The notes under the pieces: generated by a model
Seen by the model: the letters and a program-made list of their open reading frames with translations, nothing else
What the model was told of the DNA's origin: nothing
Database searches by the model: none
Origin: Gemmatimonadaceae bacterium
GTDB taxonomy: Bacteria; Gemmatimonadota; Gemmatimonadetes; Gemmatimonadales; Gemmatimonadaceae
Assembly (NCBI GenBank): GCA_024710705.1
Contig: JANJUF010000053.1
Location: 1-56,257 of the forward strand
DNA length: 56,257 bases
Direction: 5' to 3'
Made by a program: the position numbers and the translations under genes
Shown: piece after piece, positions 1 through 56,257 of the stretch
Layout: every line of letters starts with the position of its first letter
Position numbering within the stretch: the stretch's first letter is position 1

Positions 1-80
1 GCGGTGGGGGGCGCGGGCGCGCCGGACGGCTTCGAGAATGGGCACCGGGTGGGTGGGGCGGGCGGGGCGCCCGGCGCGCG

Positions 81-110
81 GGGCGGGGGAGCCGTCAGGC
101 TCCCCCGCCC
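81..110 (-). terminator. Perfect 13-bp hairpin downstream of the exporter operon
   Basis: A 13-base arm (81-93) is exactly complementary to 98-110 around a GTCA loop. It begins five bases after the stop of the ABC ATPase gene read on the minus strand. There is no T-run, so this is either a hairpin-only terminator or an mRNA 3' end stabiliser. Bases 1-80 hold only GC-rich sequence in which I see no gene. Confidence 0.55.
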
Positions 111-115
111 ATCGC

Positions 116-916
116 TCAGACGGAGAGACCGAGCTTCTCGGTGAACTGCGCACGGCGCTCGTCGCTGGCGATCTGGCCGTCCCGGAGGACGACGACGCGG
201 CGGGCGTGGGCGGCAATGTCGGGTTCGTGCGTGACCATGATCACCGTCTGGCCCGTCTCGGCGAGGTTCTCGAACACGCGCATGATCTCTTCCGAGGTCT
301 GCGAGTCGAGGTTGCCGGTGGGCTCGTCGGCCAGCAGGATCGACGGACGGTTCACCAGCGCACGGGCGATGGCCACGCGCTGGCGCTGGCCGCCGGACAG
401 CTCGTTCGGACGGTGATGCACGCGCTCGCCAAGTTGCACCTTCGTGAGGGCTTCCATGGCGCGCTCCTTCCGTTCGGCGGCGGACACGCCCGCGTACACG
501 AGCGGCAGCTCCACGTTGTGCAGCGCCGTGGCCCGGGGCAGCAGGTTGAACGTCTGGAACACGAACCCGATCTCCTTGTTGCGCACCCGGGCGAGCTCAT
601 CGTCCTTCATCGTCGACACGAGTTGGCCGTTGAGCCAATACTCGCCGGCGTTGGGCGTGTCGAGGCAGCCGATGATGTTCATGAGCGTGGACTTGCCCGA
701 GCCCGAAGGGCCCATGATGGCCACGTACTCGTTGCGGCGCACGGCAAGGTCCACGCCGCGGAGGGCGCGCACGATCTCACCGCCCATGTCGTACTCGCGC
801 TTCAGCCCGCGGGTGACGATCACCCACTCGCTGGAGGGGGCGGCGCCGGCCGCCGTCACGACGGCGGCCCGCTCGGCGGTGGTGCTCAGGGGGACTTCAT
901 CCACATCGTGGCTCAC
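116..916 (-). CDS. ABC transporter ATP-binding protein, MacB/LolD type
   Basis: 266-residue cytoplasmic ATPase expected to power an FtsX-type (MacB/LolCDE-like) exporter or lipoprotein-release pump. It shows Walker [10 protein letters not shown], a Q-loop in [10 protein letters not shown], signature [15 protein letters not shown] and Walker [13 protein letters not shown]; the spacing and the GNLD ending are typical of the MacB/LolD group. The first ~30 residues are a nonconserved leader. The GTG start overlaps the adaptor stop as GTGA, so translation is coupled. It is the last gene of a minus-strand set with adaptor and outer-membrane channel. No permease gene is visible in the window; it may lie beyond the left edge or elsewhere. 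Family call is firm, substrate unknown. Confidence 0.93.
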
Positions 917-2184
917 GGCGTCTTTCCGGTAGTGGGGGTGGCTGGCTGCTCGCGCACGAGCTGCCCGTCCTTCAACTCACGGATCGCCTGGTAGGTGCCC
1001 GCGACGATGCGGGTCCCTGCCTCGAGGCCGTCCACGACCTCGAAATGCTTCTCGCCGGCGATCCCCACCTTTACGGGCCGGAAGGTCACGGTGTTGTCCG
1101 CGCCGACCACGAAGACGCCTTCCACGTCGCGCTTGCCGACTTGGGGAGTCGTCCGGGCGGCCGCCTGCGGCGGCGCGTCGGTCGTCGCCAGATCCTCGTT
1201 CTCCCGCACCGTCAACGCGATGATGGGGATGGAGAGCACCTGCGAGCGGATGTCGGTGACGATCTTCGCCGTGGACGAGAAGTCCGGGCGTGTCTCGGGC
1301 GGCGCGTTCAGGATGCGGACCGTGACCTCGTAGTCGATCGCCTGGTCGGTGGTGGACGCCGCGGCGCCGCGCACCGAACTGTTGGAGATCTCGACCACGC
1401 GGCCGATGAAGGTGGTGTCAGGGAAGGCATCGATTTGGACGATCGCCGAGTCGCCGACGTTAATGCGCGACACGTCCGTCTCGTCCACCTTGACCTTCGT
1501 CTCGAGGACGCTCATGTCGGCGATCGTCAGCAGGATGGCGGCGTCGCGGTTGAGCGTGCCCATGATGGCCGTCTCGCCCGCCTCGACATTGAGCCGCGTC
1601 ACGCGGCCGGCCATGGGGGCGTAGATCATCGTGCGCGAGAGCTGCCAGCGGGCGTCCCGCAGCGAGGCCTCGTTCTGCTTCACGTTCTCTTCCGCCGCCG
1701 TCACCAGCGCCTGGTTGACCTCGAGCTGGGTCTCCAACTGCTCAAGTTCAGCGGCCGAGACGAGGTCGGCGTTGGTCTTCCGGATCTCCGCCTGACGCTC
1801 GAAGTTGCGCTGCGCCTGGAGCAGGTTGGCGCGCGCCTGCGCCAGTCCGGCGCGGGCATTCGCCAGCGCCGCCTCGGCGCGCTGCACCTGCGCCTCGTAT
1901 TGCTGCGGGTCGATTTGGAGCAGGAACTGGCCTTCGGCGACCAGGTCGCCGTCCTTCACCGCGAGGCGCGTGATGCGTCCCGTGATGTCGGCCGAGAGGT
2001 CCACCTTGGTGCGTGGGCCGATCTGGCCGCTGGCGGTGACGGAGGCCACGAGGTCGCGGGCCTCCACGCCCTCGATGCGGACCATCGTGCCCTTATTGCC
2101 GCTCTTGGCGGCGGCGGTGGCCACGAGGGCCCCGACGGCGATGATCACGACTCCCGCGATCCCCAGCTTCATCTTCTTGGTCAT
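913..2184 (-). CDS. Periplasmic adaptor subunit, HlyD/MacA family
   Basis: 423-residue membrane-fusion protein that would bridge an inner-membrane ABC exporter to a TolC-like channel. An N-terminal membrane anchor (about residues 6-26) is followed by a lipoyl half-motif ([18 protein letters not shown]), a long alpha-helical hairpin rich in Ala/Gln/Glu (about 95-175), the second lipoyl half ([14 protein letters not shown]) and beta-barrel/membrane-proximal domains. A TGAGGA Shine-Dalgarno-like sequence lies four bases before the ATG. It starts 12 bases after the TolC-type gene and ends by overlapping the ATPase gene, so the three are one operon. Its pairing with a MacB-like ATPase suggests MacA-like rather than RND use. 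Confidence 0.92.
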
Positions 2185-2196
2185 TGCGTCCTCAGG

Positions 2197-3675
2197 TCAG
2201 CGAAGCGTGCGGCCGACAGCGTTCTCCAACGCTGCGTACGCCCGATGGAATTCATAGACTGCGTCGATACGATCCGTCTCCGCGCGCTCGAACTCGGCGC
2301 GGGCCGTGGTGAGATCCACGAAGGTGCTGGCGCCCACCCGGTAGCGCTCTTCGGCCAGCTGCAGGGCCTCGCGGGCGGTGGCGGCGGTGCGCTGCTGGAG
2401 CTCCACGGCGCGGTAGGCGGCGATCAGGGTCACGTGGGCCGAGGTGACGTCGGCGGTGAGTTGGAGTTCTTGACGGCGCACGGAGTAGCGGGCCTCCGAG
2501 CGCGCCGCATTGGCCTCCTGGAGGCGCGTCTCGCGACCCAGGCCATCGAACAGCGGCAGCGAGATGTTGAGCGAGAGATTGTACGGGTTCCGTGTGAAGA
2601 CGTTCGGGAAGGTGTTGTGTCCCGCGCGCACCGCCGCTTCGTCCACCGCCGGGAACGCATTGCACTGCGCCGTGATGCCGTTGAGGCCGGCGCCCTGTCT
2701 GATCGAATCGGTGGTGAGGCAGCTGGAGATGTTCCGCTCCCGCGATGCGATGGCGGCCGCCACGGCGTCGTCGTCCGAGATATCGAGTTGCGACTGCGCC
2801 ACCCCGCCTACCGACGCCTGCAATGACAGGGTCGGCGTGTACTCGCCCCGCGCCGACCGCACGCCAGCATGGGCCACCCGCTCACGTGCCTGGACGGCCT
2901 GCAGTGCGGGGTTCCCGCGCCGGGCCGTCTCGAGGAGGTCGGCGATGGCGAACGTGGGCGGCGCGACCGGCAGGTCCGCCGTGAGGAGCACTCCTTCCGG
3001 CATGGGGACGCCCAACTGCTGGAAGAGCCTCAGCCGTTCGACCTCCGCCGTGTTGTTGGCGCGGAGCGCCGCCACTTCCTGCTGGCCGAGCCCGACTTCG
3101 GCCCGCTTGACGTCGAGCGAGGTCGCGGCGCCGACGCCCGCGCGCGCCTGCGCCAGTTCGAGCTGAAGGCGCTGCTGGCGCACCAGCGTGTCCTGCAGCG
3201 CCGCCCGGGCCTGGGTCTGCAGCGTCAGGAGGAACTGCGTGGTCACGCCCGCCCGCAGCGCGAAGATGGCAGCGTCGACATCGGCGTCGGCGGCCTCGAG
3301 CGCCGCGTTGGCTCGACGAATCGCATTCACGGAGTTCAGGCTGAGCCGCGAGCTGGCGGACAGGTTCCAGGACGACGAGAGAATGTCGGATGTCGCACCG
3401 AACTGCACACCGCCGAAGAACTGCGGACGGCCTTCTCGGTAGCTGCCCCCGGCGCTGACGTCGGCGCTCGGAAGCAGGGCCCCGTAGGCCGCGCGGACGC
3501 CGGCCTGCGCACGGCTCCGTCCAAGCACCGCCTGCTGGTACGTGGGGTTGTTACGCCCGGCGATTTCGAGGGCCTCCGCCAGGGAGAGCGTCGCGCGGGC
3601 GGGTTCCTGCGCGCCCACGGGCGTCAGCGCCGTGAGGATCAGCAAGGCAGTCCAGAGAGATCGCATCGTTGGCAT
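2197..3675 (-). CDS. TolC-family outer membrane efflux protein
   Basis: About 492 residues; trimeric outer-membrane channel of a type I/tripartite exporter. The protein shows the internal duplication of long Ala/Arg/Glu-rich helical stretches separated by short beta segments that marks the outer-membrane efflux family, and ends in a repeat resembling the first half (EERYRVGASTFVDLTTAR). The signal peptide ends in TPVGA followed by QEP. I chose the ATG at 3675; the ATG at 3666 (three residues later) would also leave a good signal peptide, while the open frame further upstream lacks one. It is 57 bases downstream of the 3733-4458 gene and 12 bases upstream of the adaptor gene. Confidence 0.92.
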   Translation of the reverse strand: MPTMRSLWTALLILTALTPVGAQEPARATLSLAEALEIAGRNNPTYQQAVLGRSRAQAGVRAAYGALLPSADVSAGGSYREGRPQFFGGVQFGATSDILSSSWNLSASSRLSLNSVNAIRRANAALEAADADVDAAIFALRAGVTTQFLLTLQTQARAALQDTLVRQQRLQLELAQARAGVGAATSLDVKRAEVGLGQQEVAALRANNTAEVERLRLFQQLGVPMPEGVLLTADLPVAPPTFAIADLLETARRGNPALQAVQARERVAHAGVRSARGEYTPTLSLQASVGGVAQSQLDISDDDAVAAAIASRERNISSCLTTDSIRQGAGLNGITAQCNAFPAVDEAAVRAGHNTFPNVFTRNPYNLSLNISLPLFDGLGRETRLQEANAARSEARYSVRRQELQLTADVTSAHVTLIAAYRAVELQQRTAATAREALQLAEERYRVGASTFVDLTTARAEFERAETDRIDAVYEFHRAYAALENAVGRTLR

Positions 3676-3732
3676 TCGCAATGAGGGAATTCGAGCACTG
3701 GCTAATGAAGGCGTCACAGGGGCGTACGCGGC

Positions 3733-4458
3733 TCAGCGAGCCGGGGTTTCAGGCGGCGGGTCGTCGCGGAGCGCCTCGAGTTCGGTGGCGGGCTGCCACG
3801 CGCGCAGCAGCCGCCCGGACGCGTCGGTCCACACTTCCCACACCGGCGTGCCCCCGAGAGCAGGACGCAACAGCCAGTGCCGGGCCACAATCTCCCGGAG
3901 ACCGAGCGCCACGCGGGTCGGGGCCTGTTCCTCAAGCACCACCTGCTGCTCCGATGGACCCGATGGAGAGAGCAGGGTCACCGGGCGCCCCTCGCCGAAG
4001 CGGACCACGAACCAGAGCTGGTGGACGACCCCGGACTCGGCGGCGAAGGTATCGGGCGTGAGCCGGAACTCGCGCGCCGACTCTCGGCCCTCCTGAACCC
4101 GACGGCCCGACCAGATGCCACGCTCGCGATCTCCGGCAAAGCTGGCCACCACCACGTTGGCCTCGCGCGTCTCGAGTTGCATCCGCAGCGGGCCGCCGAG
4201 GGAATCGGCATTGAGCACCAGCGTGCGTCGCTGCTCCCCGACGAGCACGTTGGCCTGGGCCACCCACGCACTGCCTCCGGCCCCGCGCGCGGCACGGATG
4301 CTGAAGTCCTCGCGGCCAATCCGCGTGCCCGCCACGAACAGGGAGAACGTGCCCTCATCCACGACGACGACCTGCCCCTGCGCCGACCCGGCCACCAGCA
4401 GGGCCGCGACGGCGAGCGCCGCGTGAGCGGTGCGCGAGCGGATGAGTGTTCGGAGCAT
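3733..4458 (-). CDS. Secreted protein of unknown function
   Basis: 241 residues with a clear signal peptide (RTAHAALAVAALLVAGSAQG then QVV). The mature part is rich in beta-strand-like segments with paired charges and contains no motif I can name. It is the first gene before the TolC-adaptor-ATPase set, which suggests but does not prove a role connected with the exporter, for example as a cargo or a periplasmic sensor. The start is fixed at 4458 because a TAGATTTG -10-like octamer lies five bases before this ATG and the signal peptide begins here; the longer open frame extends into the divergent kinase gene. Confidence 0.75.
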   Translation of the reverse strand: MLRTLIRSRTAHAALAVAALLVAGSAQGQVVVVDEGTFSLFVAGTRIGREDFSIRAARGAGGSAWVAQANVLVGEQRRTLVLNADSLGGPLRMQLETREANVVVASFAGDRERGIWSGRRVQEGRESAREFRLTPDTFAAESGVVHQLWFVVRFGEGRPVTLLSPSGPSEQQVVLEEQAPTRVALGLREIVARHWLLRPALGGTPVWEVWTDASGRLLRAWQPATELEALRDDPPPETPAR

Positions 4459-4463
4459 CCCTC

Positions 4464-4471
4464 CAAATCTA
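4464..4471 (-). promoter_or_regulatory. Putative -10 element, leaderless start of the 4458 gene
   Basis: On the minus strand the octamer TAGATTTG is followed by five bases and then ATG. It matches the Bacteroidota TAnnTTTG element perfectly. The GGAGGG abutting the ATG is too close to act as a normal ribosome-binding site. I see no obvious -35 hexamer. Confidence 0.6.
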
Positions 4472-4520
4472 AGCGAGTGACTCAGTCGCCCTCCGCTCGC
4501 CCTGCGGCCGCGTGTACGGG

Positions 4521-4528
4521 TATAATCC
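4521..4528 (+). promoter_or_regulatory. Perfect TATAAT -10 just before the sensor-kinase start
   Basis: TATAAT at 4521-4526 is followed by six bases and then GTG at 4533, the distance at which transcription would begin at the start codon. No Shine-Dalgarno sequence is present. No convincing -35 is visible upstream. It lies in the 74-bp divergent region shared with the minus-strand gene starting at 4458. Confidence 0.65.
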
Positions 4529-4532
4529 CCGC

Positions 4533-7500
4533 GTGACCACTCCCGCCGCGAACCCCTCGCAAGGATCGGCGCCTCGGCGTCGAGTGGCGCGGGAGCCCTG
4601 GCTGCTCGCTGCCGCCGCGTCGCTGGTTCTCGCGGCGGCCTGGATCCGTGTGCCCTCGGGGCCGCTGGCGGCGCTGCTGGCACTCATGCTCGCGCTCGTG
4701 CTCTGGCTCACCCAGGGGGTCGGGCGGGATGCGATTGCGCGGCGGGTGGGATTTGCGGTCGCGCTGGGCGCGCTGATCCTGACGGCAGCGCAGTACCATT
4801 TGGCGGTGCGGGCCCTCGATCGCGACGGCGAGGCGATTCGCCAGCGAACCGCCCGCCAGGCGGGGGCCGCACTCGCCGACGCGCTCTCGGTGGAGGCGCA
4901 GGAACTCCAGCGACTGGCCGAGGCCGCGCTCGCGGCCGCCGATGAGATCGACGATGCATTCGTCGCGCTCGCGCGACTCGTGCCTCCAGGAGGATCACGG
5001 GCAGTGATCCTCGCCCGCGACGGGCGGCCGGTGGCCTGGAGCGGGCGCCTGCTCGTCCCGCTGGATTCGCTTCCGGGCCCTGTCGGTCTGGTGGGCACTC
5101 CCTTCTACTTGGTGGCCTACGCGGTCGTGCAGCGTGGCGGCACGCTGGCGGTGGCGACGACCGTGTTGCACGCCGAACCTCCGGCCACGGCCCTCACCGC
5201 ATCGCTCTCCGGGCAGGTGGCGGCCCGATTCGGCGCCACCGGATTCGGCTTCGCGCCGCCCGAGGCGGTCACGATCGTTCCCGACGCCACACTGCTGCAG
5301 CTTGGGGGGGCACCGGTCCTCGCCACGCGCGCCATCATGCCGATGGTGGAGTCGCTCCGGAACCGAGCGTGGGAGCGCGCCCTGCCTCGTGCGGGGCTGG
5401 CGCTCGCCGGCATGCTGCTCCTGCTGCTCGCGGTGGCGTGGCGGCGCGCGACGGGCCTCCGTCCGCGCTTCATCGCACTTGCCGTGGGGCTCGCCGTCCC
5501 GGCGATCCTTCCGCTCAGCGTCTTCTCGAACCTCAGTACTTGGTTCGACCCGACGTTCTATCTGGTGCGCTCGGGCTGGCGATTCACGGCCAACGCCGGG
5601 GCGCTCGCGCTGACCGCGGCCCTCCTGCTGCTCGGGCTGCTCTCGGCGCGCCGGGCCCGCGCCCGTGCCATGACTCGCACACAGTCGTGGGTGGCCGTGG
5701 TCCTGGTGGCGGGACTCGGCCCCTTCCTGCTCCGAGAGCTTGCGGGTGGGCTCGAGGTGCCGAGCATCGGTGTGCCCATCACGCTCTGGCTGAGCTGGCA
5801 GGTCACGCTGTTCCTGGCCTCGGTGACGGTGCTCCTGCTGGGCGTCACTGCGGGACAGGGGGCCTTGGGACGCGATCGCGGTCTCCCGCTCTGGGCGGCC
5901 CCCTCGCTGGCGATCGTCGCGGCGCTGGTGGCGCCGCTATTGCTCGAGGCCCCGGGCCGCTTTCCGCAGGCCTACACGGCGCTGTGGGTGGTGGCCATCG
6001 CCGCCTTGGCCATCACGCGTCGCGCGCGCACCATCGTCATTCCGGTGGCGCTCGTCGCGGCCTGCGGTGCCACGACGCTGATTTGGTCGTCCACCGTGCG
6101 CGAGCGTGTGGAACTGGCGGTGCGTGATGTCCAGGGGCTCGCCCGTCCGGACGCCGACGCCGCGATCCTGCTGGACCGCTTCACCGAAGCGCTCGATCCG
6201 GCGCGCGCCGCGCGCTCGCGTGTGGATCTCCTCGTCCAGCTCGCGCGCACGGACCTCGCCGGCGCCGAGTATCCCACCGAAGTGTCCTCGTGGGCCGCCG
6301 ATGGCACCTTGATGGCGGACCTCGTGATCGGGCGCGCGCCGGGTGTCACGGCGGGCGTGAACCTCTTTGCCGCGGAGGCCCAGCGGACCAGGGTCCCGAC
6401 CCTGACCGAGGTGCGCGGCGATCCCGGCATCCATCTGGTGCTGGCCGTGCCGCACGCCGATGGCAGCGCCACCACGGCGGTGGTCGCGCCCCGCTCGCGG
6501 CTGGTGGCCCAGGATCCGTTCGGCGCCTTCATCGGGTTCTCGCCACCGCCCGCGCCAGAGCCGCCGTATCTGCTGCGCCTCGGCGACGTGACGGCACAGC
6601 CGCCGTCCCCACCGACCGCGCGCGGCGCGTGGACCCGCATCGGCAACGAGCTGCACGGCGACTGGCAACTGGCGAGCGCCGGCGGCATGAGTCGGCGGCT
6701 GCACGCCGTCGTGGAGCTGCGCTCCTTCGACATCCTCCTGACCCGCGGCGTGCTGCTCGTGTTGGTGAACCTCAGCGTGCTGGGCCTCATCTGGATGCTC
6801 ATCGTGTCCGCCGACGGCGCGTTGCCACGCTGGTGGCGGACACGTCGCCGCGAGGTCCTCAGCAGCTATCGAACACGCCTCACGGCGGCACTCTTCGTCT
6901 GCTTCCTCGTGCCGTCGCTGCTGTTTGGCTTCTGGTCGTTCCGGCGCCTGCAGGCCGATGACCGGCAGGCCCGTGACCTCCTGGTGCGCGAGACCCTGCG
7001 CGGCGTGGCGTCCACCGACTCGGTGCAACTCTCCGAGGCCGCGGCACGCTTCGACACACCGCTGTTCCTCTACGCCCAGGGATTGCTCGTCGGCACCAGC
7101 GATCCGCTGCTCGACGCCATCGCACCGGTGGGGCGACTGCTCCCGCCGAGCGTCTTGCGCACCTTGGCCGAGGGCGACGAGGTCACGACCGGGCGCGAGG
7201 AGGAGATCGGGCCGGCGGCGGTGCGCCTTGGCTACCGGGCCGCCACCGACTCGGCCGGGGTGCAGTACGTGCTCGCGGCCCCGGCTCGCCTCGACGAGCG
7301 GTTGCTGGATCGGCGACGCAACGACCTCGCGATGTTCCTGCTCTTCGCCCTGGCCCTCGGCGCCATCGGTGCGCTCTGGGCCAGCGGGGCGGCGTCGCGG
7401 CAACTCTCGCGGCCGATCAATGAACTGCGCGAATCGGCGCTCGCGCTCGCTCGCGGCACTCGCTCGCCAGCCTTGCGAGAGGACCCGCCGCTGGAGTTCA

Positions 7501-8567
7501 CGCCGGTGTTCCAGGCGTTCCGCCAGATGACGACCGACCTCGCCCAGAGCCGCGAAGCGCTCGAGACCGCCGAGCGACGGCTGGCCGCCACGCTCCGCAG
7601 TGTGGCGAGCGGCGTGCTGGCGGTGGATGAAGGGGACCGCGTCACCTTTGCCAATCCACGCGCCGAGGCGGTGCTCGGGGTCGCCTTGGCGGTCGGAGGG
7701 CGGCTTCCCGACGAGGCGCGGGCGCTCCTCGGGACGATGCTCGAGGACTTCCGCTCGGGCAACGGGGACGAAGGCGGCGGCGAGGTGGAGCAGGCCGGGC
7801 GCCGCCTCAGCATCCGTCTCACGCGGCTCTCCCCGGGCTCGCGCCGGACGGTGGTGACCATTGACGACGTCACCGAGGTGACCCGCGCCGAGCGTGTGCT
7901 GGCGTGGGGCGAGATGGCGCGGCAGGTGGCCCACGAGATCAAGAACCCCCTCACCCCGATGCGGCTGGGCATGCAGCACTTGCGAAGGGCCCGGCTCGAC
8001 GCGCGCGTGGATTTCGACAAGGTGCTCGAGGAGAACACGGCGCGGATCCTCGCGGAAATCGACCGGCTGGACGAGATCGCCCGCGCCTTCAGCCGCTACG
8101 GCACCGCGCCGATGCACGACGCTGCCCCCGAGGCGGTGGACGTCGGGGCGGTGGCCCGTGACGTCCTCGAGCTCGAGCGCATGGGGCAGGCCGACGTGCG
8201 CTGGGAGGGGGAGATCCCCGACCACACGGTGGTCGCGATGGCGCGGCCCCGGGAACTGCGCGAGGTGCTCCTGAACCTCCTGGAGAACGCCCGCTTGGCC
8301 GGTGCCCGTCGAGTGGTGCTGGCGCTGCGCGCGTTGGCCGAGGGGGGGGCCGAGATCGTGGTGACGGACGATGGCAGCGGCATCCCGCCCCATCTGCTGG
8401 AGCGGATCTTCGAACCGCATTTCTCCACGCGCACCAGCGGCAGCGGACTCGGGCTGGCCGTGAGCCGACGCATCATCAATGGATGGGGAGGCACCATCCT
8501 CGCCGAGAACTCCACGGGTGGCGGTGCGGTGCTCACCGTGCGGCTGGCTCCGGTGATCGACGGCTGA
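4533..8567 (+). CDS. Large membrane sensor histidine kinase (NtrY-like)
   Basis: 1344-residue sensor kinase. Three N-terminal membrane helices (about 17-90) precede an extracytoplasmic part. A cluster of hydrophobic helices (about 285-500), a second extracytoplasmic domain and further membrane helices (about 740 and 785) follow. A last membrane helix leads into a HAMP-like linker (~950-1005), a PAS domain (~1010-1110), HisKA with phospho-acceptor His1134 in AHEIKNPLTPM, and an ATPase domain with GSGLGLAVSRRI. HAMP-PAS-HisKA order and the HEIKNPLTP box are typical of NtrY. The GTG at 4533 is chosen over 4512 because a perfect TATAAT would overlap the longer coding sequence. A sigma-54 activator at 21688 could be its partner, but they are 13 kb apart. 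Confidence 0.88.
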   Translation: MTTPAANPSQGSAPRRRVAREPWLLAAAASLVLAAAWIRVPSGPLAALLALMLALVLWLTQGVGRDAIARRVGFAVALGALILTAAQYHLAVRALDRDGEAIRQRTARQAGAALADALSVEAQELQRLAEAALAAADEIDDAFVALARLVPPGGSRAVILARDGRPVAWSGRLLVPLDSLPGPVGLVGTPFYLVAYAVVQRGGTLAVATTVLHAEPPATALTASLSGQVAARFGATGFGFAPPEAVTIVPDATLLQLGGAPVLATRAIMPMVESLRNRAWERALPRAGLALAGMLLLLLAVAWRRATGLRPRFIALAVGLAVPAILPLSVFSNLSTWFDPTFYLVRSGWRFTANAGALALTAALLLLGLLSARRARARAMTRTQSWVAVVLVAGLGPFLLRELAGGLEVPSIGVPITLWLSWQVTLFLASVTVLLLGVTAGQGALGRDRGLPLWAAPSLAIVAALVAPLLLEAPGRFPQAYTALWVVAIAALAITRRARTIVIPVALVAACGATTLIWSSTVRERVELAVRDVQGLARPDADAAILLDRFTEALDPARAARSRVDLLVQLARTDLAGAEYPTEVSSWAADGTLMADLVIGRAPGVTAGVNLFAAEAQRTRVPTLTEVRGDPGIHLVLAVPHADGSATTAVVAPRSRLVAQDPFGAFIGFSPPPAPEPPYLLRLGDVTAQPPSPPTARGAWTRIGNELHGDWQLASAGGMSRRLHAVVELRSFDILLTRGVLLVLVNLSVLGLIWMLIVSADGALPRWWRTRRREVLSSYRTRLTAALFVCFLVPSLLFGFWSFRRLQADDRQARDLLVRETLRGVASTDSVQLSEAAARFDTPLFLYAQGLLVGTSDPLLDAIAPVGRLLPPSVLRTLAEGDEVTTGREEEIGPAAVRLGYRAATDSAGVQYVLAAPARLDERLLDRRRNDLAMFLLFALALGAIGALWASGAASRQLSRPINELRESALALARGTRSPALREDPPLEFTPVFQAFRQMTTDLAQSREALETAERRLAATLRSVASGVLAVDEGDRVTFANPRAEAVLGVALAVGGRLPDEARALLGTMLEDFRSGNGDEGGGEVEQAGRRLSIRLTRLSPGSRRTVVTIDDVTEVTRAERVLAWGEMARQVAHEIKNPLTPMRLGMQHLRRARLDARVDFDKVLEENTARILAEIDRLDEIARAFSRYGTAPMHDAAPEAVDVGAVARDVLELERMGQADVRWEGEIPDHTVVAMARPRELREVLLNLLENARLAGARRVVLALRALAEGGAEIVVTDDGSGIPPHLLERIFEPHFSTRTSGSGLGLAVSRRIINGWGGTILAENSTGGGAVLTVRLAPVIDG

Positions 8568-8568
8568 G

Positions 8569-8576
8569 TATCTTCC
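8569..8576 (+). promoter_or_regulatory. Putative -10 element before the Ser/Thr kinase
   Basis: TATCTTCC begins two bases after the TGA of the sensor kinase and is followed by seven bases and ATG at 8584. There is no ribosome-binding site, consistent with a leaderless mRNA for the kinase gene. Confidence 0.45.
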
Positions 8577-8583
8577 CACCCGA

Positions 8584-10356
<1,773 letters not shown>

Positions 10357-10365
10357 CGCGCTCCG

Positions 10366-12672
10366 CTAGGCTGCGGGCGGCGCGTCCAGCGCGTCGCGGA
10401 CCGCGGCCACCACTTGCCGGGCCGCGAAGGGCTTCTGCAGGAAGCTGAAGCGCGCCGAGCCCAAGTCCGCCCGCAGGTCGGCGTCGTCGGTGTAGCCCGA
10501 CATAAGGATCACGCGCGTTTCCGGGCGTTTCTCGCGCAGTCGCCGCACCAACTCCTTACCGCCAATCCCCGGCATCATCACGTCGGTGAGCAGCAGGTGG
10601 ATGGGACCGGACTCGGTCGCGGCCAGCCGAAGGGCCTCGCCGCCGTTGGACGCTTCGATCACGCGGTAGCCGCTGGCGCGCAGGATGCGCGAGAGCGCCG
10701 TGCGGATCGCCGGTTCGTCCTCGGCCAGCAGAATCACCTCGTTGCCGCTCGACGTGGGCGTGCCGCGCACCGGGCTCAGCCGGCGGAGGGCATCGGCCTC
10801 GGTTGCCGCCGAGAGCGGGAGGATGACGTCGAACCGCGCGCCCGCGCCGGGCGTGCTCTCGACGGTGATCTCGCCCCCGGCTTCGTGTACGATGGCATAG
10901 GTGGTGGCGAGCCCGAGCCCGGTGCCGCGCCCCGCCGGCTTCGTGGTGAAGAAGGGCTCGAAGAGCCGATCCAGGACCTCGCGTGACATCCCGGTGCCGG
11001 TGTCGGACACGCGGATCCGCGCACGGTTTGGCTGGCCGTTGCCGCCTGGCATGGGCTCGATGGCGACGATGAGCCGGCCGCCGTCCGGCATGGCATCCAC
11101 GGCGTTGATGGTCAGGTTCATCACGACCTGTTCCAGCTGGCCGGCGTCTATGCGCACGATGAGTGGCTGATCGGCGAACGAGAGCGTCAGCTCCACGCCC
11201 TGCGTCACCAACCGGCGGAGGATGAGTTCCATGCCGCGCACGACCTCGCGGATGTCGACGTCACGCGTGATGATCACGTCGCGGCGACTGAAGGCGAGCA
11301 GTTGCCGGGCGAGGGCGGCGGCGCGATCGGCGGCGGCGCGGATCGCCTCCACTTCCTCACGGGACTGGTCGCGCTCGTCGAGTTCGAAGGCCAGGACCTC
11401 GGCGTAGCTCTGGATGACGGTGAGCACGTTGTTGAAATCGTGCGCGATGCCGCCGGCCAGCCGTCCCACTGCCTCGAGCTTCTGCGCCTGCCGCAACTGT
11501 TGTTCCAGCCGGTACTGCTCGGTGACGTCCAGCACCATGCATCCCACCCCCACCGGCGCCGCGCCAGGCTGGCGGATCGGGTAGTAGGTGACCAGCCAGC
11601 GATGCACCCGCGTCGGGTCGGCCGCCGTCGTCCCTTCGATGACCACATCGGTGGCGGGCTCGCCCGTGGCCAGCACCTGCTCAAGGACCGGGCGGACCTG
11701 CGGCGCGATGTCGGGAATCATCTCCTCGATCCTGCGCCCGAGATGCAGGTCGACGGTCGCCCCGTTGATGCGCGCGAGCGCCGAGTTGATGCGCTGGAAA
11801 CGGAGCGCGCGATCGTAGAAGGCAATCCCGAATGGGGCGCTTTCCAGCGCTGAATCCAGGAAGGTGGAGGCTTGCTGCAGCAGCCGGTTCGTCTCGTCGC
11901 GCTCGGCTACGCGCTCGCGAAGCGCCGCGGCCTGTTCCTCAAGTTGGGACGCCTGCTCTTCGAGGGACGCGGCCTGGCTCTCCAGCTCGGTGGCCTGGTC
12001 TTCGATGAGGTGCTGCCGTTCGGCGGCCTCGGTGGCCTTGGTCTCGAGTCCCCGCGCGAGACGGCCCACGGCGATCGCGATGATGGCCAGCAACGCGATG
12101 CAGAGCAGGTAGGCCGACCACAACAGCACGGCCTGGCGGGCGATGCGCTGCGTCCGGATCTGCGATTCCTCGGAGATGAGGGCGTCGAAACGCGCCATGA
12201 CCACGTCGAATGCCTGTGTCCCGTCGATGGCGAGGGCGCGCGTGAGTGGCTCACCCGCGAGGATCGGGGCGGCAAAGACGTCGTGCCAGCGCTCGAAGGC
12301 CACGGCCAGCGAATCCACGCGGGTGGCCTGCGCCGGCTTGGTGGCGACCGTGTCGCGCAGTGCGCGCAAGCTGCGCCGAACCGTGTCCTCCGTGGCGCGC
12401 AGGCGGATCGCATCGAGGGTGTCGTCGCCGGCCTGCAACGCCAGCCGACGCAGAGTCTCTTCGGACTCCCACGCCTCCCGTTGCGCGCCAGTGGCCAAGC
12501 TGAGCACGTTGCCGGAGTGCAGGATCCATCCCATCACCAGCCGCTCGGTGATGAAGGCCGCCGTCACCACCACGGCAATCGCGATGGCCGAGGCGACCAG
12601 GACGTGACGCCAGCGCCGAAGGTCGCGGATCAGCGCGCCGTCCGTGGAGTCAAACTGGTCGGGTGAGGGCAT
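10366..12672 (-). CDS. Hybrid sensor histidine kinase with receiver domain
   Basis: 768 residues. Membrane helix 1 (~23-41) and helix 2 (~181-203) bracket a ~135-residue helical extracytoplasmic sensor of the four-helix/CHASE3 kind. A strong coiled coil (~215-262) with repeated QAxxLEEQ heptads leads to a PAS domain (~270-390), HisKA with His411 in GIAHDFNNVL, an HATPase domain (~505-620; DTGTGMS, GTGLGLATTYAIV) and a C-terminal receiver with phospho-acceptor Asp697 in LTDVMMPG and Lys747. The AHDFNN box is typical of hybrid kinases with a terminal receiver. Start taken at the ATG 12672, just before the first membrane helix; the open frame upstream runs through the divergent TonB-receptor gene. 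No output domain, so a phosphorelay partner is expected elsewhere. Confidence 0.9.
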   Translation of the reverse strand: MPSPDQFDSTDGALIRDLRRWRHVLVASAIAIAVVVTAAFITERLVMGWILHSGNVLSLATGAQREAWESEETLRRLALQAGDDTLDAIRLRATEDTVRRSLRALRDTVATKPAQATRVDSLAVAFERWHDVFAAPILAGEPLTRALAIDGTQAFDVVMARFDALISEESQIRTQRIARQAVLLWSAYLLCIALLAIIAIAVGRLARGLETKATEAAERQHLIEDQATELESQAASLEEQASQLEEQAAALRERVAERDETNRLLQQASTFLDSALESAPFGIAFYDRALRFQRINSALARINGATVDLHLGRRIEEMIPDIAPQVRPVLEQVLATGEPATDVVIEGTTAADPTRVHRWLVTYYPIRQPGAAPVGVGCMVLDVTEQYRLEQQLRQAQKLEAVGRLAGGIAHDFNNVLTVIQSYAEVLAFELDERDQSREEVEAIRAAADRAAALARQLLAFSRRDVIITRDVDIREVVRGMELILRRLVTQGVELTLSFADQPLIVRIDAGQLEQVVMNLTINAVDAMPDGGRLIVAIEPMPGGNGQPNRARIRVSDTGTGMSREVLDRLFEPFFTTKPAGRGTGLGLATTYAIVHEAGGEITVESTPGAGARFDVILPLSAATEADALRRLSPVRGTPTSSGNEVILLAEDEPAIRTALSRILRASGYRVIEASNGGEALRLAATESGPIHLLLTDVMMPGIGGKELVRRLREKRPETRVILMSGYTDDADLRADLGSARFSFLQKPFAARQVVAAVRDALDAPPAA

Positions 12673-12774
12673 CGGCAGGGAAGAGGGCGGCCCAACGGGA
12701 TGCCCGCCAGTCTGCGGGTGGGACCGCCGTCCGTCAACCACGTCGGGGTGGTCCCGTGTCGCTCCCGTTCTAGG

Positions 12775-12782
12775 TATGCTTC
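12775..12782 (+). promoter_or_regulatory. Putative -10 element before the TonB receptor
   Basis: TATGCTTC is followed by eight bases and ATG at 12791. It lies in the 118-bp divergent region between the hybrid kinase and the receptor. No Shine-Dalgarno sequence precedes the ATG. Confidence 0.45.
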
Positions 12783-12790
12783 GCCCATCC

Positions 12791-14926
12791 ATGCGATGCC
12801 TTGCCCTGCTTCTGCTCGCTGCCGGCACCTTGACCGCGCAGCAGTCCCCGGCCGACTCTGCGGCCGCCGATTCCGTGCGTGCCCAGCGCCTGGCCGCGAT
12901 GCGCGTGAGCGTCACCCGAGGTGAGGCGACCCTGGACAAGGTCCCGTGGGCCGTCGGCACGCAGCGCGTGGAGCAGATCCGCCGCGGCCAGGCCACGGTG
13001 GGCATCGATGAGGCCCTGGCCAATATCCCCGGCGTGGTCGTGGCGAACCGCTACAACTTCGCGCTCGACCAACGGGTCTCGATCCGCGGCGCCGGAAGCC
13101 GCGCGAATTTCGGACTGCGCGGCGTGAAGGTCCTGCTCGACGGCATCCCGCAGTCGCTGCCGGACGGCCAGAGCCAGCTCACCAACGTGGACTTGGGCGC
13201 GATTTCCGCGGTGGAGGTCCTGCGCGGCTCGGCAAGTTCGCTGTACGGGAATGGCTCGGGCGGTGTCATCGCCTTCACCACCGACCTCAGCGCGCCGGAC
13301 CCCTTGGGTTTCACGCTGCGCCAGACGTCGGGCAGCTTCGGCCTCAACAAGACGCAGGCGCGGCTCAGCGGCCGTGCCGGGAACACGCTCGGCGCCGTGT
13401 CGGCATCGCGCACCATGGTGGAGGGGTTCCGGCAGTACAGTGCCGCCGACACGCGGCAGCTGTTGGCGGCGCTCGACCACGCCTTTTCCGATCGCCTGAC
13501 GCTCTCGGTGCGGAGCGGAGCGGCGGAGACGCCGCGCGCCCTCAATCCGGGGGCGCTCACGCCCGCCGAGTATGCCCTCAATCCCGACACCGCCGCGCTG
13601 GCGAACCTGAACCGCGGCGCGAGCCGCGAGGTGTCGCAGCGATATCTCTCCCTGCGCCTCAAGGGCGCGACCGCGATCGGCGAATGGAGTGCCGCGCTCT
13701 TCGGCCAGCGACGCTTCGTGGACAACGCGCTGGCCGTACCGCCGCCCGGTGCGCCCACGGCCGCGACCTCGCCGCGCGGCACGTTCTCCACGCTCGACCG
13801 GCGCGTCACCGGCGCGCGCGTGGATGCCTCGCGCGCCGTGGGCACAACGGGCCGCGTTGCCGCGGGCATTGACCTGCAGCGCTCGTTCGACGTGCGACGC
13901 AACCAGGCCGCCACCGGCGGACGTCCCACCGCGCCGGAGGATACCCTCCTGCTCGACCAGAACGAGATCGTGGTGAGCGTCGGGCCCTTCGCCCAGTTCC
14001 AGTGGGAGCCGCACCCGCAGCTCACCGCCAGTGTCGGCGCGCGCTGGGACCGCCTGACCTTCGAGGTCCAGGACAACTTCCTGAGCGACGGCCGCGACAA
14101 TACCGGCACGCGCGACATGACCGCCGCGACGGGGCACGTCGGGCTCGTGTGGCGTTGGCGTGAGGCGCTCGCCCCCTATGCCAATGTCTCGACGGCGTTC
14201 GAGACGCCGACCACCACTGAACTCCAGGTGCGGCCGGACGGGCAGGGCGGGTTCAATCCCGAACTGGGACCGCAGCGCATCCGCACCATGGAGCTCGGTG
14301 CACGCGGGCGCCTGGGTGCACGGGTGCAGTACGAACTCGCAGTGTTCCAGGCCGACGCCCAGGACGCCATCGTGCAATTCCTCGAGACGGCCGGCCGTGC
14401 TTTCTTCCGCAACGCCGGGAGCACGCGCAGCCGCGGGCTCGAGGTCGGGTTGTCGGCCGCCGCCACGCGCTGGCTCGACCTGCAGGCAGCGTGGACGCTG
14501 GCCGACTACCGCTTCACGCAGTACACCACGCCGGCGCCGACCATGGACGATCCCCTCGCCGTGGACACGCTCAACGGCAACCGCTTGGCCGGCGTGCCGC
14601 AGCAGGCCATCCGGGTGGGCGCCCGCACGCGCTGGCGGGACTTCGCCTTCGACCTGGATCACACCACGCAGGGGTCCATGTTCGCCGATGATCGCAACCT
14701 GGTCCGCGTGGATGGATGGGGCGCTGGCCAGCTCAACCTGCGCGCCTCGTGGCGCGGACGCCTGAACGGATGGCACGCCGAGCCCTTCGTGTCGGTGCAG
14801 AACGTCCTCGACGAGCGTTATATCGGCGCCGTGACGCTGAATGGCTCCTTCAGTCGCGTGCTCGAGCCCGCCCCCGGGCGCAACTTCTACATCGGCCTTG
14901 AACTGGGCGCGCCGCTCATCCGGTGA
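12791..14926 (+). CDS. TonB-dependent outer membrane receptor
   Basis: 711 residues. The signal peptide is MRCLALLLLAAGTLTA followed by QQS. The plug (~45-170) has the conserved run DEALANIPGV, RVSIRGAGSRANFG and VEVLRGSASSLYGNGSGG, and the beta-barrel ends with VQNVLDERYIG and a final LGAPLIR with alternating hydrophobic residues. The family imports ferric siderophores, cobalamin or other large ligands using TonB/ExbBD; the substrate here cannot be told, though the size and plug resemble ferric-chelate receptors (FecA-like). There is no TonB box-coupled sigma/anti-sigma pair nearby. The start at 12791 fits the signal peptide and the nearby -10 element; the longer open frame begins inside the divergent kinase gene. 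Confidence 0.93.
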   Translation: MRCLALLLLAAGTLTAQQSPADSAAADSVRAQRLAAMRVSVTRGEATLDKVPWAVGTQRVEQIRRGQATVGIDEALANIPGVVVANRYNFALDQRVSIRGAGSRANFGLRGVKVLLDGIPQSLPDGQSQLTNVDLGAISAVEVLRGSASSLYGNGSGGVIAFTTDLSAPDPLGFTLRQTSGSFGLNKTQARLSGRAGNTLGAVSASRTMVEGFRQYSAADTRQLLAALDHAFSDRLTLSVRSGAAETPRALNPGALTPAEYALNPDTAALANLNRGASREVSQRYLSLRLKGATAIGEWSAALFGQRRFVDNALAVPPPGAPTAATSPRGTFSTLDRRVTGARVDASRAVGTTGRVAAGIDLQRSFDVRRNQAATGGRPTAPEDTLLLDQNEIVVSVGPFAQFQWEPHPQLTASVGARWDRLTFEVQDNFLSDGRDNTGTRDMTAATGHVGLVWRWREALAPYANVSTAFETPTTTELQVRPDGQGGFNPELGPQRIRTMELGARGRLGARVQYELAVFQADAQDAIVQFLETAGRAFFRNAGSTRSRGLEVGLSAAATRWLDLQAAWTLADYRFTQYTTPAPTMDDPLAVDTLNGNRLAGVPQQAIRVGARTRWRDFAFDLDHTTQGSMFADDRNLVRVDGWGAGQLNLRASWRGRLNGWHAEPFVSVQNVLDERYIGAVTLNGSFSRVLEPAPGRNFYIGLELGAPLIR

Positions 14927-14945
14927 TTCCGCGCTGTCCGGCGAT

Positions 14946-14953
14946 TAGATTTC
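14946..14953 (+). promoter_or_regulatory. Putative -10 element before the SET-domain gene
   Basis: TAGATTTC is followed by six bases and ATG at 14960, with no ribosome-binding site. It sits 19 bases after the receptor stop, suggesting that the SET gene has its own leaderless promoter. Confidence 0.55.
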
Positions 14954-14959
14954 CGCGCC

Positions 14960-15475
14960 ATGCCCAATGCATTGGCTTTCGAGATTCGCGACTCCGTCAT
15001 CGCCGGCAAGGGGGCCTTCGCCCTCCGTCCCATCGCCAAGGGCGAGCGCCTCATCGAGTACGTCGGTGAGCGCATCAGCCACGCCGAGGCCGACCAGCGC
15101 TACGACGACGAGTCCATGGACGAGCACCACACCTTCCTCTTCACCGTCTCCAGCCGCACGGTGATTGACGCAACGGTGGACGGCAACGAGTCGCGCTATA
15201 TCAACCACTCCTGCGATCCCAACTGCGAGGCCGAGATCAGCAACGGCCGCGTGTGGATCTCGGCCATCGCCGACATCGCCGAGGGGGAGGAGCTGCACTA
15301 CGACTACGCCTACGAGCGCAGCGGCGACGAGACCGAGGAGGACGAGGCGCGCTACCGCTGCCTGTGCGGCACGGCCAAGTGCCGCGGCTCGATCATGGAG
15401 CCGGTGGCGACGTTCCGGGCGCGTCAGCGGAAGCGGCAAGCCACGCGCGCGCCGCGTCAACGTCAGCGCGCGTGA
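14960..15475 (+). CDS. SET-domain protein lysine methyltransferase with post-SET motif
   Basis: 171 residues, essentially one SET domain: GKGAFALRPIAKGE (16-29), YINHSCDPNCE (80-90) forming the pseudoknot and S-adenosylmethionine site, and DYAYE (115-119) carrying the catalytic tyrosine. It is followed by a Zn-binding post-SET-like CLCGTAKC (134-141) and a very basic tail rich in Arg/Gln (152-171). The family transfers methyl groups to lysine side chains. Bacteria have no conventional histones, so the target is unknown; the basic tail suggests contact with nucleic acid or an acidic partner. Its last 83 bases overlap, on the opposite strand, the end of the esterase gene. Domain identification is secure. 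Confidence 0.92.
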   Translation: MPNALAFEIRDSVIAGKGAFALRPIAKGERLIEYVGERISHAEADQRYDDESMDEHHTFLFTVSSRTVIDATVDGNESRYINHSCDPNCEAEISNGRVWISAIADIAEGEELHYDYAYERSGDETEEDEARYRCLCGTAKCRGSIMEPVATFRARQRKRQATRAPRQRQRA

Positions 15476-16043
15476 GCTGATGCCCCACGGGGCTCCAGTG
15501 CAGCTCCACGTCGGCACCGGCTGATCGCAGCATCTCGCCGAGGCGCTCGGTGTTGCTGGGCGGGATGATCGGGTCCTGCATGCCACCGGCGAGGAAGACG
15601 CGGGTACCTGTCAGGTCCGGCAAGGGGTCCGGTACCAGTGGCACCATCGCCCGCAGCAGGATGGCCCGCGTTACCAGGCCTGGACGCAGGAGGAGCATCG
15701 CGGCGGCGATGTTGGCGCCGTTCGAGAACCCGACCGCCGTGACGCCTGCTGCCGGGACGCCGTAGTGCCGGGTGGCGCCGGCCACGAAGTCCGCGAGCCC
15801 CTGCGTGCGCTTCCGGAGGTCATCCAAGTCGAACACGCCCTCCGCCAGGCGCCGGAAGAATCGCGGCATGCCGTGCTCGAGCACCTGTCCGCGGGGGCTG
15901 AGCAGGTTGGCGCTCGGGTCGATCAGGTCGCCGAGGGGGATGAGATCGCTCTCATCGCCGCCAGTGCCGTGCAGGAGGAGCAGCGTGTGGTCGCTGCCCT
16001 CGCGCGGCTCCCATCGATGGGTGAAACCGAACAGTTCACTCAC
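15393..16043 (-). CDS. Alpha/beta hydrolase, phospholipase/carboxylesterase type
   Basis: 216 residues. The oxyanion-hole motif LLLLHGTGGDE, nucleophile elbow GFSNG, acidic residue in AGGMQDPIIP and terminal His in GHQLT give a complete Ser-Asp-His triad of the Abhydrolase_2 (carboxylesterase/lysophospholipase) family. No signal peptide, so probably cytoplasmic. The GTG start at 16043 is set by a GTGA overlap with the stop of the cyclophilin gene; the longer open frame upstream is a shadow of that gene. The 3' end overlaps the convergent SET gene by 83 bases. Confidence 0.9.
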   Translation of the reverse strand: MSELFGFTHRWEPREGSDHTLLLLHGTGGDESDLIPLGDLIDPSANLLSPRGQVLEHGMPRFFRRLAEGVFDLDDLRKRTQGLADFVAGATRHYGVPAAGVTAVGFSNGANIAAAMLLLRPGLVTRAILLRAMVPLVPDPLPDLTGTRVFLAGGMQDPIIPPSNTERLGEMLRSAGADVELHWSPVGHQLTRADVDAARAWLAASADAPGTSPPAP

Positions 16044-16705
16044 GGCGCGGTCGGTGGAGCTGGCATCCACGCCCGTACGACCTTGGCCGTCAGGATCCGA
16101 TCGAGCAGGGGAAACTCCGCCGCCAAGTAGGCGTCGCCCTCGCGGGTGATGCGCCCCTGTTCGGGCTCCGGCGCGCCGCGGCCGTAGCCGGTGTAGAAGG
16201 CGTCCACCGCGTCCATCCCGCGCACGACTTCGCCGAGTGGGGCGAACCCCATGGCGTCGAGCCGGGCGTTGTTGCGCAGGTTGATGAAGAGCTGGACGGT
16301 GCGCGTGTTGGGTCCGCTGCTGGCGAAGACGATCGTCCCGCGACCGTTGCTCTGGGTGACGGGGTCGTCCTGGATGCGGCGGGAAGCCCACTGGGCGGTG
16401 ACGGCCGGATCGGCGGCGATGCCGAACTGCGTGACGAAGCCGCGGATGGAGCGGAAGAAGCGCGCGCCATCGTAGAAGCCGGTGGAGACGGCCTCGTAGA
16501 TCTGGGCCACGCCCAAGGGGGCCCAGTCGCGGCGGAGCATGAGGTCCACGTCTCCCTGCGAGGTGGCGAGCCGCACGATGAAGGAGTCGGGCACCACGCC
16601 TGGCACGTACGGAGGCGGCGCCGGCTCGGAACCCAGCGAGGGGGCAGGTGCGCCGGCACAGGCGAGGCCGGCGACGAGCACCGCGAGCGGGAGGAGTCGG
16701 TTCAT
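16040..16705 (-). CDS. Cyclophilin-type peptidyl-prolyl isomerase, probable lipoprotein
   Basis: 221 residues. An N-terminal signal with Cys in LVAGLACAG looks lipoprotein-like, although the residue at -3 is Gly rather than Leu, so the lipobox is imperfect. The cyclophilin core is visible as FYDGARFFRSIRGFVTQFG, then FINLRNNARLD and FAPLGEVVRGMDAVDAFY. It would catalyse proline isomerisation during folding of exported proteins in the periplasm. It starts within the stop of the upstream gene (ATGA, 16702-16705) and its own stop overlaps the esterase start, forming a three-gene operon. Confidence 0.9.
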   Translation of the reverse strand: MNRLLPLAVLVAGLACAGAPAPSLGSEPAPPPYVPGVVPDSFIVRLATSQGDVDLMLRRDWAPLGVAQIYEAVSTGFYDGARFFRSIRGFVTQFGIAADPAVTAQWASRRIQDDPVTQSNGRGTIVFASSGPNTRTVQLFINLRNNARLDAMGFAPLGEVVRGMDAVDAFYTGYGRGAPEPEQGRITREGDAYLAAEFPLLDRILTAKVVRAWMPAPPTAP

Positions 16706-17187
16706 AGGATGTCGTCCCGCTTCTGCATCACGAGCGTGCGGTCGCGCGCGTGCGTGCCATTGCGGTAGTGGAAGGGGAGGCTGATCTCGCGCGCGCTGCG
16801 GATCGTGGCGACCTGCATGCGAAGGCCGCGCGTCTCGCCCGTCTCGTCGGGAGTGAAGCGGATGGAGTCGCCGTCGATCGCATAGGTGCCCGTGACGGTC
16901 ATGGATTGCAGGGGCGTGCCACGGGCGCGACCGCGCGGATCGCTCGAGAACAGGGTGCGGCGATACCGGATCGAGGCCCGGAAGCGTCGGTCGTCGCGCA
17001 GCGAGAGAATCAGCCGGTCGAATTCGATGAGGTACTCGGTGCTGTCGGCGTCAATCACGCGGTCCGTGACGGGCAGCGGCTCGCGGTCGATCCGCGACGC
17101 CATGAAGGTGCCGGCGACGCTCCGTTGCGCGGCCAAGCTGGCCGGGATCGCGAGCAGCGCGAGGGCGAGGAGCGCGAGGGGTCGCAT
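16702..17187 (-). CDS. Small exported protein of unknown function
   Basis: 161 residues. The signal peptide MRPLALLALALLAIPASLAA is followed by QRS. The mature part reads as a compact beta-rich domain with the segments GTYAIDGDSIRFTPDETGE and FRASIRYRRT, reminiscent of small lipocalin-like secreted domains, but I cannot name a family. The start is chosen because TATCTTCA lies four bases before this ATG and the signal peptide begins here; the much longer open frame upstream is antisense to yifB/comM. First gene of an operon with the cyclophilin and the esterase. Confidence 0.7.
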   Translation of the reverse strand: MRPLALLALALLAIPASLAAQRSVAGTFMASRIDREPLPVTDRVIDADSTEYLIEFDRLILSLRDDRRFRASIRYRRTLFSSDPRGRARGTPLQSMTVTGTYAIDGDSIRFTPDETGETRGLRMQVATIRSAREISLPFHYRNGTHARDRTLVMQKRDDIL

Positions 17188-17191
17188 GGAA

Positions 17192-17199
17192 TGAAGATA
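17192..17199 (-). promoter_or_regulatory. Putative -10 element before the 17187 gene
   Basis: On the minus strand TATCTTCA is followed by four bases and ATG. No Shine-Dalgarno sequence is present. It lies in the 135-bp divergent region shared with the YifB/ComM gene. Confidence 0.5.
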
Positions 17200-17310
17200 G
17201 TGCGGAGCCGGGTGCGCTGACATCACCACGAAGTGGCAGCGTCGGGCGCCGCTGCGCTCCCGCGCTGACGCGCGCAGTGTCGCGGTGTCGGCGCACGGGC
17301 CGGCCCGCGC

Positions 17311-17316
17311 GATCAT
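17311..17316 (+). promoter_or_regulatory. Weak -10-like hexamer before yifB/comM
   Basis: GATCAT, four of six matches to TATAAT, is followed by six bases and GTG at 17323. The spacing equals that of the better leaderless promoters in the window, but the match alone is weak. Confidence 0.3.
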
Positions 17317-17322
17317 CGCCCC

Positions 17323-18855
17323 GTGCTTGCCGCCATCCGCTCCGCTGCCGTGCTCGGCGTGGACGCCTTCGCCGTCACGGTGGAGGTGGATGCCGCCGCG
17401 GGGCTCCCTGGATGGACCATGGTCGGCCTGCCCTCTGGCAGCGTGAAGGAGGCGCGCGAACGCGTCGGAGCCGCGCTCGTCAACGCCGGACTCCAGCTGC
17501 CGCCCCGACGATGGACCATCAACCTCTCGCCGGCCGACGTGCGCAAGGACGGCACGGCCTTCGACCTGCCGGTGGCGCTGGGGACGCTGGTGGCCAGTGG
17601 ACAGCTCGAGGCCGATGCGGTGGCAGGGCTGCTCTGCGTCGGCGAACTGGGACTCGACGGCGGCATCCGCCCCATTCGCGGGGCGCTGCCGCTCGCACGC
17701 GCGGCGCGCGATGCGGGCGCACGGGCCTTGGTGCTGCCGGCCGCCAACGCGCACGAGGCCGCCCTCCTGCGCGATGTGCGGCTCGCGCCCTGCGACTCCC
17801 TCGCCTCGCTGGTGGACCACCTCCGTGCCGGCACGCTGCCGTCAGCCCCCCCAGCGCCCACGCCAGAGATTGCGCCGGACCAAGCCTGCTTCAGCGAGGT
17901 GGTAGGACAACCGCTGGCCAAGCGCGCCCTCGAGATCGCCGCCGCCGGCGGGCACAACGTGTTGCTCATCGGCCCGCCAGGGGCGGGGAAGACGATGCTC
18001 GCGCGCCGTCTGCCGTCCATCCTGCCGCCGCTCGACGACGACGCGCTGCTCGAGGTCGTCGCCGTGCATTCCGTCGGCGGCATCCTTCCCACCGATCGCG
18101 TGCCCACGCGCACGCCGCCATTCCGCGCGCCGCACCACACGATCTCCCTGCCGGGCCTCATCGGCGGTGGCCCGGGGCCGCGCCCCGGCGAGGTCTCCCT
18201 CGCCCACCGCGGCGTGCTCTTCCTCGACGAACTGCTCGAGCTCCCGCGCTACGTGCTCGACGCCATGCGGCAGCCCCTCGAGGACGCCCGCGTCACGATC
18301 GTGCGAGCGGCGCAGTCGGTGGCCTTCCCGGCCCGCTTCCTCCTGGTCGGCGCCGCCAACCCCTGTCCCTGCGGGCACGATGGCGAGCCCACCGGACGCT
18401 GCCGCTGCGCCGCCGCGGAGATCGCGCGCTACCGCAGTCGCCTCAGCGGCCCGTTGGCCGATCGCATTGACCTGCATGTCCGCATCGGCGCCGTCGCCCT
18501 GGCCGCACTCGGGCAGATGGCGCAGGAGGAACCGAGCGCACACATTCGGGCCCGAGTGGTCGCGGCGCGGACGCGGCAGCGGGATCGCTACGCCGTGCTG
18601 CCCGGCGTGCGCGTGAACGGTGAGGCCCCCGGCCGTTGGCTCCAGCAGCACGGCGCGCTGGCCGCCGCCGCGCGGAGCCTGCTCGCCGAGGCGGCTGAGC
18701 GGCTCCGCCTCTCGGCGCGGGCTTTCCACCGCACCCTGCGGGTGGCCCGCACGGTGGCCGACCTCGAGGGCGAGGAGCGCATCGAGGCCTCGGCCATCGC
18801 CGAGGCGCTGCTCTTTCGCGGCAACGACTCGCAGGAGGGTGGGGCACCCCGATAG
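17323..18855 (+). CDS. comM: YifB/ComM family Mg-chelatase-like AAA+ ATPase
   Basis: 510 residues, the usual length of the family. An N-terminal ChlI/Lon-protease-like fold (MVGLPSGSVKEARERV, LSPADVRKDG) is followed by the AAA+ module with Walker A GPPGAGKT, Walker B LFLDELLE, and the Cys-rich NPCPCGH insert, then the C-terminal lid domain. ComM is a hexameric helicase that promotes branch migration during natural transformation in Vibrio; family members are widespread, and that role here is inferred. GTG start, no ribosome-binding site. Its TAG stop overlaps the -10 element proposed for the next gene. Confidence 0.93.
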   Translation: MLAAIRSAAVLGVDAFAVTVEVDAAAGLPGWTMVGLPSGSVKEARERVGAALVNAGLQLPPRRWTINLSPADVRKDGTAFDLPVALGTLVASGQLEADAVAGLLCVGELGLDGGIRPIRGALPLARAARDAGARALVLPAANAHEAALLRDVRLAPCDSLASLVDHLRAGTLPSAPPAPTPEIAPDQACFSEVVGQPLAKRALEIAAAGGHNVLLIGPPGAGKTMLARRLPSILPPLDDDALLEVVAVHSVGGILPTDRVPTRTPPFRAPHHTISLPGLIGGGPGPRPGEVSLAHRGVLFLDELLELPRYVLDAMRQPLEDARVTIVRAAQSVAFPARFLLVGAANPCPCGHDGEPTGRCRCAAAEIARYRSRLSGPLADRIDLHVRIGAVALAALGQMAQEEPSAHIRARVVAARTRQRDRYAVLPGVRVNGEAPGRWLQQHGALAAAARSLLAEAAERLRLSARAFHRTLRVARTVADLEGEERIEASAIAEALLFRGNDSQEGGAPR

Positions 18856-18860
18856 CTTCC
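18853..18860 (+). promoter_or_regulatory. Putative -10 element before the amidohydrolase
   Basis: TAGCTTCC, whose TAG is also the stop codon of the preceding gene, is followed by five bases and ATG at 18866. No ribosome-binding site is present. Confidence 0.45.
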
Positions 18861-18865
18861 GGGCG

Positions 18866-20596
18866 ATGCCCATCGCCCTCCCGTCGGCGCGCCGCGCCCT
18901 CGCCGCCCTCGCGCTCGTCGCGCTGCCCCTCGGCGCGCAGGCGACCGTGCCGCCGTACGACATCATGATCCTCAACGCCCGCGTGATCGACGGCAGCGGC
19001 GCGCCGTCGTTCATCGGGGACGTGTTCGTGCGCGGTGACCGCATCGCCCTCGTGGCGCCGGCCGGCGTGCTCGCGGGCCGCCAGGCCAAGGACACCGTGG
19101 ATGCCAGCGGACTGGCCATCTCCCCAGGCTTCATTGACCTCCTGGGCCAGAGCCACTGGTACTTCCTCTACGGCGACGGACGTGTGATCTCCAAAGTCTC
19201 GCAGGGCGTGACCACCGAGATCGTGGGCGAAGGCACCACGTACGCACCGGTGCATCCCCGCAGCGTGAATGCGCGCAGCACGGCGATGGTGCGCAGCTTC
19301 GCGCAGCCCAACGGCTTCGCCAATTGGCTGGAGGCCATGGAGAAGCGCGGCATCTCCACCAACGTGGGCGCCTTCGTGGGAGGCCACAGCATCCGCCAGT
19401 ACGGGATGGGGACGCGCACCGGCCCCGCACCCACCGAGGCCGTGCGCGAGATGCAAGCTGCCCTCGAGCGCGCCATGCGGGACGGCGCCTTCGGTCTCGC
19501 CACCGCGCTCATCTACGCGCCAGGCACCTTCGCCGAGAAGGACGAGCTCGTCGAGGTCGCCAAGGCCATGGCGCCTTTCGACGGCCTCTACGTCACGCAC
19601 CTGCGCTCCGAGGGCGATGGCATCCTCGAGGCGCTCGACGAAGCCATCGAGATTGGCCGAGAGGCCGGCGTGCGCGTGGAGATCTATCACTTGAAGGCGG
19701 CGGGACGCCGGAACTGGGAGAAGGGCCCGGAGACGCTGCGCCGGATCGAGGACGCGCGCGCCACCGGACTCGACATCGAAGCCAACACGTATCCGTACGT
19801 GGCCGCCGCCACTGGACTCACCTCCTGCCTCCCGCCCTCGGCGTCCGAAGGCGGTCGCCTGCAGGCGCGGCTCGCTGATCCAGGGCAGCGGGCGCAGATC
19901 CGCGCCGAGATTGAGCGTCCGACCACGGCCTGGGAGAACTTCTGCGCCCTCGCCGGGCCCGAAGGCGTGCTGATCTCGCGGCTCGCCACGGACTCGCTGC
20001 GCCGCTACTCGGGCATGCGCCTCTCGGAGATTGCCGCCGATCGCGGCACCGATTGGATCGAGACGGCGATGACGCTCATTCGCGCCGAACGGAACCGCGT
20101 GGAGACGATCTACTTCCTGATGAGCGAGGAGAACGTCGTGCGGAACCTGCAGCAGCCCTGGATGAAGGTGGGTTCGGATGCCGGTGGGCCGAATCCGCGC
20201 GCGGCCGCCGGGTTGGTGCACCCACGCTCCTACGGCACCTTCACACGCATCCTCGGCCACTACGTGCGCGACCAGCAGGTGATGCCGCTGGAGGAAGCGG
20301 TGCGCAAGATGACGTGGGCCACGGCACGGCGCCTGGGGATTGCCGAGCGCGGATTGCTGGCACCAGGCATGTTCGCCGACCTCGTCCTCTTCGATCCCGC
20401 GACGATCGGAGATCGCGCGACCTTCGAGCGACCGCACCAGGTCTCGGCCGGCATCGTGGCCACGTACGTGAACGGGGTGCCCGTGTGGCGCAACGGCAGT
20501 CACACCAACGCGCGACCGGGCCGCGCATTGCGCGGGCCCGGGGCCACGGCCGGCGGCTCGGGCATCCGTACCGCCGGCACCGCGCCGTCGCCGTGA
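18866..20596 (+). CDS. N-acyl-D-amino-acid deacylase-like amidohydrolase, exported
   Basis: 576 residues. A signal peptide (RRALAALALVALPLGA then QATV) implies a periplasmic enzyme. The amidohydrolase fold shows the composite beta-sandwich start (ILNARVIDGSGAPS), GLAISPGFIDLLGQSHW, THLRSEGDG, IYHLKAAGRRNW, VGSDAGGPNPR and the closing ADLVLFDPATI. The family hydrolyses N-acyl-D-amino acids or related D-peptides. The usual metal-binding HxH after GFID is replaced by LLGQSH, as I recall from a subfamily of these proteins, so the metal site must differ from classical D-aminoacylase. The ATG at 18866 fits both the signal peptide and the nearby -10 element. Confidence 0.85.
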   Translation: MPIALPSARRALAALALVALPLGAQATVPPYDIMILNARVIDGSGAPSFIGDVFVRGDRIALVAPAGVLAGRQAKDTVDASGLAISPGFIDLLGQSHWYFLYGDGRVISKVSQGVTTEIVGEGTTYAPVHPRSVNARSTAMVRSFAQPNGFANWLEAMEKRGISTNVGAFVGGHSIRQYGMGTRTGPAPTEAVREMQAALERAMRDGAFGLATALIYAPGTFAEKDELVEVAKAMAPFDGLYVTHLRSEGDGILEALDEAIEIGREAGVRVEIYHLKAAGRRNWEKGPETLRRIEDARATGLDIEANTYPYVAAATGLTSCLPPSASEGGRLQARLADPGQRAQIRAEIERPTTAWENFCALAGPEGVLISRLATDSLRRYSGMRLSEIAADRGTDWIETAMTLIRAERNRVETIYFLMSEENVVRNLQQPWMKVGSDAGGPNPRAAAGLVHPRSYGTFTRILGHYVRDQQVMPLEEAVRKMTWATARRLGIAERGLLAPGMFADLVLFDPATIGDRATFERPHQVSAGIVATYVNGVPVWRNGSHTNARPGRALRGPGATAGGSGIRTAGTAPSP

Positions 20597-20615
20597 CGGC
20601 GGTGGGACGTCGGCT

Positions 20616-20623
20616 TAGCTTTC
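20616..20623 (+). promoter_or_regulatory. Putative -10 element before larE
   Basis: TAGCTTTC is followed by four bases and GTG at 20628, then an immediately adjacent ATG at 20631. No ribosome-binding site, suggesting a leaderless larE transcript. Confidence 0.55.
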
Positions 20624-20627
20624 CCCC

Positions 20628-21485
20628 GTGATGCCCGACGCCGTCCTTCCGCCTCGACTCGAGCCCGAACTCCTCGCGCGCGAGCAGGCCCTCATCGCCT
20701 GGTTTCGCGAGCGGGGCTCCGTGCTCGTCGGCTTCTCCGGCGGCGTGGATTCTGCCTACCTGGCCTGTGTCGCCGTCGCCGCTTTGGGGCCGGAGCGCAC
20801 GCTGGCGGTGATCGGGCGCAGCGCCTCCTACCCCGCCGCGCAGTGGGCCAATGCGCGCGCCGTGGCCGATCGCTTCGGGGTGCCGGTGCTGGAAGTGGAC
20901 ACGGACGAGCTCAACGACCCGCAGTACGCGGCGAATCCGACCAACCGTTGCTACTTCTGCAAGTCCGAACTGTGGAGCCGACTCGTGCCGCTGGCTGCGG
21001 AACGGGGCTTGGCGGTGGTGGTGGATGGCAGCAATGCCGACGACGGCAACGACCATCGCCCGGGCGCACAGGCGGCCCGCGAGCGGCGGGTCGCATCGCC
21101 GCTGGCCGAGTTGGGCTTCACCAAGGCGCAGATCCGCGCGCTGTCGCACGCGCGAGGGCTGCCCACGTGGGACCAACCGTCGTCGCCCTGCCTGTCGTCG
21201 CGGCTGCCGTATGGCACCGCAGTAACGCCGGAACGGTTGCAGCAGGTCGAGCGCGCCGAGTCCGCGCTGCGTGCGCTCGGGATTTCCGGTGACCTGCGGG
21301 TTCGGCACTTGGGCGCGCGGGCGCGCGTGGAACTCGGCGGCGCGATGCTCGCGGTGTGGTCCGAGGACGCCGCGCGTGCCCCGCTGGAGGCCGCGGTGCG
21401 GCAGGCGGGATTCGACGAGGTCGAGCTGCACCCGTTCCGTTCTGGCGCGCTGAACGTGCTCGCGGGCATCCCCGGAGCGGGCTGA
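20628..21485 (+). CDS. larE: ATP-dependent sacrificial sulfur transferase LarE
   Basis: 285 residues. LarE adenylates and sulfurates the pyridinium carboxylate in making the nickel-pincer cofactor of lactate racemase-type enzymes. Seen here: the PP-loop SGGVDS (37-42), NRCYFCKSEL with a CxxC pair (Cys108, Cys111), GSNADDGNDHRPG (135-146) and PSSPCLSSRLPYG with Cys188 at the position of the sacrificial/active-site cysteine. The three cysteines suggest the variant that carries an Fe-S cluster rather than giving up its own cysteine sulfur. No larA, larB or larC is in the window. GTG (20628) or ATG (20631) start, differing by one residue. Followed with one-base overlap by a small membrane protein. 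Confidence 0.9.
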   Translation: MMPDAVLPPRLEPELLAREQALIAWFRERGSVLVGFSGGVDSAYLACVAVAALGPERTLAVIGRSASYPAAQWANARAVADRFGVPVLEVDTDELNDPQYAANPTNRCYFCKSELWSRLVPLAAERGLAVVVDGSNADDGNDHRPGAQAARERRVASPLAELGFTKAQIRALSHARGLPTWDQPSSPCLSSRLPYGTAVTPERLQQVERAESALRALGISGDLRVRHLGARARVELGGAMLAVWSEDAARAPLEAAVRQAGFDEVELHPFRSGALNVLAGIPGAG

Positions 21486-21691
21486 TGCTCTTCGGATGCG
21501 TTGGCCGCATCGTGATGGCAGCGATACTGCTGATTGCCGGTGCCGTGCTCTGGCACTTCCGTGACGCCTGGGTGCCGAAGGCGAAGGCGCTGCTCGAGAA
21601 GAAGGCCTCCGAGATCGAGATTGACGTGCCAGGAGTCACCCAGCTGCCGCCCGGGTATACCCTCCGGTACATCACCCCGGAGATCGCGTGA
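21485..21691 (+). CDS. Small single-pass membrane protein
   Basis: 68 residues. One membrane helix (about residues 8-24, VMAAILLIAGAVLWHF) precedes a short, charged, Lys/Glu-rich tail. No known family. The ATG overlaps the larE stop (TGATG), and its own stop overlaps the next gene (GTGA), so it is translated as a link between larE and the sigma-54 activator. The tight coupling supports a real gene; the function is unknown. Confidence 0.7.
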   Translation: MLFGCVGRIVMAAILLIAGAVLWHFRDAWVPKAKALLEKKASEIEIDVPGVTQLPPGYTLRYITPEIA

Positions 21692-23058
21692 GCCGTCGGG
21701 TCCTGATCGTGGACGACGAATCGGGGATCCGCGCCGCGCTGGCGCAGCTCCTCGAGTACGAAGGGTACGATGTGAAGGCCGTCGCCAGCGGCCACGAGGG
21801 ACTCGCCTCGTACGAGCAGTGGCGCCCGCAACTCGTCTTCCTCGACGTGAAGATGGAGGGCATTGACGGGCTGGAGACGCTGAAGCGGATCCGCGCCCTC
21901 GACCCCGCGGCCGTGGTCGTGATGATCTCCGGCCACGCGACCATCCAGGACGCCGTCGGCGCGACGCACCTCGGGGCCTACGACATCCTCGAAAAGCCGC
22001 TCGACACCGATCGCATCCTCGTCACGCTGCGCAACGCCATCGGGCACCTCGACCTGCGCGAGGAGAACGCGCGATTGCGGCAGTCGGTGGAGCGGCACGG
22101 CGAGATCGTCGGGGCCTCGGAGGCGGTGCGCGGGCTGGTGCAGCAGATCGAGCGGGTGGCGGCCACCGGGGCGCGCGTGCTCATCACCGGAGAGAACGGC
22201 ACGGGCAAGGAGCTGGTGGCGCGCGCGTTGCACGCGCAGTCGGGCAAGGCCAAGGCCCCGTTCGTGGAAGTGAACTGCGCGGCCATCCCGTCCGAACTCA
22301 TCGAGAGCGAGCTGTTCGGCCACATGAAGGGCTCGTTCACTGGCGCCATCCAGGACCGGGCCGGCAAGTTCGAGCAGGCCGACGGCGGGACGCTGTTCCT
22401 GGACGAGATCGGCGACATGTCGCTGGCGGCGCAGGCCAAGGTCCTCCGCGTGCTTCAGGAGGGCGAAGTCACGCGCATCGGCGGCGCGAAGTCGCGCAAG
22501 GTGGACGTGCGCATCATCGCCGCCACCAACAAGCGGCTCGACGAGGAGATCGCGGCCGGGCGCTTCCGCGAGGACCTGTACTATCGGCTGAACGTGGTGC
22601 CCATCACGGTCCCGCCGCTGCGCGAGCGCCGGGAGGACATCCCGATGCTGGTGCAACATTTCCTCGAACGGCTCAGTAAGGAGAGCGGGCTCCCGCTGCG
22701 GACGGTGGACGACGAGGCCATGGCCCGGCTCGCGTCCCTCGAGTGGCAGGGGAACATCCGCGAGCTGCGCAACACGGTGGAGCGGCTGCTGATCCTCGCG
22801 AGCGGGCCGCGGATTGTCCGCACCGACGTGGACCGCCTCGTGGGGACGCGGGCTGGCGATGCGACGACCGGGCTTGGCTCGTTGGACGCCTTCACGACAT
22901 ACGAGGAGTTCAAGTTGGCGGCCGAGCGGGCCTTCCTGACGGCGAAGCTCAAGCAGCACGACTGGAACGTGGCCGAGACGGCGCGGGCGATTGATATGCC
23001 CCGGTCGAACCTGTACAAGAAGATCGAGCGCCACGGGCTGGCGCGGGGGCAGGGATGA
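21688..23058 (+). CDS. Sigma-54-dependent response regulator (NtrC/NtrX family)
   Basis: 456 residues. Receiver domain with Asp53 in FLDVKM and Lys103; AAA+ domain with Walker A GENGTGKE (168-175), the sigma-54 loop GSFTGA (215-220), Walker [10 protein letters not shown] and the R-finger region [10 protein letters not shown]-terminal Fis-type helix-turn-helix (~420-450, [22 protein letters not shown]). It would open sigma-54 promoters when phosphorylated. The loop is GSFTGA rather than the canonical GAFTGA. The 1344-residue NtrY-like kinase at 4533 is a candidate partner, by inference only. GTG start overlapping the preceding stop. Confidence 0.93.
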
Positions 23059-23513
23059 GCGAGCGCGACTGGGATGCCGAGCTGCGGAAAATTGACGCCG
23101 AGATGGCGAAGTCGGCGGGGCGCCCGCCGACCGCGCCGACGCCGAGTGCCAGCGCACCGGTGTCCGTGCCGTCGGGCGGCGCGGGATTTCCGGTGGCCTC
23201 GCCGGCCACGACCAACGTGGGCGTGTACGCACGGCTCCTGCTTGCCGTCGCCATCGGCGTGGGCATCATCTTCTGGCCCTACGCGAATCGCTGCGGTCTC
23301 GGGCTCGCCGGCTACCTCGGTGCCGTCGGCATCGTGGTCATCTCCGGTGCCTGGTCGGCGGTCTGGACCTTCCGCCACCGCGCCGCGCGCGCCCACGTTC
23401 TCTCCCTGCTGTTGGTGCTCTGGGGCCTCGTGCTCGCGGGCCTCGACGTCCTGCCGCGCATCGGGTACGCCATCCCCACCGCCGAGCATCCGGCGACCTG
23501 GAGTTGCAGCTAG
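23055..23513 (+). CDS. Predicted membrane protein, three helices
   Basis: 152 residues. A charged, Pro/Ala/Ser-rich N-terminal ~55 residues are followed by three hydrophobic helices (roughly 59-76, 84-103 and 112-134). I recognise no family. It starts inside the stop of the sigma-54 activator (ATGA) and ends one base from the convergent acetyltransferase gene, so it is the last member of the larE cluster. Confidence 0.7.
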   Translation: MSERDWDAELRKIDAEMAKSAGRPPTAPTPSASAPVSVPSGGAGFPVASPATTNVGVYARLLLAVAIGVGIIFWPYANRCGLGLAGYLGAVGIVVISGAWSAVWTFRHRAARAHVLSLLLVLWGLVLAGLDVLPRIGYAIPTAEHPATWSCS

Positions 23514-23514
23514 G

Positions 23515-24009
23515 CTAGCCGCCTGGCCGCGGCCGTTCGAGGCGCATCACGAGGCAGTCGTCCTCGCCGAACATTCGTCGCTCCACCGCGGCAAACCCGA
23601 GGCGCTCATAAAACTGGATGGCGCGGGTGTTGCTCGCGAGCGGGTCAATGATGATGGCGCTCACGTCAGCGCTGGCGAAACAGCGCGAGATGGCGAGCCG
23701 CATCACCTCGGTGCCGATGCCCTGGCCGCGATAGTCAGGCTCGCCGATCCAGATGTCGATGGCGCGCAGCCCAGCGGGCACGTCGCCCCAGTAGTGGCTC
23801 TCCTCGGTCCGTGGGTCGATGATCTGCACGAAGCCGATCGGCTCCCCATCCCATTCGGCGATGAGCTGCTCGCGCCAGGGAGGCGTCCGGACCAGTTCGT
23901 CTTCCCAGTGCCAGTCGTCGTTGGGATCGGATGCCAGGACGTCTGGATCTTCGTCCCAGCGCCGCAGCAGGGCGAGGTCGTCGAGGGCCGCAGGGCGGAG
24001 GGCGATCAT
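23515..24009 (-). CDS. GNAT acetyltransferase resembling AAC(6') enzymes
   Basis: 164 residues, one GNAT domain. The acetyl-CoA motif A is DYRGQGIGTEVM (92-103), and IDPLASNTRAIQFYERLGF (121-139) forms motif B. The sequence also shows GEPIGFVQIIDP and YWGDVPAGLRAIDIWIG, which parallel the order and spacing of the AAC(6')-Ib aminoglycoside 6'-N-acetyltransferase group from memory. It could therefore acetylate an aminoglycoside-like amine, but many relatives act on other small amines or on siderophore precursors. Single gene, divergent with only 19 bases from the aldehyde dehydrogenase start. Confidence 0.85.
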   Translation of the reverse strand: MIALRPAALDDLALLRRWDEDPDVLASDPNDDWHWEDELVRTPPWREQLIAEWDGEPIGFVQIIDPRTEESHYWGDVPAGLRAIDIWIGEPDYRGQGIGTEVMRLAISRCFASADVSAIIIDPLASNTRAIQFYERLGFAAVERRMFGEDDCLVMRLERPRPGG

Positions 24010-24016
24010 CGTCGGT

Positions 24017-24024
24017 TAGATTGA
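24017..24024 (+). promoter_or_regulatory. Putative -10 element in a 19-bp divergent gap
   Basis: TAGATTGA is followed by four bases and ATG at 24029. On the opposite strand the same bases read TCAATCTA, with TCTAAC (a poor -10) five bases before the acetyltransferase ATG. Any -35 for either gene must lie inside the other gene's coding sequence. Confidence 0.5.
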
Positions 24025-24028
24025 TGGG

Positions 24029-25510
24029 ATGCGTACCTTCCAAAACTACATCGCCGGGGCGTGGGTCGATCCGTCCACGGGCAAGCACTTCGACAACACC
24101 AATCCCGCCGATACCACGGACGTGATCGGCCGCTTTCCGCTCTCCGGCGCGGCCGACGTGGCGCGGGCGGTGGAATCCGCCAAGCTCGGCTTCGAGAAGT
24201 GGAAGCGCACGCCGGCCCCGGCGCGCGGCGACGTGCTGCGGCGCGTCGGCGAGATCCTGGTGGCCCGCAAGGAAGAACTCGCCGACCTGATGACGCGCGA
24301 GATGGGCAAGCCCCTCGCCGAGACGCGTGGGGACGTGCAGGAAGGCATTGATACCGCCTTCTACGCGGCCACCGAGGGACGGCGGCTCTTCGGCCACACC
24401 GTGCCCAGCGAGCTGCGCGACAAGTGGGCGATGAGCTACCGCCGCCCCATCGGCGTGGCCGGCATCATCACTCCGTTCAACTTCCCGCTGGCGATTCCCA
24501 CGTGGAAGATCTTCCCGGCGCTGGTCTGCGGCAACGCGGTGGTGTTCAAGCCGGCCGAGGACGTGCCGCACACGGGACACGTGTTCGTGGAGATCCTGCT
24601 CGAGGCCGGACTCCCGCCCGAGGTGATCCAGCTCGTGCACGGCGACGGGGCCGTGGGCGCGGCGATCGTTGAGCATCCGGATGTGGCCTTGGTCTCGTTC
24701 ACCGGCTCCACCGAGACGGGGAGCAAGGTGGGCGAGACCTGCGGCCGCCTGCACAAGCGGCTCTCGCTCGAGATGGGCGGCAAGAACGCGCAGATCGTGC
24801 TCGACGACGCGAAGCTCGATCTGGCGCTGGACGGGGTGCTCTGGGGCGCCTTCGGCACCACCGGGCAGCGGTGCACCGCCACGAGCCGGCTGATCCTGCA
24901 GGAGGGCATCCACGACCGCTTTGTCGCGATGCTCGTGGAGCGTGCCAAGGCGCTCAAGCTCGGCGACGGCCGCAAGGCGGGGACGGACGTGGGCCCGGTG
25001 ATTCACGCCGACAGCATGTCGAAGATCGAGCGCTATGTGGAGATCGGGCTCACCGAGGGCGCGACGCTGGCGCTCGGAGGCCGTCGCGCCACCGGCGCGG
25101 GGCTCGACAAGGGGTTCTTCTTCGAGCCGACGATCTTCACCGGCGTGCAGGCCGGGTCGCGGCTCGAGCAGGAGGAGATCTTCGGCCCTGTGCTCAGCGT
25201 GATCAAGGTGAAGGACGCCGCCGAGGCCTTCCGCGTGAACAACGGCGTGAAGTACGGGCTCTCCAGCTCGCTGTACACGCAGGACGTGAACCTCGCCTTC
25301 CAGGCCCTGCAGTCGCTCGACAACGGCATCACGTACATCAACGCCCCGACCATCGGCGCCGAGGCCCACATGCCGTTCGGTGGCGTGAAGCAGACCGGGA
25401 ATGGCCACCGCGAAGGCGGGTGGGAGGTGTACGAGTTCTATTCCGAGACCAAGGTCGGCTACGTGGATTTCTCGGGGACGCTGCAGCGGGCGCAGATCGA
25501 CAACTACTAG
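24029..25510 (+). CDS. NAD(P)-dependent aldehyde dehydrogenase
   Basis: 493 residues, full length for the family. The oxyanion/cofactor segment PFNFPLAIPTWK, FTGSTETGSKVG, catalytic Glu248 in LEMGGKNAQ, nucleophile Cys282 in GTTGQRCTATSR and EEIFGPVLSVIK are all present. It oxidises an aldehyde to its acid with NAD or NADP. The C-terminal YSETKVGYVDFSGTLQRAQ resembles the alpha-ketoglutaric-semialdehyde/ALDH7-like branch, but the substrate is not certain. Single gene, apparently leaderless, divergent from the acetyltransferase. Confidence 0.93.
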   Translation: MRTFQNYIAGAWVDPSTGKHFDNTNPADTTDVIGRFPLSGAADVARAVESAKLGFEKWKRTPAPARGDVLRRVGEILVARKEELADLMTREMGKPLAETRGDVQEGIDTAFYAATEGRRLFGHTVPSELRDKWAMSYRRPIGVAGIITPFNFPLAIPTWKIFPALVCGNAVVFKPAEDVPHTGHVFVEILLEAGLPPEVIQLVHGDGAVGAAIVEHPDVALVSFTGSTETGSKVGETCGRLHKRLSLEMGGKNAQIVLDDAKLDLALDGVLWGAFGTTGQRCTATSRLILQEGIHDRFVAMLVERAKALKLGDGRKAGTDVGPVIHADSMSKIERYVEIGLTEGATLALGGRRATGAGLDKGFFFEPTIFTGVQAGSRLEQEEIFGPVLSVIKVKDAAEAFRVNNGVKYGLSSSLYTQDVNLAFQALQSLDNGITYINAPTIGAEAHMPFGGVKQTGNGHREGGWEVYEFYSETKVGYVDFSGTLQRAQIDNY

Positions 25511-25586
25511 TCACCACGGTTGCAGCGGGCCCCTTGCCCGATTTGCCCAGTTCGGTGTACTTCCAGTGGTCCGCCTGGGAGGACGC

Positions 25587-26348
25587 ATGACCGAGCCGGG
25601 AACGCCTGAGACCGAACCAAGCGAACGGACGGGGCCGATCGCGGCCGCGCCGCGGACGCGCTTCCGTGTCCTGCGCGTGGCCTGGGAATGGGCCAAGTCG
25701 GTCCAGCTCGCCATCATCCTGTTCCTGTTGGTGCGGGCCTTCCTCGTGGAGGCCTTCAAGATCCCCAGCGGCTCCATGGAGGGGACGCTGCTCGTCGGCG
25801 ATTTCCTGCTCGTGAACAAGATGGTCTATGGGGCCGAAGTCCCCTTCGTCGGGAAGAACCTCCCCGCCGTGCGCCGTCCGGCGCTCGGGGACGTGATGGT
25901 CTTTCAGTGGCCCGAGGATCCCCAGAAGAACTTCGTGAAGCGCCTGGTCGGCATCGGCGGCGACACGCTCGAGATGCGGGCGGGCGCCCTGCGCCGGAAC
26001 GGCGAACCGGTCCACGAACCCTATGCCGTGCGCGGCCTGGCCATGCGCGAGCCGGCCAGCGACGAGTTCCGCTGGCAGCGCGACTTCCTCGCCCCGGCCG
26101 TGTCGCCGAACGGATACAACCCCACCCGCAATGATTGGGGACCGCTGGTTGTCCCCGCCGGCCACTACTTCGTGCTCGGCGACAATCGCGACAACTCGCT
26201 GGACAGCCGCTACTGGGGGTTCGTACCGGACTCCCTCGTGCGCGGCAGCCCGATCTTCGTCTACTACAGCTACTCGCCCGACAGCGGTCGGGCCTTGGAC
26301 TGGCTCACCCGCGTCCGATGGACTCGGTTGGGAGAACTGATCCGCTAG
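25587..26348 (+). CDS. lepB: Signal peptidase I
   Basis: 253 residues. One N-terminal membrane helix (~37-54) anchors a periplasmic serine-lysine protease: nucleophile Ser63 in PSGSM, general base Lys118 in VKRLVGIGGD, and box E GDNRDNSLDSR. It removes signal peptides from exported proteins, including those encoded around it, which share an unusual Gln at +1. The ATG at 25587 has a GGGAGG five bases upstream; the longer frame overlaps the previous gene. A hairpin follows 10 bases after the stop. Confidence 0.96.
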   Translation: MTEPGTPETEPSERTGPIAAAPRTRFRVLRVAWEWAKSVQLAIILFLLVRAFLVEAFKIPSGSMEGTLLVGDFLLVNKMVYGAEVPFVGKNLPAVRRPALGDVMVFQWPEDPQKNFVKRLVGIGGDTLEMRAGALRRNGEPVHEPYAVRGLAMREPASDEFRWQRDFLAPAVSPNGYNPTRNDWGPLVVPAGHYFVLGDNRDNSLDSRYWGFVPDSLVRGSPIFVYYSYSPDSGRALDWLTRVRWTRLGELIR

Positions 26349-26357
26349 GCATTGGGG

Positions 26358-26383
26358 CGCGTCGGGGGTGCTTCCCCCGCGCG
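26358..26383 (+). terminator. GC hairpin between lepB and the sigma factor gene
   Basis: Ten base pairs (26358-26368 with 26374-26383, one bulged T at 26362) enclose a TGCTT loop. No T-run follows. It is either a weak terminator for lepB or part of the leader of the sigma-factor gene. Confidence 0.35.
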
Positions 26384-26444
26384 TGAACGCACTGCACATT
26401 CCGCCAGCGAGCAGTCGGAAGATCACCGCAGCGAAGGTGAGGGT

Positions 26445-27302
26445 ATGGCCCGAGCGCAGCACAAGCGAAGCTCGTTCGACGAAGGGTCACTCGACCAATA
26501 CCTCCGCGACATCAGCGTCTATCCGCTGATCTCCCGTGAGGAGGAAGTCCGACTCGCGCAGCGGATCCGCCAGGACGACCAGGAGGCGCTCGATACCCTC
26601 GTGCGCTCGAACCTCCGCTTCGTCGTCTCCGTCGCCAAGAAGTACCAGAATCAGGGCGTGAACCTCTCCGACCTGATCAACGAGGGCAACCTCGGCCTCA
26701 TCCGCGCGGCCCACAAGTTCGACGAGACCAAGGGGATCAAGTTCATCTCCTACGCGGTGTGGTGGATCCGCCAGGCGATCCTCCAGGCCCTCGCCGAGCA
26801 GAGCCGCATCGTGCGAGTGCCGCTGAACCGCGCCGGCACGCTGCACCGCATCGGCAAGCGCGCCAACGCGCTGTTGCAGGAACTGGGACGCGAGGCCACG
26901 CACGCCGAGATCGCCGACGGCATGGAGATCACCGAGGAGGAAGTCGCCAAGACGATGGCGATCTCCCAGACCCACCTCTCGCTCGACGCCCCCATGGCGC
27001 CCGGCGAGGACAACCGCCTCCTCGACTACATCCCCGACACCCAGAGTGCCACGCCCGACGAGGAGACCTTCGAGAAGGCCCTCGCCGACTCGGTGCACGA
27101 GGCGCTGGCGGGACTGAAGGAGCGTGAGGCCAAGATCCTCCGGCTCTACTTCGGGCTCGACGGCTCGGAGCCCATGACCCTCGAGCAGATCGGCGCGGTG
27201 CTCAACATCACCCGCGAGCGGGTGCGGCAGATCAAGGAGAAGGCCCTCTCGCGGCTGCGGCACGTGTCGCGGGCGCGGGCTCTGGAGTCGTACCTGGGTT
27301 AG
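26445..27302 (+). CDS. rpoD: Primary (sigma-70 family) RNA polymerase sigma factor, short form
   Basis: 285 residues. Regions 1.2 to 4.2 are complete: SLDQYLRDISVYPLISREEE (1.2), LRFVVSVAKKYQNQG and DLINEGNLGLIRAAHKFD (2.1-2.2), IKFISYAVWWIRQAILQAL (2.3-2.4), region 3, and region 4.2 EQIGAVLNITRERVRQIKEK. It lacks region 1.1 and the large non-conserved insert of proteobacterial RpoD, so it has the size and layout of the Bacteroidota primary sigma factor. The ATG at 26445 has AAGGTGAGG four bases upstream; a longer frame from 26352 lacks a signal for initiation. A strong terminator follows. It is probably the housekeeping sigma, although a second one could exist elsewhere. Confidence 0.93.
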   Translation: MARAQHKRSSFDEGSLDQYLRDISVYPLISREEEVRLAQRIRQDDQEALDTLVRSNLRFVVSVAKKYQNQGVNLSDLINEGNLGLIRAAHKFDETKGIKFISYAVWWIRQAILQALAEQSRIVRVPLNRAGTLHRIGKRANALLQELGREATHAEIADGMEITEEEVAKTMAISQTHLSLDAPMAPGEDNRLLDYIPDTQSATPDEETFEKALADSVHEALAGLKEREAKILRLYFGLDGSEPMTLEQIGAVLNITRERVRQIKEKALSRLRHVSRARALESYLG

Positions 27303-27309
27303 GACGGAC

Positions 27310-27336
27310 TTGCCACAGAGGCACAGAGGCACGAAG
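27310..27336 (+). repeat. CACAGAG repeat arm, single copy
   Basis: This stretch begins TTGCCACAGAGGCACAGAG and matches both arms of the palindromic element at 36160-36297. Here only one arm is present and it runs directly into the terminator hairpin. Confidence 0.75.
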
Positions 27337-27363
27337 GGCCCCCGAGCGGGGGGCCCTTTCTTG
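27334..27363 (+). terminator. Intrinsic terminator after the sigma factor gene
   Basis: AAGGGCCCCC pairs perfectly with GGGGGCCCTT around a short loop, followed by TCTTGTTT. It lies about 30 bases past the sigma-factor stop and is the clearest classical terminator in the window. Confidence 0.85.
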
Positions 27364-27420
27364 TTTCCCCCTGCCGCGTCTTCGCCCTACGTGTCCTCGT
27401 CTCCCCGCAGTGAATGCGGT

Positions 27421-27428
27421 TAGTTTTG
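27421..27428 (+). promoter_or_regulatory. Putative -10 element before yajQ
   Basis: TAGTTTTG, a perfect TAnnTTTG match, is followed by three bases and ATG at 27432. It lies downstream of a terminator and upstream of the seven-gene operon. No ribosome-binding site. Confidence 0.6.
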
Positions 27429-27431
27429 GGC

Positions 27432-27935
27432 ATGGCCAAAGACGCCTCGTTCGACATCACCACCTCGGTGGATCTCCAGGAAGTGGACAACGCCGTCAAC
27501 CAGGCGTCCAAGGAGATCGCCCAGCGCTACGACTTCAAGGACGCCAAGCTCGCCACTCTCGAGTTCAAGCGCACCGAGGGGCTGGTCAAGCTCTCGAGCG
27601 ACACCGACATGCGGCTGCGCGCGATGTGGGACATCCTCCAGAGCAAGCTCATCAAGCGCGGCGTGCCCGTGCAGAACCTCGACGCCGGCGAGCCCGTCCC
27701 GGGCGGCGGCGACACCTGGCACCGCGACATCAAGCTCAAGCAGTCGCTCGACGCCGAGACCTGCAAGAAGGTCGTGGCGGCCATCAAGGAGCAGAAGTTC
27801 AAGAAGGTCCAGGCCTCCATCCAGGGCGACACCGTGCGCTGCGTCTCGCCCAGCCGCGACGAGCTGCAGGCCGTGATGAGCTTCCTCAAGACGCAGGACT
27901 TCAAGGTCGCGCTCTCGTTCGGGAACTATCGGTGA
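27432..27935 (+). CDS. yajQ: YajQ family nucleotide-binding protein
   Basis: 167 residues, the normal length of the family, beginning MAKDASFDITTSVDLQEVDN and containing NQASKEIAQRYDFKD, WDILQSKLIKRGV and the ending VALSFGNYR. YajQ proteins bind nucleotides and RNA, and a Xanthomonas member binds cyclic di-GMP and modulates a transcription factor; whether this one does is not shown. The ATG at 27432 is set by the -10 element; 27414 would add six residues in front of the conserved start. First gene of a tight operon. Confidence 0.93.
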   Translation: MAKDASFDITTSVDLQEVDNAVNQASKEIAQRYDFKDAKLATLEFKRTEGLVKLSSDTDMRLRAMWDILQSKLIKRGVPVQNLDAGEPVPGGGDTWHRDIKLKQSLDAETCKKVVAAIKEQKFKKVQASIQGDTVRCVSPSRDELQAVMSFLKTQDFKVALSFGNYR

Positions 27936-29326
27936 GAGTGAAGCTCGTCACCCTCGGCTGCGACAAGAACACGGTCGATTCCGAACGCTACCTCGCGCAG
28001 CTGCTCGACCACGGCGCCGAGCAGGTCGCCGACGCCGAGGACGCCGAGCTCATCATCGTCAACACCTGCGGGTTCATTGACGCCGCCAAGCGCGAGTCCA
28101 TTGACGCCATCGTCGCCGCCGGGCGACTCAAGGAGACGGGCAGCGCCACCGCGGTCGTCGCCGTGGGCTGCATGGTCGAGCGGCACAAGGACGAACTCGC
28201 CGAGGCCATCCCCGAGGTGGATTTCTTCCTCGGCGCCTCGGAAACCGAGCAGTTGCTGCCGAAGCTGCGCGAGCGCGGGCTGATCGGCGATCCCGTCACG
28301 CAGCACCCGGGCGTGCGCATCCACGCCGGCGACACGCCCTTCGTGCGCTACCTCAAGGTGAGCGAGGGCTGCGACCACGGCTGCGCGTTCTGCGCCATTC
28401 CGCTGATGCGCGGGAAGCACCGCTCCTTCGCGCTCGACGAGATCATCCGCGAGGCGCAACTGCTGGAGCTGCAGGGCGCGCGCGAGGTGAATCTCGTCGC
28501 CCAGGACCTCGCACACTACGGCCGAGACCTGCGCGACGCGAACGTGCGCTTGCCCGAGCTGCTCGAGGCCTTGGTGCGCGAGACCTCGATCCCGTGGATC
28601 CGCAACATGTACCTCTACTCGGCGGGCATCACGCCCCGCCTGCTCGAGGTCATCGCGGGCGAGCCGCGGATCCTGCGCTATCTCGACATGCCCATGCAGC
28701 ACGCGGCCGATCCGGTCCTGCAGCGCATGCGCCGTCCCGAACGGCAAAAGTCCATTCGCGAGAAGGTCGCACGGTTCCGCGATGCCGTGCCGGGCGTGGC
28801 CATCCGGACCACCTGCATCGTGGGATTCCCCGGCGAGACGGACGATGATTTCCGGCAGCTGATGGACTTCCTGCAGGAGATCCAGTTCGAGCGGGTGGGC
28901 GTGTTCACCTACTCGCCGCAGGAGGGCACGCGCGGGGCCGAGCTCGAGGACGACGTGCCCGAGAGTCTCAAGCACCAGCGTCTTGAAGCGGTGCAGGAGC
29001 TGCAACGGCACATCACCGCCGAGCGATACGAATCGCGCATCGGTGCCGTGGCGCCGGCGCTGGTCGAGGCGGCCGCAACCGCCGACGAACCGGCGCGCGC
29101 ACGCCTCCCATGGCAGGCCGATGACATCGACGGCCTCACCTGGATTCGCACCGATGCGCCGGCCGGGAGCATCATCGAAGCCCGGGTCACCGACGTGGTG
29201 GACGACTATGACTTCCTCGCCACGGCGCTCGGGGTACTCGTGCCCGCACCGGTGGCTGCCGCCGAGTCGCCGCGCCGCCGCGCCTTGCCGATGATGGCCA
29301 GCTCGATGGGGAGCTTCGGCCGGTGA
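27932..29326 (+). CDS. rimO: Ribosomal protein S12 methylthiotransferase RimO
   Basis: 464 residues. Radical-SAM enzyme that methylthiolates an aspartate of ribosomal protein S12. The N-terminal UPF0004 domain carries three cluster-binding cysteines (Cys10 in LGCDKNTVDSE, Cys46 in NTCGFI, Cys80 in VGCM). The radical-SAM CxxxCxxC is EGCDHGCAFC (Cys147, 151, 154), followed by PLMRGKHRS and a C-terminal TRAM domain (~405-455). LGCDKNTVDSE distinguishes RimO from MiaB. The GTG start at 27932 overlaps the yajQ stop (GTGA); a GTG two codons later is also possible. Confidence 0.95.
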   Translation: MRVKLVTLGCDKNTVDSERYLAQLLDHGAEQVADAEDAELIIVNTCGFIDAAKRESIDAIVAAGRLKETGSATAVVAVGCMVERHKDELAEAIPEVDFFLGASETEQLLPKLRERGLIGDPVTQHPGVRIHAGDTPFVRYLKVSEGCDHGCAFCAIPLMRGKHRSFALDEIIREAQLLELQGAREVNLVAQDLAHYGRDLRDANVRLPELLEALVRETSIPWIRNMYLYSAGITPRLLEVIAGEPRILRYLDMPMQHAADPVLQRMRRPERQKSIREKVARFRDAVPGVAIRTTCIVGFPGETDDDFRQLMDFLQEIQFERVGVFTYSPQEGTRGAELEDDVPESLKHQRLEAVQELQRHITAERYESRIGAVAPALVEAAATADEPARARLPWQADDIDGLTWIRTDAPAGSIIEARVTDVVDDYDFLATALGVLVPAPVAAAESPRRRALPMMASSMGSFGR

Positions 29327-30438
29327 GGGCTGCGGCGGCGCTGGTGCTGGCCGCCGTGGTGGTTGCCTGCGTGCCCAGCTCGCGGGGTGGGGGCAGTGCC
29401 GGCGCTCCGGTGATCCGGGTGGCTCTCGGCACCGTGCCCCGGGCCGACGTGCCCACCGTGCTCGTGCCGCCGCGCGGCCAATTGGTGCGCTTCAGGGGGA
29501 AGGCGTACCGCGGCTCCCTCCGCGCTATTCCCACTGACTCGGGCGTCCTCATCGTCAACCTCGTGGGGTTGGAGGACTACCTCCGCGGTGTCGTGCCGCT
29601 GGAGCTGGGAGAGCGGCCCAGGGCAGAACTCGCGGCATTGGAGGCCCAAGCCATCGCGGCGCGTTCCTTCACGGTGACCCGTCTGAACGCGGCCCGGGCC
29701 GGTCAGGGGCGCAGTCGCGATTACGATCTTGTCGCCTCCACCGCCGACCAGGTCTATGGCGGCTACGACGCCGAGCAGCCGAACGCCAGCGCCGCAGTGG
29801 TGGCCACCCGAGGGCTGGTCCTGCGCTACGGCGACCGCGTGATCGTGGCGCCCTACAGTTCCACCTGCGGTGGCGAGACGGCCGCCGCCGAGGAAGTCTG
29901 GCGCTCCGAAGGGGAGCCCTATCTCCAGCGCGTCAGCGATCGGATGCCGGGGCGCGAACCCCGCTACTTCTGCGACATCGCCCCGCGGTTCTACTGGGAG
30001 CGCACCCTCACCGGCGAGCAGCTCGACGCGACCGTGGCCCGCTACCTCGCCGCGTATGCGCGTGTGCCCTCCGGAGGGCCCGGCGGGGTAGAGTCCATCA
30101 GGGTGGCCAACCGGACGCCGAGCGGGCGGGTTGGCGAGCTCGAGCTGCGCACCGCGCGCGGGACGTTCACCGTCAGGGGCAACGATGCCCGCTCGGTGAT
30201 CCGCACCGGTGGTGGCGAGCTCTTGCCCAGCTCCTATTTTTCCGTCACGTCCGAATCGTCTTCCACCGGCATCGCTCGGGTCGTGCTCCGCGGCAATGGT
30301 TTCGGCCACGGCGTCGGCATGTGCCAGTGGGGAGCGATCGGACGGGCCCGGGCCGGCCAGAGCGCCCGGACCATCCTGCGCACGTATTTCCCCGGTACGA
30401 CCATCGGCCCGCTCCCCTCCGGGCTTCCTTCCCTGTAG
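29323..30438 (+). CDS. SpoIID/LytB-domain lipoprotein
   Basis: 371 residues. The N-terminal signal with VVVACVP suggests a lipoprotein. The SpoIID/LytB core is plain: LVGLEDYLRGVVPLELGE, EAQAIAARSFTV, TADQVYGGYDAEQPNASAAV, SSTCGGETAAAEEVW and GNGFGHGVGMCQWGA at the end. In spore formers SpoIID is a lytic transglycosylase acting on denuded glycan strands. In non-spore-forming diderms the role is probably cell-wall remodelling; I see no sporulation genes here. GTG start overlapping the rimO stop. Confidence 0.92.
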   Translation: MRAAAALVLAAVVVACVPSSRGGGSAGAPVIRVALGTVPRADVPTVLVPPRGQLVRFRGKAYRGSLRAIPTDSGVLIVNLVGLEDYLRGVVPLELGERPRAELAALEAQAIAARSFTVTRLNAARAGQGRSRDYDLVASTADQVYGGYDAEQPNASAAVVATRGLVLRYGDRVIVAPYSSTCGGETAAAEEVWRSEGEPYLQRVSDRMPGREPRYFCDIAPRFYWERTLTGEQLDATVARYLAAYARVPSGGPGGVESIRVANRTPSGRVGELELRTARGTFTVRGNDARSVIRTGGGELLPSSYFSVTSESSSTGIARVVLRGNGFGHGVGMCQWGAIGRARAGQSARTILRTYFPGTTIGPLPSGLPSL

Positions 30439-30455
30439 CCACGAGCCAGCCCACC

Positions 30456-31481
30456 GTGCCCTCAGTCTCCACCGGAAAGACCGGACCCATCCGCTTCGGC
30501 GTGCTCGGACTCGGCGCGATTGCCCAGACCGCCCATCTTCCCGTGCTCTCGAAGATGCGTGGCGTGCAGATCGGGGCACTCTGCGACAACGAATTGTCCA
30601 AGGCGCGCGGCATCGCCCAGCGCTTCGGCGTGCGCGATTGGTGCACCGACATCGAGGAGCTGCTGGAGATCGACGGCCTCGACGCGGTGGTGATCTGCTC
30701 GCCCAATCACGCGCACGAGGTGCACGTGCTCTCGGCGCTGAAGGCTGGGCTCCACGTGCTCTGCGAGCGCCCCCTCGCGCTGAACACCCGCGGCGTGGAG
30801 CGCATCGTGGCGGCGGCGGAGAAGGCCGACCGCTTCGTGATGGTGGCGAACAACCACCGGTTCCGGCACGACGCCCAGACGCTCGACGCCTTCCTGCGCG
30901 GCGGGGAGCTCGGCAAGGTGAGTGCGGTGCGCGTGGGCTCGTACCGGCGCCGCGGCCCCAGCGCCCCGTGGCGCCTGCGCCGTCAGGAAGCCGGTGGCGG
31001 CGCCTTCCTCGAGCTCGGGCTTCCGCTGCTCGACCTCGCCGGCTGGCTCACCGACTTCCCTCGCATCGTACGCGTGAGCGCCACGATGGAGCGCGGCAAG
31101 GGGGCGAGTGCCGTCGAGGACTCGGCGCTCGTGATGATCGAGTGCCACGGCGGGTTCACCGTCACGATCGACGTGCGCTGGAACTACGTCGGCGAGGAAG
31201 ACCGCTGGTGGTTCGAGGTCATTGGCACGCAGGGTTCGGCGCGCCTTTCGCCGCTGCGCATCACCAAGGAGCTCCATGGCGATGCGGTGGACGTCTCACC
31301 CAGCGGCGCGGCACAGCGCGACACGGTGACGATCCAGTCGTATCGCTCGGAGTTGGCGCATTTCGTGGCGGTGCTGCGCGGTGAGACCACCTACGAGCAG
31401 CCCAAGGATCAAGTGCGCGTGTACAAGCTGCTCGACTTGATCTACAAGGCAGCCGACGAGGCCAAAGAGATCCGGCTGTGA
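30456..31481 (+). CDS. Gfo/Idh/MocA family oxidoreductase
   Basis: 341 residues. N-terminal Rossmann fold GVLGLGAIAQTAHLPVL, then AVVICSPNHAHEVHVLSALKAG and CERPLALN, the EKP-like catalytic segment with Arg in place of Lys (ERP); the C-terminal domain has GGGAFLELGLPLLDLAGWL. The family are NAD(P)-dependent sugar or cyclitol dehydrogenases; the change from EKP to ERP is worth noting because the Lys is usually catalytic. The GTG at 30456 is my best start but has no clear ribosome-binding site; the preceding gene ends 17 bases before it. Confidence 0.88.
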   Translation: MPSVSTGKTGPIRFGVLGLGAIAQTAHLPVLSKMRGVQIGALCDNELSKARGIAQRFGVRDWCTDIEELLEIDGLDAVVICSPNHAHEVHVLSALKAGLHVLCERPLALNTRGVERIVAAAEKADRFVMVANNHRFRHDAQTLDAFLRGGELGKVSAVRVGSYRRRGPSAPWRLRRQEAGGGAFLELGLPLLDLAGWLTDFPRIVRVSATMERGKGASAVEDSALVMIECHGGFTVTIDVRWNYVGEEDRWWFEVIGTQGSARLSPLRITKELHGDAVDVSPSGAAQRDTVTIQSYRSELAHFVAVLRGETTYEQPKDQVRVYKLLDLIYKAADEAKEIRL

Positions 31482-32707
31482 GGGCGTGGCATCCGGCGGC
31501 GCTCCTCCTCGGACTGGTCGCGAGCGCACCGCTCGGGGCACAGGCTGCGGCCTCCGGCGAGCAGGTCACGATCAGCGTCATCACCTGGGGCCCTGGCGAT
31601 CTCGTCTTCGAGCGCTTCGGCCACAACGCCATCCGCATCCAGGATGCCGCCCGCGGCACGGATCTCGCCTACAACTGGGGGATGTTCGACTTCGACCAAC
31701 CCCGCTTTCTCCAGCGCTTCCTCTCGGGCGATACGCGCTACTGGGTCGAGGCCTTTCCCACCGATTGGATGCTGCGCGAGTACGCGCGGTTGGATCGGGA
31801 GACCGTCGAACAGGTCCTGGACCTGACGCTGGCGGAACGCGCCGAACTCGCGGCCTTCGTGGCAACCCAGGCGCTCGAGGAGAACCGGTACTACCGCTAC
31901 GAGTACTTCCGCGACAACTGCTCCACCCGTGTGCGTGATGCGTTGGATCGGGTGCTGGGCGGATCGCTGCAGCGTCGTTTCACGCCATTGCGTACCGAGT
32001 GGACGTACCGGAGCGAGTCGGTGCGCCTGACCGGCCCGACGATGTTCTCGCAGGCTGGCATCGACATCGCGCTGGGGCCCCGAGCCGACGTTCCGCTCAC
32101 GGCCTGGGAGGCGATGTTCGTGCCGATGCGGCTGCGCGACTACCTGCGTGAGGTGACGGTGCCGAGGGCTGAGGGCGGCACGAAGCCCTTGGTGAAGGAG
32201 GAGCGTGTGCTGCACGTGTCGCAGCGCACGCCGGAGCCCACGGAACGCCGTGGACTCACCATCGGCGCGTGGGGCCCTGTGCTCGGTGCGTGGATGCTGC
32301 TGCTTGCCCCGGTGAGCGCGGCGGCGCGGCGGCGCACGCGCGTTCCGGCGGCGGTGATGGCGCTGCTCTTCTACGGCGCGGTTGGGCTCGTCGGCCTCTT
32401 GGTGCTGGGCATGTGGATCGGCTCGGCGCACGTGTTCTGGTACGAGAACTTTGGCCTGCTGATCTACTCGCCGGTGGCGCTCGTGGCAGCGGTTCCCGCC
32501 GCACGGGCGGTGTTGCGCGGGACCTTCACGCCGCTGTCGAAGGGGCTCGTCTCGTGCGTGGCCATCTGCGCGATGCTGGCCGCGGTGCTGGCGCCGCTGG
32601 TGTCCCAGCGGCTCGGCGGGCCGCTGCTGCTGTTCCTCCCGGCGCACATCGGCCTCGCCATCGCCATCTATCGCCACACGCGCCCCGCGGCGGAGCCGGC
32701 CCCCTGA
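31478..32707 (+). CDS. DUF4105 membrane protein, Lnb (lipoprotein N-acyltransferase)-like
   Basis: 409 residues. A signal peptide (AALLLGLVASAPLGA then QAA) leads to a periplasmic DUF4105 domain with VITWGPGDLVFERFGHNAIRI cut short here as ERFGHNAIRI, and YEYFRDNCSTRVRDAL: the His and Cys expected of a papain/NlpC-like active site. Four C-terminal membrane helices (~260-400) follow. DUF4105 proteins of Bacteroides were reported as a second type of lipoprotein N-acyltransferase (Lnb), from memory; if that holds here, this protein finishes lipoprotein maturation. A canonical Lnt is not in the window. GTG start overlapping the previous stop. Confidence 0.8.
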   Translation: MRAWHPAALLLGLVASAPLGAQAAASGEQVTISVITWGPGDLVFERFGHNAIRIQDAARGTDLAYNWGMFDFDQPRFLQRFLSGDTRYWVEAFPTDWMLREYARLDRETVEQVLDLTLAERAELAAFVATQALEENRYYRYEYFRDNCSTRVRDALDRVLGGSLQRRFTPLRTEWTYRSESVRLTGPTMFSQAGIDIALGPRADVPLTAWEAMFVPMRLRDYLREVTVPRAEGGTKPLVKEERVLHVSQRTPEPTERRGLTIGAWGPVLGAWMLLLAPVSAAARRRTRVPAAVMALLFYGAVGLVGLLVLGMWIGSAHVFWYENFGLLIYSPVALVAAVPAARAVLRGTFTPLSKGLVSCVAICAMLAAVLAPLVSQRLGGPLLLFLPAHIGLAIAIYRHTRPAAEPAP

Positions 32708-34632
32708 CCACGCCGGCGTGGCGCGTCGGGGTGGATGTCGGCGGTACCTTCACCGACCGCGCCGCGCTGGCGTCAGACGGTCGCGTGGTGGCGAAGAAGG
32801 TGCTCTCCACGCCGGCAGACCAGGGCGAGGGCGTGGTGGCGTCTCTCGACGGCCTCGGCGCGCGCGCCGCCGCCATCGTGCATGGCACCACGGTGGTGAC
32901 CAACCTGCTGCTCGAGCGCCGCGGCGCGCGCGTGGTGCTCTGCGCCACTGAGGGCGCGAGCGATCTCCTCGAGCTCCGACGGCAGGAACGCATCTCGCTG
33001 TATGACCTCACGCGCCATCACCCGGCGCCGCTGGTGCCGCACGAGCGCGTGGTCGCGGTCCCCGAGCGACGGACCGCACGCGGGATCGAGCGGCCGCTCG
33101 CGGCGGAGGGCATCGGCGAGACGCTGCGCGCGGTGCTGGCCCTCGAGCCGCAGATCGTGGTCATCGCGCTCCTGCACTCCTACGCCGATGACACCCACGA
33201 ACGCACCCTGGCCGACGCGCTGCGCGCGGCACGCCCTGACCTGGACGTAGTGACCAGCGCCGCCGTGCTCCCGGAGATTCGCGAATACGAGCGCACGTCC
33301 ACGGCCTGCGCCGAAGGCTACGCGCGTCCGGCGGTGATGCGATATCTCTCGCGCCTCACGGAGCGCGTGGAGCGGGCGGGGCAACCCGCCCCCGCCGTGA
33401 TGACGTCGGGCGGGGGCATGCGCCCAGCGTCGGCGGCGGCGCAGCACGCCGCCTCGCTCGCGCTGAGCGGGCCGGCCGGAGGGGTGGTGGGTGCGGCGGC
33501 CGTCCTGCGTGCGCTCGGCGCCGTCGATGCGCTCACGATCGACATCGGGGGCACCAGCGCCGACGCGGGTCTCATTCTCGCCGGTGAACCACTGGTGGAG
33601 TCGGGTGGGGAAGTGGCCGGCGTGCCCATCGCCCTGCCACGCGTGCTCGTGGAGACGGTCTCGGCGGGCGGCGGCAGCATCGCCTGGGTGGACGATGGCG
33701 GCGCGTTGCGCGTGGGCCCGCGGAGTGCGGGGGCACGTCCGGGCCCGGTCGCGTTCGGCCAGGGTGGGACGGAGCCGACCGTGACCGATGCGCAGCTGGT
33801 GCTCGGCCGCATCGCTGCCCGTGCGATGAGTGGAGGCGTCGCGCTCGATGCGGCAGGGGCGAGCGAGGCGATCGCGGCGCTCGCCCGACGACTCGGGAGC
33901 ACGGCGCAGGCCACGGCACAGGCCATCGTGGACATCGCTGACGCCGAAATGGCGCGGGCGCTGCGCCGCGTGAGCGTGGAACGGGGCGTGGACCCGCGGG
34001 GCTGCGCCCTCGTGGCCTTCGGCGGCGGCGGACCGTTGCACGCCTGCGCCCTCGCCGGCGCGCTGGCCATGCCCGAGGTGATCGTGCCGCCTTTCGCGGG
34101 CGTACTCAGCGCGGTGGGACTGGCGCTCGCGCCGGAGCGACACGACGCCGCGATGAGCCTGCTCGTGGACTGCGCGGCCCTCGATGCCTCGGCATTGGCG
34201 GCCGCGGTCGAGGCGCTGGCGTCCAAAGTGCAGGGCAGCGCTCGACGCACCCTCGCCCGCATGCGGTATCGCGGGCAGGGGCACGAGTTGGAGATTCCCG
34301 TGCACCAGGCCGACGATGGGAGCTCGCTGCGGAACCGCTTTGCCGCGGCGCATCGGGAGCGCTACGGGTTTGGGCTGCCGCAGGAGGCGGAGCTCGTGGC
34401 GTTGCGCCACGAGGCCGGCGAGGTGGCGCGCGAGGCGCAGTTCGCGCGGGATCCGGCGGTCGCGGGCTACGACGCGGCGGGCCACGCCGACGCCGGCGGG
34501 CCGGCCGACGGCGCGGTCGTTCACGGTCCGCGCGCTGTTTCGCTTCCGGACGCAACGCTCTGGGTTGCCGAGGGCTGGCGCGCCTCGGCGCTCGCCATCG
34601 GCGGCTGGCGCCTCACGCGGGAGCGCACGTGA
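32704..34632 (+). CDS. hyuA: Hydantoinase/oxoprolinase subunit A (HyuA-like)
   Basis: 642 residues from a probable CTG start. ASKHA-fold ATPase: GVDVGGTFTD at the N-terminus, GTTVVTNLLLERRG, LSGPAGGVVGA and DIGGTSADAGLI, then VAFGGGGPLHACALA. With subunit B it makes an ATP-dependent ring-opening enzyme acting on 5-oxoproline, hydantoins or related cyclic amides. There is no in-frame ATG, GTG or TTG between the previous gene's end and the conserved motif except GTG 32731, which would cut off the first beta strand. CTG at 32704 overlaps the previous TGA as CTGA, just as neighbours overlap as GTGA, so I take CTG as the start. Confidence 0.85.
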   Translation: MTTPAWRVGVDVGGTFTDRAALASDGRVVAKKVLSTPADQGEGVVASLDGLGARAAAIVHGTTVVTNLLLERRGARVVLCATEGASDLLELRRQERISLYDLTRHHPAPLVPHERVVAVPERRTARGIERPLAAEGIGETLRAVLALEPQIVVIALLHSYADDTHERTLADALRAARPDLDVVTSAAVLPEIREYERTSTACAEGYARPAVMRYLSRLTERVERAGQPAPAVMTSGGGMRPASAAAQHAASLALSGPAGGVVGAAAVLRALGAVDALTIDIGGTSADAGLILAGEPLVESGGEVAGVPIALPRVLVETVSAGGGSIAWVDDGGALRVGPRSAGARPGPVAFGQGGTEPTVTDAQLVLGRIAARAMSGGVALDAAGASEAIAALARRLGSTAQATAQAIVDIADAEMARALRRVSVERGVDPRGCALVAFGGGGPLHACALAGALAMPEVIVPPFAGVLSAVGLALAPERHDAAMSLLVDCAALDASALAAAVEALASKVQGSARRTLARMRYRGQGHELEIPVHQADDGSSLRNRFAAAHRERYGFGLPQEAELVALRHEAGEVAREAQFARDPAVAGYDAAGHADAGGPADGAVVHGPRAVSLPDATLWVAEGWRASALAIGGWRLTRERT

Positions 34633-36146
34633 GCGACGCCCTCGCACTCGCGGTGTGGGGTTCGGCGTTGGCGACCATCGCCGAAGAAATGGGCAGCGTG
34701 CTGATCCGCGGCGCGCTGTCGCCGAACATCCGCGAGCGGCGCGATGCGTCCTGTGCGCTCTTTGACGCCGAGGGACGGATGGTGGCGCAGGCGGCCCACA
34801 TCCCGGTGCACTTGGGCGCCTTGCCCGAGGCCGTGCGCGCGGTGCGTGCGCGCGAGCCGCGGCCCGGGGACGTGTTCCTCCTGAACAGTCCCTGGGCCGG
34901 AGGATCGCATCTCCCGGATCTCACGATGATCGAGGCCATCGCCGACGGCGCTCGCGTGGCGGGATTCGCGGTGGTGCGCGCCCACCACGCAGACGTGGGT
35001 GGCATGAGTCCTGGCTCGATGCCCCAGGGCGCGACCGAGCTCGTGCAGGAAGGGTTGGTGCTCCCGCCGGTGCGTCTGGTGCGCGAGGGCGTGATGGACG
35101 ATGAACTCCTCGCGCTCGTGCTCGCCAACGTGCGCACGCCGGACGAGCGTCGCGGCGACCTCGCGGCCCAGCGTGCCGCCTGTGCCGCGGGCGCGAATGG
35201 CTGGCGGGCCCTGATGGCGCGCCATGGACGCGACGCGGTGCAGGTCGCAGGCACGAGCCTGTTGGACTACGCCGAGCGGCGCGCGGTCTCGCGGTTGCAG
35301 GGCCTGGAGGGCGCGAACGGAACGGCCGAGGACATCCTCGAAGGAGATGGCGTCACGGACGCGCCGATCCCGCTGAGGGTGGCGCTGCGCGTGCGCGAGG
35401 GCGCGTTGCACCTCGATTTCGCTGGCACCTCGCCGATGGTCGCCGGCAACGTGAACTGTCCCATCCAAGTCACGCGCGCGGCGGCGCTGTTCGTGCTGCG
35501 CTCCTTGCTCGACGACGACGTGCCCACCAACGACGGCATCGCCCGCCCGATCCACATCACGACGCCCGACAATTGCTGCGTGGCGGCGCGGAGCCCGGCC
35601 GCGGTGGCCGCAGGCAACGTGGAGATGAGCCAGCGCGTCACGGACCTGCTCTTCGCCGCCCTGGCCGACGCGGGTGTGGACGTCCCGGCCCAGGGGCAGG
35701 GCACGATGAACAACGTGACGTTTGGTGGGGCGGGCTGGACCTTCTACGAGACGCTCGGCGGCGGGCAGGGCGCGAGTGCCGCGGGACCGGGGCCGAGCGC
35801 CGTGCACGTGGGCATGAGCAACACTCGCAACACGCCGATCGAATCGCTGGAGCATGCGTATCCGATCGTCATTGAGCGGTACGCGATCCGTCGCGGGTCG
35901 GGTGGCAGCGGCAAGCATCCCGGCGGTGATGGTGTGATCCGTCGGTACCGCGTGCTCGAGCCGTGCATGGTGACGCTGCTGACCGAGCGCCGCTCCCGCG
36001 CCCCGCTCGGCGCCCACGGCGGCGGCCCGGGTGCCAGTGGGGAGAACCTGCTGAATGGCGAGCCGCTGCCGGCCAAGTGTCGCCGCGCGCTCAAGCCGGG
36101 TGACGTGCTAGAGATTCGCACGCCTGGTGGCGGAGGGTGGGGCTAG
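34629..36146 (+). CDS. hyuB: Hydantoinase/oxoprolinase subunit B (HyuB-like)
   Basis: 505 residues. Typical HyuB landmarks: SVLIRGALSPNIRERRDASCALFD, cut to RERRDASCALFD; LNSPWAGGSHLPDL; AHHADVGGMSPGSMP; VAAGNVEMSQRVTDLL; and the glycine-rich end RRGSGGSGKHPGGDGVIRR and GAHGGGPGASGENLLNG. It is the partner of the preceding HyuA and starts within its stop (GTGA). It closes the yajQ operon; the palindromic repeat begins 14 bases after its TAG. Confidence 0.92.
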   Translation: MSDALALAVWGSALATIAEEMGSVLIRGALSPNIRERRDASCALFDAEGRMVAQAAHIPVHLGALPEAVRAVRAREPRPGDVFLLNSPWAGGSHLPDLTMIEAIADGARVAGFAVVRAHHADVGGMSPGSMPQGATELVQEGLVLPPVRLVREGVMDDELLALVLANVRTPDERRGDLAAQRAACAAGANGWRALMARHGRDAVQVAGTSLLDYAERRAVSRLQGLEGANGTAEDILEGDGVTDAPIPLRVALRVREGALHLDFAGTSPMVAGNVNCPIQVTRAAALFVLRSLLDDDVPTNDGIARPIHITTPDNCCVAARSPAAVAAGNVEMSQRVTDLLFAALADAGVDVPAQGQGTMNNVTFGGAGWTFYETLGGGQGASAAGPGPSAVHVGMSNTRNTPIESLEHAYPIVIERYAIRRGSGGSGKHPGGDGVIRRYRVLEPCMVTLLTERRSRAPLGAHGGGPGASGENLLNGEPLPAKCRRALKPGDVLEIRTPGGGGWG

Positions 36147-36159
36147 AATTCGGCGCGGA

Positions 36160-36297
36160 TTGCCACAGAGGCACAGGGACACAGCGGGCATCGTCGGCTG
36201 TCGGCGGCGACTTAGTTCCCGAGAAGAAGAGACCTCAAAGGGGAACTGCGCCCACACCCGGCGCCAAACCCTCTGTGCCCCTGTATCTCTGTGGCAA
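36160..36297. repeat. 138-bp palindromic element with CACAGAG ends
   Basis: The left end (36160-36184, beginning TTGCCACAGAGGCACAG) and the right end (36271-36297, the same sequence inverted) are imperfect terminal inverted repeats. Inside is a second, perfect inverted pair AGTTCCC (36214-36220) and GGGAACT (36241-36247). No real reading frame is present. It fills the 169-bp gap between hyuB and the convergent HD-GYP gene. A single left arm recurs at 27310-27336. The layout resembles a non-autonomous mobile repeat (MITE/REP class) or a bidirectional 3'-end structure. Confidence 0.8.
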
Positions 36298-36315
36298 CGC
36301 AGTTTCCGGAACTGG

Positions 36316-38316
36316 CTACGGAATCGCCCAAGTCCCGGTCTGCCCACTCCGCCGCGACGTGCCTTCGCTCGGCGTCACCCGCGTCCACACCTGTGCCGCC
36401 GTGAAGGTCGCGAGCAGGTGCGGATCGATCAGCCCGCCCTTGGCCTCGGCGTGCAGGATGTCCAGCGCCCGCTCCGTCGGCACGGCGCGCTTGTACGGGC
36501 GGTCGGTGGCCGTGAGCGCGTCGTAGATGTCGGCGATCGTCATCATGCGCGTTTGCACAGGGATGGCCTGTTCGTCCACGCCGCGGGGATAGCCCTTGCC
36601 GTTGAGTTTCTCGTGGTGCCCGTAGGCGATCTCCGGGATGCCCTTGAGTTCCTTCGTCCACGGGATCTGCTGCAGGAAGCGATACGTGTGCGTCACGTGC
36701 GACTCGATCTCGCGGCGCTCGCGCGGATCGAGGTTGCCCTTGTTGATCATCAGGAAACGCAATTCCTCCTCGCTGAGCAACGGACGCACCACGCCGTCGA
36801 AATCCACATACGTGTGCCGGTGGATCTCTTCGAGCTCGGTGAACGTGCCCTCCGGCAGGATTGTCGGCTCGTTGGCCCGGGTGATGGCGTCGAGCCAGCG
36901 GAGGAGCCGGTCGCGCTCCTCGCGGCGCATCGCGTCGAGCCGTGCCGTCGCCTCCGCGTAATCGCGCTGGCCGTGCTCGGCGAGGTACTCGGCGCGTTCG
37001 CGTTCGTACTCCAGGTCCGCCTGCTGCATCAGGAACTGGAAGCGACCGCGCACCAGGGCGAGGTCCGAGCCGTACAGCTTCTTCTGCTTCACCAGTACCT
37101 GCTCGCGGACGCCGACCTTGCCGAAGTCGTGCAGCAATCCGGCGTAGCGGATCTCGCGGAGCTGGTCCTTCGTGAAGGTGAGGCCCTTGTACGGGCCTTC
37201 CCCGGCGCGGTCCACCGATTCGGCGATGCCGGTGGTGAGGGTCGCGACGCGGAATGAGTGGCCAGAGGTGGTCGGGTCTCGCGATTCGATGGCCGTGACC
37301 GCCGCCGTCACGAAGCCTTCGAAGAGGCGCTCGATGTCTTCGTAGAGCTGCGAGTTCTCGATGGCCACTGCCGCCTGCGCCGCCAGGGCCGCGACCAGTT
37401 CCGCCGAATGCTGGTCGAAGGGAATCACCTGTGCGTCCACCACCGCCTGCGAGGTGAGCGGCACCGAGGCGTCTCGCTTCTTGTTGATGAGCTGGAGGAC
37501 CCCGATCACCTCGTCGCGCAGGGTGAACATCGGGATCACCAGCATGGACTTCGTGCGATAGCCAAACTTCTCGTCGAAGGAGCGGTTCTGCCGGTAGGTG
37601 ACGTGTTCCGGGAGCAGGTACACGTCGCTGATCATCAGGCGCTCCCCAGTGGCCGCCACGTAGCCGGAGAGGCTGGTGTGGTCGATGGGAATCGAGAACT
37701 CGGTGAAGGGCAGGTCAGGCAGTGTAGTGTTCTGCGAAAGCTTGAAGCGCAAGGTTGGGGGCTTGTTGCTGTCGTCGGCGTCGTTCCAGACCAGGTACAG
37801 CGAGCCGGCGTCGGCGCTCGAGAGCCGCTTGGCCTGCGTGAGGATCATCCCCAGCAGGGTGTCGAGGTTGCGCTCGGTGGCGAGCGCGGCGCCCACGCGC
37901 GAGAGCTCGCGCAGGTCAGTGGCGCTCGACTGCTGCAGGCGCTCGGCGCGGGCCTCGGCGACGATGGCGGCGGCGTGCCGCAGCGCGCCCTGCAGGGCCG
38001 TGCGGCCGAGGGCCGGAGCGGCGTCGGCGGCAATCCATGTGAGCAGCGCCGCGTGCTCCAGCGAGGAGGCCGGGGCGGTCTGCCCGTGGTCGCCCACGCC
38101 CACCAGCGCGGCCCGCTTGGCCAGCGCGTCCAGGGCGTCGAGCGGCGCGTTGGCTGCCAGCGCCCCATCCACGAGGATCACCGTTGGGCGGTCGGCCTCG
38201 AGCGTGCCGGCGGCCGGCAGCTCGCGCACGCGCCGCACCTCGAGCGCCGCGTCGGCCCCGAGGGTGGGGAAGGCGGCGAGGGTGCGGCCCTCGGGAACGA
38301 TGACGAGTGGTTGCAC
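36316..38316 (-). CDS. GAF-HD-GYP cyclic di-GMP phosphodiesterase
   Basis: 666 residues. An N-terminal receiver-like or unassigned region (1-110) is followed by a GAF domain (~145-330; YLVWNDADD, MLVIPMF, GVLQLINKK) and an HD-GYP domain: HD at His396-Asp397 in LLHDFGKVGV, and HHEKLNGKGYPRG from His567. About 170 residues separate the two motifs, roughly 100 more than usual, with the insert forming a charged helical segment. The domain hydrolyses cyclic di-GMP. GTG start at 38316 without a visible ribosome-binding site; a strong hairpin lies just upstream. Confidence 0.9.
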   Translation of the reverse strand: MQPLVIVPEGRTLAAFPTLGADAALEVRRVRELPAAGTLEADRPTVILVDGALAANAPLDALDALAKRAALVGVGDHGQTAPASSLEHAALLTWIAADAAPALGRTALQGALRHAAAIVAEARAERLQQSSATDLRELSRVGAALATERNLDTLLGMILTQAKRLSSADAGSLYLVWNDADDSNKPPTLRFKLSQNTTLPDLPFTEFSIPIDHTSLSGYVAATGERLMISDVYLLPEHVTYRQNRSFDEKFGYRTKSMLVIPMFTLRDEVIGVLQLINKKRDASVPLTSQAVVDAQVIPFDQHSAELVAALAAQAAVAIENSQLYEDIERLFEGFVTAAVTAIESRDPTTSGHSFRVATLTTGIAESVDRAGEGPYKGLTFTKDQLREIRYAGLLHDFGKVGVREQVLVKQKKLYGSDLALVRGRFQFLMQQADLEYERERAEYLAEHGQRDYAEATARLDAMRREERDRLLRWLDAITRANEPTILPEGTFTELEEIHRHTYVDFDGVVRPLLSEEELRFLMINKGNLDPRERREIESHVTHTYRFLQQIPWTKELKGIPEIAYGHHEKLNGKGYPRGVDEQAIPVQTRMMTIADIYDALTATDRPYKRAVPTERALDILHAEAKGGLIDPHLLATFTAAQVWTRVTPSEGTSRRSGQTGTWAIP

Positions 38317-38338
38317 GGGTCGAGTGGGGGTGAAACTG

Positions 38339-38376
38339 GAGCCGCCGCCGTCCGGGTTGCTGGACGACGGCGGCTC
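38339..38376 (-). terminator. 15-bp hairpin between csgG-like and HD-GYP genes
   Basis: 38339-38353 pairs with 38362-38376 at 14 of 15 positions around an 8-base loop. Read on the minus strand it lies 39 bases after the CsgG-like stop and 22 before the HD-GYP start. The T content after it is weak. It may terminate the upstream operon or shield the HD-GYP leader. Confidence 0.5.
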
Positions 38377-38415
38377 AAGGTTACAGCGGAATCACGGGCA
38401 CCCGCTAGAGAGCGG

Positions 38416-39129
38416 TCAGCGCGAGGCTCCCTCGAGACGCGCCTTGGCGGTGCGGGCGTCCTCGAAGTCCGGGAAGCGGTCAATCACCTGGCTGAAGAGC
38501 GTCAGCGCCTCGTCGCGGTTGCCCGCGTCCTGGGCGCTGATGGCCCGCGAATACATCATCACGGCCTGGAACGGCACGCGGGCCTGACGCGTGTTGCGCG
38601 CCTCGCTGTTCTGCCGGGCGGCCGGCGTCAGCGCCGGCAGCTGCAGCCCACGGTTCGCGGCCTGGCCCACCTTGGCGACGAGGGCCATGAAGTTCTCCGT
38701 CTTGTCGCGGTCCATGTGGGTCCACGCGATGCGACCCGTCTCGGAGTCGATGGTCTTGAGCGTGATGACCATCGTGCCGGAGCGGTCGGTCACGAACGAG
38801 CCCGTGATCATGTGCTTGGCGCCGAGGAGGCGGCCGATGCGCGCGGCCGTCGCGTCATCCACGCGGCCGTTCTGCCCGAGGTCCTGCTCGCGCAGGATGT
38901 TCACGAGGTTCTCGCGTTCGACGATCCGGATGCCGGTGTTCTGCGCGAGTTCGAACAGCAGGAGGTCGGCGATGCCCTTGGACAGCGGGGCGAGCTCGTC
39001 GTTGGCCGCACCGATTGCACTATTCACGAACGGGAGCACCGCGAGCGTGGGTCGCGTGTCCTCCTGCGCGAAGAGCGGCATCGCCACGATGGCGAGGACC
39101 GCGGTGGCACGGGAGAGTTGCTTCAGCAT
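38416..39129 (-). CDS. CsgG/HfaB-like exported protein with C-terminal TPR-like helices
   Basis: 237 residues. The signal peptide ends MPLFA followed by QED. The CsgG-like core is TLAVLPFVN, GIADLLLFELAQNTGIRIVERENL, GRLLGAKHMITGSFV and SGTMVITLKTIDSETGRI. CsgG itself is an outer-membrane pore for curli; many relatives are soluble periplasmic proteins, and this one lacks the lipobox and the transmembrane hairpins of CsgG. Its last ~50 residues (MMYSRAISAQDAGNRDEALT) look like one tetratricopeptide pair. GGAGG lies five bases before the ATG at 39129. It follows the MBL gene by 17 bases. Confidence 0.82.
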   Translation of the reverse strand: MLKQLSRATAVLAIVAMPLFAQEDTRPTLAVLPFVNSAIGAANDELAPLSKGIADLLLFELAQNTGIRIVERENLVNILREQDLGQNGRVDDATAARIGRLLGAKHMITGSFVTDRSGTMVITLKTIDSETGRIAWTHMDRDKTENFMALVAKVGQAANRGLQLPALTPAARQNSEARNTRQARVPFQAVMMYSRAISAQDAGNRDEALTLFSQVIDRFPDFEDARTAKARLEGASR

Positions 39130-39146
39130 CACTGCCTCCGGAGAGG

Positions 39147-40022
39147 TTAGAGAGTCAGGGTCAATCCTTCCGCGGCGGCAATCACTTGCAGGCTGCTCCC
39201 GCGGTCCTTCACCATCGCCCGGCAGAGCGCCAAGTGGTGGTCCAGCTGTTCATCCGTCCGACGCGGCTCGTGGTGGTACAGCACCAGCGTCTCCACCTCC
39301 GCATCCATCGCCAAGGTCACCGCCTCGGCGTAGGTCGAGTGCCCCCAGCCGCGGTGGTGGTCATACTCCTCGGTGGTGTACGTCGTGTCATGGATAAGGA
39401 CTGCCGATCCGCGCACGAACGTCACCATCTGGTTCCGCCAGTCGGCCGGCGAGTCGTAGCGCGGATGCGCCGCGAGCTCGTTGTCCGATACATACACCAG
39501 CGATCCGCCCTTGCCGCCCGTTTCGGTGAACCGGTACCCGAGTGCCCCACCGGGGTGTTGCACGGCAAAAGCCGTCACTTCGTACCCCGTCCCTTCGGTG
39601 GGAGTGCCTTCGGGCAACCCCCGGAAGTCGATTGTGGCATCCAGCTCCTCGAACGACACGGGGAACACCACCGGCGACATCTGGTCCCGCAACACCTTGT
39701 CGAAGCTCCGCTGCAGGCTCTCGGAGCCCCAGATCGTGAAATGATTCCCGCGACCGAAGATCGGTGCGAAGAAGGGGATGCCTTGGATGTGATCCCAGTG
39801 CGCGTGCGTCAGGAAGATGTCTCCCTTGATCGGCGCGCCATTGGACCGTTCCAGCAGGTTCCTCCCCAGCTCGCGGATGCCGGTTCCGGCGTCCAGGATC
39901 ACCAGCCATCCCGAATCCGTCCGCACCTCCACGCACGGGGTGTTGCCCCCGTATCGCACCGTATTCGATCCAGGAGTCGGGATGGACCCACGGGTCCCCC
40001 AGAAACGGACCCGCAGTGTCAT
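39147..40022 (-). CDS. Metallo-beta-lactamase-fold hydrolase
   Basis: 291 residues. Starts with RFWGTRGSIPTPG and NTVRYGGNTPCVEV, then the metal-binding THAHWDHIQG, later GGSLVYVSDNE and LIHDTTYT, with a final YHHEPRRTDEQLD. The layout is that of the RNase Z/PhnP-like group of MBL hydrolases, in which the substrates are phosphodiesters. A related group in Myxococcus and cyanobacteria is linked to cyclic-nucleotide signalling, which I mention only because the neighbour is a CRP-type regulator. GGGGGA precedes the ATG. A CRP-like palindrome lies 74 bases upstream of the start. Confidence 0.9.
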   Translation of the reverse strand: MTLRVRFWGTRGSIPTPGSNTVRYGGNTPCVEVRTDSGWLVILDAGTGIRELGRNLLERSNGAPIKGDIFLTHAHWDHIQGIPFFAPIFGRGNHFTIWGSESLQRSFDKVLRDQMSPVVFPVSFEELDATIDFRGLPEGTPTEGTGYEVTAFAVQHPGGALGYRFTETGGKGGSLVYVSDNELAAHPRYDSPADWRNQMVTFVRGSAVLIHDTTYTTEEYDHHRGWGHSTYAEAVTLAMDAEVETLVLYHHEPRRTDEQLDHHLALCRAMVKDRGSSLQVIAAAEGLTLTL

Positions 40023-40095
40023 CGCGTCCCCCGGAACACGCCGAAAGATGCCGTGTGGAAGGGCTCAAGGTGAAGGAAGGGCATCACGGGGTCCG

Positions 40096-40111
40096 GGTGA
40101 CGGCGGTCACA
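40096..40111. promoter_or_regulatory. CRP-like operator between the CRP-type gene and MBL gene
   Basis: GGTGA-N6-TCACA differs from the CRP consensus TGTGA-N6-TCACA at one position. It lies 13 bases past the stop of the CRP-type regulator and 74 bases upstream of the hydrolase start, where an activator or repressor of the hydrolase gene would bind. Confidence 0.45.
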
Positions 40112-40124
40112 GTGGCGGAGACGG

Positions 40125-40799
40125 TCAGAGGCGCTGCTGCGAGCGCTTCTCGAGCGCGGGGCGGTCGGTGATTCTGATGCGGCGGCGCTCGGTGCTGATC
40201 CAGCCGGCGTCCACGAACTCGCGCATCGCGCGCGAGACGGTCTCGCGCGAGGCACCGATGACGTGCGCAATGGTCTGGTGCGTCAGCGGCTTGGCAATCT
40301 CGTCCGACCCGCCTTCTTCGGCGGCATCGAGGATCACGCGGGCGATGCGGCCCGGGACGTCCAGCAGCACCAGCGAGCCGATCTTGTCATCGGCACGGCG
40401 CAACCGGCGCGACAGCTCGATCAACAAGGCCCAGGCCACCGCCGGATTCTGTTCCACGCGGCGCCTGAAATCTTCGCGGCGCAGCACGAGCAGCGTGCTG
40501 TCCTCCATGGCGACCACGTGCGCCGAGCGCGGCTGGTCATCGATCAGCGAGAGTTCGCCGAAGTGTTCCCCGTTCCCGAGGATGCCGAGGATCACCTCGC
40601 GACCATCCTCGGCCACCAGCACGACCTTGACACGGCCGTCGCGGACGACGAACAAGGAGTCGCCGGGATCATCCTCGAAGAGGATCACGCTCCCGCGGGG
40701 ATAGCTCTTCTCGCGGGCGAGCCCGGCGAAGTTGGCGACCTCGGAAGCACCCAGGGAACGGAACAGCGGGACAGTGGCGAGGAAATCGGCAGTGGACAT
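40125..40799 (-). CDS. CRP/FNR-family transcriptional regulator
   Basis: 224 residues. Cyclic-nucleotide-binding domain (~10-120) with GELSLIDDQPRSA (81-93), keeping Glu82, Arg91 and Ser92, which correspond to cAMP contacts of E. coli CRP; C-terminal winged helix with recognition helix SRETVSRAMREF (184-195). Arg185, Glu186 and Arg190 sit where CRP has its three base-contacting residues, so a TGTGA-like target is expected. There are no N-terminal cysteines, which argues against an FNR-type iron-sulfur sensor. ATG at 40799 is used; the open frame runs on antisense to the next gene. A divergent promoter region of 61 bases separates it from 40861. Confidence 0.92.
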   Translation of the reverse strand: MSTADFLATVPLFRSLGASEVANFAGLAREKSYPRGSVILFEDDPGDSLFVVRDGRVKVVLVAEDGREVILGILGNGEHFGELSLIDDQPRSAHVVAMEDSTLLVLRREDFRRRVEQNPAVAWALLIELSRRLRRADDKIGSLVLLDVPGRIARVILDAAEEGGSDEIAKPLTHQTIAHVIGASRETVSRAMREFVDAGWISTERRRIRITDRPALEKRSQQRL

Positions 40800-40860
40800 T
40801 CTTTCGATGGTCGGGTGGGGCGGACGGACCGCGTGCAGAATATGGGGTGCAGAACGCCCG

Positions 40861-42588
40861 TTGGCGATATGCTCGCCCCGGATCCGTTCCGGGCTGGCCT
40901 GCGTCGCCCTGCTCGCCTCGGTGGGGCTGGCGGCGGAGGCGCAGGTGGTCGCGGTCACCGTACTCGACAGCGCGGCCCGCGCCGCGATGCCGTTCGCGAT
41001 CGTCTCCCTCGAGGACTCCGCGGGCGCGCGCCTCGCGGCCGAGCTTACCGACGCCTCGGGGGCGGCCATGCTCCGTGCGCCTGCCGCAGGCCGCTTCCGG
41101 CTGCGAGTGGATCGCGCCGGCATCGCTCCGCACCGGGGAATGCTGTTCGGCCTGGGTCCCGGGGACACCCTGCGCCTCACGCTGCGCGTGCCCGTGCGGC
41201 CGCGCTCCCTCGACGCCATCCGCATCGTCGGCGCCTCGGCCTGCGCACCCTCCGGCTCCGAGGGGGACATCGGGAGCGTCTGGGACGCGGCGCGGACCGC
41301 GCTCTTCACCTCGCAACGCGGCGCCGAGCGCGCCGCCCCCGCGATCCGTGTGGCCCGGTTCGATCGCGCCGTGGACCGACAGGGCCGCGTGATCGAGGAG
41401 CGAGTGGACACAATGGTCGTGCGGAGCGCTGAACCATTCCGCACCCTGACGCCGGCGGTGATCTCGCGCGATGGCTATCGCGTCGTCGGTGAGACGGTGG
41501 ATCTCCTCTTCGCGCCTGACGCGCGCACGTTGCTCTCGGACGAGTTCGCTCGTGACCACTGTTTTCGGCTCGTCGCCGATCCACGGGCGCCCGAGTTGAT
41601 TGGGCTCAGCTTCGCGCCGACACCAGGACGCGAGGTCGTGGACATCGCCGGCACCTTCTGGCTCGACCGCGAGACGAGCCTGCTGGATCGCGTGGAGTAT
41701 CGGTACCGCAACGCCGGCGAGGACGCGGAGGAGGCCGGGGCGGGGGGCGAACTGCTGTTCGGCGAGGTGGCACCGAGCATACGTGGCATCGTCGGCTGGA
41801 CGGTGCGCACGCCGCGCCTGGGCACGGCGCGCGTCCGGGGCGCACGCGGAGAGGTTTCGACGCGCGACACGCTGGTTGGCCTGCGCGAAGAAGGCGCGTT
41901 GCTGTCGGCGGCGGTGTCGCCCGCAGTCGAATCGGGGCCGAATGCGGCCGCCGCCACCGGCGTGGTCGTCGGCATCGTGCGCGATCCCAGCAACCCACGC
42001 GGTGGGTTGCCGGTGGCGCGCGCTGTGGTCCTCGGCGTGGGTCGCGGCGCGCTGACCGATTCCCTCGGGCGATTCAGAATCGCTGGCCTGCCGCCCGGTC
42101 CGGCCACGCTCCGCGTGGACCACGAGCGGCTGCGGCTCTATCGGGTGCCCTCGCGCGTGGACCTTGATGTTCCTTCCGGCGATTCCGTGTTCGTGACGCT
42201 GCAGCTGCCGGCGGGGCGTGCGGCCCTTGCGGTCCTGTGTCCCACGACCGACGCGGACGTGGATGGGCGAGGCGCCGTGGTGGCGCGGGTGGTGGACGCG
42301 TCGCTCGGCCACGGCGTCGCCAGCGCGGCGGCGCTGGCCACGTGGCGAGGGCGACTGCTGCCGACCTTCGTACGGGCCGGCGCCGAGCGCGGGGAGACGG
42401 ACGAGATTGGGCACCTGGTGCTCTGTGGGCTCCGGGCGGGGGTGCCGGTGCGGATCGCTCTCGCGGCGCGCGGGTACCGGACGGGCTACGCGACGGTCTC
42501 GCTCGTTGCCGGAGCCGTGGCGGAGCGTGAAATTCGGCTCACTCCCTGCGCGCCCCACGATCACCCTTCCATATGCCCCGAGCCCTGA
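40861..42588 (+). CDS. Exported protein with carboxypeptidase-regulatory-like domains
   Basis: About 575 residues. A signal peptide (RIRSGLACVALLASVGLAAEA then QVV) and two or three carboxypeptidase-regulatory-like beta-sandwich domains are visible: AAMPFAIVSLEDSAGARL near the start, and GGLPVARAVVLGVGRGALTDSLGRFRIAG-type strands, cut here to GALTDSLGRFRIAGLPPG, in the middle. Function unknown; such proteins are abundant in Bacteroidota and Gemmatimonadota envelopes. The start is uncertain: TTG 40861 gives a normal signal peptide, while ATG 40807 adds an 18-residue leader. Neither has a ribosome-binding site. Confidence 0.72.
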   Translation: MAICSPRIRSGLACVALLASVGLAAEAQVVAVTVLDSAARAAMPFAIVSLEDSAGARLAAELTDASGAAMLRAPAAGRFRLRVDRAGIAPHRGMLFGLGPGDTLRLTLRVPVRPRSLDAIRIVGASACAPSGSEGDIGSVWDAARTALFTSQRGAERAAPAIRVARFDRAVDRQGRVIEERVDTMVVRSAEPFRTLTPAVISRDGYRVVGETVDLLFAPDARTLLSDEFARDHCFRLVADPRAPELIGLSFAPTPGREVVDIAGTFWLDRETSLLDRVEYRYRNAGEDAEEAGAGGELLFGEVAPSIRGIVGWTVRTPRLGTARVRGARGEVSTRDTLVGLREEGALLSAAVSPAVESGPNAAAATGVVVGIVRDPSNPRGGLPVARAVVLGVGRGALTDSLGRFRIAGLPPGPATLRVDHERLRLYRVPSRVDLDVPSGDSVFVTLQLPAGRAALAVLCPTTDADVDGRGAVVARVVDASLGHGVASAAALATWRGRLLPTFVRAGAERGETDEIGHLVLCGLRAGVPVRIALAARGYRTGYATVSLVAGAVAEREIRLTPCAPHDHPSICPEP

Positions 42589-42593
42589 GGACG

Positions 42594-43334
42594 ATGCGAC
42601 TCGCGGTGCCCGCCGTGCTCTTGGCGTTGGCGGCGTCAGCGTCGGAGATGACCGCGCAGGAGGCCGACTCCGTGTGGGTTGCCGGCCTCGTGGTGGACAG
42701 CGCCGGCGCCGGCGTGCCAGCGGCGCAGGTGTTCGTGGAGCCTGATTCCCGGATGGTGCTTACGGACTCCAGCGGGTCGTTCCTGGTGCGCGTGCCGGTG
42801 GGGCCGTCGCTGCTGATCGTGCGGCGCTTGGGCTACGAGTCGTTCGTGGCCGAGGTGGAGTTTGAGCCGGGTAGGGACCGTCGGTTTCGGGTGGTGCTGC
42901 GGGCAATTCCCTACCAGCTCGAGGCCGTGGAGACACGCAGCCGGCGCAGCTACATGCCGCCGGGTGCACCGGCGGCATTGGACGACTTCTACCGCCGCCG
43001 CGCCGAGGGGCGGGGGCGCACGTTCACGCGTGAGGAGATTGAGCGGCTTGGCAGCGTGCGGGCCGCGGTAGCGACGGTGCCGGGGGTGCGGCCGTCGGTC
43101 GACGGCAATAACCGACTATCAGGTGTCAGCATGACGAGGTGTCCGGGCCAGATCGACAGCGGCCCGCCGACAATCGCCTGGTTCGTGGACGGAATGCGCA
43201 CCCTCAGCGCGCCAGACCTGCAGGACAACGACATCGAGGCCATCGAGGTTTACCGGGGCTCCTCTCAGCTGCCGGCCGAGGCAGTCGGGAACGCCTGCGC
43301 CGCCATCTTCGTGTGGACCAGGCGGGGCAGATAG
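42594..43334 (+). CDS. Carboxypeptidase-regulatory domain plus stand-alone TonB plug
   Basis: 246 residues. The signal peptide [21 protein letters not shown] is followed by QEA. A carboxypeptidase-regulatory-like domain (~28-105; [20 protein letters not shown], cut to [16 protein letters not shown]) is joined to a TonB-receptor plug fragment: [21 protein letters not shown], given here as [19 protein letters not shown], then AWFVDGMRT and [20 protein letters not shown]. There is no beta-barrel; the gene simply ends after [12 protein letters not shown] take it as a natural plug-only protein rather than a truncation, because the stop is clean and no barrel frame follows. GAGGA lies three bases before ATG 42594; ATG 42573 is possible but gives a worse signal peptide. 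Confidence 0.8.
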
Positions 43335-43361
43335 GGGGAGACCGCCCAACCCCTTGTCACC

Positions 43362-43391
43362 TTGCATTTTACCCCCCACCCCGGATATCAT
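43362..43391 (+). promoter_or_regulatory. Sigma-70-like promoter for rpmE
   Basis: TTGCAT (43362-43367), 18 bases, TATCAT (43386-43391). Transcription would begin near 43398, leaving a leader of about 28 bases with a TGAGG ribosome-binding site. This is the only promoter in the window where I see both hexamers. Confidence 0.55.
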
Positions 43392-43425
43392 TATCGGCTC
43401 GTCACAAACCGTTCCTGAGGCAGCC

Positions 43426-43632
43426 ATGAAGCCCGAAATCCATCCCACGTACGCCACGTCCACCGTCTCCTGCGCCTGCGGCAACACCTTCCAGACGCGC
43501 AGCACGGTGGATGCGATCCATACCGACATCTGTGCGGCTTGCCACCCCTTCTTCACCGGCAAGCAGAAGCTTATCGACACCGCTGGCCGTGTTGAGCGCT
43601 TCCGCCAGAAGTACGGGAAGGCGTCCGCCTGA
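43426..43632 (+). CDS. rpmE: 50S ribosomal protein L31
   Basis: 68 residues, full length. [20 protein letters not shown] and [16 protein letters not shown] are the L31 signature. The four cysteines (CxC and CxxC) make this the zinc-binding C+ form. TGAGG lies five bases before the ATG; longer in-frame starts would precede the conserved first residues. It begins the translation cluster and its stop is overlapped by the probable CTG start of prfA. Confidence 0.95.
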
Positions 43633-44705
43633 GTATCCGCGACCGGCTCGCCGACGCGCTCCTACGCGCCGAAGCGGTCGAGCGCGATCTCCTTGATCCC
43701 AAGACCGTCAAGGACGCCAAGCTGATGGCGTCCCTCGGTCGGGAGCACCAGCGCCTCGGCCAGGTGGTTGAGCGCGCCCGCCATCTGGAGAAGTTGGACC
43801 TGGAGCTCGCGCAGGCGCGCGAGCTCTTGTCGTTCGAAGATGCCGACATGGCCGCCGAGGCGCGCCAGGAGGTCGAAAAGCTCTCCACGGCCATCGAAGC
43901 CGAAGAAGTCGCCCTCCGCCCCCTGCTCGTTCCGCCCGATCCCCTCCACGATCGCAATGCGATCGTCGAGATCCGGGCTGGTACCGGCGGTGACGAGGCG
44001 GCGCTCTTCGCCGCCGACCTCTATCGCATGTACACGCGCTACATCGAGCGACACGGCGGCTGGAAGATCGAGATCATCACGCTGGCCGACGGCACGCTCG
44101 GCGGCCTCAAGGAAGCGATCTTCAAGGTCAGCGGGCAGCAGGCCTTCGGTGCGCTGCGATTCGAATCCGGCGTGCATCGCGTGCAGCGCGTGCCCGCCAC
44201 CGAAGCCCAGGGGCGCATCCACACCTCGGCGGCTACCGTCGCCGTGCTGCCAGAGGCTGAGGAGATTGACCTCAAGATCGAGGACAAAGATCTCCGTATT
44301 GACGTCTTCCGCTCCTCCGGCCCTGGCGGCCAGAGCGTGAACACCACCGACTCGGCTGTGCGCATCACGCACCTGCCGAGCGGGCTCGTGGTCTCGCAAC
44401 AGGACCAGAAGTCGCAGCTGCAGAACAAGCTGAAGGCGATGGAAGTGCTGAGGTCTCGTCTGCTCGACCTGAGGATTGCCGAGCAGGAAGCGGAACGTTC
44501 ACGGATGCGGAAGAGCCAGGTCTCCACCGGCGACCGCTCGGCGAAGATCCGTACGTACAACTATCCCCAGAGTCGCGTGACCGACCATCGCATCGGGTAC
44601 ACCACGCATGACTTGGCGGGTGTGATGGACGGCAAGCTCGACGAGCTGATGGACGCGCTGCACCTCGCCGACATTGAGGAGCGGCTGGCCGGCGACGCGG
44701 GCTGA
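43629..44705 (+). CDS. prfA: Peptide chain release factor 1
   Basis: 358 residues from a probable CTG start, the normal length of RF1. GGQ loop in [18 protein letters not shown], cut to [16 protein letters not shown]; the anticodon-like region is in domain 2/4 with [12 protein letters not shown]; and the C-terminus runs [17 protein letters not shown]. It recognises UAA and UAG. Residues encoded before the first ATG (43725) read [20 protein letters not shown], the conserved N-terminal helix of RF1, so the ATG start is too late. CTG 43629 overlaps the rpmE TGA as CTGA. PrmC, which methylates the GGQ glutamine, is encoded two genes downstream. Confidence 0.93.
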
Positions 44706-44713
44706 GGGCGAGT

Positions 44714-45385
44714 ATGCCCTCGCGTCGACGCCTGCCGCGCGCGCGCGCGACCAGCCCAGCGCTGGCGCTCGGTGTTTCGCTCTGCGTGGCCGCGGCCTGT
44801 GACTCACCCTCGCCCGCGCGTTCCGCGGCCGCGGCATCCCCCCCGCGCGTCACCAACGACGTGCGCCGCGTCTCGCTCCAATCGTTCGTGACACTCACCC
44901 TCGGCGAGCCCGCGACCTACTTCGAGGCCTACGTCGAGCGGATGTCCGGCCACGTGGACACGGTGGCGGCGCGCGACATCACGGTGGAGGACACGAACAT
45001 GGTGCGCGTGGTGGATGGCGGGCTCGTCGGGCTGCAGGTGGGCCAGTCGGTCCTGCGCTTCGATGTGGACGGGTCCTGGGTGCGCGGCGTTGCCATCGTG
45101 CGCGAGCGCATCGCCCGCGACTCGGTTTGGCTCGGGCCCGGTGAAGTGCGCGCCTGGGAGCTGCGGCCCGGCTGGCACCGCATCACGGTGCAGAACGAGG
45201 TGCGCCCCGGCGAAGCGCGGGCGCTGGAGCTGGCCGCCGATCTTCTCTGTGTACCCGATCGGGCTGAGCCCGACGAGACCATCGCCTGCCGCGTGACGCA
45301 GCCCACGCGGGTGCTCTTGCGCCACACGGGCATGCGCAATGTGCGCGCCATGGCAATCGTGACGATCGACCGCACGCACCGATGA
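44714..45385 (+). CDS. Probable lipoprotein of unknown function
   Basis: 223 residues. The N-terminal basic stretch and LALGVSLCVAAACDSP suggest a lipoprotein signal with cleavage before the Cys of AAAC. The mature part has short repeated beta-type segments (SLQSFVTLTLGEPATYF, DTVAARDITVEDTNMVRVV) but no family that I recognise. It lies between prfA (8 bases after its stop) and prmC (ATGA overlap), so it is cotranscribed with them; a link to translation termination is not implied. Confidence 0.7.
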   Translation: MPSRRRLPRARATSPALALGVSLCVAAACDSPSPARSAAAASPPRVTNDVRRVSLQSFVTLTLGEPATYFEAYVERMSGHVDTVAARDITVEDTNMVRVVDGGLVGLQVGQSVLRFDVDGSWVRGVAIVRERIARDSVWLGPGEVRAWELRPGWHRITVQNEVRPGEARALELAADLLCVPDRAEPDETIACRVTQPTRVLLRHTGMRNVRAMAIVTIDRTHR

Positions 45386-46248
45386 GCGCACTCACCATCG
45401 GCGATGCGCTCGACGAACTGGCGGCGGAGCTCGCAGGCCCCGGGGTTCCCCCCGCCCGAGCCCTGGCGCGCGACCTCATCGCCGGCGTGCTCGACCAACC
45501 CAAGTTCTGGCCCTCGGCCAACCAGCAACGCCCCCTGACCGGCGCCGAGGCCACCGAGCTGCGGGCCGCCGCGGCCAAGCTCCGCCGTGGGATGCCGATG
45601 CAGTACGCCGTGGGGCGAGCGGCCTTCCGCCACCTCACACTTCGCGTGGATCCCCGCGTGCTGATTCCGCGCCCCGAGACGGAGTTGCTGGTGGACCTCG
45701 TCCTCAGCGCCCAGCGCGGCGGAAAGGGCACGGCCGTGGATGTGGGCACGGGCTCCGGGGCCATTGCCCTCGCCCTCGCGGCCGAGGGGGCGTTCACCGA
45801 GGTCATCGGCATTGACCTCTCCCTCGACGCCCTCGAGGTTGCCACCCTGAACCTGACGGCCATTCCGGAGGAAAAGCGGGGCATCGTGCGGTTCCTGGAG
45901 GGCAATCTCCTGGCCCCAATTTCTGGCCGTCAGGTGGAGGTGGTGGTGAGCAACCCCCCCTATATTTCCCGGACCGAAGCGCGCGAACTCCCGGCCTTGG
46001 TGCACGACTGGGAACCCCACCTCGCGCTCTTTTCCGATGATGACGGCATGGCGGCCATCCGGGCGCTGGTGCCGCAGGCTGCCGCGGTGCTGGTGCCGGG
46101 CGGGCTGCTCGCGCTGGAAGTGGACGCGCGACGCGCCGGCCTCGCGGCCGACGCCGTCTCGGCGGATGGACGGTTCACCGATGTGGAGCAACGACTCGAC
46201 TTGACCGGCCGCCCCCGCATGGTGGTGGCCCGACGACAGGAGCGGTGA
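45382..46248 (+). CDS. prmC: Release factor N5-glutamine methyltransferase PrmC
   Basis: 288 residues. The N-terminal helical domain binds the release factor. The Rossmann core has DVGTGSGAIALALA (motif I), ViGIDLSLDALEVA (motif post-I) and the catalytic VVSNPPYISR, which is the diagnostic NPPY of amide N-methyltransferases. It methylates the GGQ glutamine of RF1/RF2. Being in an operon with prfA is a common arrangement. The start overlaps the preceding stop (ATGA). Confidence 0.95.
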   Translation: MSALTIGDALDELAAELAGPGVPPARALARDLIAGVLDQPKFWPSANQQRPLTGAEATELRAAAAKLRRGMPMQYAVGRAAFRHLTLRVDPRVLIPRPETELLVDLVLSAQRGGKGTAVDVGTGSGAIALALAAEGAFTEVIGIDLSLDALEVATLNLTAIPEEKRGIVRFLEGNLLAPISGRQVEVVVSNPPYISRTEARELPALVHDWEPHLALFSDDDGMAAIRALVPQAAAVLVPGGLLALEVDARRAGLAADAVSADGRFTDVEQRLDLTGRPRMVVARRQER

Positions 46249-46601
46249 TGTTGAACGACAAGGCAGTGGAGCTTGGCCGCATGATCGGCCAGAGCGCCGA
46301 GTATCAGGCCGTGAAGCGCGCCAACGAGGCCCTCAACGGCGACCGCGACGTGGTCGCGGCGCTCCAGCGCATGGAGCAGCTGCGCCTGGAGGCGCAGGAG
46401 ATGCTCGCCGCCGGCAACAACCCCACGCCGGAGATGGAGCAAGAACTCGACCAGCTCCTGCAGAAGGTCCAAGCCAACGATCTGTACCAGCGCTTCATCT
46501 CGGCGAACGAGAACTTCGACAAGGTGATGCACCAGATCAACCAGTGGATGCTCGACGGCATCAAGAAGGGCGCCACGAGCTCCATCATCACGCTCGGCTG
46601 A
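46248..46601 (+). CDS. YlbF/YmcA family protein
   Basis: 117 residues, all helical. AVELGRMIGQSAEYQAVKRANEAL, shown as RMIGQSAEYQAVKRANEAL, then LDQLLQKVQANDLYQRFISA and the N-terminal layout fit the YlbF/YmcA (Com_YlbF) family. In Bacillus these proteins, with YaaT, form a complex that modulates RNase Y-dependent RNA decay and development. Here no RNase Y or YaaT is in view. AGGAG lies five bases before ATG 46248; GTG 46245 also overlaps the prmC stop as GTGA. Confidence 0.82.
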   Translation: MLNDKAVELGRMIGQSAEYQAVKRANEALNGDRDVVAALQRMEQLRLEAQEMLAAGNNPTPEMEQELDQLLQKVQANDLYQRFISANENFDKVMHQINQWMLDGIKKGATSSIITLG

Positions 46602-46611
46602 CGGGCAGCGC

Positions 46612-47277
46612 ATGCGCGGCCGGCTGATCGTCTTCGAGGGCGGCGAGGGAGCGGGGAAGTCCACCCAGCTCCAGCGCCTCGCGTTGCGATTGTCGGCGGC
46701 TGGCGTGGCGCACGAGGTGTTCCGCGAACCCGGCGGCACGCCGATCGGTGATCGCATCCGCGAGATCCTGCTGCACGCCGACGGGCCCATGGCGCCAGCA
46801 GCCGAGGCGGCGCTGTTCATCGCCTCGCGCGCGCAGTTGGTGCAGATGGCCGTGCAGCCGGCACTCGAAGCCGGACGGCACGTGCTGCTCGATCGCTTCC
46901 TGCTCTCGACGTACGCGTATCAGATCCACGGCCGCGGGCTCGACGAAGCGAATGTGCGCGCGGCCAACCAGCTGGCGGTGCGAGGGGTGGTGCCCGACCT
47001 GACGCTGCTGCTGCGGGTGTCCGTGGGCGAAGGCCTCGCGCGCGCATCCTCGCGCGGTTCGGCCGACCGTATGGAGCGGGCAGAGCGGGCTTTCCACGAC
47101 CGCGTGTCGGCCGCCTTCGACACATTCGCGACCGCCTCGTGGCAGCGCGCACATCCCGAGTGCGGTCCCATCGTCCCGGTGGAGGCAGCGGGCAGCGTCG
47201 AGCACGTGGAATCGCGCGTGGACGAGGCGCTGCGCACGCATCTCCCCGCCGTCCTCGCCACCGCCGGAGCCCGCTGA
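46612..47277 (+). CDS. tmk: Thymidylate kinase
   Basis: 221 residues. P-loop FEGGEGAGKSTQ near the start, DRF in LLDRFLLSTYAYQ, which holds the dTMP-binding region, and a LID-like segment RGSADRMERAERAFHDRV. It phosphorylates dTMP to dTDP in DNA precursor synthesis. The Arg in the LID rather than in the P-loop suggests the type II arrangement, but this is a guess. Ten bases after the previous stop. Confidence 0.95.
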   Translation: MRGRLIVFEGGEGAGKSTQLQRLALRLSAAGVAHEVFREPGGTPIGDRIREILLHADGPMAPAAEAALFIASRAQLVQMAVQPALEAGRHVLLDRFLLSTYAYQIHGRGLDEANVRAANQLAVRGVVPDLTLLLRVSVGEGLARASSRGSADRMERAERAFHDRVSAAFDTFATASWQRAHPECGPIVPVEAAGSVEHVESRVDEALRTHLPAVLATAGAR

Positions 47278-48830
47278 TGGGTCGATTCAAGCTCGTGCCG
47301 CCGGCGGTGCTCGTCGTCTCGGCGCTCGTTGCCGGTGGCTGGCTGCTTGGTCGCGCCATGAATCGCGAGGCGCGCCAGGAGCAGGAAGGCGCTGCATTGC
47401 TCGACGCCGTGATGCAGCGAGTGCGCGATCACTATGTGGAAGCCGTCACAGAGGACCAGCTGTGGCTGGCGGCCGTCTCGGGGATGATCGACGAACTGGG
47501 CGATCCGAACTCGGCGTACCTCACACCCGAGCGTCTCGAGCGGCTCGCGCAGGCCTCGGCCAACGCGTATCGCGGCGTCGGGTTGCAGGTGGATGTGCGC
47601 GAGGGCTGGATCACCGTGGCGCAGCCGCGTCCGGGGTCGCCCGCCGAGCGGGCGGGGATCCAGGCGGGTGACCGGCTGGTGGAGATCGGTGGGCGTTCGG
47701 CCAGGGGCTGGACGGTGGACGAGGCGCGCAACGTGCTCCGAGGGCCGCTGGGCTCCACCGTGGACATCGTGATCGAGCGCGGACTCGGCACGCGCATCCC
47801 CGTGGTGCTCGAGCGGGCCGACATCCGCGTCAGTGCCATCGCGCGCGCGACGGTCCTGAGCGACGGCGTGGGCTACCTGGCCGTGACCACCTTCAGCGAC
47901 TCCACTGAAGCCGAGCTTATCGCCGCCGTGGATTCACTGCGCCGCGCTGGCGCGCAATCGCTGATCCTCGATCTGCGTGGCAATCCCGGCGGGCTGCTCG
48001 AGCAGGGCGTCGGCGTGGCCGATCTCTTCCTGAATGCCGGGCAGCACATCGTCACCACGCGCGGGCGTGTGGATGATGCCAACCGCAGCTACGTGGACGA
48101 GCGCGCCGAGCGGTGGACGGGGATGCCAATCGCGGTGCTCGTGAACGGCAACACGGCGAGTTCGGCGGAGATCGTGGCGGGCGCGCTGCAGGACAATGAC
48201 CGCGCCATCGTGATCGGGCGCGTGACGTACGGGAAGGGCAGTGCGCAGGCGGTGTACCCGCTCGACAACGGCGCGGCGGTGATGCTCACGCACGCGCGCT
48301 GGTTCACGCCGCTGGGTCGTAGCCTCGAGGTTGCGCCGCCGGACGAGGAGCGGCTGGCCGACGCCGACACCGCGCGTCCGCTCTTCCGCACGGCGTCAGG
48401 GCGTGCCGTGTATGGTGGGGGAGGCATCGTGCCGGACCTCACGGCGGGCGATAGTGTGCCCGATGTTGCCGAGCGCCGATTCTTCGCCGAACTCGGCGGC
48501 GACGTGCCCAAGTGGCGTGAGGCGGTGGCCGCCGAGGCGCGTGCCTTGCTACGCGAGGGCGCGGTGCGCGACTCGCTGTTCACCGTGCGTGCCGAGTGGC
48601 GGACACGGCTTCGCAGCCGCGCGCGCGTGGCGAACCTGAAGGTATCGGCGAGCACCTTCAGCGAAGCGGCGGCGTACGTGGACCGCGCGCTGGGGAATGA
48701 AATTGCGCGTCAGGGCTTCAGCGTCGCCTACGCGCAGCGACGGCAGGTGCGGAACGATCAGGTGGTGGCACGGGCGGTGGAGGTGCTGCGGCGCGCGAAG
48801 CATCCGCAGGACGTATTCGCGACGGAGTAG
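47277..48830 (+). CDS. S41-family carboxy-terminal processing protease
   Basis: 517 residues. An N-terminal membrane anchor (~8-26), a PDZ domain (~95-175; PGSPAERAGIQAGDRLVEIGG, given as SPAERAGIQAGDRLVEIGG), and the S41 core with LDLRGNPGGLLEQGVGVADLF, shown as LRGNPGGLLEQGVGVADLF. The catalytic Ser is in NGNTASSAEIVAGALQD and the Lys in GRVTYGKGSAQ. It is a periplasmic Ser/Lys protease that cleaves proteins from the C-terminus. The C-terminal ~130 residues form an extra helical domain. The ATG overlaps the tmk stop by one base. Confidence 0.93.
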   Translation: MGRFKLVPPAVLVVSALVAGGWLLGRAMNREARQEQEGAALLDAVMQRVRDHYVEAVTEDQLWLAAVSGMIDELGDPNSAYLTPERLERLAQASANAYRGVGLQVDVREGWITVAQPRPGSPAERAGIQAGDRLVEIGGRSARGWTVDEARNVLRGPLGSTVDIVIERGLGTRIPVVLERADIRVSAIARATVLSDGVGYLAVTTFSDSTEAELIAAVDSLRRAGAQSLILDLRGNPGGLLEQGVGVADLFLNAGQHIVTTRGRVDDANRSYVDERAERWTGMPIAVLVNGNTASSAEIVAGALQDNDRAIVIGRVTYGKGSAQAVYPLDNGAAVMLTHARWFTPLGRSLEVAPPDEERLADADTARPLFRTASGRAVYGGGGIVPDLTAGDSVPDVAERRFFAELGGDVPKWREAVAAEARALLREGAVRDSLFTVRAEWRTRLRSRARVANLKVSASTFSEAAAYVDRALGNEIARQGFSVAYAQRRQVRNDQVVARAVEVLRRAKHPQDVFATE

Positions 48831-48855
48831 CGAGCGATTAGCTGGCGATCGCTCG
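48831..48855. terminator. Hairpin between convergent ctpA-like and DAHP synthase genes
   Basis: CGAGCGAT (48831-48838) and ATCGCTCG (48848-48855) pair perfectly over eight bases. It begins right after the protease stop and covers the last codons of the convergent gene. No T-run, so the call is tentative. Confidence 0.35.
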
Positions 48856-49860
48856 ATCAATCGCCGCCGCCACTCGCCGCAACTGCACCACCGTCTCCGC
48901 AAACTGCTCCGGCGTCTGCGACTGCGCCCCGTCGCTCATGGCCTTCTCCGGCCGCGGATGCACCTCAATCAGGATCCCGTCCGCCCCCGCCGCGATCGCC
49001 GCCCTCGACATGGCCAGTACCTTGTCCCGCCGCCCCGTGCCGTGCGACGGATCCGCGACGATCGGCAGATGCGAGAGCTGCTGCACCACCGGGATTGCCG
49101 TGAGGTCAAACAGGTTCCGCGACGTGGTATCGAACGACCTCAAGCCCCGCTCGCAGAGAATCACGTTCGGATTCCCCTCAGCCAGGATGTACTCGGCCGA
49201 GAGCAGGAGATCCTGAATGGTGGCCGCCATGCCGCGCTTGAGCAGCACCGGCTTCTTCAGCTTGCCTGCCACCTTGAGCAGCGAGTAGTTCTGCATGTTG
49301 CGCGCACCGATCTGGATGCAGTCGGCGAACTCGGCCACGAGTTCGGCGCCGGCCTCGTCCATGGCCTCGGTGACGATGGGCAGTCCGGTCTCACGCTTGG
49401 CGAGCGCGAGAAGCTCGAGCCCCTTCTTGCCGAGCCCTTGGAACGAGTACGGTGACGAACGCGGCTTGAATGCGCCACCGCGCAGCGCCACCGCACCCGC
49501 TGCCTTCACCTGCTGCGCCACGGTGACGATCTGTTCCTCGCTCTCCACCGAGCAGGGCCCGGCGATGATCGGCACGTCCGTGCCGCCGAAGCGCACCCCC
49601 GGCGCGATCTCGACGATGGTGCTCTCGTGCTTCCACTCGCGCGAAACCTGCTTGTACGGATTGGAGACGTAAATGACCTCGGCGACGCCGGGGAAGTCCT
49701 CCAGCGGCGAGCCATCCACGCGCCCGTCGTTCCCGACGAGGCCGACGGCGGTGCGCTGGGCGCCCGGCATCGGCTGCGGGGTGTAGCCCCGTTCCTTGAT
49801 CCACGCGCACACCCGGTCGATCTGCTCCGGGGTCGCGCCCTGCTTCATCACCACCAGCAT
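48838..49860 (-). CDS. aroF: 3-Deoxy-7-phosphoheptulonate (DAHP) synthase
   Basis: 340 residues. First enzyme of the shikimate pathway, joining phosphoenolpyruvate and erythrose 4-phosphate. N-terminal ACT/ferredoxin-like regulatory domain (~1-70), then [54 protein letters not shown] and [14 protein letters not shown]. This is the type I-beta, T. maritima-like form, whose N-terminal domain carries feedback inhibition. AAAGGA lies upstream of the ATG. It starts 12 bases after smc and is likely cotranscribed with it. Confidence 0.95.
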
Positions 49861-49872
49861 TGTGTCGGTCCT

Positions 49873-52800
49873 TTAGGCGGGGAGTGCGGCGTCCGCCGGT
49901 TCAGGCTCGGCGGCGTCCACCGCCGGCCCGCGCATGCGCACGGACACCAGCGACGACACCCCGGGCTCCTGCATCGTCACACCGTACACGGCGTCGGCCG
50001 CCTCGGTGGTCGTGCGCGGGTTGTGCGTGATCACGATGAACTGCGTCTTCTTCTTGAACTCGTTCAGCATCTTCACGAAGCGCCCGATGTTCTGGTCGTC
50101 GAGCGGGGCGTCCACTTCGTCCAGCAGGCAGAAGGGGCTGGGCTTGGTGAGGAAAATGCCGAACAACAAACTCAGCGCCACCAACGCGCGTTCCCCGCTC
50201 GAGAGCAGGTGGATGCGCTGCGTACGCTTGCCGCGCGGGCTGGCGTGGATCTCGATGTCGCAGTCCAGCGGACGCTCCGGGTCCTCGAGGCGGAGGTCGC
50301 ATTCGCCGCCGCCGAAGAGAGTCATGAAGATCTCGCGGAAGTGCGCCCGCACCTGCGCGAAGGTCGCCAGGAAGAGATCGCGGGCGGTGACGTCGATCTC
50401 CTTGATGGCCTGCGTGAGCTTGGCCTGAGCCTCCACGAGGTCGGCGCGCTGGGTGGTGAGGAACTCCAGGCGCTTGGTCTCCTCCTCGTGCTCCTCGATG
50501 GCCAGCGGATTCACCGGGCCCAACTGCTCGATCTGGCGACGTAGCTCCTCGGCCTCGATGCGCAGCGCCTCCTCGTCGGCGTCCACGGGCTGGTAGTCGG
50601 CGAAGAGTTCGTCGAGCGGACGGCGCCACTCGGCCTCGAGACGCTCGCGAATGGCGGCCCGCTTGCCGGCCAGTTCCGTATGGCGCAATTCGGCGTGGTG
50701 CAGGGTATCGCTGGCGCTGCTGGCTTCCGTCCGTGCGGCGTCGAGGCCGCTCAACGCGGCCTGCAACTCGCTCTCGGTGTCGCGGACCGCGGCTTCGGCA
50801 CCTGCCAACGCCTCCTCGGCTTCGGTCAGCGAGCCACGGCGCGCGGCAAGCTCCTGCTGCCACACGCCCATCTGCTGCTCGAGCGCGCCGTCCTCCTGCG
50901 CCAGGTTCTGCATCTCCCGTTCGAGCGCGGCGAGGCGATCCTCGGCGGCGCTGCGCTCACGGTCCAGCCGCTCGCGGCGTTCGGTGGCCACCTGGCGCCG
51001 CGCCTCGGCCTGCGCGTGCGCGACCTGCTGCGCCGCCCGGGCCTCGCGGGCCTCGTCCTGCGCCCGCTCGGCCGTGGCCAACAGGCTGCGCGCCTGCGTG
51101 GCCTGTTCATCGGCGTCCGTGAGACGCAGCGCCAGCGCGTCCTGCGCCGCGAGGCTCGCGTTCACGCGGTCGCCAAGTTCGGTGTGGCGTCCGGCAAGCC
51201 GCTCCTGCAGGGCGACCGCATCGGCCAGCTCGCGGGCCGCACGCTCACGCACGCGATCGCGCTCACCGCGTACCTGGGCTGCCTGGGCCTGCGACTGCTG
51301 CGCGGCCGCGGCCGCGTCGGCGGCGTGGGCGGCACCGGCCTCGGCCTGCACCACTTCGTCGTGTACCTGCTGGGCCTTCGCCTGCACGGCCTGCCGGCGC
51401 GCTTCCATCGTGTTCAGCGAGGCGCGCAGTGCCTCGAGTTCGGCGCGCCGCGTGAGCGGGCCCGCCCCGGCGTCGCGCGCGGGGAGCCAGACGGCGCCGC
51501 GGGCATCCACGAAGCCATTGCCGTCAGACGTCGCGCGCACCTTGCCGAGCAAGGCGCGCACCCAGCCGCTGCCGGCGCCCTCGGCGCGCACACGAGCCGC
51601 GAGTTCGGTCGGATCGCTCGCGCTCGCACCGTTGTGCAGGGCATCGAGCGGGAGGAGTAGCAGTGCACCGGGGTTCTGCTCGGCGTGCCAGGCGCGGACG
51701 GCGTCGGCGGCCGCGGCATCTCGCACGACCACGGCGTGCACCGAGGCGCCGAGGAAGCGCTCAATCTGCGACGCGGCGGCGGCGTCGGCCCCGATGAAGT
51801 CGGAGAGGGGCCCGAGCACGGCATCGCGCCCGAAGCGCTCACGCTCGCGGAGCAACTTGGCGGCGGCGGGAGCCAGGCCCACGCGCTCGCGCTCGAGGCC
51901 TTCAAGCGCGGCCAGCCGGCCCTGCAATGCGGTGTGCTCCTCTTCCATGCGCCGCACGTCGGCGCGGGCTGCGGCCTCGCGCTCGCGCGCCTCACGAGCG
52001 GCGGCGCGCGACTGCTCCAGGGCCGCCTCGGCTCGCGCGGCGGCCTCCTGGGCGATGGCCAGCGACTCGTCGGCGCTAGCCAACTCGCGCTCGGCAAGGG
52101 CGAGCCGCGAGGCGAGAGCCTCGTGCTCGGCCACCAGCGCGGCCGAGCGCTGGGCCACATCGGCCAACTCGCGCTCAGCGTTCTCGCGCTCCAGTTCGAG
52201 TCGGCGCGCGTTATCGCGCAGTTCGCGGACGGCTCGATCGGCCGCATCGGCCGTTTGACGCGCCTGGGCCACGGCACCACGAGCGGATTCCTCAGACGAC
52301 GCCTTGACGCGCAACGCTTCCAAGGCCGCGCTCAATGCTTCGGCGCATTGCGCCTCCTCGGCGAGAGCGGCTTCGGTCTCGCTGCGCAGGCGATCGCCGA
52401 ACGCCGCACCTTCGGAGCGCTCCTGCGCCGCCCGTTCGCGGCGCGAGAGGGCATTGCGATGCCGTTCCTCGGCCACCGCGAGCTCCTGCTGCAGCTCGAG
52501 CACGCTCTGCCGCGCCGATGCCGCCACCGCGGCGCGCTCGTGGCGCGCCGTCTCGGCTGCCGCACGGGCGGCCTGTGCCAGATCGCGCGTGACTTCGGCG
52601 TCGCGCACGGCGTGTTGGCGCTCCGGCAGGGCCTCGCGCAGCGAGCCCAGGCGCGCGTCGAGGTCGGCCAGCTCGGCCTGCCACGACGCCATCTCGCGCG
52701 AAGCCAATGTGAGTTCCACCGCAAAGCGCCGCGTGGTGATGCCGGCGTGCTTCTCGGCACGGTTGCGCTGGCGGAGCAGGGACCGCACCTGCGTCTGCAC

Positions 52801-53391
52801 TTCGGAGGTGAGGTCATCAATGCGGATCAGGTCCGCACTGGTCGCCTCGAGCTGCCGCTCCGTGCTGCGACGGCGATCGCGGTAGAGCCCGACACCTGCC
52901 GCTTCCTCGAAGAGCTCGCGCCGGTCGTCAGGGCGGTCGGAGAGCAGGGCGTCGATCATGCGGCTCTCGATCACCACGCCGGAGTCGGCCCCGAGTCCGG
53001 TGCCGCGCACGAGATCATGGATGTCGCGCAGGCGGCAGGGAGCGCGATTGAGGAAGTAGTCGGACTCCCCGCTGCGCGAAAGGCGCCGCGTGATCACGAC
53101 TTCCTTGAATGGCACCGGGAGCATGCCATCGCTGTTCTCGAAGTGCAACGAGACCTCGGCGATGTTCGTGGCACGCCGCGCCGACGAGCCCTGAAAGATC
53201 ACGTCCTCCATCTTCCCGCCGCGCAGCAGGCGCGCGCGCTGCTCGCCCAGCACCCACCGCACCGCATCGGACACGTTCGACTTGCCGCAGCCGTTGGGCC
53301 CGACGATCGCCGTCACCCCCGTGTCGAAGGTGAGATAGGTCGGGTCCGCGAAGGACTTGAAGCCGTGCAACTCGAGCTTGGTCAACCGCAC
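49873..53391 (-). CDS. smc: Chromosome partition protein SMC
   Basis: 1172 residues, normal length. N-terminal head with Walker A GPNGCGKS (31-38) and VRWVLGEQRARLLRG; two long Ala/Glu/Arg coiled coils; hinge around 515-670 (AAAKLLRERERFGRDAVLG region); C-terminal head with signature LLSSGERALVALSLLFG and Walker B LLDEVDAPLDDQN. It folds and separates chromosomes as a dimer with ScpA and ScpB, neither of which is in the window. The GTG start directly follows the TAA of the upstream SPOR gene. Confidence 0.97.
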   Translation of the reverse strand: MRLTKLELHGFKSFADPTYLTFDTGVTAIVGPNGCGKSNVSDAVRWVLGEQRARLLRGGKMEDVIFQGSSARRATNIAEVSLHFENSDGMLPVPFKEVVITRRLSRSGESDYFLNRAPCRLRDIHDLVRGTGLGADSGVVIESRMIDALLSDRPDDRRELFEEAAGVGLYRDRRRSTERQLEATSADLIRIDDLTSEVQTQVRSLLRQRNRAEKHAGITTRRFAVELTLASREMASWQAELADLDARLGSLREALPERQHAVRDAEVTRDLAQAARAAAETARHERAAVAASARQSVLELQQELAVAEERHRNALSRRERAAQERSEGAAFGDRLRSETEAALAEEAQCAEALSAALEALRVKASSEESARGAVAQARQTADAADRAVRELRDNARRLELERENAERELADVAQRSAALVAEHEALASRLALAERELASADESLAIAQEAAARAEAALEQSRAAAREAREREAAARADVRRMEEEHTALQGRLAALEGLERERVGLAPAAAKLLRERERFGRDAVLGPLSDFIGADAAAASQIERFLGASVHAVVVRDAAAADAVRAWHAEQNPGALLLLPLDALHNGASASDPTELAARVRAEGAGSGWVRALLGKVRATSDGNGFVDARGAVWLPARDAGAGPLTRRAELEALRASLNTMEARRQAVQAKAQQVHDEVVQAEAGAAHAADAAAAAQQSQAQAAQVRGERDRVRERAARELADAVALQERLAGRHTELGDRVNASLAAQDALALRLTDADEQATQARSLLATAERAQDEAREARAAQQVAHAQAEARRQVATERRERLDRERSAAEDRLAALEREMQNLAQEDGALEQQMGVWQQELAARRGSLTEAEEALAGAEAAVRDTESELQAALSGLDAARTEASSASDTLHHAELRHTELAGKRAAIRERLEAEWRRPLDELFADYQPVDADEEALRIEAEELRRQIEQLGPVNPLAIEEHEEETKRLEFLTTQRADLVEAQAKLTQAIKEIDVTARDLFLATFAQVRAHFREIFMTLFGGGECDLRLEDPERPLDCDIEIHASPRGKRTQRIHLLSSGERALVALSLLFGIFLTKPSPFCLLDEVDAPLDDQNIGRFVKMLNEFKKKTQFIVITHNPRTTTEAADAVYGVTMQEPGVSSLVSVRMRGPAVDAAEPEPADAALPA

Positions 53392-54687
53392 TTAGAACAT
53401 TCTCCCGGTTCGATACGCCACCTGCGGGTCGGCCCCGAGGTCGCGCAACGTGCTGGCGAGCCAGACTGCCTGGGCCGCCGTCTCGAAGGCGCCCGCGAAG
53501 ATGCGGACGCTGCCATCATCCTGCCGCAGGCCGTAGGCCCGCACTCCCCGTCGCTCCCAACGCGTCACCGCCGCGGCCACGTCGGCGCCGCGCACTTCCT
53601 CGAGCAGCAATGCAAAGGGCACCGCGACCACCCGTCCCGCCGAGGCGCGCAGGATGCCAGTCGCGCGCTGCGCGTCGAGCCATGCTTCCGCCTCCTGCCG
53701 TGCCGGCCACGCGCCCACGATGGCGCGATACCAGAGGGGGGACCCGGACCGCAGGACCACCGGTGCCACGGTCGGCGCCGGGAATGGCGCCACCGGAGAG
53801 ACAAGACGGGAATTTGCACTCGCGAGGGTGTTCGCCGCTACGACTTCCACAGCGAAAGTCAGGGCATTCGACGAGTCGCCGGGGTTGACGATGGGCCCGA
53901 GGGTAATCTTGACTTGCTCGGCTGGAGGGGCCGGCGGTTCGGGACGGTCCACCGCATCCGCCGCGCGGTCAGCCGCCGCTGCATCAAAGGTGAGCTTGCC
54001 GGAGCGGATCAGGCCCCAGGCCGAGCTGGCCACGACGACCAGCGACAGGGCTATCCAGCGTCCCCAACGGCGCTTCCGTCGGGGCGCGGCAGGGACGATG
54101 GGCCGGCCGTCAGGCGTCATCTTCCGGTTGACCGGGATGGGGGGCAGTTCGGGCTCTGGATGGTCAATGGTCGCCAGCAATGGCCACGCCCGCACCTCGC
54201 CAGGCGGGAGATCCACCGCCACCACCCCATCCACGCGCGCGATGAGGCGTTCAAGCCCCGGCGAGCCGGAGGGCGCTACCAGCAGGAGCAGCGCGTCCAC
54301 CTCGCGGAACCCCGCGATCAAGCGCTCCCATCGACCGCTCTCGAACACCCAGCGCTCGGCAATGGGCCCGCGCCCCGACGGCAGCAGGTACACGCCCTCG
54401 GCGTCCGCGAGCGGCTGGCCGATGCCCGAGATGGGCTCGCCGTCGCGGAGGCACTCCAGGAGCCCGGGTTGATCGGCCAGCGGCGTGAGGGCGTCCAGCC
54501 CGCCCACGAGGTCCGCCACGGCCACGCGGCGCTCCCGGGCGTGAAACCGGGCGAGGCCGAGAGCCACCTGCGCGGCGGCCTCCGGATCGCGGCCGACGAT
54601 CAGTGCCGCGGTGACGTCGCTCAGGGCAGGGGCGGCACGCATCCCTTCGGCCGCCCAGACCTCGGGCGGCACGAGGTCTGGCGTCAC
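53392..54687 (-). CDS. SPOR-domain protein with degenerate ParA/BY-kinase-like N-terminus
   Basis: 431 residues. The cytoplasmic N-terminal ~200 residues read ALIVGRDPEAAAQVALGLA, RRVAVADLVGG, GLLECLRDGEPI and VYLLPSGRGP; this is the order of strands in ParA/Mrp and tyrosine-kinase (CpsD-like) P-loop domains, but the Walker A lysine box is missing. A membrane helix (~216-235) and a periplasmic part follow. The C-terminus holds SPOR-like repeats (LWYRAIVGAWPARQEAEAWL, VRIFAGAFETAAQAVWLAST), which bind denuded septal peptidoglycan. GTG start within the stop of the upstream SPOR gene; immediately followed by smc. Domain assignment of the N-terminus is inference. Confidence 0.75.
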   Translation of the reverse strand: MTPDLVPPEVWAAEGMRAAPALSDVTAALIVGRDPEAAAQVALGLARFHARERRVAVADLVGGLDALTPLADQPGLLECLRDGEPISGIGQPLADAEGVYLLPSGRGPIAERWVFESGRWERLIAGFREVDALLLLVAPSGSPGLERLIARVDGVVAVDLPPGEVRAWPLLATIDHPEPELPPIPVNRKMTPDGRPIVPAAPRRKRRWGRWIALSLVVVASSAWGLIRSGKLTFDAAAADRAADAVDRPEPPAPPAEQVKITLGPIVNPGDSSNALTFAVEVVAANTLASANSRLVSPVAPFPAPTVAPVVLRSGSPLWYRAIVGAWPARQEAEAWLDAQRATGILRASAGRVVAVPFALLLEEVRGADVAAAVTRWERRGVRAYGLRQDDGSVRIFAGAFETAAQAVWLASTLRDLGADPQVAYRTGRMF

Positions 54688-56246
54688 GGCGTGCCCTCGA
54701 ACACCCAATACGAGAGCCGCGAACGCATCCCGGCCCGTTCCGCTTCCTGCCGGCTGTTGAAGGGGCCGAGCAGCACGCGCCAGACGGGCACGCCGTCACG
54801 GTTCCCCGGCACCACGCGCGCCAAGCGCCCATCCACCACGATGCTGTCGGCCATGGCCCGCGCCCGCTCTTCCGTGAGCAACGTGGCGAAGGACACCATC
54901 CAGGTGCCGCGCATGGTGCCGGCGGGTCGCTGCGGCAGGTCCGGCTCCGGTGCGTCGTCGGCCTTCGCAAGCGGGGCGGCCTTGGCCAGGCCGGAGAGGT
55001 CTCCATAGCGCGCGGCGATCATCGCCGTGAGTGCGCTGTCGGTGCGCGCCGAGTCGGCGGCGAACTCCTCGAACTCCACCGGACGGTCGAGGCCGGCGGC
55101 ACGCGGACGGAATCCGTTCCAGCGCACCAGTGCCCACTCGTCGGTCGCGCCGCCTCGGTACACCAGGCGCTCCCGCGACGACTCGGCATCGATCAGCACC
55201 GCGTTGTTGTCGCGCACCACCAGGATGCGCCCGTCGGGCGTGATGAGCGGGAGGTCGCGACGCCACTTGGTCGCGACGGTGCTCACGATCCGGCTTGTGC
55301 CGATGGAAATCACGTGCACCGAATCCCGGTCGTGCACCTTGGCCAGCAGGTAGTGGCCATCGGGATCCATCCGCAGTTCCGAGACGGGGGCCGGCAGGTC
55401 AATGGACCCCCGCTCCCGCTCGGCGTAACGGTCCACGATGCGCAGCTCGTCGTTGGTGGCGACGAACAGGCGGTCGCCACTCGGCGTGAGGGCCATGGCC
55501 ACGACCGAATCGCGGAGCGAGAACGCAAAGGCCTGCTCGAGGTCCCGGGCGCGGAGCGAGATGATGCCCTCGCTCGTGACCGCCCAGAGCCGATCGCCGG
55601 CCAGCGTGCGGGCGGTCAGCCGGACGCGCGGGACCGTCGTGGAGTCGGTGATGCGCGTCTCGGGGGGAATGAGGCGGCGAATCATCGTGCGTGTGCCGCT
55701 GTCGGTGAGCACGAGCAGGGAGCCGTCGGGGTTCGGCACCAGGTCGCTCGCACCGCCCGGCGGGGGCCAGTTCCAGGTGCCCGCCGGCGTCACGCGGATG
55801 ACGCGTCCCTGCCGGTCAAGGCTGTACGCGGCGCCGCCCTCCGAGACGATGCGTCCACCGATCCGCTCCTGGCTCAGCGTGTCGAGGGTGCCGAGCCGGA
55901 GGTCGAGTGCGAGGACCTGTCCCGACCGGTCCTGCGAGATCAACAGGCCGAGGAACTCGTCGAATCCGAGCATCTGCTCCATGGCCGGGGCGCGCACGCG
56001 CGACTGCCAGAGCACGCTGTCGCTGCCCACGCGGTGGGCGCGGGCCAGCCCGCCTCCGATCGGGAGGCGGAGCAACACCGCGTCGGGCCCGATGGCGGTG
56101 GGAGCGGCGCCGGATGAGCGACGGGCGTCCCCGCCCCCGAACGCCACGGGGGCCGCCCCCAAGAGGGGGCACCAGCGAAGAGACTTCCCGCCTGGAAGTT
56201 TAACGCGGCGCCCGCTCCGAACGACTGCCCCCGCGGCCCGACCCAC
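54684..56246 (-). CDS. Beta-propeller-like protein with C-terminal SPOR domain
   Basis: Up to 520 residues. Residues ~50-360 hold repeated blades of the YVTN/WD-like kind (SDSVLWQSRV, LSQERIGGRIVSEGGAAYSL, LVPNPDGSLLVLTDSG, ALTPSGDRLFVATNDELRIV, RMDPDGHYLLAKVHD, LITPDGRILVVRDN). The C-terminal SPOR domain (~445-517; MRGTWMVSFATLLTEE, VWRVLLGPFNSRQEAE, YWVFEG) would bring it to the division septum. The 5' end is uncertain: the frame is open to the window's right edge, GTG 56246 is the first usable start inside it, and later GTG/TTG codons (about 56112-56125) are possible. Confidence 0.72.
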   Translation of the reverse strand: MGRAAGAVVRSGRRVKLPGGKSLRWCPLLGAAPVAFGGGDARRSSGAAPTAIGPDAVLLRLPIGGGLARAHRVGSDSVLWQSRVRAPAMEQMLGFDEFLGLLISQDRSGQVLALDLRLGTLDTLSQERIGGRIVSEGGAAYSLDRQGRVIRVTPAGTWNWPPPGGASDLVPNPDGSLLVLTDSGTRTMIRRLIPPETRITDSTTVPRVRLTARTLAGDRLWAVTSEGIISLRARDLEQAFAFSLRDSVVAMALTPSGDRLFVATNDELRIVDRYAERERGSIDLPAPVSELRMDPDGHYLLAKVHDRDSVHVISIGTSRIVSTVATKWRRDLPLITPDGRILVVRDNNAVLIDAESSRERLVYRGGATDEWALVRWNGFRPRAAGLDRPVEFEEFAADSARTDSALTAMIAARYGDLSGLAKAAPLAKADDAPEPDLPQRPAGTMRGTWMVSFATLLTEERARAMADSIVVDGRLARVVPGNRDGVPVWRVLLGPFNSRQEAERAGMRSRLSYWVFEGTP

Positions 56247-56257
56247 TACGGCGTGCG

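What the first reader, a model, noticed from the sequence alone, without database searches (positions are those of the whole stretch)
4464..27428. A -10-like element abuts start codons of first genes: widespread leaderless mRNAs
Ten genes share an octamer resembling TAnnTTTG, ending 3 to 8 bases before the start codon. They are the starts at 4458, 4533, 8584, 12791, 14960, 17187, 18866, 20628, 24029 and 27432 (octamers TAGATTTG, TATAATCC, TATCTTCC, TATGCTTC, TAGATTTC, TATCTTCA, TAGCTTCC, TAGCTTTC, TAGATTGA, TAGTTTTG). None has a Shine-Dalgarno sequence at normal spacing. Genes inside operons lack the element and instead overlap the previous stop. This contrast suggests it is a promoter that places transcription at the start codon.
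Basis: partly seen in the sequence, partly recalled or inferred. Interest (0 to 1): 0.8.

Follow-up and report, generated by a model that had tools for sequence, protein, structure and literature searches.

The report
Promoter element fused to start codons
In this uncultured bacterium (a Gemmatimonadota relative), a minority of genes at the head of an operon carry the promoter's key element about 12 bases before the start codon, so their messenger RNA probably begins at the start codon itself; the arrangement is known in other phyla, but the promoter type here resembles that of the Bacteroidota.

Summary
In detail: all ten octamers lie where stated; 10 of 10 fit TANNNT, 8 TANNTT, 2 TANNTTTG. 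The signal is genome-wide. In 814 kb of this genome, TANNTT peaks with its T at -12: 14 of 359 operon-head genes against 0.95 expected per position; operon-internal genes have it in 6 of 241. Blind motif discovery recovers it. Heads with the motif have no Shine-Dalgarno sequence (0 of 34); 86 of 325 others do. It is conserved at orthologous starts in the genus (60 of 89 sites; control words 0-8). Position -12 to -7 puts the transcription start at or near the start codon: a leaderless promoter. It is a minority mode (about 10-30% of heads) and, by pattern counts, confined to one order of the phylum. The window encodes the best-conserved sigma factor (26445-27302): 285 aa, no region 1.1, Bacteroidota-type, which would explain TAnnTTT rather than TATAAT. 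Leaderless -10 genes are known in Actinobacteria and Deinococcota; Gemmatimonadota were not named in what I searched. There are no transcription-start data, so the mechanism is inferred.

The parts
4464..4471 (-). -10-like octamer TAGATTTG, T at -13, before the minus-strand gene starting at 4458
   Evidence: TANNTT before the orthologous start in 13 of 13 same-genus sites
4521..4528 (+). -10-like octamer TATAATCC, T at -12 of GTG 4533 (histidine kinase); canonical TATAAT form
   Evidence: TANNNT in 9 of 10 orthologue sites, TANNTT in 2 of 10; start uncertain
8569..8576 (+). -10-like octamer TATCTTCC, T at -15 of ATG 8584 (protein kinase); begins 1 nt after the upstream gene's stop
   Evidence: TANNTT in 10 of 13 orthologue sites, TANNNT in 12 of 13
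12775..12782 (+). -10-like octamer TATGCTTC, T at -16 of ATG 12791 (TonB-dependent receptor); weakest case
   Evidence: TANNTT in 1 of 13 orthologue sites, TANNNT in 8 of 13; start uncertain (differ)
14946..14953 (+). -10-like octamer TAGATTTC, T at -14 of ATG 14960 (SET-domain protein)
   Evidence: 8 of 8 orthologue sites
17192..17199 (-). -10-like octamer TATCTTCA, T at -12 of minus-strand ATG 17187
   Evidence: 11 of 12 orthologue sites
18853..18860 (+). -10-like octamer TAGCTTCC, T at -13 of ATG 18866 (amidohydrolase); overlaps the end of the upstream gene
   Evidence: 1 of 4 orthologue sites by strict count; start uncertain
20616..20623 (+). -10-like octamer TAGCTTTC, T at -12 of GTG 20628 (LarE) or -15 of ATG 20631
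   Evidence: 14 of 16 orthologue sites
24017..24024 (+). -10-like octamer TAGATTGA, T at -12 of ATG 24029 (aldehyde dehydrogenase)
   Evidence: 22 of 78 family-wide orthologues have TANNTT
27421..27428 (+). -10-like octamer TAGTTTTG, T at -11 of ATG 27432 (YajQ/DUF520)
   Evidence: 6 of 29 family-wide orthologues have TANNTT
26445..27302 (+). best-conserved sigma-70 factor, 285 aa, regions 1.2, 2, 3, 4, no region 1.1: probable primary sigma reading the element

Best explanation
The octamer is the -10 element (the -7 element in Bacteroidota nomenclature) of housekeeping promoters, placed with its first T about 12 nt before the start codon. RNA polymerase carrying a short, Bacteroidota-type primary sigma factor melts this TAnnTT(T) box and starts RNA at, or within about 0-4 nt of, the first base of the start codon. 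The resulting leaderless mRNA has no Shine-Dalgarno sequence and is probably translated by recognition of its 5'-terminal AUG/GUG. Genes further inside operons rely on stop-start overlap and/or Shine-Dalgarno sequences. Shown: motif, position, head-gene bias, Shine-Dalgarno exclusion, conservation, sigma type. Inferred: that this sigma reads it, the exact start of transcription, and leaderless translation.
For: Octamers verified. TANNTT with T at -12: 14 of 359 own head genes vs 0.95 per control position, p = 2e-12; 38 of 527 in relatives (aldehyde dehydrogenase genes left out) vs 1.10, p = 2e-44 (relatives are not independent). Blind EM finds TAnnTT at -12 in both sets, lambda 0.30 (own; first T only 44%) and 0.20 (relatives); log-likelihood 140.6 vs 33.1 +/- 3.7 in 15 row shuffles (max 43.7) and 64.5 (GC-rich motif) at -60..-35. 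TANNTTT followed by ATG at gap 5: 45 cases vs 1.3 per offset at gaps 15-44 in 80 loci (aldehyde dehydrogenase genes included there). TAGNTTTN5ATG: 18 vs 0 for the reversed pattern in this genome, 198 vs 11 in the 17 same-genus genomes, a match in 40 of 41 genomes. Motif and Shine-Dalgarno exclude each other: 0 of 34 vs 86 of 325 (p = 8e-5); relatives 0 of 63 vs 85 of 464 (p = 1e-5). Footprints at eight window starts in the genus: 34 of 40 plus 26 of 49. Sigma: found in 30 of 30 family genomes; best hits outside the phylum among plasmid records are Bacteroidota (Hymenobacter, Bacteroides, Phocaeicola, Parabacteroides 55-57%); tree split 100/100; region 2.3-2.4 28 of 30 residues as in Bacteroides, 17 of 30 as in Paenibacillus. 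Bacteroidota: sigma without region 1.1, TAnnTTTG with T at -12, 4-5 nt to the start (PMC6847099, passages): the same geometry puts +1 on the A of ATG. Weak T enrichment at -35/-34 in relatives (37% each).
Against: No transcription-start or ribosome data. Only a minority of head genes have the element. Spacing in the window is -11 to -16, looser than the -12 peak, so several mRNAs may have leaders of a few nt. Two window cases are poorly conserved (12791, 18866), and family-wide the aldehyde dehydrogenase and YajQ elements are kept in only 22 of 78 and 6 of 29. The same sigma occurs in families of other orders where the start-adjacent pattern shows no excess, so sigma type alone does not explain the placement. 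Operon-internal genes have some of it too: 6 of 241 at -15..-11, more than the roughly 0.2 expected from control positions. Two Prevotella sigmas (50% and 45%) do not stand clearly above Bacillota RpoD (42-46%) in similarity.
Confidence: 0.87

Rival explanations
1. A sub-variant that overlaps with the best explanation: the element is a -10 box, but transcription starts a few bases earlier or later, giving very short (1-10 nt) leaders translated by 70S scanning or standby binding rather than true leaderless initiation.
For: Spacing in the window ranges from -11 to -16; own-genome TANNNT counts spread over -11 to -15 (20 at -12, 7-8 at each of -11, -13, -14, -15).
Against: The peak is at exactly -12 in both gene sets, the position of a -10 box when +1 is the A of ATG.
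Confidence: 0.3
2. The element is a translational signal in the mRNA: an AU-rich or Kozak-like sequence before the start codon replacing Shine-Dalgarno, as in Bacteroidota.
For: Bacteroidota lack Shine-Dalgarno sequences and tune starts by nearby bases (PMC6847099, start of abstract, passages).
Against: A translational signal should serve operon-internal genes too, but only 6 of 241 have it; the pattern is TA, two free bases, TT, with G commonest at -10, not an A-rich stretch; permuted words are less or not enriched.
Confidence: 0.06
3. The element is a binding site of one regulator or an alternative sigma factor's regulon rather than the housekeeping promoter.
For: The genome has 22 sigma-70-family matches over the cut-off (26 in all), and the left half of the window is unusually rich in the element.
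Against: It precedes functionally mixed genes (kinases, LarE, aldehyde dehydrogenase, SET protein) and recurs over the genome and order; its consensus resembles that of the Bacteroidota primary sigma, which is the type of the best-conserved sigma here.
Confidence: 0.07
4. Chance or artefact of start-codon choice in a GC-rich genome where rare AT-rich words fall in intergenic gaps.
Against: Sharp peak with start-blind calling, gene-caller-free counts, shuffle and reversed-pattern controls, and orthologue footprints.
Confidence: 0.01

Closest known systems
Leaderless genes with a -10 motif next to the ORF in Deinococcota (PMC12340547, abstract and passages; PMC3160421, passages)
   Same: TANNNT a few bases before the ORF, no Shine-Dalgarno needed, high-GC genome; shown experimentally there to act as the -10 region.
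   Different: Here the box is TAnnTT(T), the sigma is Bacteroidota-type without region 1.1, and the share of genes is lower (about 30% of ORFs on average in Deinococcota).
TA-led leaderless genes of Actinobacteria and other phyla (PMC3160421, passages)
   Same: TANNNT at about 12 bp before the translation start, read as leaderless.
   Different: Gemmatimonas is not named in that text (its 'Other Bacteria' row, 8 of 20 genomes, could contain it); high-GC motifs there have little-informative middle bases, and no TT(T) preference is mentioned in the passages seen.
Bacteroidota primary sigma (sigma ABfr) and its -7 element TAnnTTTG (PMC6847099, PMC12632263, passages)
   Same: Short sigma without region 1.1, near-identical region 2.3-2.4, TAnnTTT with T at -12.
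   Different: In Flavobacterium johnsoniae 87% of predicted leaders exceed 10 nt and G at -10/-9 is avoided; here the element abuts starts, G is commonest at -10 and C at -5.

Membership tests
Bacterial leaderless (TA-led) genes | -10-like TANNNT about 10-12 bp before the start codon, more than chance | tested here: met
Bacterial leaderless (TA-led) genes | No Shine-Dalgarno sequence at these genes | tested here: met
   0 of 34 own and 0 of 63 relatives' head genes with TANNTT at -15..-11; with the looser TANNNT at -16..-10, 1 of 50 own
Bacterial leaderless (TA-led) genes | 5' end of mRNA at or within a few nt of the start codon | not testable with these tools
   no transcript data
Bacterial leaderless (TA-led) genes | Element concentrated at first genes of transcription units | tested here: met
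   34 of 359 heads vs 6 of 241 internal, p = 7e-4; relatives 63 of 527 vs 6 of 244, p = 5e-6
Bacteroidota-type primary sigma | Regions 1.2-4 without region 1.1 | tested here: met
   domains; length and alignment
Bacteroidota-type primary sigma | Groups with Bacteroidota RpoD apart from canonical RpoD | tested here: met
   caveats: 17-row tree, two divergent sigmas of this genome fall on the same side of the split, long branches are flagged, and two Prevotella hits are only 45-50% identical
Bacteroidota-type primary sigma | Is the essential housekeeping sigma | tested here: inconclusive
   30 of 30 family genomes, 75-96% identity in the 29 others (2 of them in pieces at contig ends), far above other sigmas; no RpoD-length sigma seen among the 26 matches, in a genome 87.6% complete; essentiality not testable
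Bacteroidota promoter | TAnnTTTG -7 element | tested here: inconclusive
   TAnnTT(T) yes; final G no: C 50-59% at -5
Bacteroidota promoter | Mostly leadered transcripts | not testable with these tools
   needs transcription-start mapping; motif placement suggests otherwise for a minority of genes

The most novel reading that the evidence does not exclude
The order of this genome combines a Bacteroidota-type primary sigma with a composite signal in which promoter and translation start are one: the TAnnTTT box sits so that +1 is the A of AUG. The sigma is spread over the phylum, while the placement arose in this order, giving a dual regime (leaderless operon heads, Shine-Dalgarno or overlap-coupled internal genes) on ribosomes that keep a normal anti-Shine-Dalgarno tail. 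It may show an intermediate between Shine-Dalgarno-led lineages and the Shine-Dalgarno-free Bacteroidota.
Probability: 0.5. Interest if true: 0.62.

Novelty: new variant of a known kind. Interest (0 to 1): 0.5.

Why it matters
If true, it adds a phylum to those with a substantial leaderless gene set and ties the motif to a sigma type, which helps promoter prediction in Gemmatimonadota and start-codon annotation: a start-adjacent TAnnTT marks a likely true start. It also gives a natural comparison, the same sigma type with and without start-adjacent promoters in different orders, for asking how leaderless genes arise and how lineages lose Shine-Dalgarno dependence. Gemmatimonadetes are reported to have Shine-Dalgarno sequences in only 22% of mRNAs (PMC10783764, section 16 read); leaderless heads could explain part of the rest.

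Tried and rejected
Rejected: 'first genes are leaderless' as a general rule, since most head genes lack the element. Rejected: TAnnTTTG as consensus; G at the end is in the minority. Considered and not supported: canonical TATAAT as the general form (TATNNT shows no excess in the 80 loci); 4533 is an exception, its TATAAT being present in 4 of 10 orthologue sites (counted from the lines). Considered: loss of the anti-Shine-Dalgarno tail; rejected, since 7 of 7 full-length 16S loci from 6 relatives' genomes end in GGATCACCTCCTT; 14 of the 21 genomes searched, this one included, had no 16S match and one more had only fragments.

A test for the broader pattern TANNNTN6ATG outside the order found no hidden excess (15 out-of-order genomes, 3747 vs 4095 reversed; summed by hand), but it is weak: the 6 in-order genomes give only 1342 vs 1150, and 1 of those 6 (G051) has fewer than its control, another (G054) about equal. 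Other spacings outside the order were not tested. EM on operon-internal genes gave codon-periodic patterns. Rfam and tRNA scans of the window were empty.

Limits: gene calls come from my own caller without upstream information, so wrong starts dilute the counts. 'Head gene' means a divergent neighbour or a same-strand gap of at least 25 nt; 42 own genes with gaps of 11-24 and 55 at contig edges were left out. In the relatives' set, 80 genes flagged as aldehyde dehydrogenases were left out. In footprint counts, orthologues aligned only from beyond residue 35 or 40, duplicates of one site and sites near a locus end were dropped; spacing allowed was 11-15 or 11-16; the genomes are related, so sites are not independent. 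Some control words overlap the motif itself (TTNNAT within TTAGATT, ATNNTT within TATCTTT), which I think is why TTNNATT also peaks (14 at gap 5 vs 4.7). The sigma tree used 5 of 7 picked relatives; the script missed L206 and L227. Only 25 of 547 plasmid records were listed.
Full report
What was checked. The window is a whole contig (C60) of a 3.0-Mb, 87.6%-complete genome in 137 contigs. The 80 best relatives of its aldehyde dehydrogenase (74-90% identity) are nearly all titled Gemmatimonas, Gemmatimonadaceae or Gemmatimonadetes, so the organism belongs to that part of the Gemmatimonadota. All ten octamers are present as written; the genes at 4458 and 17187 run on the minus strand.

Is it more than chance? 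I called genes with a script using coding potential only and asked what lies upstream. In 814 kb of this genome (697 genes), TANNNT with its T at -16..-10 occurs 52 times before 359 operon-head genes (12.5 expected from control positions), 20 of them at -12; before 241 operon-internal genes it occurs 7 times (1.0 expected). TANNTT carries most of the excess: 14 at -12 against 0.95 (p = 2e-12); in 80 loci of relatives, without the aldehyde dehydrogenase genes that had brought them in, 38 of 527 against 1.10. Counting any candidate start near the called one gives 62 of 359 head genes with TANNNT at -15..-11, against 11, 24 and 21 in three control windows, an excess of about 12%. Blind EM finds TAnnTT at -12 and assigns it to 30% (own; a looser motif, first T 44%) and 20% (relatives) of head genes, with likelihood far above shuffles. 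Of the permuted words, TTNNNA does not rise (12 vs 10.6); ATNNNT and TNNNAT rise modestly (26 vs 15.4 and 23 vs 10.1), without a comparable peak at one position.

Gene-caller-free tests agree. In the 80 loci, TANNTTT is followed by ATG at a gap of 5 in 45 cases against 1.3 per offset at gaps 15-44. TAGNTTTN5ATG occurs 18 times in this genome and its reverse never; 198 vs 11 over the 17 genomes of the genus (sums by hand).

Conservation. In same-genus orthologues the box stays 11-16 nt before an in-frame start while its surroundings change: 13 of 13 for 4458, 8 of 8 for 14960, 11 of 12 for 17187, 14 of 16 for 20628, 10 of 13 for 8584; 1 of 4 for 18866, 2 of 10 for 4533 (TANNNT 9 of 10) and 1 of 13 for 12791 (TANNNT 8 of 13). 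Together 60 of 89, against 6, 8 and 0 for TTNNAT, ATNNTT and TTNNTA. Over the wider family the aldehyde dehydrogenase has it in 22 of 78 and YajQ in 6 of 29: the mode seems to be gained and lost.

Translation side. Motif-bearing heads have no Shine-Dalgarno word (0 of 34), other heads have one in 86 of 325, operon-internal genes in 90 of 241; a control stretch further upstream has one in 31 of 359 and 25 of 241. Relatives' 16S genes keep the anti-Shine-Dalgarno tail (7 of 7 loci). So two regimes appear to coexist: leaderless heads, and Shine-Dalgarno-led or overlap-coupled genes. A published survey gives Gemmatimonadetes 22% of mRNAs with Shine-Dalgarno (PMC10783764, section 16).

Which sigma reads it? 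The window itself holds the likely answer. The gene at 26445-27302 encodes a 285-residue sigma-70 factor with regions 1.2, 2, 3 and 4 and no region 1.1. It is found in 30 of 30 family genomes at 75-96% identity, the next sigma being near 50% in most, and in 54 of 61 phylum genomes at E <= 1e-90; the 7 misses are 5 genomes of family f7 and 2 of f5, all outside the order. Among the 26 sigma matches of this genome none has RpoD length; the one long open frame (C41) ends in what I read as a short ECF-type sigma. Outside the phylum its best hits in the plasmid collection are Bacteroidota RpoD proteins (Hymenobacter, Bacteroides, Phocaeicola, Parabacteroides, 55-57%), ahead of Bacillota, Fusobacteriota and Deinococcota (41-46%); two Prevotella sigmas give 50% and 45%. 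A 17-row tree separates it and the Bacteroidota from canonical RpoD with full support (it flags long branches, and two divergent sigmas of this genome fall on the same side). In region 2.3-2.4, which reads the -10 box (established knowledge), it shares 28 of 30 residues with Bacteroides and 17 of 30 with Paenibacillus; 27 of 30 family loci have exactly this sequence and 3 differ by one A/S change. The Bacteroidota primary sigma lacks region 1.1 and reads TAnnTTTG with T at -12, 4-5 nt before the transcription start (PMC6847099, passages). The same geometry here puts the start on the A of ATG.

Where does it occur? TANNTTTN5ATG against its reverse: 1109:316 in 37 genomes of the window's family (36 exceed their control), 364:133 in 21 and 11:1 in 2 genomes of two other families of the order (20 and 2 exceed), but 343:328 in 35 genomes of other orders of the class and 315:395 in 6 of another class. 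So the placement looks order-specific, although the sigma is also present in most genomes tested outside the order. The reversed pattern is a rough control, and out-of-order genomes were tested only at this spacing and, weakly, with a broader box.

How it probably works. Shown: the motif, its position, its bias to operon heads, exclusion of Shine-Dalgarno, conservation, and the sigma type. Inferred: that this sigma reads it, that transcription starts at or within 0-4 nt of the start codon, and that ribosomes initiate on the 5'-terminal start codon.

What is known. TA-like signals at about -12 marking leaderless genes were described in 207 of 953 bacterial genomes, with Actinobacteria and Deinococcus-Thermus singled out (PMC3160421, passages), and the start-adjacent -10 motif was shown experimentally in Deinococcus (PMC12340547, abstract and passages). 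The name Gemmatimonas or Gemmatimona- has no occurrence in these two main texts; the second includes a bacteria-wide motif scan whose supplementary figure I did not see. Full-text searches for leaderless plus Gemmatimona (all 5 papers listed), Gemmatimonas with promoter terms (15 of 1,294 listed), and Gemmatimona with Shine-Dalgarno, translation-initiation and promoter-motif terms (15 of 1,949) or transcription-start terms (10 of 222) listed none whose title or abstract start describes this; most subscription papers and all supplements were out of reach. The kind is known; the lineage and the pairing with a Bacteroidota-type sigma and box appear new within those searches.

Noticed in passing
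26445-27302 (+): The best-conserved sigma-70 factor, Bacteroidota-type without region 1.1, is encoded next to the YajQ gene and lies close to YajQ in several relatives (for example G015, G051, G060).
   Followed up: yes
8565-8584: The -10 box before the protein-kinase gene follows the upstream gene's TGA stop after one base (TGAGTATCTTC); TGAGTA is kept in 7 of 13 same-genus sites (counted from the lines).
   Followed up: partly
4521-4533: The histidine-kinase start has a canonical TATAAT box, present in 4 of 10 same-genus sites, unlike the TAnnTTT form elsewhere.
   Followed up: no
28000-56257: No head gene called in the right half of the window carries the element (0 of 5), in contrast to the left half (6 of 15); cause unknown.
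   Followed up: no
14960-15475: A small bacterial SET-domain protein (Pfam SET, E = 8e-26) whose start-adjacent promoter box is kept in 8 of 8 same-genus sites.
   Followed up: no
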